64,000 nucleotides of DNA from Siphonodentalium dalli (lineage: Eukaryota; Mollusca; Scaphopoda; Gadilida; Siphonodentaliidae): NCBI GenBank assembly GCA_032622095.1, contig CP136063.1:212305982-212369981 (forward strand). Reading direction: 5' to 3'. The position numbers and the translations under genes are program-made. Of this stretch, positions 1 through 64,000 are shown piece after piece. A model generated the notes under the pieces. That model saw only the letters and a list, made by a program, of their open reading frames with translations. It ran no database searches and was not told where the DNA came from. Positions within the stretch are counted from its first letter, which is position 1. Every line of letters begins with the position of its first letter.

Positions 1-1394
1 ACCACCGTGTGTCACTGTGACTTTGTGTATGTCAATGCGCAATTCTACTCCGCATTCGTAAGTCAATAAATGCAAATGTTTCACCAAAAATCGAAACCTC
101 AGGTGGTAACTAGTTACGTCTATGTATAGTGCCGTATATGCTGATAGGTTTGGCATTCCACAAGTCGCGTGGCGATTCAAATCACAATGAAAATGACCAT
201 CGAATTGTAGTTTGCGTTTCATGAAATTGACTCTGTCTTGTTGATCCTCTAGATATTGCACTGTGGCGAGACTCGTTTATGACTCGTTGTGACGTGTTTT
301 TATGTTATTGAAGCGGAGGCGACGGGAGGCGAGATCAAATTGAGATGGAGAGGCACTGAACATATATACGTGTATTACAATGAACTATATTCCTGTAGAA
401 GGATATTAGACCAAACGACTTACCACTTCTGTGGTTCTCTGTTTGTTTCTAGAACCTGAGAAATAGTCTACATAAAATTCCGGGGGCGATTCTGACCATG
501 TTCACTCGACAGAAACACGATCAGTTACCCACTCCTAAATACATTCTGACATCACGCTGGTCGTCTCCACATAAGAACCATCATCCCTGCATAAACACTC
601 GATCCGCTTGCATTATCAGATATAGATACCGTACATGTACTTAATTGCAGATATCATTTACCATCTATATATACTTAATTGGTTACCGTATACGCCCATC
701 TTAATACTGAACTGACCACTGGCACAATATGATGATTATATTGACAAAAAAGCGGAGATATTCAGAATTTAAACACAAAATAAAGATATTTTTAAAGAGA
801 GTTCTTTTTTATCTTATAAAATAATTTAATGAAGTTATATATAAAAATATATAATAATATTAATAGGATAGACTATAGCATATAGTATAGGTGTTTCATA
901 AAAATGTTAATATTTTGAATTTTTGTCAGTCAGTCAGTCACGTAAGTCATAACTTAATAAACACTAAAATAGCATATAAAGCCATTGATCATAGACATCA
1001 TTGATGACCTCACGCTCACCGGTGTTAATCATTCAATCAATCAATGTTTATTTTTTAGATATTTTGAATTACAATTTGTTTATGATATGGTATATACGTG
1101 TATCTCCAAATTCTAAATGTATCTATGCCTATTAAAAAAAGGAATTGCTGTAAAACCAGCGACACTTTCATATTAATATTCAGTTCTCCGTGTCATATAA
1201 CAAATAAGAATAACAGGTAGATATCATTTGAAGACAGCTTCTCTAACTGAGACCCACTAACTTATACTTCTAAAGCTATAAATATTTTAACAAATGTAAT
1301 TAAATATCATTTCCATGTTACCACCTTCTGATATTAATAGTCACATCAGAGATGATTTGGATAAATCACCAACATGCAAATTGGCCCTATCCCT
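1..1394. other. No gene seen; left flank of segment A
   Basis: A+T-rich sequence without convincing coding potential. An open frame on the minus strand over 1-261 (also 31343-31627) lacks an ATG at its start and has mostly amino-acid-changing differences between copies, so I do not call it. Short runs such as (GTCA)n near 927-941 and a CAATCAATCAAT stretch near 1034 are the only local repeats. The copy is at 31367-32760. Confidence 0.6.
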
Positions 1395-1397
1395 TTA

Positions 1398-3590
1398 TAG
1401 TCTGGTCGATAAAAGGTTTGACCTAGAAAAAATTTGGACTAAGTTGGTTTTTATTCCATTTTGAAGAGGAATATTTCCTCTACAACATATCCAAGATCCG
1501 CTAAGATCCGCTCTGAGAAAACTTTTTTACAGAGATTTTAAAAAATGCTAATTTTTCGACCTTGCGACGTACGTTTTTCTACAATATCCCTCATCGGCGA
1601 CACCAGAACGCATTCATCCTCCATCAGATATACCAGTTTGTGTAAAAGAGTATAGGGGCGAATAGAGTGACAAGGACAGAAAACAATGCAATCGCGGCGA
1701 TGAAATGGCTGTCAAAATGGCCGCAACTACAATCCATGCTACGATGAGTGCAACATATTGGATAACCCCCTATAAGCGAAAATACACATTTGTAATTTAC
1801 AAGAATGTTGTTATATATCTTTAAAGGTACACATATAATTAAAACAGATCTATCTGAATGATTTATCGATCACTGCTACGCACGTTAACCCAATGATTTA
1901 CGTTCGGGTTTTCTTATTAGAATACATCCAACAGTCGGACCAAAAACAGTTATTTTGGGCATGCAACACACGAAGTAATATTTCGCCACACAGTGCGTGG
2001 TAGTTTCCTTTTGGAATGATGATTAATTATTAAATGTAAAGCAGAAATTGAAGAGCCCACCCTATCTGTGTAAATACTAGTTATATTTCCAGAATTTTCA
2101 ACACTCTCCGTGACAATAAACCATACACGTATGTCGTAATGCTGATTATACTGTCAAGAAACACTTATCTCTTCAACAGAATAGTACCCTATCTCACTAG
2201 ATCGAAGAGACTGTACGTCGTACATTTTATTTAGTACTAATTTTCATGGTGCTCCCAACCCGGTTTATTAGTAGACAATTATGTTCAAATTACTTCAATC
2301 GGCACTTTACGACATGAATATGTACCCCGCAATACACACTATTAGTTGTCAGTATCTTGTTGTTTGAAATTATGTTACCATTGCCACCCACTTATACTTG
2401 CGCTAAATATCAGGTCATCAGCGTTTACAGTTATTAGTTCTGCGTTTACCATTCACTCAATGTTGCTATTTATGGTTTTGTATGCAGCAGATATGTGTAA
2501 CATTAGGGAGAATTGGTAAACGCGGCGATGCGGTTGCAGAAAAGGTCGTACGTTTCGCGTATATGTGGCCTTAGTGCATTTAAGTGCACATAATTTCCAG
2601 GTGTAAAGACAGTCTCTGCCATAGAGTATGTAGGCAAATTGGGTTATGTTGAGAATTTATTGAAGAGAGTCTATTGTAATCCTTTGTATTTTGATAAATA
2701 GCGTTCATGGTATACCACCATGTATTTGTGTGATAAAAATGAAATATTCGTGTTTAATCACTTGACCGGAGGCAACTATGACTACTATTTTAAGACACGG
2801 ACAATAGGATCTACACATTTTACCCAGTACCATATGTATAGCTCTCATACTGTTCTATAGTAGTGAATTGTGACAGACCGTGTGTTGTAGATTCAAAAAT
2901 AAATGATTATCGGTCACATTCGTGAGACTGTTTTCATTACATATATTTCTGCTTCTAGAAAAGGTCACACAATGACTACATCCCTAGATCACATTTAACT
3001 GTTTTAATACACATATAGTACACGATTCAAGATAAACAGTACAGATAAAACTGCGTTATTCTTCTATTTCTTGGCGCCCAAAAAGTCCACATTCAATCGT
3101 TGTATGAGACCTGGCTTTCGGTTGCTCTCTCGCGAGATACATTAGAGAGAATTCTTACATACTATTATTAATAGCTCCCCTTATACTCTGAAATCATTCT
3201 TCCTCGTATAATTTGACGGCCTGTTCGTTCTTGTATAACAAGCTATTCTATTTTCCGCAAATTGTAAATTTTATTCGATTTTGTCCATTTTGGCGGCCAT
3301 TTTGGACAGACATTCTACCGAAATGGTTTACGACTAAGGATTGTTTGTGTGGATTTTATTTTATTACTAATTTGGTATTTGTTGGCGCACCTACCACCGA
3401 AATTCAGGATTTTTCTATACCAACTGCCATCATGGACGCCATCTTGTATTACAGAAAATGCTCAAAGCGGATTTTAGCGGATTTTGGATATGTTATAGAG
3501 GATAAATTCCTCTTCAAAATGAAATAGAAACCAACTTAGTCCAAATTTTTTCTAGGTTGACCCTAAAATTTTAGTTTATCGACCAGACTA
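1398..3590. mobile_element. 2.2-kb non-coding element with ~120-bp terminal inverted repeats
   Basis: The left end (1398 to about 1530) and the right end (about 3455 to 3590) are inverted copies that begin TAGTCTGGTCGATAAA. They continue through matching blocks such as TTTGGACTAAGTTGGTTT and TTTTGAAGAGGAAT. The element is flanked by TTA on both sides (1395-1397 and 3591-3593). Alternatively it starts GTCTGG and is flanked by TA. The interior has no long reading frame, only a short open stretch (3213-3527) that runs into the right terminal repeat, so this is a non-autonomous DNA transposon or its remnant. TTA would suit a PIF/Harbinger-type site and TA a Tc1/mariner site. The ends do not decide the superfamily. 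Confidence 0.7.
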
Positions 3591-3593
3591 TTA

Positions 3594-5044
3594 AGTTGAA
3601 CATGATTTATGTCGACAGATGAATTACCGGTAGACTGGAACTTCGAGCTGTGGTAAAAATACTATTCTTTTGAAATTGACCTTTATACTGGAAATGTTTC
3701 ACCCGTGGATACTCGATAAAACATATTTAAGCGGGTTAACATAATTATTCATTTACAATTTTAATAAACTCTTGTCCAAGAAAACGTGCTGATCAATTTC
3801 GAAAGTCCGCAAAAATGCACCAAATTCGTGATACTGTCATTCCTGGTTCGTTGACTTTGGTCAAAAATATTAAATAGCTGGAAATTTCATGCCTGACACA
3901 AAACTACTGCGACATTTTAGACCAATGAAGTTTGAAATTGTTCTCATTGTTTGATTTCCAAAATATATTTTTAGACAAACAGAGGCATATTTTTCTACTT
4001 GTCAAAATTTGCTCTGAAATGGCCATCAGTTGGAATATTACACATTTACAGGTTGGACATTCCGAACATTTGGACATTTTCAGGTACATCTACCAGTTGG
4101 ATAGTTTCAACAAAGGGTGTACATATGGTATATCGTCAACCTAGATAAGTTTGGTCTGGTTCAGATGTGTGTGGGATGCAATTGGAATTTTGTACAGTCT
4201 AGCCACGTGCCTGACCCGAATTGTCAACAATTTGAGATGCAGCCTGGCACAACATCTCTCGAAATTGTTCTCTTAGTATTTATTGTGGTTTACACTTTGT
4301 GGTTTAAAATTTTTAGACCACAAACTCTTAATTTAGGTCCTGTTTTCGACTGATAAGGCCATCAGTGTCTCCGGGTGTTCAAAACTGCTCTTGGACCACA
4401 ACCGCGGTTTTATTTCTACTTTTCTTTTCTGATGGACGAATTCTTTGGAATCGAAGGATAAGCTTAATGCATCTGCGACGCCCAAATATTGGTTGAAATA
4501 ATGTAGTTTTGTCACAATGTATATGGCATCAGTAAAACGTCACGCGAAGACTTAGTGCTACGACAGAAAAGATAGCCTAACAGAGGCAGTCAAAGAAGTA
4601 CATCCACATGATTTTATTACACAGTATACGTGCGCACAGTGTTCAATGAGTTTCAAAACGAGAGGTGCGGTATATCTTCGCGAACAGGCTGTGCACGAAC
4701 TATGACAATTATAACCCTTACACCTGCCTACCCCAAATTATGTCGGACACTCTGACCTATGGGAATCCTGTCGGCTGACACTCGCGTCCACCTAAACAAA
4801 TGTCCGACACTCTGGCCTGGTGGGTCCCCGTTTGGGCGATTTGTTGTTTGTCACCCCTGTGCGGAGAATGTTTTTGCAGACCCCCCCCCCCCCCTCTGAA
4901 AGTGAGAAAATATTCGGTTCTTGGACTAAAAACAGCATTATTTACACTTGATATCGATTGTAAAAATAAACTAGCGGGACATTCCCAAAATCCCTCTAAA
5001 ATGTCCAACTCCCCTTGATTCTGACATGAACGTTTCCAGTTGTT
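3594..5044. repeat. Non-coding; dispersed repeat fragments and a poly-C tract
   Basis: No gene recognised. The stretch at about 3880-4040 resembles 61765-61910: both contain GGAAATTTCATGCCTGA followed by GTTTGA-type and TTTCCAAA-type blocks, so it is a dispersed repeat. A run of about 17 C lies near 4880-4896. The stretch 4614-4665 resembles 21005-21070 (shared CACAGTGTTCAATGAGTTT). The copy in A' spans about 34960-36428. Confidence 0.5.
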
Positions 5045-6184
5045 TTGACCAAAGTAGGGGAGCAAGACCCTTTGCTCTTAGCAAGTGGTCAAATAATTGG
5101 AATAGACTTGTTAAGCTTTATAATATGCTTTATAATAAGCTTCATAATTGTTTACATTTCTCTGACTCATTATTCTGCACATGCGCATTCATGTAAATAT
5201 TAATGAACGTCCGTCCATTTTACACGTGTTCGCGTTGTGTCGTTTCCTATACTTCTGCATCTGTTGATTATCCATTTAAGTCATTTAAGAGATTTCACTC
5301 GAGTTTAGTCCAGTTCTTTACTCCATGTCGTCACATCCTTTTTGTGGATTCTGAAGCTTTGTTTCACTTTTAAGAATTTCACTTTTTTGCCGGTAAGAGT
5401 TATCGTTCTCTGAGAGATTGCACACACAATGTGCGAACGAAACACACTGACACATGTCTACAAGAATTGAAAATCCGGTCTACAGAAGAATTCGAGAAGA
5501 ATACAAGAACCCGGGTCATATGTTAAAGAAAATGGCTGTTTGAGGCACAACAGTATATCAAGTGACGCTTTGTCGTGTTACAATCGGGGTCTAATGCTAG
5601 GATCAAAATATATTTTAGCCCTTTTTATACTAGATAATCATTGGAGCGTATAGTTATTCCGTAGGAAGTGTTCAGATAATAAATTCAAACGACCAGTCTG
5701 ACCATTTCACACCCATTGTTAAAAATAATTCAACCCCTGGGTTATCTATTAGTCTGCGTGTCGTCTGCTGTAATCACATGAACATCCCTCCAAATGAATA
5801 CTGGACCATTCCAATGTAATTTTATAACTGAATGGGAAAATACATTCGCTAAAGAAAGGGTTAATGCGCGAAATACTTGTATTGACACTTCATCTTCAGC
5901 ATCAATCACAAAATAGTGTTCATTATCACACTCCTGGTGAAGTGGTTCTGATAATTTGCTACGATTTTAGTGGGTCCTGCTGAATTGCAATGTTGTTGGT
6001 AGGGCAAACTGATGTTGTTGGGGAAATTTAGCGTTATTTTTCTTTAGTTGTCGTTTTGTGGTGTTTGGCTTATGCGAACGATTTGAGAAAAACCAGTGTT
6101 GCACGAAACAATCACGAACATAAAATATTTTAATCATGGCTTTCCATTTGTTTGCAAAACGACAAGAATAGTCATTTTATAAGT

Positions 6185-6372
6185 TTTTGATTGTTTTATA
6201 AACATAATGGTTTTTTATGAGGTTTTGTATATTTTATAAACATAATGTGTTTTAATGTTTTATAACCATGTATGTATTATAAACATAATGGTTTTTTTTA
6301 TGAGGTTTGGAATGTATTATAAACATAATGGGTTTTTCTGAGGTTTGGAATGTATTATAAACATAATTGTTT
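6185..6372. repeat. Short A+T-rich tandem repeat (~40-bp unit)
   Basis: Four to five imperfect units built on TATTATAAACATAATGG plus a TGAGGTTTGGAATG-like spacer. Counterparts lie at about 37580-37755 (A'), 15440-15625 (inverted, arm 2), 46785-46965 and 48905-49095. Unit number and spacer length differ between copies, as expected for slippage. No coding role: frames through it are accidental. Confidence 0.8.
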
Positions 6373-7148
6373 TTTCTCCCTTCGTTCAGGTTAGCCAAAA
6401 GGCCGTTAAAATGACAACATAAAAAATAACGGTACATTTCCTTAACAACATTAGTTTGCCCTACCAGCATCATATTAATTCAACAGGACAGACCATCACC
6501 ATAACAAATTGGCAGGATCATTTATACAGACTGAATCAGTATATTTTGGTATGAACAAAGTTCGTTCAGTTTAGCTCACTTCTGGGCAATAAAGTTCAAA
6601 CAGCTGGAAAATTACTATGACTTCGGTTAGGATATTCGAGTAAGTAGGGTCTATATATGTTTTTTACTCTCGAGTAAATAAGGCCGTTGGTGTATCTCTA
6701 AACTTCAATAATCTCCTCGCGAGTTCTATGTTTTTATTCCGGCCCACATTTGCACATGAAATTACATAAGAACGTGAAGAATATTCCAAAATTATTCTCA
6801 CTGGTACCAAATTACTTTAAAACATTTGAGGTAAAAAGGAGTCAAATCCGTTTACTATTTATCTGGTTTCTTGTGGACATTTGTCGGGGTTCATCTTGAT
6901 TTCGTTCCGTGTTTCTCCAGAAAACTAGTATCCAACTTGTTCCGCATTTGTATAAAAAAAAAGCCATAACCATGTTTTCACGAAAACCAAGTGAACGCAA
7001 GAACGAACAAATTGACCTGAAGAAACCTGATTTATATTAACATCTGATACTGGTTTCGTGGGTATTTCTTTGATTATTGTAGACACGGTTCGTGTTTCTT
7101 TGGGTGCTATTCGTCAAGTGTCTGAGTCGTCGTTGTACATCACACTGC

Positions 7149-8066
7149 CTAGCATCCTTGAATATATATAATTAGCAAAATGATGAACAATCTGACTGGA
7201 ATGTACGCAACAACTCCATACATGGTCCATATTATGTTAACACACGTGTCAGCTAGAACTGGAAAAATAAGAAACACGCATACGTTATCTGCCATATCTA
7301 CAATAATCTGCATTGCTTGTATTATTCCCCCCAAAAGCGCGATAACGGCGTATAGTAGACCACAAAGTATGCCATTAGAAGATCTCACATCTCTGCTAGT
7401 CTGCACCGACTTGATGTTGTACATCCCTCGACCTGACCACAAAGCAGAGCAATAACCTATTTCTAAGCATGTGGTTTCCGGGTGTATTCCTTCAACAAGG
7501 TATGTCACGATCTTATGAGTTATCTTATATATGGCTCTGATGCAAGCTCCACGGTGTGACACCAGGCTTCTGCATACCTTATCCAGATTCAGTCTCATCT
7601 TCATTGTGAATAACGAGGTCCCGAGTTCGTCCACCATTAGCTGTATGTCCGACTCACATTGTTCGCAGTCTGTCGCTTGATTCCGACTGCCAGACATGGG
7701 CAGTACCGCGCTACTCTGTCTCATTTGACATTTTCCGATTTCCACACAGGCAGTATCTGGATCAAATGTGTTTTCAATTTCTGTCACGAGTTCGGCGATG
7801 ACGTCATCAACTCCTTCGTGACAAAGCCTTTTTTCTCTAGTGCCCGAGCGTCCATCACACATGGCGATTATGGCCTCAGACAGAGCGGCCTCCGTCGCCT
7901 CGGTTTTAAATTGTTCGCTTACATGACCCATAACCGTACGACACATCGTGCATTCTTGGGGTTCCTCTTGTCTCCACTGATGAGTGGCTTCCACCGGATT
8001 CCATACCCCCAGACTGAATATCACCACGAACGACGTGAACAAATGTTTAGCTGTCATGATGTTCAT
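7149..8066 (-). CDS. Secreted double saposin-B-domain protein with hydrophobic C-terminus
   Basis: The 305-codon single-exon frame encodes a signal peptide (about residues 4-27, hydrophobic FTSFVVIFSLG then VEA). Two saposin-B domains follow, each with the six-cysteine pattern: C39, C42, C70, C82, C107, C113 and C134, C137, C165, C175, C200, C206. Both end in a PxTxCxEIGxC motif typical of the family. Saposin-B domains are disulfide-bonded helical bundles that bind or perturb lipid membranes; they occur in prosaposin, surfactant protein B and amoebapore-like effectors. Residues about 233-303 are strongly hydrophobic in roughly three segments, which is unusual for the family and could anchor the protein or be processed. 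A TATA box lies 31 bases upstream of the first ATG, so the second ATG (residue 4, base 8057) is the likelier start; the paralogue has lost the first ATG. A possible AATAAA is at 6733-6738. Function is inferred from the domain only. Confidence 0.85.
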   Translation of the reverse strand: MNIMTAKHLFTSFVVIFSLGVWNPVEATHQWRQEEPQECTMCRTVMGHVSEQFKTEATEAALSEAIIAMCDGRSGTREKRLCHEGVDDVIAELVTEIENTFDPDTACVEIGKCQMRQSSAVLPMSGSRNQATDCEQCESDIQLMVDELGTSLFTMKMRLNLDKVCRSLVSHRGACIRAIYKITHKIVTYLVEGIHPETTCLEIGYCSALWSGRGMYNIKSVQTSRDVRSSNGILCGLLYAVIALLGGIIQAMQIIVDMADNVCVFLIFPVLADTCVNIIWTMYGVVAYIPVRLFIILLIIYIQGC

Positions 8067-8097
8067 GTAGTACTGTCGATATTATCATTTCCTCTTC

Positions 8098-8103
8098 TTT
8101 ATA
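8098..8103 (-). promoter_or_regulatory. TATA box of saposin-B gene (A)
   Basis: TATAAA on the minus strand, followed by GAAGAGG. It is about 41 bases upstream of the second in-frame ATG. The same element is conserved in the paralogue's promoter (13685-13690) within a shared GCTCACAAGTAGTG context. Confidence 0.65.
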
Positions 8104-8215
8104 ACCGAGCACTACTTGTGAGCAGCACTCAGGTGATGTGCAGATTGTCGTGATTTGATTTTTATTAGCGGGATTAAGTTAACTCCATATACGCAGTTTC
8201 ACAAGACCACTTGAA

Positions 8216-8764
8216 TTCAATATTGTGTTGTGAACGGAAACTGCAATGCCCGATTAGTCGTCTCCAGTTTAAAGTCCGCCATAAGAGACTAATGGAAGCG
8301 GTCTCGTACGTAAACAAGCATCTTGCTGTCCCAATATCCTAGCTGTTTACGTACGAGCAGACTTGGACTATTGAAAACACTTTCAATTCACCGACAAATG
8401 ATCGGTAACCAAGGACACACCATATACACTCTAGGCAGATTCGCCCTGGGGACAATCGACTCACCAGAATGGTAACCCTACTGAATTCCTGAATTTACAT
8501 CTTTATCGAGAACTCCAAGCAACAAGTAACTAAGGCGTTGTTAGGACTTGTACAATCAGAATCGAGGAAAATGAAAGAGAAAATTAGAGGTGCATTTATA
8601 AGTTCTTACGTGTCACCAGCCTTTTGTAAAGTTTAAAAAAAATATCTGATAAATTTATTTGGCAAAAAAGCAATACATGTTTGATAACACTTACAGTGTA
8701 ATCAAAGTGTTTTAATCTTCATTACAATATAAATGTAGAAAATTACTGTCATGGTTGTTTCCAG
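8216..8764. other. No gene seen
   Basis: Start of the palindrome spacer. Contains a short inverted pair, GTACGTAAACA at about 8306 and TGTTTACGTACGAG at about 8345. In A' (39622-40170) a nearby base change shifts one arm. Otherwise non-repetitive A+T-rich DNA. Confidence 0.5.
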
Positions 8765-8862
8765 ATGCTTCTAATGAACTAATCAAAATTGTGGTGGTGA
8801 TGAAAGAAGAACAAATACAGTTCGCAGCTGAGCTTAATGCTACGAAGTCGAGGTCTGAAATG
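8765..8862 (+). CDS. Candidate orphan exon, amphipathic helix-like
   Basis: A 98-base stretch is bounded by a good acceptor (GGTTGTTTCCAG) and a donor (ATG/GTGAGAAC). It is open in one frame, giving about 32 residues rich in charged and aliphatic residues (KIVVVMKEEQ, FAAELNATKS). The A' copy at 40171-40268 keeps both splice signals and the frame but has three replacement changes and no silent ones, so constraint is doubtful. I do not recognise a family and cannot find partner exons nearby. It could be a real exon of a gene with others elsewhere, a stranded duplicate, or chance. Confidence 0.3.
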
Positions 8863-8913
8863 GTGAGAACTTACTCCATATGCACCTGAATTTTATTTCT
8901 TAATTAAAGGAAA

Positions 8914-9227
8914 GGATGGCCTTCGTGCGGGTATGCTGTTAAAATAGTCACACCCGATAAAACTGCCGTAAACAGAAAGTATCTTAAAATATAGACATAT
9001 ATCGTTCTTTTACCAATCATAAATATCGCGTAAATAGTATGTTATTGTCAATTTTTTGTCCTTTGTTTACATAACACAGCATACGACCTAAACATTAACA
9101 TACTATATACGCGATATTTATGATTGATATAAGAAGAAAATATGTCTATATTTTAATATACTCTCTGTTTATGACGGTTTTAACGGATGTGCAATTTTAG
9201 CACCTATAACCGCAAGGAAAGCCATCC
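8914..9227. mobile_element. MITE-like foldback element (~314 bp)
   Basis: The ends are inverted copies starting GGATGGC(C/T)TT. Inner arms of about 85 bases pair across a short loop: the left contains AATCATAAATATCGCGTAAA and the right its reverse complement-like ATACGCGATATTTATGATT. There is no coding capacity. A related, more decayed relic is at about 13110-13215 and 44465-44560 (shared TCTGTCTATATTTTA and CTTTCTGATTGAACGG). Confidence 0.7.
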
Positions 9228-9240
9228 GTACTTTGAATTA

Positions 9241-9520
9241 AATTGATGTGAAACACTCTGGTATGGTGATCAAATAGAAATGGAGAATAATTTTGATCAA
9301 AGTAGTTATTTTACAAATACTATATCCAAATTGACAACACTCGCCGTCATTCGTATATAATGGAGAATAATTTTGATCAAAGTAGTTATTTTACAACTAC
9401 TATATCCAAATTGACAACACACGCCGTCATTCGTATATATTAATTAATTGCAGTGACTGTCGATGGCGAAATAGTTTTCATTAGTTTATCACCGATAGTT
9501 GCGATCATTAATGCATGACA
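9241..9520 (+). repeat. Dispersed repeat with an internal 80-bp tandem duplication
   Basis: Two adjacent 80-base units, 9281-9360 and 9361-9440, begin TGGAGAATAATTTTGATC and differ at only a few bases. The whole stretch also matches, in reverse orientation and with more divergence, about 22225-22440 and 51985-52195, where only one unit is present. So this is a dispersed family member in which one block has been tandemly doubled. The A' copy has the doubled units at 40687-40766 and 40767-40846. Confidence 0.8.
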
Positions 9521-9660
9521 GTAGAGGTCCTTTAATACATACCAGAAATGGGCCATTAACAAATACCGATAAAGGGCCAATAGTGTCAGCCATCAATGGG
9601 CCATTAATGTTCACCAGTAAAGTGCCAACAGTTATTTTCTGGCAGCCTTTAATTTCTCAT
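9521..9660 (+). repeat. Dispersed repeat (copy at 29080-29222)
   Basis: Matches 29080-29222 with roughly one change every 12-15 bases. Shared landmarks are AATACATACCAGAAATGGG, CAATGGGCCATTAATGT and TTTTCTGGCAGCCTTTAATT. The A' copy is at about 40920-41065. It is non-coding. Confidence 0.75.
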
Positions 9661-9693
9661 CTACAGTAATGCCCTAAGTAATCGACTCCTTAA

Positions 9694-9846
9694 ACACTGC
9701 AGAATTATGGGTAACTTTTCAGGATTTAGTCGGAAATATGACTTGTTGCCATTCATCGCAAAGCTCTCCCCGAGAGCTTTCCGATGAATGGCAACAAGCC
9801 ATATTTACGACTAAATCCTGAAAAGTTACCCATAATTCTGCTGTGT
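9694..9846. mobile_element. Near-perfect foldback hairpin (~153 bp)
   Basis: Arms of about 70 bases (9694-9766 and 9772-9846) are reverse complements apart from a few mismatches and leave a loop of only a few bases (CCCG). The ends read ACACTGCAGAATT and AATTCTGCTGTGT. TTAA is present on both sides (9690-9693, 9847-9850), which would suit a TTAA-specific transposon. However, the left flank CAGTAATGC...ATCGACTCC is also shared with the copy at 20290, so the repeat extends beyond TTAA and the target-site reading is weak. Confidence 0.7.
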
Positions 9847-10039
9847 TTAATAGTCCGTGGGCCAAACAAGATATTTTTCGAGTTGGCTGCACCCTCCCCC
9901 TCCCTCCAACAAAGGTTTCTGCATATCAAATTAAAGACCATCATATGTCGCATCAGATTTTGCTTGTTGCCAGTTTCAGAAAGTGTCCCAAAATAGATTT
10001 TTCAGGGAAGACAACTCTTACCCCTAAAATAAAATGAAT

Positions 10040-13020
10040 ATTTTCTTGAGTACAAGTGTCAGAGCATAAACAAAATATTGCGGTTATAAACTGCACAATC
10101 TGTAGTTTATATTAATAAGAAATGATCGTAAAATGATACGAGATACAAAACTAGACCAATTTATGAGCTAGTTAGAAAAATTTGCGATAAATATTTTTAA
10201 ATCGCGAAAAATTACTTGGATTATGAAAAAAATGGTCACATATAAATGGCTATAACTTGTGAACCACATGGGCTATTGATCGGCAGCATGGCTCAAAAAT
10301 TGCCCCAATGGCATATCAAAACGAATTTAGTAATGGAATGCCAAGAATATTGCTGTGAATATGTTATATGAGCGTAAAGTTAACCCCATCCCCTAAAATA
10401 TAACTTTTGCAGAAAAACGAATTATGTAGTTTACACTTAGAATGCTGCATGTCAAGTTGGCTTTAGAAGCATAAACAGAAAGAGTGTACAGAGTGATGAA
10501 GAGAATTGTAAATAACGGTGTCTAAACGTGATCTAAGATTAAAATTATATATATATATATATATTTCAACTGAACACATATGGCTACAAAGGCTTGCGAG
10601 TGAGACTTACCTTATATAGAACGGTATTTTCTTATTTGTGCCGCGCATGTCGGGACAGTGATCACAACCGACAATAGATGCGGCATTACATGCACCCCAT
10701 ATTTGACAATAAGTTTAGGATGGCATCCAAATCGGCCAACAAAATCGAAGACAAGGGAATGGTTAATCACGAGTTCACTGGTAACCATAAACAGACCATA
10801 GAACCCTTCTATTGTTTCAATTAATTTAAGCTAATGAGTAATTGGTTGTCTTAAGGACTATAGATAATCATTTATTGGGAGAATGCTTGATACAAGTCAA
10901 TGCATAGAAAGATAAAAACATTCATCACTAAACATGTGCCTTTTGGACCAGTTTAGATAAGCAATATAATTTTATATAATTTTTCTGAAGAAAATTTAAA
11001 TTGTATGCCCAAATTACAAGTCTCCAATTTCAAGTTGCCTATCTCTGATGCAAACATGTGTTCAGGAGTAGTATTTTATATTTTAAAAATTAGTTGTTAT
11101 ACAGAGGATTTTTTGTCAATAAAGGAATGACTTTTGTAGTATATAGTACTATGTTGCCAACAGTTTTCATGACATGCTACTACTTCCTGTTCTATGATTT
11201 CAGTATCTATAGTCCTTAAATGTTCTCTCACTCTACTCATCATAAGAGTCGTCAAAATTAATACTATGTCGGTTATTGTAGACATTCCCACATACACCGT
11301 TACATGGTTAGTCTGCGCTGAAACAAGATCATGTGTCAGATTCACATGAATCTTTGCAGCCAAAGCTCAGTAGTCACAGTCCATCAGGAGAAGTATAATC
11401 TGTCTTGTTTGTAGGACTCAATCAAAGAGCGACCAGCCATTGCTGTCATGGCATGGTACACCAGGCTTGTGAGTTAGTATGATGTGCCAATCACTGATAT
11501 AGTTCGCACGAAGATGTGTTGATGTGATTTCTTAAGGAGTCTGTGGCTGCTGGGGGTAGAAGATGTTCCAGTGTTCGGTTATACAATATAAGAACGTGTG
11601 CATTAATTTGTCGAATAGACGAAATTATGGCCCACCATAATATAGCCCACATGCAGACTCTTGGTAGGATATATCTTCAAAATTAATATAATACACAAAT
11701 TGATGAAAATTTTAAGTCGCATCACATTTTACTGCTTTTGAGTACCAATTCAAACGGATTCATTTGATAGGTATTTGTGAATGTCGCAGCCTGTCAACGC
11801 GTGAATTGGAGGCAAGGATTCACACACCTCATTGGACAATACTGTCCGCTATGTCGTTCACGGAAATGGAACATGACCTATTTTTGGATTTAGTATGAAG
11901 AACTATCCTAGCTCATATTCATTGAGAAACATAACATTCTAGTATTTCGACATGTACCTCAGTGGAATAAAACAATAACTAGCTTCCGACCGAGGCGTGG
12001 TGCATTGGCTGCATGTAACAGTACATGTATCCGCTTCCTCGTGGTAACATACTAGCACTAGAGCAGGAACTAACTGTAAGCGAATGTCACCATTCGGGGA
12101 CCATATCACGTAACATTCCACCCCATGGCAAACATAATAATTCAGTGTTTTTGAAACACATGTAGATTATGCACTCAACCATTCGCGAAAAAAAATAGAA
12201 ACCTGTCAAGGAGTCTTTGTTATCACCACCTGATAAATATTAGGCATTGTCTGGAACTGAGTCATGGACACATGACGTGTGAAGCATTACCTGAATACCA
12301 GGATTGTATTCTCGGGTTGCAGAAAAAAGGTACCATAATGACTTATTCTGAAAAAGAATTGCAATGTATCATATTATGCAACATCTTCAACAATCTACTA
12401 ATATCGATGGTGACCTACTTACATCCTGTCAAGAATTTGTATGTGCATTATGTGAGAAGCCGACATGTATTCAAGTCCACGAATTGCGATTAATGTTCTC
12501 CTGTTGTTAAACAAGAATAACAAAAATACAGACTTCTTAAGCAACACTATTTTCGTGCAAACTATCAGGCAATTACTTGACACAATAACTCAACCCATTC
12601 TAGTATGCCATTTCCTTATAACCCTATGCAATTTGGGTGTGTGGCATATATAACCATAGCCCTATCTATAGTGGACGAGATACATGTTTATGGCATACGA
12701 TAACAACACTAGGCGGGGTGAAATTCACTGTAAACAGCTGTATATGAATTTCTGTGCATACTATTTATCATGGATGTTAACATGGACATGTAAATAGGAA
12801 TGAGTCATTTTGGGGTCATTCGGCCAAAAAAACATGGCTGCCAGTGGCCATCTTGGATTTCAAAATTTGCAACAAAATACAACACGATAACTGTTTACCA
12901 GTTAGAATTACATTATTTCTCTCATTCAAAGTGGTTTTGAAGCCCAACCCATTGCCAAAACACTAAAAAAACAAGCAGGAATTTTTTTTTTTTTAGTTGC
13001 GGAAAAAATTGCTTGCTGGT
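10040..13020. other. Palindrome spacer; no gene recognised
   Basis: Holds an (AT)n microsatellite at about 10545-10564 and otherwise unremarkable A+T-rich sequence. The open frames over 11097-11363 and 11939-12121 (minus) and 12272-12653 (plus) are short. They often lack an ATG at the upstream end, carry no recognisable domain and have no good splice pattern, so I do not call them. The A' equivalent (about 41360-44380) has a 42-base stretch near 42060 that A lacks. Confidence 0.5.
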
Positions 13021-13023
13021 GGC

Positions 13024-13085
13024 TTTGACCACCCACCCACCCCGGCATACGTGCCGGAAATTTTTTTCACCCCCCTCCCCCTGAA
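13024..13085 (-). repeat. C-rich/hairpin repeat, copy 1
   Basis: A (CCCA)n-type run is followed by the inverted repeat CCGGCATACGTGCCGG (13042-13057) and another C-rich run. The minus strand has several runs of three or more G and could form a quadruplex. Further copies sit at 25255-25285, 25390-25435, 44386-44440, 50637-50685, 54812-54841 and 54945-54990. Confidence 0.75.
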
Positions 13086-13684
13086 CAAAGGGGAAAATTT
13101 TTACAATTACATACTGTTTATGCCATATTTCTGATTTGTGTAAGAACAAAATCTGTCTATATTTTACTATTCTTTCTGATTGAACGGAGGTGAATATTTT
13201 AACAGCATACCGACCGCCAACGCCGCCCGTATCTTTAAGTTTTAAAGTCTTGGGTACACTGCAGCAGTATATCTCTTTGGATTTCTGTCGCAGAAAAAAA
13301 AATGAGAAATAAAACCATTTGTCGACCCAGGTACATTGGCAATAGTAATCAACGTCTGTGAGTTTGATTACCTTCATGTCAATGAGGCATGTTTCAGCTT
13401 ATGTAATCGTCAAAACAATCGGTAGCATATGTGTAACTGACGTGGCACTTTTCCAGCAATGAATCATATCCGATATTTAGACGCGATAACTGAGATCCGT
13501 CTTCAGATGTAAGAAATTACACAAACAGCCAAACAGAATTACAAGTGGCCAATGACAACGTAATCAAATGATATATTGATTTCAAGTGGTCACATGAAAC
13601 TGCGTATATGGAACTTAATCCCGCTGATAGAAATCAAATCACGACAATCGTACCTTTGAGTACTGCTCACAAGTAGTGGTCAGT

Positions 13685-13690
13685 TATAAA
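13685..13690 (+). promoter_or_regulatory. TATA box of saposin pseudogene (A)
   Basis: TATAAA within GTCAGTTATAAAGGAG, 46 bases before the first surviving ATG (13731). The surrounding CTCACAAGTAGTG context matches the promoter of the intact paralogue. The A' equivalent is 45022-45027. Confidence 0.55.
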
Positions 13691-13730
13691 GGAGAGCACA
13701 TAATTATATCGACAGTGCTACGTGAACGTT

Positions 13731-14636
13731 ATGGCAGCGTTACGTTTGTTCATATTGTTCGTTGTGATATTCAGTCTGGGGGTATGGAATCCGGTGGAAG
13801 CCACTCCTCAGTTGTTGAGACAAGAGGAATCCCAAGAATGCACGACGTGTCGTGTGGTTTTTGGTCGTGTAAGCGAACGAGCTAAAACCGAGGCGACGGA
13901 GGCCGCTCTGTCTGAAGCCACAATCGCCATGTGTGATGGACGCTCGAGCACTAAAGAAAAGAGGCTCTGTCACGAAGGAGTCGATGACGTCATCGCCGAA
14001 CTCGTGACAGAAATTGAGAACACATTTGATCCAGATACGGCCTGCGTGGAAATCGGAAAATGTCAAATTGGCCCGAGTAGCGCGGTCCTGCGCATGTATG
14101 GCAGTCAGAATCAAGCGACAGACTGCGAACAATGTGAGTCGGACATACAGCTAATGGTGGCTGAACTCGGGACCTTCTTATTTAGATCGAAGACTGGATA
14201 ACGTATGCAGAGGACTGGGGTCACACCGTGGATCTTGCGTCAGAGCTATCTATAAGATAACTCCTCAGATCGTAACATTCCTTTGAGAAGGAATAAACCC
14301 GGAATCCACCTGCTTAGAAATAGGTTTATGCTCTGCTGTGCGGCCAGGTCGAGGGATGTACAACATCAAGCCGGTGCAGACTAACAGAGATGTGGGATCT
14401 TCTAATTTTTTCTGTGTGGCCTATGCAAATCCGGAGTCTCGATTCTCGTGGGAGTAACTGTAGGCACCGTGACGTCAATCATTGCAGGAGTCGTAGACAA
14501 CGTGTGTGCGTTTCTTATTATTCCATTTCTATCTGACTTGTGTGTTAACATAATTTGGTTGGTTGATGATGTTGCTGATAACGCCATACACACAGTGGTC
14601 TCCAGGGTAGTATGTTCATTGATAGGATTGTGCTGA
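13731..14636 (+). pseudogene. Double saposin-B protein pseudogene (A)
   Basis: Paralogue of 7149-8066 in the opposite orientation. The upstream ATG is GTG here (13722), leaving the second ATG at 13731. Signal peptide and first saposin-B domain are open, with all six cysteines present. Relative to the intact gene, a net 11-base deletion between the two domains (near 14180-14195) shifts the frame to a stop at 14201. The second domain, in the other frame, contains an in-frame TGA (14284-14286). Near 14403-14410 a T run is one base shorter than in A', shifting the frame again before the hydrophobic C-terminal part (14448-14636). A one-domain secreted product of about 156 residues from 13731 remains possible. 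Promoter and TATA box are preserved. Confidence 0.8.
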
Positions 14637-14639
14637 TGT

Positions 14640-16925
14640 ACAACGACAACGATGACTCACACTGTAAGAACGACGAACAAAACGCACTTGACGAATAGCA
14701 CCCAAAGAAACACGAACCGTGTCTACAAGAATCAAAGAAATACCCAAGAAACTAGTATCAGATGTTAATATAAATCAGGTTTCTTCTGGACAATGTGTTC
14801 ATTCTTGTGTTCGCTTGGTTTTCGCGAAGACATGATTATGGCTTTTTTTTGGGACACCGGTTCGGAACAAGTTGGATACTAGTTTTCTGGAGGAACGCGG
14901 AACGAAACGAAGATGAACCCCGACAATTTGTCCACAAGGAACCAGATATATATTAAACAGAATTGTCTCATTGACCTTAAAAAATTAAGTTTACGTAATT
15001 TGGTACCATGGAGAATATGTATAAGGAATATTATTCATGTTCTTATGTAAGAACATGTACACTGATAAATGCATTTGGGTCGGAATAACTCGCGAAGAGA
15101 TTATAGAAGTTTAGAAATACAGCAACTTCCCTATTTCCTCGAGAGAAAAAAACCTATACAGACCCTACTCGAATAACCTAACCGGAGTTATAGTAATTTT
15201 CCAGCTGTTTGAAATTTATCGCACTGTCGCACAGAAGTGAGCTAAACTGAACGAACTTTGTTCATATCAAAATATACTGATACACCCTGGTTAAATGGTC
15301 TTGCTGATTTGTTATGGTACTGTTTGGTACTGCTGGATTGGTATGATGCTGGTAGGGAAAACTAATGTTGTTAAGGAAATGTACCGTTATTTTTTATGTT
15401 GTCATTTTAACGGCCTTTTGGCTAACCTGAACGAATGGAGATAAACACATTATATTTATATAACATTCAAAACCTCATAAAAACCTATTAGGTTTATAAA
15501 ACATTAAAACCCATTATGTTTATAAAAAAAAACATTAAAAACCCATTATGTTTATAAAACATTAAAACCCATTATGTTTATAAAACATTGAAACCCATTA
15601 TATTTATAAAACATTAAAAACTCGTAAAATTACTATTTTTTTGCAAACACATGAGAAGCCATGATTACAATATTTTAACATACTCTGTTCGTGACTGTTT
15701 TGTGCAACACTTTTTTCTCAAATCGTTCGTTTAAGCCAAACACCACAAAACGACAAATAAAGAATGAGTGACGCTAAAATTTCCCAACAACATCAGTTTG
15801 CCATACCAACATCATCAGCAGGACCCACTAGATTCATAACAAATTAGCAGAACCACTAAACCAGGAGTGTAATAATGAACACCCTTCTGTGACTGATGCT
15901 GAAGATGGAGTGCGTATATACAAGTATTTCACGCATTAACCATGTCTTTACCAAATATATTTTCCTATTCAGTTGTACAAGTCTACATTGGAATGGCCTA
16001 GTATTCATTTGGAGGGATGTTCATGCGATTAAAGCAGACGACAGGCAGACGAATATATAACACTGCGGTTGAATGATTTCTATCAATTGATGGGAAATGT
16101 TCAGAAAATAAGTTCAACATGTCGTTTGAATTTATTATCTGAACATTTCCTAAGGGATAACTATGCCCATCATGCATCAATGATTATTTAGTACAAAAAG
16201 GATTAAAAACATTTTGATCCTTACAATAGGGCCGGAATCGGACTGTGACACGATCGAGCGTCCTAAATCGGGGGGGGGGTGTGGTGTTTATGATGTCTTG
16301 TGGACACATGTTTTAATTTGAGCGACGTCACTTGATATACTTTTGGGACTCAAACAGCCATTTGACATTAACAAATGACCCGTGTCCTTGGTTTCTTCTC
16401 GAATTCTTGTGTAGTACCGGATCTGGAATTCTTGTAGACATGTGTCAGTGTGTTTCGTTCGCACAGTGTGTGCAATCTCTCAGAGAACGATAACTCTTAC
16501 CGATAAAAAAAATGTAAATCTTAAAAGTAAAACAAAGCTTCAGAATCCATAAAAAGGATGTGACGACATGGAGTAAAGAACTGGTATAAACTCGAGTGAA
16601 ATCTCTTAAATGACTTAAATGGATAGTCAACAGAAGCAGAAGAATAGAAAACGATACAACGAGGACACGTGTAAAATGGTCGGACGTTCGTTAATATTTA
16701 CATGTATGTGCGTGTGCAGAAGAATAGAAAACGATACAACGAGGACACGTGTAAAATGGTCGGCGTTCCTTAATATTTACATGTATGCGCGTGTGCAGAA
16801 GAATGAGTAAGAGAAATGTTAACATTATTATGAAGCTTATAAAGCATATTATAAAGCATAAAAAGACTATTCCAGTTATTTGACCACTTGCTAAGAAAAC
16901 TGGGTGTCACTCCCCTACTTTAGTC
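14640..16925 (-). repeat. Non-coding remainder of arm 2
   Basis: Reverse-complement counterpart of 5045-7140. It contains the TTTATAAAACATTAAAACCC tandem block (15440-15625), a G run at about 16270, and the doubled 80-base block at 16637-16796 that begins near CAGAAGAATAGAAAACG. No gene is recognised. Confidence 0.7.
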
Positions 16926-16928
16926 TAA

Positions 16929-17398
16929 ACTTTAGTAATAAAATCGGTACACGCAACAGGGATTCGTAGAACTAGGTCATCACGAGACCCGTGATCAACG
17001 TTGACTATACTATTTTCGATGATTTGGGCTATATTATTGCAAAACACACCCTAGATGGCATTAATTTTGCTATGACATATATTGTTAATATAGACGGATA
17101 TAATGTCACTAAGCCATTAAATCGGAACATGCAGCTGGGATTCTAAACAAGGTCATCACGAGACCCGTTATTGACGTTGACTATCCTATTTTTTCTGTTT
17201 TGCCTATATTATGACAAAACACACCCCTAGATGATATTTGATATTGATATTGTACATATAGAGATATATAATTTCACTAAGCCATAAAATCGGTACACAC
17301 AGCTGGGATTCGTAGAACTAGGTCATCACAAAACCCGTGATCAACGTTTACTGTGCTATTTTCGATGCTTTGGGCTATATTATGGCAAAACACACCAC
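16929..17398 (+). repeat. ~170-bp tandem repeat, 2.7 copies
   Basis: AAATCGG landmarks at 16941, 17119 and 17287 give spacings of 178 and 168. Each unit carries GGGATTC, GGTCATCAC, ACCCGT and a TTTTGC/GGCAAAACACACC end. Units are about 80-85% alike. This is satellite-like and unique to spacer 1. Confidence 0.8.
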
Positions 17399-17399
17399 A

Positions 17400-18336
17400 T
17401 ATTAACTTTCGTAACGAAAAAACGCTGTCAAGAACGTATCATTTCCTCACTAGTGCTGATGTCGGATAGATCATATATCACGTGTCATCAAAGTTTATGA
17501 CTGTCTTATATGATATTGAGCGCACTGATAACAAGATAGACGTGCAGAACTATATATACCGATTACCGAATAAGCGTTCTGATTATATCTGGCCATGCAG
17601 GTCCGCTAAAATTGTACCTGGACAATAAATATGCTCCAGTTTTTTACTTATGTAAATAACTTTTGTCTGCAGAGGAGTTGTATAGGACTTCGATATTGGC
17701 ATGTTATTTGGCAGTGAAATGTGTTTGCAAGTTTGGGATGATACCCGGGAAGATTTGAAAGGGCCGTCGGACCTCTCCTACAACCCACATTTGAATGCCG
17801 TAATTCCGCTGAAGAGTGTTTGCAGGGTTTGTGAGATTGATATATGCACACTAGGTGTTTGGCTACTGTGCATGATGTGTATGCCACCAAAGCAAGAAAC
17901 AAAGCCCCACCCAATTCCGAACCAGGACCGGCGGAGAAGACTTACCTTTATTTAACTGTGTGAGTTTTGTGCGTTGATGTGTAAATCTATTGTTTCGAGT
18001 TGTGAATAGTTGTACATAATGTCCTATTTAGTGATTGCGTGGACTCCAGTTGCCTTAATCTGTTGTATTCCGGGCTTGTATTACGGGCTCAACTCTAGGG
18101 AGAGGGTGCAATGCCAGCCGGTTAACTTAAGGTCGGTTTGGGCTCCTCGATTCTCGATGGTGCAATGCCCGCCTTCCACTCCTGTGCGAGTGTCAGAACC
18201 CGTTGACATGGTTGTGTAGTGCGTGCGCAGATGAGGAAGCAGCTGAGGTCAGACTGTGTTGGTTGGTGTGTCTCTGAAGATTTTGAGTGCCAAGTAGTGT
18301 TTCTAATTATAATATGTAGTTGTTAGTAATTTTGAA
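17400..18336. other. No gene recognised
   Basis: Open stretches at 17648-17955 on both strands overlap each other and match no family I know. The region precedes a minus-strand LINE and may be its 3' untranslated part. Confidence 0.4.
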
Positions 18337-18667
18337 GGAGATAATTATTCGATAGCTTATACTACTGCCACGACAAGCGTATCTATGCCGCCCGAGGACA
18401 TTCATCTGCGCCCAATGAGCCATATAGGGCGTGAGCCCGCTAACCTAGATATTGATATTGGGGTTAGTAGTGTTGTGTTCAGGTTTGTGAGCTTGTTGTT
18501 CTGTGTAATGGTTTTATAAGGTAAGCAGGTTGGTTGGTTGTTTGATGGAGATAATTACTCAATGGCTTATACTACGGCCACGACAAGCGTATATATCTAC
18601 GCCGCCCGATGACATTCATCAGTGCACAAGGAGCCATCTAGGGCGTGAGCCCGCAACCCTACGTTTT
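18337..18667 (+). repeat. Pair of ~120-bp direct repeats, ~210 bp apart
   Basis: Copies at 18337-18456 and 18547-18667 share GGAGATAATTA, CCACGACAAGCGTAT, GCCGCCCGA, GACATTCATC and GGGCGTGAGCCCGC. The last of these contains a short inverted repeat. They may be tandem units in the LINE 3' region. Confidence 0.7.
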
Positions 18668-18779
18668 GATATATATTATTGTTAGTCTTGTTAGGCGGTC
18701 GATATTGCGTGTAGTGGGTTAGTACAAGATGAGTTGTTTATACTGAGTTCTAGCGTTGGACTTTATTGATGACTTGCAT

Positions 18780-19892
18780 TACTGCAGGGGGCGTGGCCAA
18801 TCCACTGTGTTAGCCTGCCGATGATCAGTACGAACCAAAGAGCCCTCTGAAACATAATTACCTGTGTTTTAGGTGGGGATGACTGGTAGAATTACCTGTT
18901 TGGGAAGTTGTTCTGTGGGTAGCTAAAAGAGAGTTTGATTATTAGACTTACCATCCGTTTGTCTGGACTGTGTTGGTAACCTGATCGACCTCGCGTGTTT
19001 ATTAAGTTCTTAAGATGTAGGTCTATCTGTTTGTTTGTTGATTGTTTTGGATAGTAGTGTTTTCCTAAGTTCGAGTTCGTCAATTATGGTGCTGCCTTGT
19101 AGTCTGATTAGAGCTTTTGTCGCTAGTGTTTGGAGTCTAGTGTGGGTATGTCGGTTGTGTTGTGTAATGCCCTGATGGTGGTTATTATATTTTCTTGGAG
19201 TGCCATTTTTGATGCTTTGTTTTGGATTACTTGTAGTTTGTTGAGTGTGGATTTGGGTAGATCGGCGATTATGATGATGATTGGTCATATAAATGGCTTA
19301 TGTAGCTTAATTAGGGTTCCGGGATTGAGTCCCCATGATGTGCCCCTGAGCATTCTTAATAGCCCAATTGTTTGGTAGACCCTGGTTGAGATGTTTTTAA
19401 TATGTGTTTGGAAAGATAGTTTATGGTCAAAAGTTATGCCCAGGAGTGCTTTATTTAAGTTTGTACTTGGTATGTTTTCTGCTGAAGAGGATTAATTGCG
19501 TTTTTTTTGGCATTCAGTTTAATGTGCCATTTAGAGCACCACCCTTCCAGGTCATTGAGTTGTTTTTGTAATCTGTATTCCAGCGTTTTGGGGTTCTCCC
19601 CTGTGGTCCAAATGCCCAGGTCATCGGCAAATTGTGATATATGTATGTTGTGTAGTGGATTGTTTGGTATGTCGTTGATGTATATTAAGAAAAGTAACGG
19701 ACTTAAGACGAACCCCTGGGGCGTACCAGCTTTAAGGTTGACGCTGTCTGAAATTTCTTCCCCGACCCTTACTTTGATAGATCTTTGCATGAGAAATGAG
19801 GAGATACGTCTTAACATTTTAGTGGGGATGCCGGTAGTTGTTTTTAGTTTGTATCGACGGCCGTGGTTTGATCTGTTTGCATATTGATCCAA
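18780..19892 (-). pseudogene. LINE (non-LTR retrotransposon) reverse-transcriptase fragment, inactive
   Basis: The frame at 19455-19892 shows reverse-transcriptase signatures: TPQGFVLSPLLFLIYINDIP, then the catalytic FADD motif (SQFADDLGIW), then a WHIKLNAKK thumb start. A shift in an A/T run near 19500 moves the sequence into other frames that continue the family pattern (LGITFDHKLSFQTHIKNIS, GLNPGTLIKLHKPFI), broken by stops. The tail continues to about 19010. The 5' part (endonuclease, palm start) is missing, so it is 5'-truncated as usual for LINEs. Jockey/CR1-like affinity is likely but not decided by this fragment. It lies only in spacer 1. Confidence 0.85.
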
Positions 19893-20289
19893 GATAATTA
19901 ATATTCATCTCATGGTCCAATGAGGATGCATAATTACAGAACAAAGGAATAGCGGTGAGACTCCTTTGACGGGGAATAAGATAGAGTTAATTTCAACTAC
20001 CGAACGCTCAGGACGTGATGTTGTTATGCCTTTGTTGTGAGAATATAAAAGTCGTGAAATTTCAGAGTGTTATGGTCGCGCCCGGGAATAGTACATGCAT
20101 GGTTACACCCCTGGTCGAGTGGTCCTGCTAATTTGCTATGATGCTGTTGGGTTCTGCTGAATTGATATGGCGCTGTCGGGGCAAAATGATACCGTTATTA
20201 TTAATAAATGTGTCGTGCTCGCGGTGTTCGGGTAATCTGAACATATCCAAGAAAAGCCATTATGAGTATCAAACATTCAAAAATATATA
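19893..20289. repeat. Non-coding, dispersed repeat fragments
   Basis: About 20110-20200 resembles 15295-15395 (GGTC(C/T)TGCT, TTGCTATG/TTGTTATG, ATACCGTTATT). No gene is seen. Confidence 0.45.
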
Positions 20290-20405
20290 CAGTAATGCTA
20301 TAATTAATCGACTCCTTAACCACAGCAGAATTATGGGTAACTTTTCAGGATTTAGTCGGAAATATGGCTTGTTGCCAGTCATCGGAAAGCTCTCCCCGAG
20401 AAACG
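20290..20405 (+). repeat. Solo arm of the 9694 foldback element
   Basis: Shares CAGAATTATGGGTAACTTTT, GGATTTAGTCGGAAATATG and GAAAGCTCTCCCCGAGA with 9665-9780, including the flank ATCGACTCCTTAA, but has no opposite arm. Either it lost one arm, or the palindromic copy arose from such a single arm. Confidence 0.75.
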
Positions 20406-21910
20406 CGCGCAAACGACACATCCAATTGATCGGACTTTATTGGAGTGTTTATATGTTTCCATTCTCTGTTATGCCGACAGAGAGAAGAAGACCACCGCAA
20501 TTGCTGACATTGCGCAATGGGTGCAGTCGGCAGGTACAAAATAAGTTGAAATTGAAACAAAAATGACCTAGTAATTTAGCTTAGAAACTTGAGATACATG
20601 CCATGAATATATAATTTCATAAAGAGGAGAATGTAATATAACCCTTTGCCTTTGGCTTTGTTTTGACACGAAATACATATACATATATAGCAGACAGGTT
20701 TAGACATCGCAGCACAACAGTGTCTGCGTGCTTGCCACAGATCTCCACCTACGAATTACATGTTTTATTAAAGTTAAATTCTCAGCGTCTGCTCTACAAC
20801 TCAGCCATCTCAGTATGGTACTAGAAGAAATTGGGTCACGTTAGCTCAAACTATAAAGTTGGGCGTAAATTATTGTCACCTTGGATCCAATAATTGTCAC
20901 AAATTGACGTCAACTGTCACTTTGTTACCAACTAATTCCAACTTCCAAGTAAAGCATTGCATTAATCCCTTGTGGATAACAAGTAAAGGCATGGTGTACA
21001 TCGATATGATACTATCACACGGAAAACGTGGGCACAGTGTTCAATGAGTTTGTTTTTTTTTAAACGAGAGGTGTGTCCGAAAGCTTGTGTGCATTATACA
21101 ATAAAGAGTCTATAAAGGTGGTATCATTCTTGTTCCTGTCATCTTACAGCTTGATCAAGACTCACACGGCTATACATATACTTAACCAGTTATCATATGT
21201 GCGTCAAATTTAATATATGGCACTGCCAGGTTAAAGCAATCAGAAAATGGACGTTTTAAAGCTTACTTAGTGATTAGTCTTTACAGTGTCGGACTCAGGA
21301 TTCAATTCTAGCCACCTGCTCAGACTACTATGGTTCTGGGTCATTTCACAATCAGGTTGAGCATTTCAGTTTTCTTACTCTAAGTTGTTCCCATAATACA
21401 TGTATAATTATAAGACAGCTACTGTCGTCTTACCGATGTACACATTTAGCTGAACATTTTAAATGGTTATGCTATATATAATAAATAGAACATGGATGTC
21501 GTTTTCCCTGTCAAACACCAACATCCAGTAAAATTGCTTTCTCAAAATTTGCAATGCAGAACTTACATATGAGATAAAGAAATTATGCACTGTGAATTTG
21601 AAAATGTTATGTTGCTTGCCAGACTAGAAATCACCAACTGATTCAACTGCAGAACACGGTGTTAAAAATAACCAAATAATAATCGAGTAACACTTGTTTG
21701 TTTGTATAGACAATTAATGTACAAAATTAGCTTTTTATGATGTCCACTCCGAAACTGGGTACAGTTGTGAATGATATGTACTATTCATGTGGACATAATG
21801 GTCTTAATATAGCAAAGAGTAACAATTCTTGTTGATAAATGTGAGACATTAATTCAGATCTTTCCCATTGTATGTTTTAGTCAGCGGAACTAATATGTCA
21901 AACAAAATGT
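20406..21910. other. No gene seen
   Basis: A+T-rich spacer. 21005-21070 resembles 4614-4665. Short frames here have no support. Confidence 0.5.
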
Positions 21911-22224
21911 CCACTCCGAAACACACTCTGAAACGTGCTTTGCATCATGAAATTTAATAAGGAAATTTATACGTTTACTACCTCTACATCCAGGTAGTGG
22001 TGGTATTCACACATTCACTAGATGTTTACTCACCATCAAGGATCATGGAGCTCCGTAGCCACTTAAAGATATATTATGTACTTATTCGGGTGCGTGAAAC
22101 TAGTAAGTTAGTATTCAGGTACTATGCCAACTGGAGGAATATAGCATTCTAGTATCATCGCCGAAAAATTCAAACAAATCAACATTACAACTCCATAGAA
22201 AACATCGTCTGAACTGCGCGCAAT

Positions 22225-22440
22225 TGTAAATATTTACTTCTAGATTCGGGACGCATCTATCTGCAATAAACTGACGAAAACGATTTCGCCATCGAGAGTC
22301 ACTGTATTTAATTAATATATTAGAATGCCGGTGTTTGTTGTCAATTTGGATATAATATTTGTAAATATTACTACTTTGAGCAAGATTGTTCTCCATTTCT
22401 ATTTGATCCCCCTGCCGGAATGTTTCACATCACTTTAAAT
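22225..22440 (-). repeat. Dispersed repeat, copy in B
   Basis: Reverse-complement relative of 9241-9520: shares TTTAAAGTGATGTGAAACA-like, ATCAAATAGAAATGGAGAA and ATATCCAAATTGACAACA blocks. The B' copy is at 51985-52195. Only one of the 80-base units is present. Confidence 0.75.
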
Positions 22441-23107
22441 TCTAAGAAATTATAAAATGTCCACTCCGAAACAGGTGCATATAATTGGGTTAAAATAGAC
22501 GATTGACGAATATTGAAGGAAATCAAGTACAATTTTACTGTATGTGCTCCAGTTGACTTGTAGAATATAAAATCCATCAAAGAAACTTGGAAATATTTTG
22601 ACATTGGGAGCTACTGTTTGGAAATTGTGTAATTTTGTAGGTACAATTTTGTTTAATTGGTGACAAAATTTATTTAAGAACAATTGATGGATGGATGATA
22701 TTGCAATGAAATGACTATTTAATGTATTTTACTCAGATCAGTTTCCAACTTTGCATCAGCTACTGACAGCTAGTGCGTATAATGCTTAATATAGAGTCAT
22801 GGGTTCAGAAAGCTCCCCTACTCAACCATTTGCATGCCATAAAATACAGAATTTGATTCTAGGGAGGGTAATTTGGCATATTTTTTTATCAACAATGACT
22901 TATGAGTATGAAAAATGGAATATGAACACATAATTTTGAAAAGAATTCATTGTAGTTAGTCAGTCGGTGAGAAAAAGTGCTCATCTTGATTGTGAAATGA
23001 CCCTTCTACACACTACACACGACAGTGACAAACATGTGAAGACTAGTGAACTGGTGACCAAGTGAGTCCTTTAACTTGGTCAGTGTATTGTTCATAGTAC
23101 ACTATTG

Positions 23108-23427
23108 TTAACGAATCATCAATGTCGTGAGCATCATGGAAATATATTTCCTATCTCGGTACCAAAACATTCCCGTCTCCCCCTCCGTTCGTATTATTGA
23201 AATACTCTCCGTTCAAATTAGACCACGAACAACAGCCAAACCACCAACTTGCATGCCGATATATTGTACAGATTCCCATGCCACACCCTGATTCGCTGTG
23301 TTCATTATCAGGTGTGCTGAACTGTTGCCCGTTGTGATAATTCAATGAGTCACCGGCATTGCCACTATAGCCACTGATGTAGATGGTGTACGTCGTATCT
23401 TCTCCTGCTATCCTGAAACTGGAATAC
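23108..23427 (-). pseudogene. FReD last exon, frameshifted copy (B)
   Basis: Copy of the exon at 52839-53157. The acceptor (TTGGTTTTTCAG) and most of the C-terminal fibrinogen-related half are preserved, including FSTPDNEHS, SWWFGCC and SNLNGEYF. One extra C in the run near 23178 (one extra G on the coding strand) shifts the frame just after NNTNGG and destroys the conserved FWYR...MIR end. The upstream FReD exon present at 55796-56108 is absent from this half of the window, so the copy is a broken gene fragment. Confidence 0.85.
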
Positions 23428-23454
23428 CTGAAAAACCAAGATGATTGAGATTAA

Positions 23455-23863
23455 CCCTTTACCCAACAAACCGGCCAAATCCGGCCAAATAAAGCTTCAA
23501 CAGCCTAAAATATCTTCGGTCTGTCTCAATAGAACCATACAAATATGGATATCATTGGAACCGGCTCCTTGACCACATTGTGATAGTTACAGTTATGCCC
23601 TGTGCCAATGCATTCTCTTATATATGCGAGTCGACCATAGGTCGCCTCGCATATATAAGAGAATGCATTGGCCTAAAAAAAATCTGTTTTTAACACTTTT
23701 TACCATTTTTTCTTACATTCTTTAACAATTTTATAATTTTTAATGTGTTAAGCCAATGCATTCTCTTATATATGCGAGGCGACCTATGGTCGACTCGCAT
23801 ATATAAGAGAATGCATTGGCACAGGGTAAAAAAAATCCCGACTTCCGACTGTTGGGTAAAGGG
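23455..23863. mobile_element. piggyBac-like MITE (409 bp) with TTAA target duplication
   Basis: The element is flanked by TTAA at 23451-23454 and 23864-23867. Its ends are perfect 14-base inverted repeats, CCCTTTACCCAACA. The paralogous site in B' is empty with a single TTAA (53181-53184), which proves insertion and defines both ends. TTAA targets and ends starting CCC are features of the piggyBac superfamily. There is no coding capacity, so mobilisation would be in trans. Inside are two hairpins (about 23599-23673 and 23753-23823) with 27-base arms reading CCAATGCATTCTCTTATA outward. Their loops are reverse complements of each other, so the interior is a palindrome of palindromes. Confidence 0.9.
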
Positions 23864-23867
23864 TTAA

Positions 23868-25254
23868 CAAAGTAACGCTATTCGTTGCCAAGCTCAGTGC
23901 GTACGACCGATCGACATCCAGACCGCCGTCTAGCAGTGACCGTATCCTCAATCCGTCCATCGAACAAGCCTGGATATAGTGCGTCTGACATTTGCAAATG
24001 AGATCACAAGAAGGTGCATTTAGTGATGCTACCCCACACAGCGGGCTTGTATCACCAAATGTATCCTCTGGTGACCTCGTTCTGCTTATGCCTCATCTTC
24101 TGTGAAGTATCGATAGTCAACAATTAATATTATGTTAGTTGATTTTTTTCACCTTCAGTTCAGTTTCTTTATCTCCTAATTTGCAGAACAAGAAGATAAA
24201 ATGCATAATCGAGGTGACTAAGGGGTGAACATCACCAACTTTAACCTGAACACTTCAATCTGATCCTATGTCTCCCATAGCATTTGATGGCAACGCAAAA
24301 TGATGTTCCCAGAGGGTGAATTTGGTGAGCTGAGAGAGAAATCCAATATTTCTGGCAATGTCTTTGTTACAATAGTGACGATTAACCAAGGTGTATCAGA
24401 CATTTTAGTATTCAATGTATAGAAGGCAGAATAGAACTAATGTTATTCAACAACCACAACTTGTTAGCGATTTCGTGGCACGCTGAGGCAATATCTGCCA
24501 TATTCAATATTTGGCGGCCATTTTGGCATCCATTTTAAGCCAATGTAACAATTTTGATGCCAATAAGTAAGAATATTCATGGGTAATGGTATTTCTCACG
24601 TTCAGTACACAATTCTGCTCATTTCTTGTTGAAATGTGACTAGAATCCCAATTGTGATTATTTTGTTTGTTAAATTTTATACCGCGTTCTGTAAAATCAT
24701 TTTTTTTAGGGATCGGAAGGGGCCAGTATCTAGAGAATGGCATAGTTCATTGCTCCAATGATGAATTAACATACAAAATGCAAAATAGAATTGCAATTCT
24801 CAAACAGTACCAAACAGCAGCAACTGATATATATGATATCAATGAAAAACGTCATATTTTCCACTTCCGGTGTCCATTTTGGCGGCAATTTTGGACTGAG
24901 AGGTCCAATTACGCCATATAAAGGTGGTATTATACCGTATTGGATTTTCAACAAAACTCACAAATACATAATATATAAGCAATAGCTATCCGTAATAATT
25001 ATCTGTCGTCGTTCGTTATGTCGTTTTGGACAAATTCTTTTTGTGTCATATTTTAATCAACGGTTTGATAACGCGTGGGCACGCATGTTCTCGCTAACAC
25101 GGTGTGGATATATTCAACATATTTCGCATAACAAACTACTGCTGATACGAATTACGAATAGCTTATAGTAGTCGTGACGTGTTCATCACAGTCCAAAACC
25201 TTTTTTGGACACCCACCCTGTGAGTTGCGGAAACAAATGTGTGTTGGAACCATC
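23868..25254. other. No gene seen; repeat-like stretch with GGCGGCCATTTTGG motifs
   Basis: Intron-position sequence of the FReD locus. Motifs TTGGCGGCCATTTTGG (24511) and CCATTTTGGCGGCAATTTTGG-like (24870) recur, as they do near 3283. Short frames over 24504-24985 are on both strands and not supported. The B' counterpart is 53185-54520. Confidence 0.5.
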
Positions 25255-25435
25255 GACCACCCTCCCACCCGGCATACGTGCCCGGAAACCCCTTGTTATT
25301 CTAAGGTGTTTTAAGCCAAACTCATTGCAAAAACAGTCAAAACATTTTTTTTTTTAATTGTGACAAAAATTGTTTGTTGGTTACATCGACCACCCACCCA
25401 CCCCGGCATACGTGCCCGGAACCCCCCCCCCCTCC
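25255..25435 (-). repeat. Two C-rich/hairpin repeat copies
   Basis: CCGGCATACGTGCCCGG occurs at 25269-25285 and again at 25403-25419, each preceded by CCACCCACC-type runs. The second is followed by about ten C. The two copies sit about 134 bases apart and share the GTTGCGG / TTGTGACAAAAATTG-like lead-in, so the pair looks tandem. The B' pair is at 54825-54841 and 54958-54974. Confidence 0.75.
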
Positions 25436-25729
25436 CGCTTAATTCTGTTTTTATCAAGTCACAGTCAGTTGTAGTCATTGATTGCATGCAAGGTCGCATG
25501 CATGTTCTTAGTTTCTCTACATTTATCGTAGTCGTAACTACGCATATGGCAAAACGACGTTTGTTAAAAAGAACACAGATTTGAGTGACGTACAGTGTCA
25601 TGTTCCAGGCCATGCGCACTGGTGTAGTTATCAAACAATATGTGATCCTCCGTAGGATAGGGTATCATATAATATGTGACCCTCGTCTCAGGAGTCACTC
25701 GTGGCTCAATGAAGGCAGGAGCATATATA

Positions 25730-25785
25730 AAAATGAGAGGATATGGTGATCCCATGAAAAGGGGATCACCATATCCTCTCATTTT
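25730..25785. repeat. 24-bp-arm palindrome (B)
   Basis: AATGAGAGGATATGGTGATC and its exact reverse complement are separated by an ATGAAAAG loop. Arms are perfect over 24 bases. Transcribed RNA would form a stable hairpin. Confidence 0.85.
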
Positions 25786-25882
25786 GATATGTGATCCTAA
25801 AATAAGAAAATAATTTTATTAACTAAACAACGGAGATATTTAAAGAAGTTTTTTTGACGAAACAACGGAAATATTTAGAAGA

Positions 25883-27490
25883 AGCCCTGATCGGTCATTC
25901 GGTTAACAGAATCGCTATCTGCACAGCCCTGATCGGTCATTCGGTTAACAGAATCGCTGTCAGCACAGCCCTGATATGTCATTCGGTTAACAGAATCGCT
26001 GTCTGCACAGCCCTGATCGGTCATTCGGTTAACATAATCGCTGTCTGCACAGCCCCGATCAGTCATTCGGTTACAGAATCGCTGTCTGCACAGCACAGAT
26101 CGGTCATTCGGTTAACAGAATCGCTGTCTGCACAGCCCTGATCGGCCATTCGGTTGACAAAATCGCTGTCTGCACAGCCCTGATCGGTCATTCGGTTAAC
26201 ACAATCGCTGTCTGCACAGCCATGATCGGTCATTCGGTTAACGGAATCGCTGTCTGCACAGCCCTGATCGGTCATTCGGTTAACAGAATCGCTGTCTGCA
26301 CAGCCCTGATCGGTCATTCGGTTAACAGAATCGCTGTCTGCAGAGCCCTGATCTTTCATTCGGTTAACAGAATCGCTGTCTGCACATCCCTGATCGGTCA
26401 TTCGGTTAACAGAATCGCTGTCTGCACAGCCCTGATAGGTCATTCGGTTAACAGAATCGCTGTATGCACAGCCCTGATCGGTCATTCGGTTAACAGAATC
26501 GCTGTCTGCACATCCCTGATCGGTCATTCGGTTAACAGAATCGCTGTCTGCACAGCCCTGATAGGTCATTCGGTTAACAGAATCGCTGTATGCACAGCCC
26601 TGATCGGTCATTCGGTTAACAGAATCGCTGTCTGCACAGCCCTGATCGGTCATTCGGTTAACAGAATCGCTGTCTGCACAGCCCTGATCGGTCATTCGGT
26701 TAACAGAATTGCTGTCTGCACAGCCCCGATCGGTCATTCGGTTAACAGAATCGCTGCCTGCACAGCCATGATCGGTCATTCGGTTAACATAATCGCTGTC
26801 TGCACAGCCCTGATCGGCCATTCGGTTAACATAATCGCTGCCTGCACAGCCCTTATCGATCATTCGGTTAAAAGAATCGTTATCTCCACAACCCTGATCG
26901 GTCATTCGGTTAACAGAATCGCTGTCTTCACAGCCCTGGTCTGTCATTCGGTTAACAGAATCGCTGTCTGCACAGCCCTGATCGGTCATTCGGTTAACAG
27001 AATCGCTGTCTGCACAGCCCTGATCGGTCATTCGGTTAACAGAATCGCTGTCTGCACAGCCATGCTCGGTCATTCGGTTAACAGAATCGCTGTCTGCACA
27101 GCCCTGATCGGTAATTCGGTTAACAGAATCGCTGTCTGCACAGCCCTGATCGGTCATTCGGTTAACAGAATCGCTGCATGCACAGCCATGATCGGTCATT
27201 CGGTTAACAGAATCGCTGTCTGCACAGCCCTGATCGGTCATTCTGTTAACAGAATCGCTGTCTGCACAGCCCTGGTCGGTCATTCGGTTAACAGAATCGC
27301 TGTCTGCACAGCCCTGATCGGTCATTCGGTTAACATAATCGCTGTCTGCACAGCCCTGATCGGTCATTCGGTTAACATAATCGCTGTCTGCACAGCCCTG
27401 ATCGGTCATTCGGTTAACAGAATCGCTGTTTGCACAGCCCTGATAGGTCATTCGGTTAACAGAATCGCTGTCTGCACAGCCCTGATCGGT
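25883..27490. repeat. 42-bp minisatellite, ~38 copies
   Basis: Units read GCCCTGATCGGTCATTCGG then TTAACAGAATCGCTGTCTGC then ACA. Because 42 is a multiple of three and the unit lacks stops in some frames, both strands show long open frames (14-residue repeats SVNRMTDQGCADSD on the minus strand). A one-base loss in the unit near 26071 (GGTTACAGAATC) breaks both frames, which argues against coding. Common point changes (ACATAATC, GCCATGATC, TGATAGGTC) recur in neighbouring units, showing local homogenisation. The array abuts the B segment directly. Confidence 0.95.
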
Positions 27491-29079
27491 CCAACATATT
27501 TAAATATTAACACTTTAACTGAATATGTCTTTAGATTCAATATAAATAGTTGACATTTCCACAATAAAATAATTCATGGATATATAGCAACCAGACCAGA
27601 TGAAAGGCAGATAACACAGATTGTTTCGATTGCATCAATCTGTCTAACTCAGCCAAGCGACCATCCCCTCTGATTTGACTAGTAACTGAGAAAGCATTTA
27701 TGTCCACTACAAGTTAACTCTTTATAAGAATATCATTTACAATAGTGGCCATGGTCCTCTTCACTGGGCAAACCTTTTTCATTCTTGGTTCACACATTCA
27801 TTGTCGATTCAGCAAATACAACTGGACCCAAATCCCTATTTGTATCTATCCACATAAGTCCTAAATACTATTTAATTTTCATGTAAAGCTACCGATTCCA
27901 GCAACATTTATAAGAATTGATTGTCGTAAAATAATACTAACCACTATAAAATATCGTCTGAAATTGCCCGAAAATTTATATATTTATCAACATCTTCGAC
28001 CAAATTTTGCCTTGTTATACACATAAAGCCCATTTATTTAAAGTTATCCATCTTAAACCGCAATTTGGTCCGATACTGACAACTAACTTACTCTTTGTTA
28101 GACCAATAATACTAGATACTAATGAATATCGCCTTTCATTGGTGGTTTCCTCGACTCAGATCAAAGTTTTCTGACTGCCCAATATTTATAATTAAAAAAT
28201 TGTGACTGCTTAATAGGATTCTGTATTTTTAACTGCTATTCAAAAGAAAAAGTTGCAGTATCCCTTAATATAAAATCCCTCATTCAATAATCTCCAAATT
28301 GCATATCTAGTTTCAATAGTAGTTACACGTCACACACCCCCTCATCATTTGCCAATTGTACACCCTTTTTTGCTGCTGCCATATTGCAACTGCTCAATTT
28401 TCTTAAAAAATTTAAAAAATAAATAGCCCCTCCCGCCGACATTCATCTCTGATTTTGTTTTCGATCATCGGTTTACACCAAAATTTAGGACACGTCCCTA
28501 TCTATTCTACCTATTATTTAAACCGATTATAAACGGTGGTGTAATAGATCCACCGATCAACCATATAAGTAGCACATTTTCACGTATAACTTATCACGAC
28601 AAATCCCTGCTGATCGGTTATTAATGAACCAAATTATTAACATGTCAACACACACTCTGGCCCGCCAATACTACACGTGTATAAACGTAACGGGACAAAT
28701 AGGCTAATTGTATTAGCAGCTAACGAGAACATTCATGACCACCAATCTGCTCCTCATAATTTCAGTCGATACGATGGAAACTAAACGATCTGTTACTTCT
28801 AATTACCCGTACTTAATTACACTACTTGCGTGTGAATAAAGTACGATCCCATTACCACTAAAGGCGGAACATAAGATTTAGAACATTAATATTCACTCTT
28901 ACATAGTTCCATTCCACATTCAAGGTTCGTCCTGTGTAATCGTATGTCAGTTGTAACGTTGCTAATAAATGCAACTGTGAAACTCCAATCGAAATTGCAG
29001 GACAATTCACAGAGCTGAATTATTCTATGCTAAATAGTTTATGGGTGACCTGATGCATGCATCTTAGTTTTCTTGTTAA
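27491..29079. other. No gene seen
   Basis: A+T-rich sequence unique in the window, without long open frames or repeats I can identify. Confidence 0.55.
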
Positions 29080-29222
29080 TGTATGGCAGTAGATTAATAC
29101 ATACCAGAAATGGGTCATTAACAAATACCGATAAACGGCCAATAGTGTCGGCCAACAATGGGCCATTAATGTACACCAGTAAAGTGCCAAGAGTTATTTT
29201 CTGGCAGCCTTTAATTTCTCAT
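29080..29222 (+). repeat. Dispersed repeat (copy of 9521-9660)
   Basis: Independent copy of the family seen at 9521-9660, with scattered substitutions such as GGGTCATTAAC for GGGCCATTAAC. It ends near TTTCTCATCTA like the other copy. Confidence 0.75.
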
Positions 29223-29794
29223 CTATGTGGGTCATCTACCAGGCCTCTGCGTGCACTTAATTCAAATTATGACTGCATTAACTAAATGGACAGTAGAAGA
29301 GCATTGCCAGACACCGATGGCACTTTATTGGCCTATTGATGGTTGCCATAACAAATTGTCCCGGTTTTTTTATGGACTATTCCTTTATTGGAAAGACTAT
29401 AATTAATGTATGTGAGTTACTTATATCATTATGATTTGGTTTTCTTGAATATTATTATTTGCCATTAAATTCTCATCGATGGCCACGCATGCATTTATTC
29501 AAATTCCCATCGATGGCATCGACGACAGCCATCGAAGGCATCTAATTTTACGCTGTAACTTCAGTGCAACCACTGGGTATATCAGGGTGGTGCACTGGGA
29601 TACATCTGGGTAAGATAAGATAATATATGTTTTAATGGTCTTTAAGGTACACATTGGTGTATGACAACCTACATGTATAGATAAAAATAAACAGGAATAC
29701 ATGGTATATATGTGATATACATGTAACAAGTAGCAGATTAACATAAATTGTAAAGAAGTAGAATATCAAATTATTTGATTTATTACTGGTAATA

Positions 29795-29854
29795 GGTCAC
29801 CTGCGGAAGGATGTGATGTACCATATGGTACATCATCACTTCCCGCAGTTGACC
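29795..29854. repeat. 60-bp imperfect palindrome
   Basis: GGTCACCTGCGG...CCGCAGTTGACC outer arms and GTACCATATGGTAC centre. Arms of about 30 bases carry a few mismatches. No related copy was noticed. Confidence 0.7.
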
Positions 29855-30047
29855 AATGCCCAGCATAATTATGGCGATTATAAAGATATGAAACTGTAAA
29901 GGGGTTGACCAAAAACCATCGGGAATAGCATAAGAAACAGTCCTAAGACCATTTATTTCCATTATGGTCCCCAATGGATTCAAGCCACATGAAAGACCGG
30001 AACACACCCATACGCTTCCTGCCATCACAAACCACTGGATTGAAAAT
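29855..30047 (-). CDS. Possible exon of a membrane protein
   Basis: Downstream of an acceptor-like TTTTCAATCCAG the minus strand is open. It encodes WFVMAGSVWVCSGL, then GLNPLGT, then IPDGFWSTPL, then a hydrophobic stretch FHIFIIAIIMLGIG. The composition (aromatic residues, glycine-rich turns, one membrane span) looks more protein-like than its surroundings. I do not recognise a family, the donor side is unclear because the frame runs into a palindrome, and no partner exon was found. Confidence 0.2.
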
Positions 30048-30949
30048 ATATTATGTTTGATTTAACAAATGAAATCATACGGTCAATTGAAATTAAAGTC
30101 ACGATAGGTGAAAGTGAGCTAAACAGCAAGTTTTCCACTAGAAGTTAAAAAACTCTGGAGAGATGTATCGAATAAAATAGGAGAGAGGGTGTCTTTGACT
30201 ACTGTGCATGTTCGGTGGCTATCTGTTGGTAATAAGACTAGTACCAACTTATCGCAGTGTACCATGGACAGTAAGGTGGTGTTATTCACTTCGACCTGGA
30301 TGACACTGTGCGATCACGTACTACGACACCACACTCAAAGGCTACCCTCCCCTTGTCATTCAATACAAGTTATATACAAAGCAAACTCTCCTAAGTGTAT
30401 GATGAAACTACACACTCGCGTACTTTGTTAATAGTACTTATAGATGGAACTTTCACATTTTTTATATCTGTTAAAATACTCTGAGTGAATTGTGTTGTGA
30501 CCTTTGGGACCAATTTTTTTTAGAAAAATCATTCCAAAGTACTATTTCTGTATAACAGAAACTGTCCGAGCCAAAATGACCTACATGAGGGATTTGTGTT
30601 GCCCTGATCTTAATTCATAGCTGCAGTAAGAGCTAACTCTGGTAAAGTGTTCGGAGAGATATTTCGGATCCTTGAGTCCACAATCTCCTACATTGGTTAA
30701 CCCGCCGTTAACATGTTCATTTTTAGATGTTCCTTATATCCCGCAGTTGCTCGATTATGCAGCCCAAGACAAAATCGGATCAATCTATTCTGAGTTTTTT
30801 GCCATTTCCCTTTGGTTATTGCTCTATACCATGAGCATAGATGGACACACTAGTTTTGTCCCAAAAAACCTGGGTGGATTTACCAGGGTGAGTTTATATA
30901 TGGGCCATCCCAATTTATGTTAGAAAACCGAAAACCCTTCTAGCGGTTG
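30048..30949. other. No gene supported
   Basis: Open stretches at 30189-30431 and 30672-30923 (plus) lack recognisable domains. The second begins after TTCATTTTTAG, an acceptor-like string, but has no clear donor. Confidence 0.4.
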
Positions 30950-31240
30950 CAATAAATACCGAAACGCCAATGGGTGTCCTTGTTGACACATCTTGTGGCA
31001 ACCGCACGGACTACAGGGGTGCGGTTTGTGGTTTTTATAGTATAACATGGGGTATACCACCCTACCGCACCGTTTATTTGGTCAAAATCCGTCCATAAAT
31101 ACCGAAACGGCAATGGCGCCCTTTTGCCACCTCTTGTGGAAACCACACGAGCTAGAGATTTGAGGTTATCCGTTTTGATGGTATATTGTGGGTGAGCCTC
31201 CCTACTGCAATATTTATTTGGTCACAATTGGTCAATAAAT
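30950..31240 (+). repeat. ~144-bp tandem repeat, two copies
   Basis: AAATACCGAAACG at about 30953 and again at about 31097. Both copies continue with CAATGG, a TGTGG(C/A)AACC stretch, a GAGGTT/TGCGGTT stretch and TTTATTTGGTCA. Confidence 0.8.
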
Positions 31241-32763
31241 GAAATCAAATATAACATGCACGCATAATCCACTAAATTCTAATAATAATGACAGTCCACG
31301 CCCGTGCTTATGTTGGGCGTCGTTGCTATATGCTAATACGCTTCATTTGGAATTTACAATGAGCTGACCACCGTGTGTCACTGTGACTTTGTGTATGTCA
31401 ATGCGCAATTCTACTCCGCATTCGTAAGTCAATAAATGCAAATGTTTCACCAACAATCGAAACCTCACGTGGAAACTAGTTACGTCTAAGTATAGTGCCG
31501 TATATGCTGATAGGTTTGGCATTCCACAAGTCGCGTGGCGATTCAAATCACAATGAAAATGACCATCGAATTGTAGTTTGCGTTTCATGAAATTGACTCT
31601 GTCTTGTTGATCCTCTAGATATTGCACTGTGACGAGACTCGTTTATGACTCGTTGTGACGTGTTTTTATGTTATTGAAGCGGAGGCGACGGGAGGCGAGA
31701 TCAAATCGAGATGGAGAGGCACTGAACATATATACGTGTATTACAATGAACTATATTCCTGTAGAATGATATTAGACCAAACGACTTACCACTTCTGTGG
31801 TTCTCTGTTTGTTTCTAGAACCTGAGAAATAGTCTACATAAAATTCCGGGGGCGATTCTGACCATGTTCACTCGACAGAAACACGATCAGTTACCCACTC
31901 CTAAATACATTCTGACATCACGCTGGTCGTCTCCACATAAGAACCATCATCCCTGCATAAACACTCGATCCGCTTGCATTATCAGATATAGATACCGTAC
32001 ATGTACTTAATTGCAGATATCATTTACCATCTATATATACTTAATTGGTTACCGTATACGCCCATCTTAATACTTAACTGACCACTGGCACAATATGATG
32101 ATTATATTGACAAAAAAGCGGAGATATTCAGAATTTAAACACAAAATAAAGATATTTTTAAAGAGAGTTCTTTGTTATCTTATAAAATAATTTAATGAAG
32201 TTATATATAAAAATATATAATAATATTAATAGGATAGACTATAGCATATAGTATAGGTGTTTCATAAAAATGTTAATATTTTGAATTTTTGTCAGTCAGT
32301 CAGTCACGTAAGTCATAACTTAATAAACACTAAAATAGCATATAAAGCCATTGATCATAGACATCATTGATGACCTCACGCTCACCGGTGTTAATCATTC
32401 AATCAATCAATGTTTATTTTTTAGATATTTTGAATTACAATTTGTTTATGATATGGTATATACGTGTATCTCCAAATTCTAAATGTATCTATGCCTATTA
32501 AAAAAAGGAATTGCTGTAAAACCAGCGACACTTTCATATTAATATTCAGTTCTCCGTGTCATATAACAAATAAGAATAACAGGTAGATATCATTTGAAGA
32601 CAGCTTCTCTAACTGAGACCCACTAACTTATACTTCTAAAGCTATAAATATTTTAACAAATGTAATTAAATATCATTTCCATGTTACCACCTTCTGATAT
32701 TAATAGTCACATCAGAGATGATTTGGATAAATCACCAACATGCAAATTGGCCCTATCCCTTTA

Positions 32764-34956
32764 TAGTCTGGTCGATAAAAGGTTTGACCTAGAAAAAATT
32801 TGGACTAAGTTGGTTTTTATTCCATTTTGAAGAGGAATATTTCCTCTACAACATATCCAAAATCCGCTAAGATCCGCTTTGAGAAAACTTTTTTACAGAG
32901 ATTTTAAAAAATGCTAATTTTTCGACCTTGCGACGTACGTTTTTCTACAATATCCCTCATCGGCGACACCAGAACGCATTAATCCTCCATCAGATATACC
33001 AGTTTGTGTAAAAGAGTATAGGGGCGAATAGAGTGACAAGGACAGAAAACAATGCAATCGCGGCGATGAAATGGATGTCAAAATGGCCGCAACTACAATC
33101 CATGCTACGATGAGTGCAACATATTGGATAACTCCCTATAAGCGAAAATACACATTTGTAATTTACAAGAATGTTGTTATATATCTTTAAAGGTACACAT
33201 ATAATTAAAACAGATCTATCTGAATGATTTATCGATCACTGCTACGCACGTTAACCCAATGATTTACGTTCGGGTTTTCTTATTAGAATACATCCAACAG
33301 TCGGACCAAAAACAGTTATTTTGGGCATGCAACACACGAAGTAATATTTCGCCACACAGTGCGTGGTAGTTTCCTTTTGGAATGATGATTAATTATTAAA
33401 TGTAAAGCAGAAATTGAAGAGCCCACCCTATCTGTGTAAATACTAGTTATATTTCCAGAATTTTCAACACTCTCCGTGACAATAAACCATACACGTATGT
33501 CGTAATGCTGATTATACTGTCAAGAAACACTTATCTCTTCAACAGAATAGTACCCTATCTCACTAGATCGAAGAGACTGTACGTCGTACATTTTATTTAG
33601 TACTAATTTTCATGGTGCTCCCAACCCGGTTTATTAGTAGACAATTATGTTCAAATTACTTCAATCGGCACTTTACAACATGAATATGTACCCCGCAATA
33701 CACACTATTAGTTGTCAGTATCTTGTTGTTTGAAATTATGTTACCATTGCCACCCACATATACTTGCGCTAAATATCAGGTCATCAGCGTTTACAGTTAT
33801 TAGTTCTGCGTTTACCATTCACTCAATGTTGCTATTTATGGTTTTGTATGCAGCAGATATGTGTAACATTAGGGAGAATTGGTAAACGCGGCGATGCGGT
33901 TGCAGAAAAGGTCGTACGTTTCGCGTATATGTGGCCTTAGTGCATTTGAGTGCACATAATTTCCAGGTGTAAAGACAGTCTCTGCCATAGAGTATGTAGG
34001 CAAATTGGGTTATGTTGAGAATTTATTGAAGAGAGTCTATTGTAATCCTTTGTATTTTGATAAATAGCGTTCATGGTATACCACCATGTATTTGTGTGAT
34101 AAAAATGAAATATTCGTGTTTAATCACTTGACCGGAGGCAACTATGACTACTATTTTAAGACACGGACAATAGGATCTACACATTTTACCCAGTACCATA
34201 TGTATAGCTCTCATACTGTTCTATAGTAGTGAATTTTGACAGACCGTGTGTTGTAGATTCAAAAATAAATGATTATCGGTCACATTCGTGAGACTGTTTT
34301 CATTACATATATTTCTGCTTCTAGAAAAGGTCACACAATGACTACATCCCTAGATCACATTTAACTGTTTTAATACACATATAGTACACGATTCAAGATA
34401 AACAGTACAGATAAAACTGCGTTATTCTTCTATTTCTTGGCGCCCAAAAAGTCCACATTCAATCGTTGTATGAGACCTGGCTTTCGGTTGCTCTCTCGCG
34501 AGATACATTAGAGAGAATTCTTACATACTATTATTAATAGCTCCCCTTATACTCTGAAATCATTCTTCCTCGTATAGTTCGACGGCCTGTTCGTTCTTGT
34601 ATAACCAGCTATTCTATTTTCCGCAAATTGTAAATTTCATTCGATTTTGTCCATTTTGGCGGCCATTTTGGACAGACATTCTACCGAAATGGTTTACGAC
34701 TAAGGATTGTTTGTGTGGATTTTATTTTATTACTAATTTGGTATTTGTTGGCGCACCTACCACCGAAATTCAGGATTTTTCTATACCAACTGCCATCATG
34801 GACGCCATCTTGTATTACAGAAAATGCTCAAAGCGGATTTTAGCGGATTTTGGATATGTTATAGAGGATAAATTCCTCTTCAAAATGAAATAGAAACCAA
34901 CTTAGTCCAATTTTTTTCTAGGTTGACCCTAAAATGTTAGTTTATCGACCAGACTA
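32764..34956. mobile_element. 2.2-kb TIR element, copy in A'
   Basis: Same element as 1398-3590, carried by the segmental duplication rather than inserted independently: flanks and target-site bases (TTA at 32761-32763 and 34957-34959) are identical. Only scattered substitutions distinguish the two. Confidence 0.7.
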
Positions 34957-37900
34957 TTAAGTTGAACATGATTTATGTCGACAGATGAATTACCGGTAGA
35001 CTGGAACTTCGAGCTGTGGTAAAAATACTATTCTTTTGAAATTGACCTTTATACTGGAAATGTTTCACCCGTGGATACTCGATAAAACATATTTAAGCGG
35101 GTTAACATAATTATTCATTTACAATTTTAATAAACTCTTGTCCAAGAAAACGTGCTGATCAATTTCGAAAGTCCGCAAAAATGCACCAAATTCGTGATAC
35201 TGTCATTCCTGGTTCGTTGACTTTGGTCAAAAATATTAAACAGCTGGAAATTTCATGCCTGACACAAAACTACTGCGACATTTTAGACCAATGAAGTTTG
35301 AAATTGTTCTCATTGTTTGATTTCCAACAGGTAATTAGTTTTAAAATATATTTTTAGACAAACAGAGGCATATTTTTCTACTTGTCAAAATTTGCTCTGA
35401 AATGGCCATCAGTTGGAATATTACACATTTACAGGTTGGACATTCCGAACATTTGGACATTTTCAGGTACATCTACCAGTTGGATAGTTTCAACAAAGGG
35501 TGTACATATGGTATATCGTCAACCTAGATAAGTTTGGTCTGGTTCAGATGTGTGTGGGATGCAATTGGAATTTTGTACAGTCTAGCCACGTGCCTGACCC
35601 GAATTGTCAACAATTTGAGATGCAGCCTGGCACAACATCTCTCGAAATTGTTCTCTTAGTATTTATTGTGGTTTAAACTTTGTGGTTTAAAATTTTTAGA
35701 CCACAAACTCTTAATTTAGGTCCTGTTTTCGACTGATAAGGCCATCAGTGTCTCCGGGTGTTCAAAACTGCTCTTGGACCACAACCGCGGTTTTATTTCT
35801 ACTTTTCTTTTCTGATGGACGAATTCTTTGGAATCGAAGGATAAGCTTAATGCATCTGCGACGCCCAAATATTGGTTGAAATAATGTAGTTTTGTCACAA
35901 TGTATATGGCATCAGTAAAACGTCACGCGAAGACTTAGTGCTACGACAGAAAAGATAGCCTAACAGAGGCAGTCAAAGAAGTACCTCCACATGGTTTTAT
36001 TACACAGTATACGTGCGCACAGTGTTCAATGAGTTTCAAAACGAGAGGTGCGGTATATCTTCGCGAACAGGCTGTGCACGAACTATGACAATTATAACCC
36101 TTACACCTGCCTACCCCAAATTATGTCGGACACTCTGACCTATGGGAATCCTGTCGGCTGACACTCGCGTCCACCTAAAAAAATGTCAGACACTCTGGCC
36201 TGATGAGTCCCCGTTTGGGCGATTTGTTGTTTGTCACCCCTGTGCGGAGAATGTTTTTGCAGACCCCCCCCCCCCCCCTCTGAAAGTGAGAAAATATTCG
36301 GTTCTTGGACTAAAAACAGCATTATTTACACTTGATATCGATTGTAAAAATAAACTAGCGGGACATTCCCAAAATCCCTCTAAAATGTCCAACTCCCCTT
36401 GATTCTGACATGAACGTTTCCAGTTGTTTTGACCAAAGTAGGGGAGCAAGACCCTTTGTTCTTAGCAAGTGGTCAAATAATTGGAATAGACTTGTTAAGC
36501 TTTATGATATGCTTTATAATAAGCTTCATAATTGTTTACATTTCTCTGACTCATTATTCTGCACATGCGCATTCATGTAAATATTAATGAACGTCCGTCC
36601 ATTTTACACGTGTTCGCGTTGTGTCGTTTCCTATACTTCTGCATCTGTTGACTATCCATTTAAGTCATTTAAGAGATTTCACTCGAGTTTAGTCCAGTTC
36701 TTTACTCCATGTCGTCACATCCTTTTTGTGGATTCTGAAGCTTTGTTTCACTTTTAAGAATTTCACTTTTTTGCCGGTAAGAGTTATCGTTCTCTGAGAG
36801 ATTGCACACACAATGTGCGAACGAAACACACTGACACATGTCTACAAGAATTGAAAATCCGGTCTACAGAAGAATTCGAGAAGAATACAAGAACCCGGGT
36901 CATATGTTAAAGAAAATGGCTGTTTGAGGCACAACAGTATATCAAGTGACGCTTTGTCGTGTTACAATCGGGTTCTAATGCTAGGATCAAAATATATTTT
37001 AGCCCTTTTTATACTAGATAATCATTGGAGCGTATAGTTATTCCGTAGGAAGTGTTCAGATAATAAATTCAAACGACCAGTCTGACCATTTCACACCCAT
37101 TGTTAAAAATAATTCAACCCCTGGGTTATCTATTAGTCTGCGTGTCGTCTGCTGTAATCACATGAACATCCCTCCAAATGAATACTGGACCATTCCAATG
37201 TAAAATTTTATAACTGAATGGGAAAATACATTCGCTAAAGAAAGGGTTAATGCGCGAAATACTTGTATTGACACTTCATCTTCAGCATTAATCACAAAAT
37301 AGTGTTCATTGTCACACTCCTGATGAAGTGGTTCTGATAATTTGCTACGATTTTAGTGGGTCCTGCTGAATTGCAATGTTGTTGGTAGGGCAAACTGATG
37401 TTGTTGGGGAAATTTAGCGTTATTTTTCTTTAGTTGTCGTTTTGTGGTGTTTGGCTTATGCGAACGATTTGAGAAAAACCAGTGTTGCACGAAACAATCA
37501 CGAACATAAAATATTTTAATCATGGCTTTCCATTTGTTTGCAAAACGACAAGAATAGTCATTTTATAAGTTTTTGATTGTTTTATAAACATAATGGTTTT
37601 TTATGAGGTTTTGTATATTTTATAAACATAATGTGTTTTAATGTTTTATAACCATGTATGTATTATAAACATAATGGTTTTTTTATGAGGTTTGGAATGT
37701 ATTATAAACATAATGGGTTTTTCTGAGGTTTGGAATGTATTATAAACATAATTGTTTTTTCTCCCTTCGTTCAGGTTAGCCAAAAGGCCGTTAAAATGAC
37801 AACATAAAAAATAACGGTACATTTCCTTAACAACATTAGTTTGCCCTACCAGCATCATATTAATTCAACAGGACAGACCATCACCATAACAAATTGGCAG

Positions 37901-38554
37901 GATCATTTATACAGACTGAATCAGTATATTTTGGTATGAACAAAGTTCGTTCAGTTTAGCTCACTTCTGGGCAATAAAGTTCAAACAGCTGGAAAATTAC
38001 TATGACTTCGGTTAGGATATTCGAGTAAGTAGGGTCTATATATGTTTTTTACTCTCGAGTAAATAAGGCCGTTGGTGTATCTCTAAACTTCAATAATCTC
38101 CTCGCGAGTTCTATGTTTTTATTCCGGCCCAAATTTGCACATGAAATTACATAAGAACGTGAAGAATATTCCATAATTATTCTCACTGGTACCAAATTAC
38201 TTTAAAACATTTGAGGTAAAAAGGAGTCAAATCCGTTTACTATTTATCTGGTTTCTTGTGGACATTTGTCGGGATTTCGTTCCTTCGTTCCGTGTTTCTC
38301 CAGAAAACTAGTATCCAACTTGTTCCGCATTTGTATAAAAAAAAAGCCATAACCATGTTTTCACGAAAACCAAGTGAACGCAAGAATGAACAAATTGACC
38401 TGAAGAAACCTGATTTATATTAACATCTGATACTGGTTTCGTGGGTATTTCTTTGATTATTGTAGACACGGTTCGTGTTTCTTTGGGTGCTATTCGTCAA
38501 GTGTGTGTTGTGTGTCATTCTCACAGTCTGAGTCGTCGTTGTACATCACACTGC

Positions 38555-39472
38555 CTAGCATCCTTGAATATATATAATTAGCAAAATGATGAACAATCTG
38601 ACTGGAATGTACGCAACAACTCCATACATGGTCCATATTATGTTAACACACGTGTCAGCTAGAACTGGAAAAATAAGAAACACGCATACGTTATCTGCCA
38701 TATCTACAATAATCTGCATTGCTTGTATTATTCCCCCCAAAAGCGCGATAACGGCGTATAGTAGACCACAAAGTATGCCATTAGAAGATCTCACATCTCT
38801 GCTAGTCTGCACCGACTTGATGTTGTACATCCCTCGACCTGACCACAAAGCAGAGCAATAGCCTATTTCTAAGCATGTGGTTTCCGGGTGTATTCCTTCA
38901 ACAAGGTATGTCACGATCTTATGAGTTATCTTATATATGGCTCTGATGCAAGCTCCACGGTGTGACACCAGGCTTCTGCATACCTTATCCAGATTCAGTC
39001 TCATCTTCATTGTGAATAACGAGGTCCCGAGTTCGTCCACCATTAGCTGTATGTCCGCCTCACATTGTTCGCAGTCTGTCGCTTGATTCCGACTGCCAGA
39101 CATGGGCAGGACCGCGCTACTCTGTCTCATTTGACATTTTCCGATTTCCACACAGGCAGTATCTGGATCAAATGTGTTTTCAATTTCTGTCACGAGTTCG
39201 GCGATGACGTCATCAACTCCTTCGTGACAAAGCCTTTTTTCTCTAGTGCCCGAGCGTCCATCACACATGGCGATTATGGCCTCAGACAGAGCGGCCTCCG
39301 TCGCGTCGGTTTTAAATTGTTCGCTTACAAGACCCATAACCGTACGACACATCGTGCATTCTTGGGGTTCCTCTTGTCTCGACTGATGAGTGGCTTCCAC
39401 CGGATTCCATACCCCCAGACTGAATATCACCACGAACGACGTGAACAAATGTTTAGCTGTCATGATGTTCAT
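38555..39472 (-). CDS. Secreted double saposin-B-domain protein, A' copy
   Basis: Intact 305-codon copy of the gene at 7149-8066. By eye four amino-acid differences separate them: W31 to S, H48 to L, E56 to D and S139 to A, against about two silent changes (for example in codon 204). All twelve cysteines, the signal peptide and the hydrophobic C-terminal segments (about 233-303) are conserved. Membrane-active lipid binding is expected from the domain; the actual substrate or target is unknown. If the two halves of the window are alleles, these are two alleles of one gene. If the duplication is real, they are young paralogues. The slight excess of replacement changes is too small a sample to claim selection. 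Confidence 0.85.
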   Translation of the reverse strand: MNIMTAKHLFTSFVVIFSLGVWNPVEATHQSRQEEPQECTMCRTVMGLVSEQFKTDATEAALSEAIIAMCDGRSGTREKRLCHEGVDDVIAELVTEIENTFDPDTACVEIGKCQMRQSSAVLPMSGSRNQATDCEQCEADIQLMVDELGTSLFTMKMRLNLDKVCRSLVSHRGACIRAIYKITHKIVTYLVEGIHPETTCLEIGYCSALWSGRGMYNIKSVQTSRDVRSSNGILCGLLYAVIALLGGIIQAMQIIVDMADNVCVFLIFPVLADTCVNIIWTMYGVVAYIPVRLFIILLIIYIQGC

Positions 39473-39503
39473 GTAGTACTGTCGATATTATCATTTCATC
39501 TTC

Positions 39504-39509
39504 TTTATA
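39504..39509 (-). promoter_or_regulatory. TATA box of saposin-B gene (A')
   Basis: TATAAA on the minus strand, same spacing to the second ATG (base 39463) as in the A copy. One base just downstream differs (GATG rather than GAGG). Confidence 0.65.
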
Positions 39510-40170
39510 ACCGAGCACTACTTGTGAGCAGCACTCAGGTGATGTGCAGATTGTCGTGATTTGATTTTTATTAGCGGGATTAAGTTAACTCCATATACGC
39601 AGTTTCACAAGACCACTTGAATTCAATATTGTGTTGTGAACGGAAACTGCAATGCCCGATTAGTCGTCTCCAGTTTAAAGTCCGCCATAAGAGACTAATG
39701 GAAGCGTACTCGTACGTAAACAAGCATCTTGCTGTCCCAATATCCTAGCTGTTTACGTACGAGCAGACTTGGACTATTGACAACACTTTCAATTCACCGA
39801 CAAATGATCGGTAACCAAGGACACACCATATACACTCTAGGCAAATTCGCCCTGGGGACAATCGACTCACCAGAATGGTAACCCTACTGAATTCCTGAAT
39901 TTACATCTTTATCGAGAACTCCAAGCAACAAGTAACTAAGGCGTTGTTAGGACTTGTACAATCAGAATCGAGGAAAATGAAAGAGAAAATTAGAGGTGCA
40001 TTTATAAGTTCTTACGTGTCACCAGCCTTTTGTAAAGTTTAAAAAAAATATCTGATAAATTTATTTGGCAAAAAAGCAATACATGTTTGATAACACTTAC
40101 AGTGTAATCAAAGTGTTTTAATCTTCATTACAATATAAATGTAGAAAATTACTGTCATGGTTGTTTCCAG

Positions 40171-40268
40171 ATGCTTCTGATGAACTAAACAAAATTGTGG
40201 TGGTGATGAAAGAAGAACAAAGACAGTTCGCAGCTGAGCTTAATGCTACGAAGTCGAGGTCTGAAATG
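40171..40268 (+). CDS. Candidate orphan exon, A' copy
   Basis: Copy of 8765-8862 with intact acceptor and donor dinucleotides and no stop in the same frame. The changes N to D, I to N and I to R relative to A are all replacements. Confidence 0.3.
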
Positions 40269-40319
40269 GTGAGAACTTACTCCATATGCACCTGAATTTT
40301 ATTTCTTAATTAAAGGCAA

Positions 40320-40633
40320 GGATGGCCTTCGTGAGGGTATGCTGTTAAAATAGTCACACCCGATAAAACTGCCGTAAACATAAAGTATCTTAAAATATAG
40401 ACATATATCGTTCTTTTACCAATCATAAATATCGCGTAAATAGTATGTTATTGTCAATTTTTTGTCCTTTGTTTACATAACACAGCATACGATCTAAACA
40501 TTAACATACTATATACGCGATATTTATGATTGATATAAGAACAAAATATGCCTATATTTTAATATACTCTCCGTTTATGACGGTTTTAACGGATGTGCAA
40601 TTTTAGCACCTATAACCGCAAGGAAAGCCATCC
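40320..40633. mobile_element. MITE-like foldback element, A' copy
   Basis: Duplicate of 8914-9227 carried within the segmental duplication, with a few substitutions (for example GTGAGGG for GTGCGGG near the left end). Confidence 0.7.
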
Positions 40634-41099
40634 GTACTTTGAATTAAATTGATGTGAAACACTCTGGTATGGTGATCAAATAGAAATGGAGAATAATTTT
40701 GATCAAAGTAGTTATTTTACAAATACTATATCCAAATTGACAACACTCGCCGTCATTCGTATATAATGGAGAATAATTTTGATCAAAGTAGTTATTTTAC
40801 AACTACTATATCCAAATTGACAACACACGCCGTCATTCGTATATATTAATTAATTGCAGTGACTGTCGATGGCGAAATAGTTTTCATTAGTTTATCACCG
40901 ATAGTTGCGACCATTAATGCATGACAGTAGAGGTCCTTTAATACATACCAGAAATGGGCCATTAACAAATACCGATAAAGGGCCAATAGTGTCAGCCATC
41001 AATGGGCCATTAATGTTCACCAGTAAAGTGCCAACAGTTATTTTCTGGCAGCCTTTAATTTCTCATCTACAGTAATGCCCTAAGTAATCGACTCCTTAA

Positions 41100-41209
41100 C
41101 CACTGCAGAATTATGGGTAACTTTTCAGGATTTAGTCGGAAATATGACTTGTTGCCATTCATCGTAAAGCTCCTGAAATCCTGAAAAGTTACCCATAATT
41201 CTGCTGTGT
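41100..41209. mobile_element. Foldback element with deleted loop region, A' copy
   Basis: Same element as 9694-9846, but about 43 bases covering the tip of both arms are missing. The sequence jumps from CATCGTAAAGCTC into TGAAATCCTGAAAAG. Loss of a hairpin tip fits replication slippage at the foldback. Confidence 0.7.
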
Positions 41210-44200
41210 TTAATAGTCCGTGGGCCAAACAAGATATTTTTCGAGTTGGCTGTACCCCCCCCCCCCCCTCCAACAAAGGTTTCTGCATATCAAATTAAAG
41301 ATCATCATATGGCGCATCAGATTTTGCTTGGGAAGACAACTCTTACCCCTAAAATAAAATGAATATTTTCTTGAGTACAAGTGTCAGAGCATAAACAAAA
41401 TATTGCGGTTATAAACTGCACAATCTGTAGTTTATATTAATAAGAAATGATCGTAAAATGATACGAGATACAAAACTAGACCAATTTATGAGCTAGTTAG
41501 AAAAATTTGCGATAAATATTTTTAAATCGCGAAAAATTACTTGGATTATGAAAAAAATGGTCACATATAAATGGCTATAACTTGTGAACCACATGGGCTA
41601 TTGATCGGCAGCATGGCTCAAAAATTGCCCCAATGGCATATCAAAACGAATTTAGTAATGGAATGCCAAGAATATTGCTGTGAATATGTTATATGAGCGT
41701 AAAGTTAAAATATAACTTTTGCAGAAAAACGAATTATGTAGTTTACACTTAGAATGCTGCATGTCAAGTTGGCTTTAGAAGCATAAACAGAAAGAGTGTA
41801 CAGAGTGATGAAGGGAATTGTAAATAACGGTGTCTAAACGTGATCTAAAATTAAAATTATATATATATATATATTTCAACTGAACACATATGGCTACAAA
41901 GGCTTGTGAGTGAGACTTACCTTATATAGAACGGTATTTTCTTATTTGTGCCGCGCATGTCGGGACAGTGATTACAACCGACAATAGATGCGGCATTACA
42001 TGCACCCCATATTTGACAATAAGTTTAGGATGGCATCCAAATCGGCCAACAAAATCGAAGTTTCTCACACTTTCCATCACAAACGTGACTGATTTCGTTA
42101 TCTGCGGACAAGGGAATTGTTAATCACGAGTTCACTGGTAACCATAAACAGACCATAGAACCCTACTATTGTTTCAATTAATTTAAGCTAATGAGTAATT
42201 GGTTGTCTTGAGGACTATAGATAATCATTTATTGGGAGAATGCTTGATACAAGTCAATGCATAGAAAGATAAAAACATTCATCACTAAACATGTGCCTTT
42301 TGGACCAGTTTAGATAAGCAATATAATTTTATATAATTTTTCTGAAGAAAATTTAAATTGTATGCCCAAATTACAAGTCTCCAATTTCAAGTTGCCTATC
42401 TCTGATGTAAACATATGTTCAGGTGTAGTATTTTATATTTTAAAAATTAGTTGTTATACAGAGGATTTTTTGTCAATAAAGAAATGACTTTTGTAGTATA
42501 TAATACTATGTTGCCAACAGTTTTCATGACATGCTACTACTTCCTGTTCTATGATTTCAGTATCTATAGTCCTTAAATGTTCTCTCACTCTACTCATCAT
42601 AAGAGTCATCAAAATTAATACTATTTCGGTTATTGTAGACATTCCCACATACACCGTTACATGGTTAGTCTGCGCTGAAACAAGATCATGTGTCAGATTC
42701 ACATGAATCTTTGCAGCCAAAGCTCAGTAGTCACAGTCCATCAGGAGAAGTATAATCTGTCTTGTTTGTAGGACTCAATCAAAGAGCGACCAGCCATGGC
42801 TGTCATGGCATGGTACACCAGGCTTGTGAGTTAGTATGATGTGCCAATCACTGATATAGTTCGCACGAAGATGTGTTGATGTGATTTCTTAAGGAGTCTG
42901 TGGCTGCTGGGGGTAGAAGATGTTCCAGTGTTCGGTTATACAATATAAGAACGTGTGCATTAATTTGTCGAATAGACGAAATTATGGCCCACCATAATAT
43001 AGCCCACATGCAGACTCTTGGTAGGATATATCTTCAAAATTAATATATTACACAAATTGATGAAAATTTTAAGTCGCATCACATTTTACTGCTTTTGACT
43101 ACCAAGTCAAACGGATTCATTTTATAGGTATTTGTGAATGTCGCAGCCTGTCAACGCGTGAATTGGAGGCAAGGATTCACACACCTCATTGGACAATACT
43201 GTCCGCTATGTCGTTCACGGAAATGGAACATGACCTATTTTTGGATTTAGTATGAAGAACTATCCTAGCTCATATTCATTGAGAAACATAACATTCTAGT
43301 ATTTCGACATGTACCTCAGTGGAATAAAACAATAACTAGCTTCCGACCGAGGCGTGGTGCATTGGCTGCATGTAACAGTACATGTATCCGCTTCCTCGTG
43401 GTAACATACTAGCACGAGAGCAGGAACTAACTGTAAGCGAATGTCACCATTCTGGGACCATATCACGTAACATTCCACCCCATGGCAAACATAATAATTC
43501 AGTGTTTTTGAAACACATGTAGATTATGCACTCAACCATTCGCGAAAAAAATAGAAACCTGTCAAGGAGTCTTTGTTATCACCACCTGATAAATATTAGG
43601 CATTGTCTGGAACTGAGTCATGGACACATGACGTGTGAAGCATTACCTGAATACCAGGATTGTATTCTCGGGTTGCAGAAAAAAAGGTAGCATAATGACT
43701 TATTCTGAAAAAGAATTGCAATGTATCATATTATGCAACATCTTCAACAATCTACTAATATCGATGATGACCTACTTACACCCTGTCAATAATTTGTATG
43801 TGCTTTATGTGACAAGCCGACATGTATTCAAGTCCACGAATTGCGATTAATGTTCTCCTGTTGTTAAACAAGAATAACAAAAATACAGACTTCTTAAGCA
43901 ACACTATTTTCGTGCAAACTATCAGGCAATTACTTGACACAATAACTCAACCCATTCTAGTATGCCATGTCCTTATAACCCTATGCAATGTGGGTGTGTG
44001 GCATATATAACCATAGCCCTATCTATGGTGGACGAGATACATGTTATGGCATACGATAACAACACTAGGCGGGGTGAAATTCACTGTAAACAGCTGTATA
44101 TGAATTTCTGTGCATACTATTTATCATGGATGTTAACATGGACATGTAAATAGGAATGAGTCATTTTGGGGTCATTCGGCCAAAAAAACATGGCTGCCAG

Positions 44201-44385
44201 TGGCCATCTTGGATTTCAAAATTTGCAACAAAATACAACACGATAACTGTTTACCAGTTAGAATTACATTATTTCTCTCATTCAAAGTGGTTTTGAAGCC
44301 CAACTCATTGCCAAAACACTAAAAAAACAAGCAGGAATTGTTTTTTTTTTAGTTGCGGAAAAAATTGCTTGCTGGTGGCTTTGAC

Positions 44386-44440
44386 CACCCACCCACCCCG
44401 GCATACGTGCCGGAATTTTTGTTCACCCCCCTCCCCCTGA
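44386..44440 (-). repeat. C-rich/hairpin repeat in A'
   Basis: Counterpart of 13024-13085, with CCGGCATACGTGCCGG at 44398-44413. Its inverted copy in C is the site of a deletion junction (50637-50645). Confidence 0.75.
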
Positions 44441-45067
44441 ACAAAGGGAAACAAAATTACAATTACATACTGTTTATGCCATATTTCTGATTTGTGTAAG
44501 AACAAAATCTGTCTATATTTTATTATTCTTTCTGATTGAACGGAGGTGAATATTTTAACATCATTTTTTTTTTAAGTTTTAAAGTCTTGGGTACACTGCA
44601 GCAGTATATCTCTTTGGATTTCTGTCGCAGAAAAAAAATTGAGAAATAAAACCATTTGTCGACCCAGGTACATTGGCAATAGTAATCAACGTCTGTGAGT
44701 TTGATTACCTTCGTGTCAATGAGGCATGTTTCAGCTTATGCAATCGTCAAAACAATCGGTAGCATATGTGTAACTGACGTGGCACTTTTCCAGCAATGAA
44801 TCATATCCGATATTTAGACGCGATAACTGAGATCCGTCTTCAGATGTAAGAAATTACACAAACAGCCAAACAGAATTACAAGTGGCCAATGACAACGAAA
44901 TCAAATGATATATTGATTTCAAGTGGTCACATGAAACTGCGTATATGGAACTTAATCCCGCTGATAGAAATCAAATCACGACAATCGTACCTTTGAGTAC
45001 TGCTCACAAGTAGTGGTCAGTTATAAAGGAGAGCACATAATTATATCGACAGTGCTACGTGAACGTT

Positions 45068-45974
45068 ATGGCAGCGTTACGTTTGTTCATATTGTTCGTT
45101 GTGATATTCAGTCTGGGGGTATGGAATCCGGTGGAAGCCACTCCTCAGTTGTTGAGACAAGAGGAATCCCAAGAATGCACGACGTGTCGTGTGGTTTTTG
45201 GTCGTGTAAGCGAACCAGCTAAAACCGAGGCGAAGGAGGCCGCTCTGTCTGAAGCCACAATCGCCATGTGTGATGGACGCTCGAGCACTAAAGAAAAGAG
45301 GCTCTGTCACGAAGGAGTCGATGACGTCATCGCCGAACTCGTGACAGAAATTGAGAAGACATTTGATCCAGATACGGCCTGCGTGGAAATCGGAAAATGT
45401 CAAATGGGCCCGAGTAGCGCGGTCCTGCGCATGTATGGCAGTCAGAATCAAGCGACAGACTGCGAACAATGTGAGTCGGACATACAGCTAATGGTGGCTG
45501 AACTCGGGACCTTCTTGTTTAGATCGAAGACTGGATAACGTATGCAGAGGACTGGGGTCACACCGTGGAGCTTGCGTCAGAGCTATCTATAAGATAACTC
45601 CTCAGATCGTAACATTCCTTTGAGAAGGAATAAACCCGGAATCCACCTGCTTAGAAATAGGTTTATGCTCTGCTGTGCGGCCAGGTCGAGGGATGTACAA
45701 CATCAAGCCGGTGCAGACTAACAGAGATGTGGGATCTTCTAATTTTTTTCTGTGTGGCCTATGCAAATCCGGAGTCTCGATTCTCGTGGGAGTAACTGTA
45801 GGCACCGTGACGTCAATCATTGCAGGAGTCGTAGACAACGTGTGTGCGTTTCTTATTATTCCATTTCTATCTGACTTGTGTGTTAACATAATTTGGTTGG
45901 TTGATGATGTTGCTGATAACGCCATACACACAGTGGTCTCCAGGGTAGTATGTTCATTGATAGGATTGTGCTGA
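45068..45974 (+). pseudogene. Double saposin-B protein pseudogene (A')
   Basis: Copy of 13731-14636 sharing its 11-base deletion and in-frame TGA, so both lesions predate the duplication. It differs from A by R to P, T to K, N to K and I to M changes in the first domain. An extra T in the homopolymer near 45745 keeps the linker and hydrophobic C-terminal region (45675-45974) in one frame. The preserved first domain could still be made as a short secreted saposin-like protein. Confidence 0.8.
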
Positions 45975-47277
45975 TGTACAACGACAACGATGACTCACAC
46001 TGTAAGAACGACGAACAAAACGCACTTGACGAATAGCACCCAAAGAAACACGAACCGTGTCTACAAGAATCAAAGAAATACCCAAGAAACTAGTATCAGA
46101 TGTTAATATAAATCAGGTTTCTTCTGGACAATGTGTTCATTCTTGTGTTCGCTTGGTTTTCGCGAAGACATGATTATGGCTTCTTTTTTTTGGGACACCG
46201 GTTCGGAACAAGTTGGATACTAGTTTTCTGGAGGAACGCGGAACGAAACGAAGATGAACCCCGACAATTTGTCCACAAGGAACCAGATATATATTAAACA
46301 GAATTGTCTCATTGACCTTCAAAAATTAAGTTTACGTAATTTGGTACCATGGAGAATATGTATAAGGAATATTATTCATGTTCTTATGTAAGAACATGTA
46401 CACTGATAAATGCATTTGGGTCGGAATAACTCGCGAAGAGATTATAGAAGTTTAGAAATACACCAACTTCCCTATTTCCTCGAGAGAAAAAAACCTATAC
46501 AGACCCTACTCGAATAACCTAACCGGAGTTATAGTAATTTTCCAGCTGTTTGAAATGTATCGCACTGTCGCACAGAAGTGAGATAAACTGAACGAACTTT
46601 GTTCATATCAAAATATACTGATACACCCTGGTTAAATGGTCTTGCTGATTTGTTATGGTACTGTTTGGTACTGCTGGATTGGTATGATGCTGGTAGGGAA
46701 AACTAATTTTGTTAAGGAAATGTACCGTTATTTTTTATGTTGTCATTTTAACGGCCTTTTGGCTAACCTGAACGAATGGAGATAAACACATTATATTTAT
46801 ATAACATTCAAAACCTCATAAAAACCTATTATGTTTATAAAACATTAAAACCCATTATGTTTATAAAAAAAACATTAAAAACCCATTATGTTTATAAAAC
46901 ATTAAAACCCATTATGTTTATAAAACATTGAAACCCATTATATTTATAAAACATTAAAAACTCGTAAAATTACTATTATTTTGCAAACACATGAAAAGCC
47001 ATGATTACAATATTTTAACATACTCTGTTCGTGACTGTTTTGTGCAACACTTTTTTCTCAAATCGTTCGTTTAAGCCAAACACCACAAAACGACAAATAA
47101 AGAATAAATGACGCTAAAATTTCCCAACAACATCAGTTTGCCATACCAACATCATCAGCAGGACCCACTAGATTCATAACAAATTAGCAGAACCACTAAA
47201 CCAGGAGTGTAATAATGAACACGCTTCTGTGACTGATGCTGAAGATGGAGTGCGTATATACAAGTATTTCACGCATT

Positions 47278-47984
47278 TTATATATGCTTTATTCTCTGAT
47301 CCAGAATACATAAATGGATATTGAGAAATATAAATGGAGATAGTATACAAAAAATAAATAGGGTGAAACATGGAATATGCATGTATGTACATAATATACA
47401 TAGACTCTCCGGTTGACATGCAGCCTGATCAATATTACTGGGTATAAATACTTAGTGACTTTTGTAGAGCAAATCCGTGCTCATATCAGCAGCATTTTCA
47501 TTTTCTACCACAACCACTACTACCACTCTCATTTTCTCAATCACCACCGTCATCAACATAGTCACCATAATCATCATCATCTTTGCCACCATCATATGTA
47601 CTTCACACCACCATCATCATCATTATCATGGACATCATCATCACCATCATCATCAACATCATCATCATCATCATCACATATACTCGACATCACCATCACA
47701 CCACCATCATCATCATTATCCTCATCAGCATCATCATCATCATCGTGATGATCACTCTCAGCATCGTCAGTGACCATATTTAAATCATCATCGTGATCAT
47801 CATCACCATTTTTCATCATCATTATCGTCATCTCCATCTCCGTAGTCATCGTCGTGAGATCCATCGTCACCGGCATCGCCATCACCGTAGTCGTATACAT
47901 CATAATCATCCTAGTCATCATCAACGACAGCAACAAAAACAACAACAACAACAGAAACAATAAAGCAATAACAACAATGTCACG
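47278..47984. repeat. Spacer with (ATC)n/(CAC)n microsatellite
   Basis: From about 47498 to 47930 the plus strand is an imperfect ATC/ACC triplet array, then AAC-rich to about 47962. It produces histidine-, isoleucine- or aspartate-rich frames on both strands with no coding meaning. On the minus strand it directly follows the LINE coding end, so it is likely the LINE's 3' microsatellite tail or an expansion seeded by it. Confidence 0.85.
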
Positions 47985-48705
47985 TTAAGAAAACCCCTGG
48001 TTAATAATACGGATAAAAGCACACAACCTTCGCAAGGAAGCTACATCCGTCATGTTCAGAATATCATTCATGATTATTGTATTTGGTCGGTCCAGACATT
48101 CTCTTGGCAAATACCGTGTACGTTGTTCAGTAAATTTCTTGCATTCAAACAAATAATGAAATTCGTCACCGACCCTCCCATCATCGCAAATGGTACACAT
48201 GTCGTCGCATCCAATGTGGCATGACCACCGGCTGGTTTCAATTGGTAATCTATGATTGCTTGTGCGAAATTTACACAATGTGGTTCTATTTCTGTCGTCC
48301 AATGTATTCAAATATTCTTCAAAGTTAATGTCATGCTTGAATATGCGATATATTTTACCTCTACTTGATAGGTCTAATTCGTGTTGCCAACTATCTCTGT
48401 ATTTGCTAATCAGACTACATTTCACATACTCTAAGATTGTTTCTGGAAACGACAGGTGATCAGTTTGTAGGAGGTGCCCCTGACCACAATTTATCAGAAT
48501 AAGTCGGATCTTTCTTATCCACAAAAAGCTAGGCAGAGTATTTTTATGAAATGTTCTAGCTAAGTTGTATAGGTTTTTACAGTATCTGTTTCCATTCATG
48601 TTTATTATTTTAGCCCAATACTTCACCATTCTGAAATGGATTGTTACGTCAATCGGTGATCTTCCGCTTTCACCATAAATCATGAAGTTTGGTGTTGAAG
48701 GTTTA
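47985..48705 (-). pseudogene. LINE 3' coding fragment (5'-truncated)
   Basis: About 240 codons of a LINE ORF2 C-terminal part. The diagnostic string is KFRTSNHRLPIETSRW followed by a zinc-knuckle-like CxxC...H...C (MCTICDD...EFHYLFECKKF). Related sequences are very common in non-LTR elements of marine invertebrates. The frame stays open to its stop at 47985, implying recent insertion. The upstream 20 or so codons of the open frame (48706-48767) belong to segment C, not to the LINE. The endonuclease and reverse transcriptase are missing. The fragment lies exactly between the two arms of the A'/C palindrome. Confidence 0.85.
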
Positions 48706-51670
48706 AGTGGGTCCTGCTGATGATGTTGGTATGGCAAACTGATGTTGTTGGGAAATTTTAGCGTCACTTATTCTTTATTTGTCGTTTTGTGGTGTTTGGC
48801 TTAAACGAACGATTTGAGAAAAAAGTGTTGCACAAAACAGTCACGAACAGAGTATGTTAAAATATTGTAATCATGGCTTTTCATGTGTTTGCAAAAGAAT
48901 AGTAATTTTACGAGTTTTTAATGTTTTATAAATATAATGGGTTTCAAATTTTCAATGTTTTATAAACATAATGGGTTTTAATGTTTTATAAACATAATGG
49001 GTTTTTAATGTTTTTTTTATAAACATAATGGGTTTTAATGTTTTATAAACATAATAGGTTTTTATGAGGTTTTGAATGTTATATAAATATAATGTGTTTA
49101 TCTCCATTCGTTCAGGTTAGCCAAAAGGCCGTTAAAATGACAACATAAAAAATAACGGTACATTTCCTTAACAACATTAGTTTTCCCTACCAGCATCATA
49201 CCAATCCAGCAGTACCAAACAGTACCATAACAAATCAGCAAGACCATTTAACCAGGGTGTATCAGTATATTTTGATATGAACAAAGTTCGTTCAGTTTAG
49301 CTCACTTCTGTGCGACAGTGCGATAAATTTCAAACAGCTGGAAAATTACTATAACTCCGGTTAGGTTATTCGAGTAGGGTCTGTATAGGTTTTTTTCTCT
49401 CGAGGAAATAGGGAAGTTGCTGTATTTCTAAACTTCTATAATCTCTTCGCGAGTTATTCCGACCCAAATGCATTTATCAGTGTACATGTTCTTACATAAG
49501 AACATGAATAATATTCCTTATACATATTCTCCATGGTACCAAATTACGTAAACTTAATTTTTGAAGGTCAATGAGACAATTCTGTTTAATATATATCTGG
49601 TTCCTTGTGGACAAATTGTCGGGGTTCATCTTCGTTTCGTTCCGCGTTCCTCCAGAAAACTAGTATCCAACTTGTTCCGAACCGGTGTCCCCAAAAAAAA
49701 GCCATAATCATGTCTTCGCGAAAACCAAGCGAACACAAGAATGAACACATTGTCCAGAAGAAACCTGATTTATATTAACATCTGATACTAGTTTCTTGGG
49801 TATTTCTTTGATTCTTGTAGACACGGTTCGTGTTTCTTTGTGTGCTATTCGTCAAGTGCGTTTTGTTCGTCGTTCTTACAGTGTGAGTCATCGTTGTCGT
49901 TTTACATCAGCACAATCCTATCAATGAACATACTACCCTGGAGACCACTGTGTGTATGGCGTTATCAGCAACATCATCAACCAACCAAATTATGTTAACA
50001 CACAAGTCAGATAGAAATGGAATAATAAGAAACGCACACACGTTGTCTACGACTCATGCAATGATTGACGTCACGGTGCATACAGTTACTCCCACGAGAA
50101 TCGAGACTCCGGATTTGCATAGGCCACACAGAAAAAAATTAGAAGATCCCACATCTCTGTTAGTCTGCACCGGCTTGATGTTGTACATCCCTCGACCTGG
50201 CCGCACAGCAGAGCATAAACCTATTCCTAAGCAGGTGGATTCCGGGTTTATTCCTTCTCAAAGGAATGTTACGATCTGAGGAGTTATCTTATAGATAGCT
50301 CTGACGCAAGCTCCACGGTGTGACCCCAGTCCTCTGCATACGTTATCCAGTCTTCGATCTAAATAAGAAGGTCCCGAGTTCAGCCACCATTAGCTGTATG
50401 TCCGACTCACATTGTTCGCAGTCTGTCGCTTGATTCTGACTGCCATACATGCGCAGGACCGCGCTACTCGGGCCCATTTGACATTTTCCGATTTCCACGC
50501 AGGCCGTATCTGGATCAAATGTGTTCTCAATTTCTGTCACGAGTTCGGCGATGACGTCATCGACTCCTTCGTGACAGAGCCTCTTTTCTTTAGTGCTCGA
50601 GCGTCCATCACACATGGCGATTGTGGCTTCAGACAGAGGGGGGTGAACAAACTTTCCGGCACGTATGCCGGGGTGGGTGGGTGGTCAAAGCCACCAGCAA
50701 GCAATTTTTTCCGCAACTAAAAAAAAAACAATTCCTGCTTTTTTGTTTAGTGTTTTGGCAATGAGTTGGGCTTCAAAACCACTTTGAATGGGAGAAATAA
50801 TGTAATTCTAACTGGTAAACAGTTATCGTGTTGTATTTTGTTGCAAATTTTGAAATCCAAGATGGCCACTGGCAGCCATGTTTTTTTGGCCGAATGACCT
50901 CAAAATGACTCATTCCTATTTACATGTCCATGTTAACATCCATGATAAATAGTATGCACAGAAATTCATATACAGCTGTTTACAGTGAATTTCACCCCGC
51001 CTAGTGTTGTTATCGTATGCCATAAACATGTATCTCGTCCACTATAGATAGGGCTATGGTTATATATGCCACACACCCACATTGCATAGGGTTATAAGGA
51101 CATGGCATACTAGAATGGGTTGAGTTATTGTGTCAAGTAATTGCCTGATAGTTTGCACGAAAATAGTGTTGCTTAAGAAGTCTGTATTTTTGTTATTCTT
51201 GTTTAACAACAGGAGAACATTAATCGCAATTCCTGGACTTGAATACATGTCGGCTTGTCACATAAAGCACATACAAATTCTTGGCAGGATGTAAGTAGGT
51301 CATCATCGATATTAATAGATTGTTGCATAATATGATACATTGCAATTCATTTCAGAATAAGTCATTATGCTACCTTTTTTTCTGCAACCCGAGAATACAA
51401 TCCTGGTATTCAGGTAATGCTTCACACGTCATGTGTCCATGACTCAGTTCCAGACAATGCCTAATATTTATCAGGTGGTGATAACAAAGACTCCTTGACA
51501 GGTTTCTATTTTTTTTTCGCGAATGGTTGAGTGCATAATCTACATGTGTTTCAAAAACACTGAATTATTATGTTTGCCATGGGGTGGAATGTTACGTGAT
51601 ATGGTCCCCGAATGGTGACATTCGCTTACAGTTAGTTCCTGCTCTCGTGCTAGTATGTTACCACGAGGAA
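48706..51670 (-). repeat. Segment C: inverted, internally deleted copy of A' 43396-47170
   Basis: 48706-50636 is the reverse complement of about 45265-47170, and 50645-51670 of about 43396-44425. Some 0.83 kb (saposin promoter, signal peptide and first codons) is missing between them. With A' it forms a palindrome with arms of about 3 to 3.8 kb around a 1.5-kb centre. At about 51670 it joins B'. Confidence 0.92.
49907..50636 (-). pseudogene. Saposin-B pseudogene, 5'-truncated third copy (in C)
   Basis: Inverted copy of the pseudogene in A'. It starts within the first saposin-B domain: promoter, signal peptide and first two cysteines are missing. The sequence is fused at a G run (50637-50645) to a copy of the C-rich/hairpin repeat. 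It carries the shared interdomain frameshift. Several changes resemble A rather than A' (for example N rather than K in the IEN motif). Confidence 0.8.
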
Positions 51671-52838
51671 GCACTCCGAAACACACTCTGAAACGTGCTT
51701 TGCATCATGAAATTTAATAAGAAAATCTATACGTTTACTACCTCTACATCCAGGTAGTGGTGGTATTCACACATTCACTAGATGTTTACTCACCATCAAT
51801 GATCATGGAGCTCCGTAGCCACTTAAAGATATATTATGTACTTATTCGGGTGCGTGAAACTAGTAAGTTAGTATTCAGGTACTATGCCAACTGGAGGAAT
51901 ATAGCATTCTATTAACATCACCGAAAATTTAAAACAAATCCACATTACAACTCCATAGAAAACATCGTCTGATCTGCGCGCAATTGTAAATATTTACTTC
52001 TAGATTCGGGACGCATCTATCTGCAATAAACTAACGAAAACGATTTCGCCATCGAGAGTCACTGTATTTAATTGATATATAAGAATGGCGGTGTTTGTTG
52101 TCAATTTGGATATAATATTTGTAAAAATTACTACTTTGAGCAAGATTATTCTCCATTTCTATTTGATCTCCCTACCGGAGTGTTTCACATCACTTTAAAT
52201 TCTAAGAAATTATAAAATGTCCACTCCTAAACAGATGAAGAATATTGAAGGAAATCAAGCACAATTTTACTGTATGTGCTCCAGTTGACTTGTAGAATAT
52301 AAAATCCATCAAAGAAACTTGGAAATATTTTGACACTGGGAGCTACTGTTTGGAAATTGTATAATTTTAGAGGTACAATTTTGTTTAATTGGTGACAAAA
52401 TTTATTTAAGAACAATTGATGGATGGATGATATTGCAATGAAATGACTATTTAATGTATTTTACTCAGACAATTTTCCAACTTTGCATCAGCTACTGACA
52501 GCTAGTGCGTATAATGCTTAATATAGAGTCATGGGTTCAGAAAGCGCCCATACTCAACCATTTGCATGCCATAAAATACAGAATTTGATTCCAGGGAGGG
52601 TAATATGGCATATTTTTCATCAACAACGACTTATGAGTATGCAAAATGGAATATGAACACATAATTTTGAAAAGAATTCATTGTGGTTGGTCAGTCGGTG
52701 AGAAAAAGTGCTCTTCTTGATTGTGAAATGACCCTTCTACACACTACACACGACAGTGACAAACATGTGAAGCCTGGTGAACTGGTGACTAAGTGAGTCC
52801 TTTAACTTGGTCAGTGTATTGTTCATAGTCCACTATTG

Positions 52839-53157
52839 TTAACGAATCATCAATGTCGTGTGCATCATGGAAATATATTTCCTATCTCGGTACCAAAACA
52901 TTCCCGTCTCCCCTCCGTTCGTATTATTGAAATACTCTCCGTTCAAATTAGACCACGAACAACAGCCAAACCACCAACTTGCATGCCGATATATTGTACA
53001 GATTCCCATGCCACACCCTGATTCGCTGTGTTCATTATCAGGTGTGCTGAACTGTTGCCCGTTGTGATAATTCAATGAGTCACCGGCATTGCCACTATAG
53101 CCACTGATGTAGAGGGTGTACGTCGTATCTTCTCCTGCTATCCTGAAACTGGAATAC
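52839..53157 (-). CDS. FReD protein, last exon (C-terminal half of fibrinogen-related domain)
   Basis: Starts after a strong acceptor (TTGGTTTTTCAG) and runs to TAA at 52839-52841. It encodes about 105 residues with the family's C-terminal hallmarks: YSSFRIAGED, Y.L...GYSGNAGDSL, FSTPDNE, a Cys pair 13 residues apart around ASWWFGCC, SNLNGEYF, and a final GMFWYRD...MIR. The usual calcium-site acidic run DxD is altered (PDNEHSES), so calcium binding is uncertain. It joins in phase to 55796-56108 (AG + G = Arg) across an intron of 2638 bases that contains the B' repeats. FReD proteins (ficolin, tenascin and invertebrate FREP families) are secreted lectin-like recognition molecules binding acetylated sugars or microbes. 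Confidence 0.9.
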
Positions 53158-54520
53158 CTGAAAAACCAAGATGATTGAGATTAACAAAGTAACGCTATTC
53201 GTTGCCAAGCTAAGTACGGACGACCGATCGACATTTAGACCGCCGTCTAGCAGTGACCGTATCCTCAATCCGTCCATCGAACAAGTCTGGATATAGTGCG
53301 TCTGACATTTGCAAATGAGATCACAAGAATGTGCATTTAGTGATGCTACCCCACACAGCGGGCTTGTGTCACCAAATGTACCATCTGGTGACCTCGTTCT
53401 GCTTATGCCTCATCTTCTGTGAAGTATCGATAGTCAACAATTAATATTATGTTAGTTGATTTTTTTCACCTTCAGTTCAGTTTCTTTATCTCATAATTTG
53501 CAGAACAAGAAGATAAAATGCATAATCGAGGCGACTAAGGGGTGAACATCACCAACTTTAACTAGAACACTTCAATCTGATCCTATGTCTCCCATAGCAT
53601 TTGATGGCAACGCAAAATGATGTTCCCAGAGGGTGAATTTGGTGAGCTGAGAGAGAAATCCAATATTTCTGGCAATGCCTTTGTTACAATAGTGACGATT
53701 AACCAAGGTGTATCAGACATTTTAGTATTCAATGTATAGAAGGCAGAATAGAACTAATGTTATTCAACAACCACAACTTGTTAGCGATTTCGTGGCACGC
53801 TGAGGCAATATCTGCCATATTCAATATTTGGCGGCCATTTTGGCATCCATTTTGAGCCAATGTAACAATTTTGATGCCAATAAGTAAGAATATTCATGGG
53901 TAATGGTATTTCTCACGTTCAGTACACAATTCTGCTCATTTCTTGTTGAAATGTGACTAGAATCCCAATTGTGATTATTTTGTTTGTTAAATTTTATACC
54001 GCGTTCTGTAAAATCATTTTTTTTAGGGATCGGAAGGGGCCAGTATCTAGAGAATGGCATAGTTCATTGCTCCAATGATGAATTAACATACAAAATGCAA
54101 AATAGAATTGCAATTCTCAAACAGTACCAAACAGCAGCAACTGATATATATGATATTAGTGAAAAACGTCATATTTTCCACTTCCGGTGTCCGTTTTGGC
54201 GGCAATTTTGGACTGAGAGGTCCAATTACGCCATATAAAGGTGGTATTATACCGTATTGGATTTTCAACAAAACTCACAAATACGTAATATATAAGTAAT
54301 AGCTATCCGTAATAATTATCTGTCGTCGTTTGTTATGTCGTTTTGGACAAATTATTTTTGTGTCATATTTTAATCAACGGTTTGATAACGCGTGGGCACG
54401 CATGTTCTCGCTAACACGGTGTGGATATATTCAACATATTTCGCATAACAAACTACTGCTGATACGAATTACGAATAACTTATAGTAGTCGTGACGTGTT
54501 CGTCACAGTCCAAACCCTTT

Positions 54521-54760
54521 TCGCAGAATTGACTCTACTATACAATCGTGTCAGTTTGTGAGAAAATAGGGCAATTTTAAGACAAAGTTCTTGCCGCTCA
54601 CAGTAAGGTGATATAGTTATCTTAGCATGATTATTTTATACTTAATTCAGGGGGGTCGGAAAAAAATTTCAGGCACGTATGCTGATTTGTCCTTTCGACC
54701 CTTGTTGGGACCCCCGCGTCCAAATATTTTTCCCTTTTCGGCAGTTTTTTCCTATCATTT
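54521..54760. repeat. ~240-bp block present in B' only
   Basis: Absent from B, where CCAAAACC joins directly to TTTTTTGGACACCCACC (about 25200). It includes a degenerate C-rich/hairpin copy (AGGCACGTATGCTGA near 54672). The junction is in T/C-rich sequence with no obvious target duplication. Confidence 0.7.
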
Positions 54761-55278
54761 TTGGACACCCACCCTGTGAGTTGCGGAAACAAATGTGTGT
54801 TGGAACCATCGACCACCCACCCACCCGGCATACGTGCCCGGAAACCCCTTGTTATTCTAAGGTGTTTTAAGCCAAACTCATTGCAAAAACAGTCAAAACA
54901 TTTTTTTTTTAATTGTGACAAAAATTGTTTGTTGGTTACATCGACCACCCACCCACCCCGGCATACGAGCCCGGAACCCCCCCCCCCCTCGTTTAATTCT
55001 GTTTTTATCAAGTCACAGTCAGTTGTAGTCATTGATTGCATGCAAGGTCGCATGCATGTTCTTAGTTTCTCTACATTTATCGTAATCGTAACTACGCATA
55101 TGGCAAAACGACGTTTGTTAAAAAGAACACAGATTTGAGTGACGTACAGTGTCATGTTCCAGGCCATGCGCACGGGTGTAGATATCAAACAATATGTGAT
55201 CCTCCGTAGGATAGGGTATCATATAATATGTGATCCTCGTCTCAGGAGTCACTCGTGGCTCAATGAAGGCAGGAGCAT

Positions 55279-55344
55279 ATATCAAAATGAGAGGATATGG
55301 TGATCCCATGAAAAGAGGATCACCATATCCTCTCATTTTGATAT
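55279..55344. repeat. 28-bp-arm palindrome (B')
   Basis: Same palindrome as 25730-25785. Here the outer bases ATATC also pair, lengthening the perfect arms to 28 bases, while the loop has changed slightly (CATGAAAAGA). Confidence 0.85.
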
Positions 55345-55795
55345 GCGATCCTAAAATAAGAAAATATTTTTATTAACTAAATAACGGAGATATTTGAAGA
55401 AGTGTTTTTGACGAAATAACGGAAATATTTGAAGAAGTGTTTTAAAGGGCGTACCCCAAACCTCCCCCAAAGCCCACCCACCCTATAGAAGAATTTGACT
55501 TATATTTCACCAGAGTTGATCTATTGTGGTGTAATTTCTCATACAAATCGCCGTTATTTAGCAAAGGGACATTATTTATAGAGTTATTATACCATTCATA
55601 TAAAATCACTAAAAACAGATAAAGATCGCATATCAAAACCTATGTTATCCTCCGTAGAATCAGATATCGTTTATAGTCCACACTCGTGCGCATTAGTTGC
55701 ATGTTCGTAATACCTATTAGTAGTAGTTCATTATACGAATTGTGTCAATTATTGTATAAATGTGTATTGCAATATGTTTACTAAATCAGTATTAC

Positions 55796-56108
55796 CTTGC
55801 ATACCAATCAGCTCCGCCCGGCTCTCGCATTTCTACATAGAGTTCCGAGCTTCTGCCATCTGTCAGTCGGTGCATGTTCTGCAGCCCTAACCAGTAACTG
55901 CCACCAGGTGAAACATCACCGAAGCCGTTAACATATTCATCCCAATTCCGGTAAAAGTCGACCAATCCGTTTCTTCTTTGCTGAAACACCGTCCAACCTC
56001 CACCGAGTGTCGTCATGTCGCACGTGACATTTACTTGAGTCAAACCGTCGGGGCTGATTTTGTATACGCCATCTGTCGTCATACCCGCGTTGTACCATGA
56101 TAGACAGT
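55796..56108 (-). CDS. FReD protein, exon for N-terminal half of fibrinogen-related domain
   Basis: A 313-base exon bounded by acceptor GTGTTTTTGCAG and donor CAAG/GTAATA. It encodes CLSWYN...DGVYKISPDG, then VNVTCDMTTLGGGWTVFQQR, then NGLVDFYRNWDEYVNGFGD, then GGSYWLGLQNMHRLTDG, ending DWYA. These are textbook N-terminal FReD motifs, and together with 52839-53157 they make a full domain of about 210 residues. Both halves are open and the splice phase agrees, so the gene looks functional. No counterpart exists in the first half of the window, where the minisatellite follows B directly. No signal peptide is seen; the 5' end is unknown. Confidence 0.9.
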
Positions 56109-56284
56109 CTGCAAAAACACGACAAATTAAAGTTGCCATGTTTTGACACCATAAAACCACAAGTTTTCTCGGTCCACAACAACTTGGGATATCGGTTAAT
56201 TGGGTTGATGCTGTTTGTGGCCGAGAGCAACCGGATATGTATTTGGCGGGAAACGTCATGTGATATTACGGCGCCAAACTTACA

Positions 56285-56491
56285 CGTGTATACATATCTG
56301 CCAACGTCTGGGGCAACTTGTAAATAATAGTCGGTACAGATAAGGCAAGATAACTCTATTCTGTTTAATGTTCCTGTTGTGCTCATCCACACATTACTGG
56401 CACCATGATAAACGATACACGCATGTTGATTTTCCGTTATGTTCCAACACGACATGCGAATGCGAGTACAAGAAGCCAACATTGGATTCAA
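56285..56491 (-). CDS. Candidate upstream exon of the FReD gene
   Basis: An open stretch ends at a near-consensus donor (ACACGT/GTAAGT at 56283-56278). It leaves one base that combines with AC of the next exon to give Tyr directly before the CLSWYN of the FReD exon, across a 176-base intron. The encoded stretch is cysteine-rich (SCTRIRMSCWNITE, HACIVYHGA, LSCLICTDYYLQV) with one N-glycosylation site (NIT). I do not recognise the domain; an immunoglobulin-like or PAN/apple-like fold cannot be shown. The 5' boundary is uncertain: the only AG nearby is GGTGCCAG at about 56400, otherwise this may be a first exon. Confidence 0.4.
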
Positions 56492-56518
56492 TCAAATTAA
56501 AATAATCACATGTCTGCA

Positions 56519-57276
56519 AATCGCTGTCTGCACGGCCCTGATCGGTCATTCGGTTAACAAAATCGCTGTCTGCACAGCCCTGATCGGTCATTCGGTTAAC
56601 AGAATCGCTGTCTGCACAGTCCTGATCGGTCATTCGGTTAACAGAATCGCTGTCTTCACAGTCCTGATCGGTCATTCGGTTAACAGAATCGCTGTCTGCA
56701 CAGTCCTGATCGGTCATTCGGTTAACAGAATCGCTGTCTGCACAGTCCTGATCTGTCATTCGGTTAACAGAATCGCTGTCTGCACAGCCCTGATCGGTCA
56801 TTCGGTTAACATAATCGCTGTCTGCACAGCCCTGATCGGTCATTCGGTTAACGGAATCGCTGTCTGAACAGCCCTGATCGGTCATTCGGTAAACAGAATC
56901 GCTGTCTGAACAGCCCTGATCGGTCATTCGGTTAACAGAATCGCTGTCTGCACAGCCCTGATCGGTCATTCGGTTAACAGAATCGCTGTCTGCACAGCCC
57001 TGATCGGTCATTCGGTTAACAGAATCGCTGTCTGCACAGCCCTGATCGGTCATTCGGTTAACAGAATAGCTGTCTGCACAGCCCTGATCGGTCATTCGGT
57101 TAACAGAATCGCTGTCTGCACAGCCCTGATCGGTCATTCGGTTAACAGAATCGCTGTCTGCACAGCCCTGATCGGTCATTCGGTTAACAGAATCGCTGTC
57201 TGCACAGCCCTGATCGGTCATTCGGTTAACAGAATCGCTGCCTGCACAGTCCTGATCGGTCATTCGGTTAACAGAA
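56519..57276. repeat. 42-bp minisatellite, ~18 copies
   Basis: Same unit as 25883-27490. On the minus strand it is continuously open and runs without a stop into the sequence next to the candidate FReD exon. However, the frame there ends at 56394 and does not match the exon frame, and no ATG precedes the array in that frame. Variants CAGTCCTGATC cluster in units near both ends of the array and CTGAACAGCCC in two adjacent units. Confidence 0.95.
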
Positions 57277-58211
57277 GATTGGATTACTCCTCTTCGTTTT
57301 ACACGTTTCGTAAAGCTAGACGTAGACACAACACTTCTGAGCGGTTTGACGTGTATGTGTGGGCATCGTGGTCATGTGAGTCAGCAATCTCTACCAGATC
57401 GCACCAGTCATACTTCCTTTCTGACTCTGTCACCGGCTGGGTACTAGTTTCCGTTTCTATATTTAGCGCGGGGTTTTCCGAACATAATGGCGAAAACCGA
57501 TCGCCCCAAAGTCAAATTTCCTATGTGCTTTGAGAACGATTCCCGCACTAAAAACTTAATGACAGAATGGAGGATCAGAGCGGTAGTTTTGTTGACGATT
57601 TTCGCAAGCAACTCATCAAAATTGGAGCAAATTAGAACTCTTGTGTCTAACTTGCCATGGGTGTTGTCGTGACATTGTCGTCCATGTGCGTTTTGACTTT
57701 TGTGTTGATAAAATAATCGGAGAACCGAATCACACCGCTTCGAAATATAGTTCTTCGGTTTTAGTGGGACTTTTCAAACTTAGGGTTCAAAATTTATACA
57801 AATTTTGTTCGATGTTTTGTATGCTTAACAAGAGCAGCATGTTGCTCTGTTCGCTTAGAATATATCTTATTTTCGCGGAAGTCCGCCAAATGTGGGTGAA
57901 ATGTCGCCGGTTGCAGCGGTATTACCGAGTCAACAAGGGAGGTAAACCCTGCATGGAGTTTGGTGAGTCAGGGGGACTTTCGTTGGCAATGACAACACAC
58001 GTTAGAAGTTACACGTATACGTGTGTCTGGTCATGACTATTATCGGAGCACACAACACAAATAAACACGATGTTGATGTATACGTTATTACCGAAGGAAG
58101 TTATAAAAAGGAACCAGCATTGATCAAACTGAGTTCACTGTCATGGTACCAGTATTAATATGTAACACTACCAATAACTTCATTCAAGAGAGCAAAATAA
58201 AATCCCAATTC

Positions 58212-58259
<48 letters not shown>

Positions 58260-58334
58260 GACAAAAGTGAGTCGTTGGTCTATACTCTTGAAGTCAATTG
58301 CTACTGGCATGGTAAGTTAATACGACAAGAACGA
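57277..58334. other. No recognised gene; promoter-like stretch and GA microsatellite
   Basis: Contains an ATG-initiated frame at 57487-57672 (MAKTDRPKVK start) of unknown nature, a TATAAAA at 58102-58108 about 41 bases before an ATG at 58143, and an imperfect (GA)n run at about 58213-58262. The 58143 frame continues through the GA run (RERERER) into the 24-bp minisatellite. It has no signal peptide or domain, so I do not call a gene. Confidence 0.45.
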
Positions 58335-61300
58335 CGTCCAGGATATACGGCTTGTTGCCATCCAGATTACACGGGCTTGTTGCCATCCAGATTACACGGG
58401 CTTGTTGCCATCCAGATTACACGGGCTTGTTGTCATCCAGGGTATACGGCTTGTTGCCATCCAGGATATACGGCTTGTTGCCATCCAGGATATACGGCTT
58501 GTTGCCATCCAGATTACACGGGCTTGTTGTCATCCAGGATATACGGCTTGTTGACATCCAGGATATACGGCTTGTTGACATCCAGGATATACGGCTTGTT
58601 GCCATCCAGGATATACGGCTTGTTGACATCCAGGATATACGGCTTGTTGCCATCCAGGATATACGGCTTGTTGCCATCCAGGATATACGGCTTGTTGCCA
58701 TCCAGATTACACGGGCTTGTTGTCATCCAGGATATACGGCTTGCAGACATCCAGGATATACGGCTTGTTGTCATCCAGGATATACGCCTTGTTGACATCC
58801 ATCATATACGGCTTGTTGCCATCCAGGATACACGGCTTGTTGATATCCAGGATATACGGCTTGTAGCCATCCAGGATATACGACCTGCAGACATCCATGG
58901 TATATGGCTTGTTGACATCCAGGATATACGGCTTGTTGCCATCCAGGATATACGGCTTGTTGCCATCCAGGATATACGGCTTGTTGCCATCCAGGATATA
59001 CGGCTTGTTGCCATCCAGGATATACGGCTTGTTGTCATCCAGGATATACGGCTTGTTGCCATCCAGGATATACGGCTTGCAGACATCCAGGATATACGGC
59101 TTGTTGTCATCCAGGATATACGGCTTGTTGACATCCATCATATACGGCTTGTTGCCATCCAGGATACACGGCTTGTTGATATCCAGGATATACGGCTTGT
59201 TGCCATCCAGGATATACGGCTTGCAGACATCCAGGATATACGGCTTGTTGTCATCCAGGATATACGGCTTGTTGACATCCATCATATACGGCTTGTTGCC
59301 ATCCAGGATATACGGCTTGTTGCCATCCAGGATATACGGCTTGTTGCCATCCAGGATACACGGCTTGTTGATATCCAGGATATACGGCTTGTTGACATCC
59401 ATCATATACGGCTTGTTGATATCCAGGATATACGGCTTGTTGCCATCCAGGATATACGGCTTGTTGTCATCCAGGATATACGGCTTGTTGACATCCATCA
59501 TATACGGCTTGTTGCCATCCAGGATATACGGCTTGTTGCCATCCAGGATATACGGCTTGTTGTCATCCAGGATATACGGCTTGTTGACATCCATCATATA
59601 CGGCTTGTTGTCATCCAGGATATACGGCTTGTTGCCATCCAGGATATACGGCTTGTTGCCATCCAGGATATACGGCTTGTTGCCATCCAGGATATACGGC
59701 TTGTTGTCATCCAGGATATACGGCTTGTTGCCATCCAGGATATACGGCTTGTTGCCATCCAGGATATACGGCTTGTTGCCATCCAGGATATACGGCTTGT
59801 TGCCATCCAGGATATACGGCTTGTTGTCATCCAGGATATACGGCTTGTTGTCATCCAGGATATACGGCTTGTTGCCATCCAGGATATACGGCTTGTTGTC
59901 ATCCAGGATATACGGCTTGTTGACATCCATCATATACGGCTTGTTGTCATCCAGGATATACGGCTTGTTGCCATCCAGGATATACGGCTTGTTGTCATCC
60001 AGGATATACGGCTTGTTGACATCCATCATATACGGCTTGTTGCCATCCAGGATATACGGCTTGTTGCCATCCAGGATATACGGCTTGTTGCCATCCAGGA
60101 TATACGGCTTGTTGCCATCCAGGATATACGGCTTGTTGACATCCAGGATATACGGCTTGTTGCCATCCAGGATATACGGCTTGTTGCCATCCAGGATATA
60201 CGGCTTGTTGCCATCCAGGATATACGGCTTGTTGCCATCCAGGATATACGGCTTGTTGTCATCCAGGATATACGGCTTGTTGCCATCCAGGATATACGGC
60301 TTGCAGACATCCAGGATATACGGCTTGTTGTCATCCAGGATATACGGCTTGTTGACATCCATCATATACGGCTTGTTGCCATCCAGGATACACGGCTTGT
60401 TGATATCCAGGATATACGGCTTGTTGCCATCCAGGATATACGGCTTGCAGACATCCAGGATATACGGCTTGTTGTCATCCAGGATATACGGCTTGTTGAC
60501 ATCCATCATATACGGCTTGTTGCCATCCAGGATATACGGCTTGTTGCCATCCAGGATATACGGCTTGTTGCCATCCAGGATACACGGCTTGTTGATATCC
60601 AGGATATACGGCTTGTTGACATCCATCATATACGGCTTGTTGATATCCAGGATATACGGCTTGTTGCCATCCAGGATATACGGCTTGTTGATATCCAGGA
60701 TATACGGCTTGTTGCCATCCAGGATATACGGCTTGTTGTCATCCAGGATATACGGCTTGTTGACATCCATCATATACGGCTTGTTGCCATCCAGGATATA
60801 CGGCTTGTTGCCATCCAGGATATACGGCTTGTTGCCATCCAGGATATACGGCTTGCAGACATCCAGGATATACGGCTTGTTGTCATCCAGGATATACGGC
60901 TTGTTGACATCCATCATATACGGCTTGTTGCCATCCAGGATACACGGCTTGTTGCCATCCAGGATATACGGCTTGTTGATATCCAGGATATACGGCTTGT
61001 TGCCATCCAGGATATACGGCTTGTTGTCATCCAGGATATACGGCTTGTTGACATCCATCATATACGGCTTGTTGACATCCAGGATATACGGCTTGTTGCC
61101 ATCCAGGATATACGGCTTGTTGCCATCCAGGATACACGGCTTGTTGATATCCAGGATATACGGCTTGTTGCCATCCAGGATATACGGCTTGTAGCCATCC
61201 AGGATATACGACCTGCAGACATCCAGGATATACGACCTGCAGACATCCATGGTATATGGCTTGTTGACATCCAGGATATACGGCTTGTTGCCATCCAGGA

Positions 61301-61728
61301 TATACGGCTTGTTGCCATCCAGGATATACGGCTTGTTGCCATCCAGGATATACGGGTTGTTGCCATCCAGGATATACGGCTTGTTGCCATCCAGGATATA
61401 CGGGTTGCAGACATCCAGGATATACGGCTTGTTGACATCCAGGATATACGGCTTGTTGCCATCCAGGATATACGGCTTGTTGCCATCCAGGATATACGGG
61501 TTGTTGCCATCCAGGATATACGGCTTGTTGCCATCCAGGATATACGGCTTGTTGCCATCCAGGATATACGACCTGCAGACATCCAGGGTATACGGCTTGT
61601 TGCCATCCAGGATATACGGGTTGCAGACATCCAGGATATACGGCTTGTTGCCATCCAGGATATACGGCTTTTACAACCATCGAGGATATACGGGTTGTTA
61701 CCGTCCAGTATATACCACTTGTTGCTAT
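58335..61728. repeat. 24-bp minisatellite, ~141 copies, with higher-order structure
   Basis: Unit core CATCCAGGATATACGGCTTG followed by a variable TTGC/TTGT/TTGA/CAGA linker. Unit variants (CATCATATACGG, GGATACACGG, GATATCC, GCAGACATCC) recur in the same order 1224 bases (51 units) apart, for example GGATACACGG at 59161 and 60385. A flank block with CGACCTGCAGACATCCATGG occurs near 58870 and again near 61220. The first units carry a different AGATTACACGGG variant. Since 24 is a multiple of three, many frames stay open on both strands; this is not evidence of coding. Confidence 0.95.
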
Positions 61729-63058
61729 TTGGGTTTGTGGGGGTCTCAATTTAGGCAAACTTTTCCAAAGTTGGAAATTTCATGCCTGATACATCATCAG
61801 TTGGAAATTAAAAAAATTAGGTTGAAATTATTCTCATAGTTTGATTTTCCAAATGGGACAAATAGTCGCTTTCCTACTTTTGATCAAATGATTTGACTGA
61901 ATGGGCCATGAGTTGCCAACAGTGTTCACCTGGGCCTAGCAAACATTTGGTAATTTTTTTTGGCAAATTCTGATTTTTTTGGGGGAATATTTTTGGCCAA
62001 TTAAAAAACTTTGGCCAAAGTAAATCCTCATTTTTGGTCTCACAATTAATGAATACTTATGTTTCTTTTAACAGCTAGCATTCTATATAATTATGTCCAT
62101 ATCTTCAGAAACCGTGTCAAGACTTCTTTAATCCCACACTGTTACTTGAAAAGGTACTACTACCCACCATCTACCATTCAGCCTTATGACAGATAACGGA
62201 TTCATTAGTGTTAATACGTATTACTGTTGTATTACAATTGGTTGATAGTGCAGTGCCATGTGTTACTTTTGTCATCCATTAAGCTGTATTGCCTAATCAA
62301 TTAGCTGATGATGATAATATAAATCGTATTCTCATGTCCCTCTCGTTACAAAATGAATTTGGGTTTTTGAATTAGATTTCAGATTTTGGGGCAAACAAAA
62401 CAAAACCAAAGGTTTTGCCAAATTATATTGTTGTTTTTGTTTTGGCCATTTTAGAACAATTCGCCAATTTGGTCTGTGACAGCGTGAACCCGGTGGCCAA
62501 CTTAGGATTGTGTCATGTTGGAAAGCTTTAGGAACTATTTGGAAATTTCCAACCTCAGGGAATGGATGCAAATAACATTTCGCGAAATTGGAGTTTGGTC
62601 TGTTGAAGGGGGCGCAGAATGAAAATTTCAAGTTAGACACCCCAAAATTGAAACCATCTAGCAAAGTACCTGCTTGGTCAAATCTGCTAGAGTGTTCACA
62701 CAGAATACGAACCAGACACAATACATATAAGAAGAAACATCGTTTAACCTTTAATAACTGGATTATCCCGTTCAGTTATAAAAGTAAACAAATCGAACGT
62801 CTATTCATTTGAATGGATATTAAGCATATATGAGCAGACAAGTGCAGAAGGATTCATATTCAGTGGTGGGAAAGGTTTAGATAATAAATTCAACGAACGA
62901 CATATGAACTACTCATCAATTAGTATTTATTATAAAAAATGATAAAAGTTGTGCGAAACACTCCGCTAGATTATTCATAGTAGAATAACAAAAACTCTTT
63001 CCTAAAATAGTTATTGTCCTGACGACGAAATCAACGTGACTTGTATGAACTCAATTAC
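61729..63058. repeat. No gene; dispersed repeat fragment at left
   Basis: 61765-61910 resembles 3880-4040. A minus-strand open stretch over 62332-62721 overlaps a plus-strand one and shows no domain. Phrases such as TTTTGGCCA recur (61990-62460), suggesting old repeat sequence. Confidence 0.5.
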
Positions 63059-63229
63059 CTGCATGTATTATTGTTGTTTCTGTCGTAGTCGCGTCTGTTA
63101 ATGGTGTCGTAGTCGCGTCTGTTAATGGTGTCATAGTTGTTGGTATTGTTGTGGTTGTTAGTGTTGATGTTGGCGTTTGTGTTGTTGTTGTTGTTTCTGT
63201 TGCTGCTGCTGTTGTTGTAGAAGAAGAAT
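63059..63229 (-). CDS. Candidate threonine-rich (mucin-like) exon
   Basis: A 171-base stretch between acceptor CATTCTTTCAG and donor GCAG/GTAATTGAG. In the frame entered after two bases it encodes about 56 residues dominated by Thr with Pro, Ser and Ala (TTTTTQTPTS, LTTTTIPTTM). It includes a twice-repeated TPLTDATTT unit. Such segments are heavily O-glycosylated linkers of secreted or surface proteins. It is on the same strand as, and about 6.6 kb upstream of, the FReD exons, so it could belong to the same gene. The exit phase (one base left over) does not fit the candidate exon at 56285-56491 with its visible acceptor. An ordinary (ACA)n microsatellite is the main alternative. Confidence 0.4.
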
Positions 63230-63589
63230 CTGAAAGAATGAACTATCGTTGGAATTGACCTGACTGCTGAAAGTGTTCAACCCGAAGTTCACACCACTTT
63301 CCAGCAAAGTTATCAACCGTTATTGTAGATGATTCGTACCCAGATCATTTTCACTATTCTTCTCGGCATATTATTATGCCTGCCCATTCTTGCTGCGAGT
63401 ATGTTGACATAGTTGAGGCATCAGTCAATCGGGGCGGCATTCAGACTTTTGAACAAGTTAGATGTTCCAGAGTCTGAATGATTTCACCATCTCCCATATT
63501 ACCGCCGTTATATATAGCTACCGCGCGTAATACCTGCAATATGACGTCACAGTGCACAAATAGTTTTTGTATCATTAACATATATATGC

Positions 63590-64000
63590 ACTAGAAGGTG
63601 ACCCGACTTCGTCCGGGCTTGGACCTTGAATTGACCATTTTGAAGGTCACGGTCAGGTGGGTTAACGATTTGACCCGTCCAAAACACTGCCCGGACAAAA
63701 GTACCCGACAAAAGTACCCGTCGAAATCCATCCGGTTTTACCCGATTTGACCTTGAATTTATCATTTTGAAGGTCAAGGTCAGGTCAGGGTCACGACTCG
63801 GCCCGTCCAAAACAATCAGTGGACAAAAGTAACCCCACGTATCAAATTTCGTCGAAATCCCATCAAAATTGGCGATTTGACATTGAAGTTACCCGATTTC
63901 AAGGTCAAGGTCACGTCGCACGGGCAAATGAATATGCTTATGAGACTCCCCATACGAAAGGACCCCCACATACCAAGTTTCATCGAAATCCCGTAATATT
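63590..64000. repeat. AAGGTCA-rich dispersed repeat
   Basis: Repeated phrases occur: TTTTGAAGGTCA, TCAAGGTCA, GACCCGTCCAAAACA, GGACAAAAGTA(A/C)CC and ATCAAATTTCGTCGAAATCC / ACCAAGTTTCATCGAAATCC. It looks like a degenerate internally repeated element that continues past the window end. Elements of this flavour are common in marine invertebrate genomes. No coding. Confidence 0.6.

Follow-up and report, generated by a model that had tools for sequence, protein, structure and literature searches.

Does the stretch of 64,000 bases analysed here (the window) hold a locus that was duplicated in tandem, or are two haplotypes of one locus laid end to end in it? The self-comparison shows two consecutive copies, about one percent apart and internally rearranged, of a stretch at least 27 thousand bases long, and the main self-match (27,393 bits) is far above chance. 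The sequence-only reading had described the order A, B, minisatellite followed by A', C, B', minisatellite in the same orientation, and the self-match bears this out, both series being collinear and in one orientation in the assembled sequence (Table 1). The start-to-start offset from copy 1 to copy 2 is 31,366 bp, and the far edge of the 42-bp minisatellite is the terminus of both copies. However, positions 1–27490 do not, as had been supposed, make up a unit with natural limits on both sides, since the homology reaches the first base of the window; copy 1 is therefore truncated by the window edge and the left end of the unit lies outside. None of the 64,000 bases is an N. Judged from the sequence, this locus with saposin-like and FReD genes is probably a genuine, recent segmental duplication, its copies lying head to tail on one chromosome. 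The earlier view that such a pattern is equally expected from duplication and from haplotypes is too even: the sequence leans to duplication, without deciding, because there is no gap, a 3.4-kb array of a 24-bp unit (about 141 copies) in the window was assembled through, and the inverted block C appears about as old as the split between A and A'. Given that array, the 0.8- and 1.6-kb minisatellites would also be within the assembly's reach.

Table 1. Coordinates of the repeated blocks, genes and mobile or repetitive elements in the window
Feature	Position	Strand	Remarks
Block A, copy 1 (left end cut by window edge)	1–15937	+	self-match to 31367–47277
Older inverted repeat, left arm	5042–8223	+	pieces 80–90% identical to 13573–16930
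S1, saposin-like gene, copy 1	7152–8081	-	open frame, 310 codons stop to stop; 305 from first ATG
Older inverted repeat, right arm	13573–16930	-	self-match
S2, saposin-like pseudogene, copy 1	13704–14633	+	inverted relative to S1
A-to-B interval, copy 1 only	15938–21911		5,974 bp; remainder of inverted-repeat arm, then stretch with reverse-transcriptase fragment
Reverse-transcriptase fragment, copy 1 only	19458–19904	-	RVT_1, E 3.4e-16
Block B, copy 1	21912–25884	+	self-match
FReD exon region, C-terminal, copy 1	23154–23450	-	Fibrinogen_C, E 1.7e-14; frame shifted near end
TTAA element, copy 1 only	23455–23863		409 bp; 14-bp perfect terminal inverted repeats; TTAA at 23451–23454 and 23864–23867
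42-bp minisatellite, copy 1	25883–27491	+	1,609 bp, 38.3 units
Interval from copy 1 array to A'	27492–31366		no match to 57277–64000
Block A', copy 2	31367–47277	+	self-match to 1–15937
S1 counterpart, copy 2	38558–39487	-	open frame
S2 pseudogene, copy 2	45041–45971	+	from sequence comparison
Stretch in copy 2 only	47278–48705		1,428 bp; CAT-rich tract 47612–47832
Block C, copy 2	48706–51672	-	inverted copy of 12033–15829, about 0.8 kb missing
Block B', copy 2	51672–55437	+	self-match; about 0.24 kb extra relative to copy 1 near 54522–54757
FReD exon region, C-terminal, copy 2	52842–53180	-	Fibrinogen_C, E 1.8e-17; open to profile position 219/221
Stretch in copy 2 only, with N-terminal FReD exon	55438–56518		1,081 bp
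FReD exon region, N-terminal, copy 2 only	55795–56265	-	Fibrinogen_C, E 1.1e-29
42-bp minisatellite, copy 2	56519–57276	+	758 bp, 18 units

Low divergence combined with large structural differences had been claimed for the two copies. The divergence has to be given in two parts, since A and A' differ by 145 substitutions over 15,815 aligned bases (0.92%) with 19 indels, and the three pieces of B and B' by 46/1514, 26/1341 and 21/677 substitutions (1.9–3.1%); the structural differences (spacers, transposon and array length) are as described. The inequality between A and B (145/15,815 versus 93/3,532, Fisher p 3.5e-14) counts against a single duplication of identical copies, as such an event does not predict it, and favours copies founded as two different alleles, or later partial gene conversion. 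Between A and A' there are 61 transitions and 84 transversions, a ratio below expectation for an animal; the presumptive assignment to an animal rests on the gene types. The A'-to-B' interval of copy 2 is 4,394 bp long (47278–51671), and its first part, the copy 2-only stretch before C, has no match elsewhere in the window.

Block C is not unrelated DNA but a partial inverted copy of A (12033–15829 minus about 0.8 kb), which shares one base with B' at their join. Against A' it shows differences at 14/1926 and 17/1041 columns, a distance similar to that between A and A', and it is about equidistant from both. Over 2,967 columns the tree of A, A' and C is a star, with 16, 12 and 18 private differences, respectively, and one more column that differs three ways; the ratio T(A',C)/T(root) is 0.97 (95% 0.68–1.30). 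Thus, C is not younger than the A/A' split and is dated to about the same time, although the star tree could instead stem from gene conversion.

Among the 243 stop-to-stop frames (at least 60 residues), 20 were scanned against Pfam. Six of the first ten gave a match at E 0.01 or better, with two below the cut-offs (SapB_2 in S1, and BAF1_ABF1), and none of the second ten did; the BAF1_ABF1 match at 47988–48767 was taken as chance. The Rfam and tRNA scans of the window returned nothing. The SapB_2 match in S1 (E 0.0053) scores 17.3 bits, short of the cut-off of 21. Nevertheless, S1 has two six-cysteine modules (39, 42, 70, 82, 107, 113 and 134, 137, 165, 175, 200, 206, counted from the first ATG), the spacing of which we take to be of the saposin B type, and of its nine matches among PDB sequences (E up to 1), eight are to NK-lysin or saposins, at E 0.029–0.66. 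Its structure model has a mean pLDDT of 38, too low for use. In the viral_contigs collection, one stretch fitted the pattern of the S1 protein and none was confirmed. The two S1 copies differ in six codons, four with replacement and two silent, too few for selection to be read from them. The two main lesions of S2, a deletion of 11 bases and an in-frame stop codon, are common to A, A' and C.

Pfam recognized the Fibrinogen_C domain of the FReD gene in three exon regions, with E-values from 1.7e-14 to 1.1e-29. FReD exons had been described as present in one half and absent in the other, which holds for the N-terminal exon, lying in the 1,081-bp stretch of copy 2, but not for the C-terminal exon, which is in both copies and, by reading, differs by two substitutions besides a frameshift. 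The gene is broken in copy 1, where the N-terminal exon is absent and the frame is shifted, and both exons of copy 2 are open. Decay of a spare copy is the simple account of this state, and the broken copy could alternatively be a null allele.

The transposon noted in one half only was confirmed: the copy 2 counterpart of the 409-bp element is an empty site with a single TTAA (53181–53184). With its duplicated TTAA target and its terminal inverted repeats, it conforms to a piggyBac-type non-autonomous element, and its TTAA and CCC ends are presumably signs of that superfamily. The difference in minisatellite length (1,609 versus 758 bp) also stands. Variant mapping covered the units in phase, namely 33 of array 1 from 26092 and 17 of array 2 from 56534, the others being omitted. 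These comprise 24 and 9 variant kinds, respectively; one type is common to both and no run of variant units is shared, so the minisatellites give no record of a shared past. Units in the first part of array 1 lie at a mean distance of 1.19 from the nearest array-2 unit, and those in the second part at 1.29, values that do not distinguish a hybrid array. Neither the 42-bp unit nor the transposon end has an exact match in viral_contigs, and the 24-bp array has none in genome_contigs. Beyond the arrays, comparison of 27492–31366 with 57277–64000 gave no match at word size 7 and E 1e-3, whether or not low-complexity sequence was filtered. This is compatible with a tandem repeat, in which the two are not corresponding places; 27492–31366 would then be the start of the copy 2 unit, with its partner just left of the window. 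It also restricts any misjoin of haplotypes to the vicinity of the array edge.

If the duplication is real, its join would lie at or in the 42-bp minisatellite, through unequal exchange between arrays on either side of the unit. At about the time of the A/A' split copy 2 would have gained the fold-back, synthesis proceeding as far as the end of A', crossing about 1.4 kb of other DNA, turning back over 12033–15829 on the opposite strand, and rejoining B. The decay of FReD in copy 1 would be placed after the duplication.

Duplication and haplotypes, the alternatives named before, are the right main pair, although a heterozygous true duplication and crossing-over between homologues had been omitted from it. 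That two haplotypes of one locus were falsely joined end to end, via the 42-bp arrays or gap filling (a heterotype duplication), is a real but lesser possibility. The level of divergence together with the large presence/absence differences would fit a very heterozygous animal, and the strongly uneven divergence of A and B would fit differing coalescence times. Haplotig redundancy has been reported for an oyster reference assembly (PMC8917759), and wrong gap filling sometimes links false duplicates with no N between them (PMC9516828), so that the missing assembly gap between the copies, with the longer 24-bp array assembled through, tells against such a join without deciding it. The mismatch of the flanks is compatible with a misjoin located precisely at the edge of the array; however, the downstream sequence of copy 1, if retained past the array, should resemble 57277 onward, and none does, and a misjoin at about that edge is simplest with a second 42-bp array upstream of the unit. 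Moreover, if C had arisen later on the A' haplotype, it should be nearer to A' than A is, which is not so. Half read depth is not specific to haplotypes either, since a true duplication on one chromosome gives half depth too, and a tandem duplication specific to one allele has been reported in a single contig with haploid depth (PMC9516828).

Within true duplication, and counted in the weight given to it, is the unlikely sub-case that unequal crossing-over took place between homologues, the copies being two different alleles from the start (a heterogeneous duplication). It would account together for the haplotype-like uneven divergence, the presence or absence of the transposon and the gapless head-to-tail order, and duplications of this kind are known for ace-1 and rdl in insects (PMC5137868; PMC6121789), but gene conversion after an ordinary duplication yields much the same uneven divergence, and the 42-bp array expected to the left of the unit would fall beyond the window. 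Quite unlikely, in our estimate, is the fuller scenario in which two alleles were locked in cis via crossing-over between misaligned minisatellites and an inverted third piece was added by template switching at about the same time, as a permanent 'heterozygosity'. Redundancy from sequencing errors (a homotype false duplication) or a chimeric fold-back read is extremely improbable. The inverted C beside A' has the outline of a fold-back product, but the copies differ mostly by substitutions (145 versus 19 indels), and an excess of substitutions over indels is not the pattern of raw long-read error. Also against it are the large structural differences, among them one that has a clean TTAA target duplication. 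As a read fold-back, C was rejected, as it differs from A' at the columns given above, has private changes of its own and is without the 0.8 kb.

The consequences differ among these readings. If the copies are alleles, genes are erroneously counted twice here and the 'variation' amounts to heterozygosity; if they are paralogues, there has been a recent expansion of the locus, which has an extra inverted piece and in which the decay of one FReD copy has already begun. For a heterogeneous duplication, the question of paralogues or alleles would be answered by both. Alleles fixed in cis would be an addition to the short list of such duplications, for which, as of 2016, evidence was described as scarce and the examples as few, all insecticide targets (PMC5137868); later ones were searched for in a limited fashion.

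Comparison with known systems gives partial likenesses. The 203-kb ace-1 amplicon of Anopheles gambiae, an example of tandem segmental duplication through unequal exchange between repeats, resembles the present locus in its head-to-tail copies, a repeated element at a breakpoint and copies that can be different alleles; unlike it, the present copies differ by several large rearrangements and the left junction lies beyond the window (PMC5137868). False heterotype duplications likewise have adjacent collinear copies with haplotype-like divergence, but the gap between copies is absent here, which still leaves room for a gap-filled join (PMC9516828; PMC2864568). The duplication-inverted triplication-duplication, formed by template switching between inverted repeats, is like our locus in having three copies of a segment, one of them inverted, beside an older inverted repeat, and the single base shared at the C/B' join is a further likeness; however, the order here is direct-direct-inverted rather than direct-inverted-direct, so that no inverted copy stands between direct ones, and our case additionally has 1.4 kb of other DNA as well as an internal loss (PMC4352052; PMC10766186). 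By analogy, the large structural differences in otherwise near-identical sequence may be compared with the presence/absence variation in mussel, where a mean heterozygosity of 1.73% and much hemizygous sequence are given (PMC7653742), and in lancelets (PMC12373286), although there the variation is between chromosomes and here both copies are in one sequence.

The dominant match of the window against itself pairs block A with block A', and three shorter collinear matches pair block B with B', after which each copy ends in a 42-bp minisatellite. The two collinear halves described in the sequence-only reading thus stand in outline, but the bounds given there for copy 1 do not, since the A/A' match starts at window base 1 and the window edge truncates copy 1. 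Nothing inside the window marks the left end of the repeat unit, and the start-to-start offset between the copies is 31,366 bp.

Coordinates of the matching parts of the two copies
Feature	Copy 1	Copy 2	Basis or position
Block A match	1-15937	31367-47277	window self-comparison
Block B, piece 1	21912-23455	51672-53185	window self-comparison
Block B, piece 2	23864-25204	53181-54521	window self-comparison
Block B, piece 3	25202-25884	54758-55437	window self-comparison
42-bp minisatellite	25883-27491		directly after block B
42-bp minisatellite		56519-57276	closes copy 2, after B' matches

Divergence is strongly unequal (Fisher p 3.5e-14), with 145 substitutions in 15,815 aligned bases plus 19 indels between A and A', and 93 in 3,532 between B and B' (46/1514, 26/1341 and 21/677 by piece). 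Within A, differences cluster beyond expectation over all 32 windows of 500 bp (chi-square p 4e-6); the excess stems mostly from two of these, 9501-10000 and 13001-13500, and without them p is 0.12, both having been picked post hoc with their counts already seen. Transversions outnumber transitions between A and A' (84 to 61), while two B pieces show the opposite (18 and 14 transitions to 8 and 7 transversions) and the third has 22 to 24.

The spacer between A and B in copy 1 (5,974 bp) contains a continued arm of an older inverted repeat and a fragment of reverse transcriptase (RVT_1, E 3.4e-16); that in copy 2 is 1,428 bp without a match elsewhere in the window, followed by block C. This stretch (47278-48705), found only in copy 2, includes a tract rich in CAT and, on the minus strand, an open frame (47988-48767) with no convincing Pfam match. 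Moreover, a 409-bp element (23455-23863) lies inside B of copy 1, bounded by perfect 14-bp terminal inverted repeats and flanked on each side by TTAA; at this place copy 2 has an empty site with a single TTAA. The element carries internal hairpins and sits ~27 bases before the presumed 3' splice site, placed by eye, of the C-terminal exon of the Fibrinogen_C-domain gene (FReD). Copy 2 is longer by about 0.24 kb near 54522-54757. The minisatellite has 38 units in copy 1 and 18 in copy 2; among 33 and 17 in-phase units, respectively, variant units fall into 24 and 9 kinds with one in common, and no identical run exceeds two consensus units. In addition, two short dispersed elements occur, one at 9659-9775, 20285-20401 and 41065-41172 (92–93% alike) and the other at 9508-9663 and again at 29076-29225 (91%).

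Block C (48706-51672) repeats 12033-15829 in inverted orientation but lacks about 0.8 kb of it. It stops 108 bp before the end of A' (15829 vs 15937 in A coordinates) and shares one base with B' at their join, 51672. Private differences number 6, 7 and 6 for A, A' and C in 1,926 columns, and 10, 5 and 12 in 1,041 columns; in one more column all three differ. In the first segment, polarised by the older inverted-repeat arm, A and C share 2 sites, A' and C 0, and A and A' 0, with 2 sites unpolarisable. The three form a star tree, with A' and C splitting at 0.97 of the depth of the root (95% range 0.68-1.30 from Poisson resampling, a clock being assumed). A well-later origin of C on the A' haplotype would make A' and C the closest pair; since they are not, either C formed at roughly the time of the A/A' split, or gene conversion held all three equidistant. 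A single rearrangement episode would fit the age of C without being proved by it. A fold-back read artefact was also considered as the source of C, and the distances among A, A' and C speak against it.

The older inverted duplication (5042-8223 and 13573-16930; pieces 80–90% identical) is mostly present in both halves, with the gene S1 in one arm and the pseudogene S2 in the other. S1 (7152-8081, minus strand) has an open frame in each copy; the two differ at 6 codons, 4 of which are replacements. Two six-cysteine modules, a SapB_2 score of 17.3 bits (short of the 21-bit cut-off) and weak matches to NK-lysin and saposin chains (E 0.029-0.66, eight of the nine sequences listed) weakly suggest a saposin-like product; the structure model (mean pLDDT 38) is unusable. 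A, A' and C all carry the two main lesions of S2, which was therefore broken before the copies parted. The domain assignment of the predicted FReD gene is well supported. Its N-terminal exon lies within 1,081 bp (55438-56518) of copy 2 and is absent from copy 1, its C-terminal exon is in both copies, frame-shifted near its end in copy 1, and the two domain exons are open in copy 2 only. Upstream exons were not identified, so the putative copy-2 gene cannot be called complete.

In our judgement a true tandem duplication, the allelic kind included, is the probable explanation. The window contains no N although it spans a 3.4-kb array of 24-bp units, which counts for a real duplication, and the apparent age of block C and the decay of one FReD copy would count the same way. 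This array (58337-61725, about 141 units), outside the duplicated part, has long open frames on both strands. That two haplotypes were joined end to end in assembly is possible though doubtful. Both the amount of divergence and the presence/absence differences would fit a very heterozygous invertebrate; the available text of PMC7653742 gives a mean heterozygosity of 1.73% and much hemizygous DNA in mussel, that of PMC8917759 reports haplotig redundancy in an oyster reference, and the inequality between A and B also favours haplotypes. Against them, with or without the filter, 27492-31366 gave no match to 57277 onward (word size 7, E 1e-3). Where a tandem repeat has the form L-U-U-R, copy 1 runs on into the first part of copy 2's unit and copy 2 into R, so the two flanks need no likeness, whereas haplotypes retaining any true copy-1 downstream DNA should show it; the misjoin is thus confined to about the array edge. 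This would be simplest if another 42-bp array sits just upstream of the unit, and the topology is then that of a real unequal crossover, so the flank mismatch only narrows the haplotype reading. Half depth, earlier proposed as the mark of haplotypes, is also expected from a duplication carried on one chromosome only. Other artefacts and the unforeseen seem improbable.

Within true duplication, perhaps a minor share falls, as we judge it, to the allelic kind, in which misaligned homologues cross over and the copies are two alleles from the outset. Under it, a gapless head-to-tail array should show divergence that is uneven and haplotype-like, together with clean transposon presence/absence, and this reading reconciles the evidence for duplication with that for haplotypes, but ordinary duplication with gene conversion predicts much the same pattern. 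The inverted block resembles template-switch products of human loci, but lacks the direct-inverted-direct order that these have in the available text of PMC4352052 and PMC10766186. Tandem duplication itself belongs to a known kind, and the heterogeneous ace-1 duplications, known from the available text of PMC5137868 and PMC6121789, may by analogy provide a model for two alleles joined in cis.
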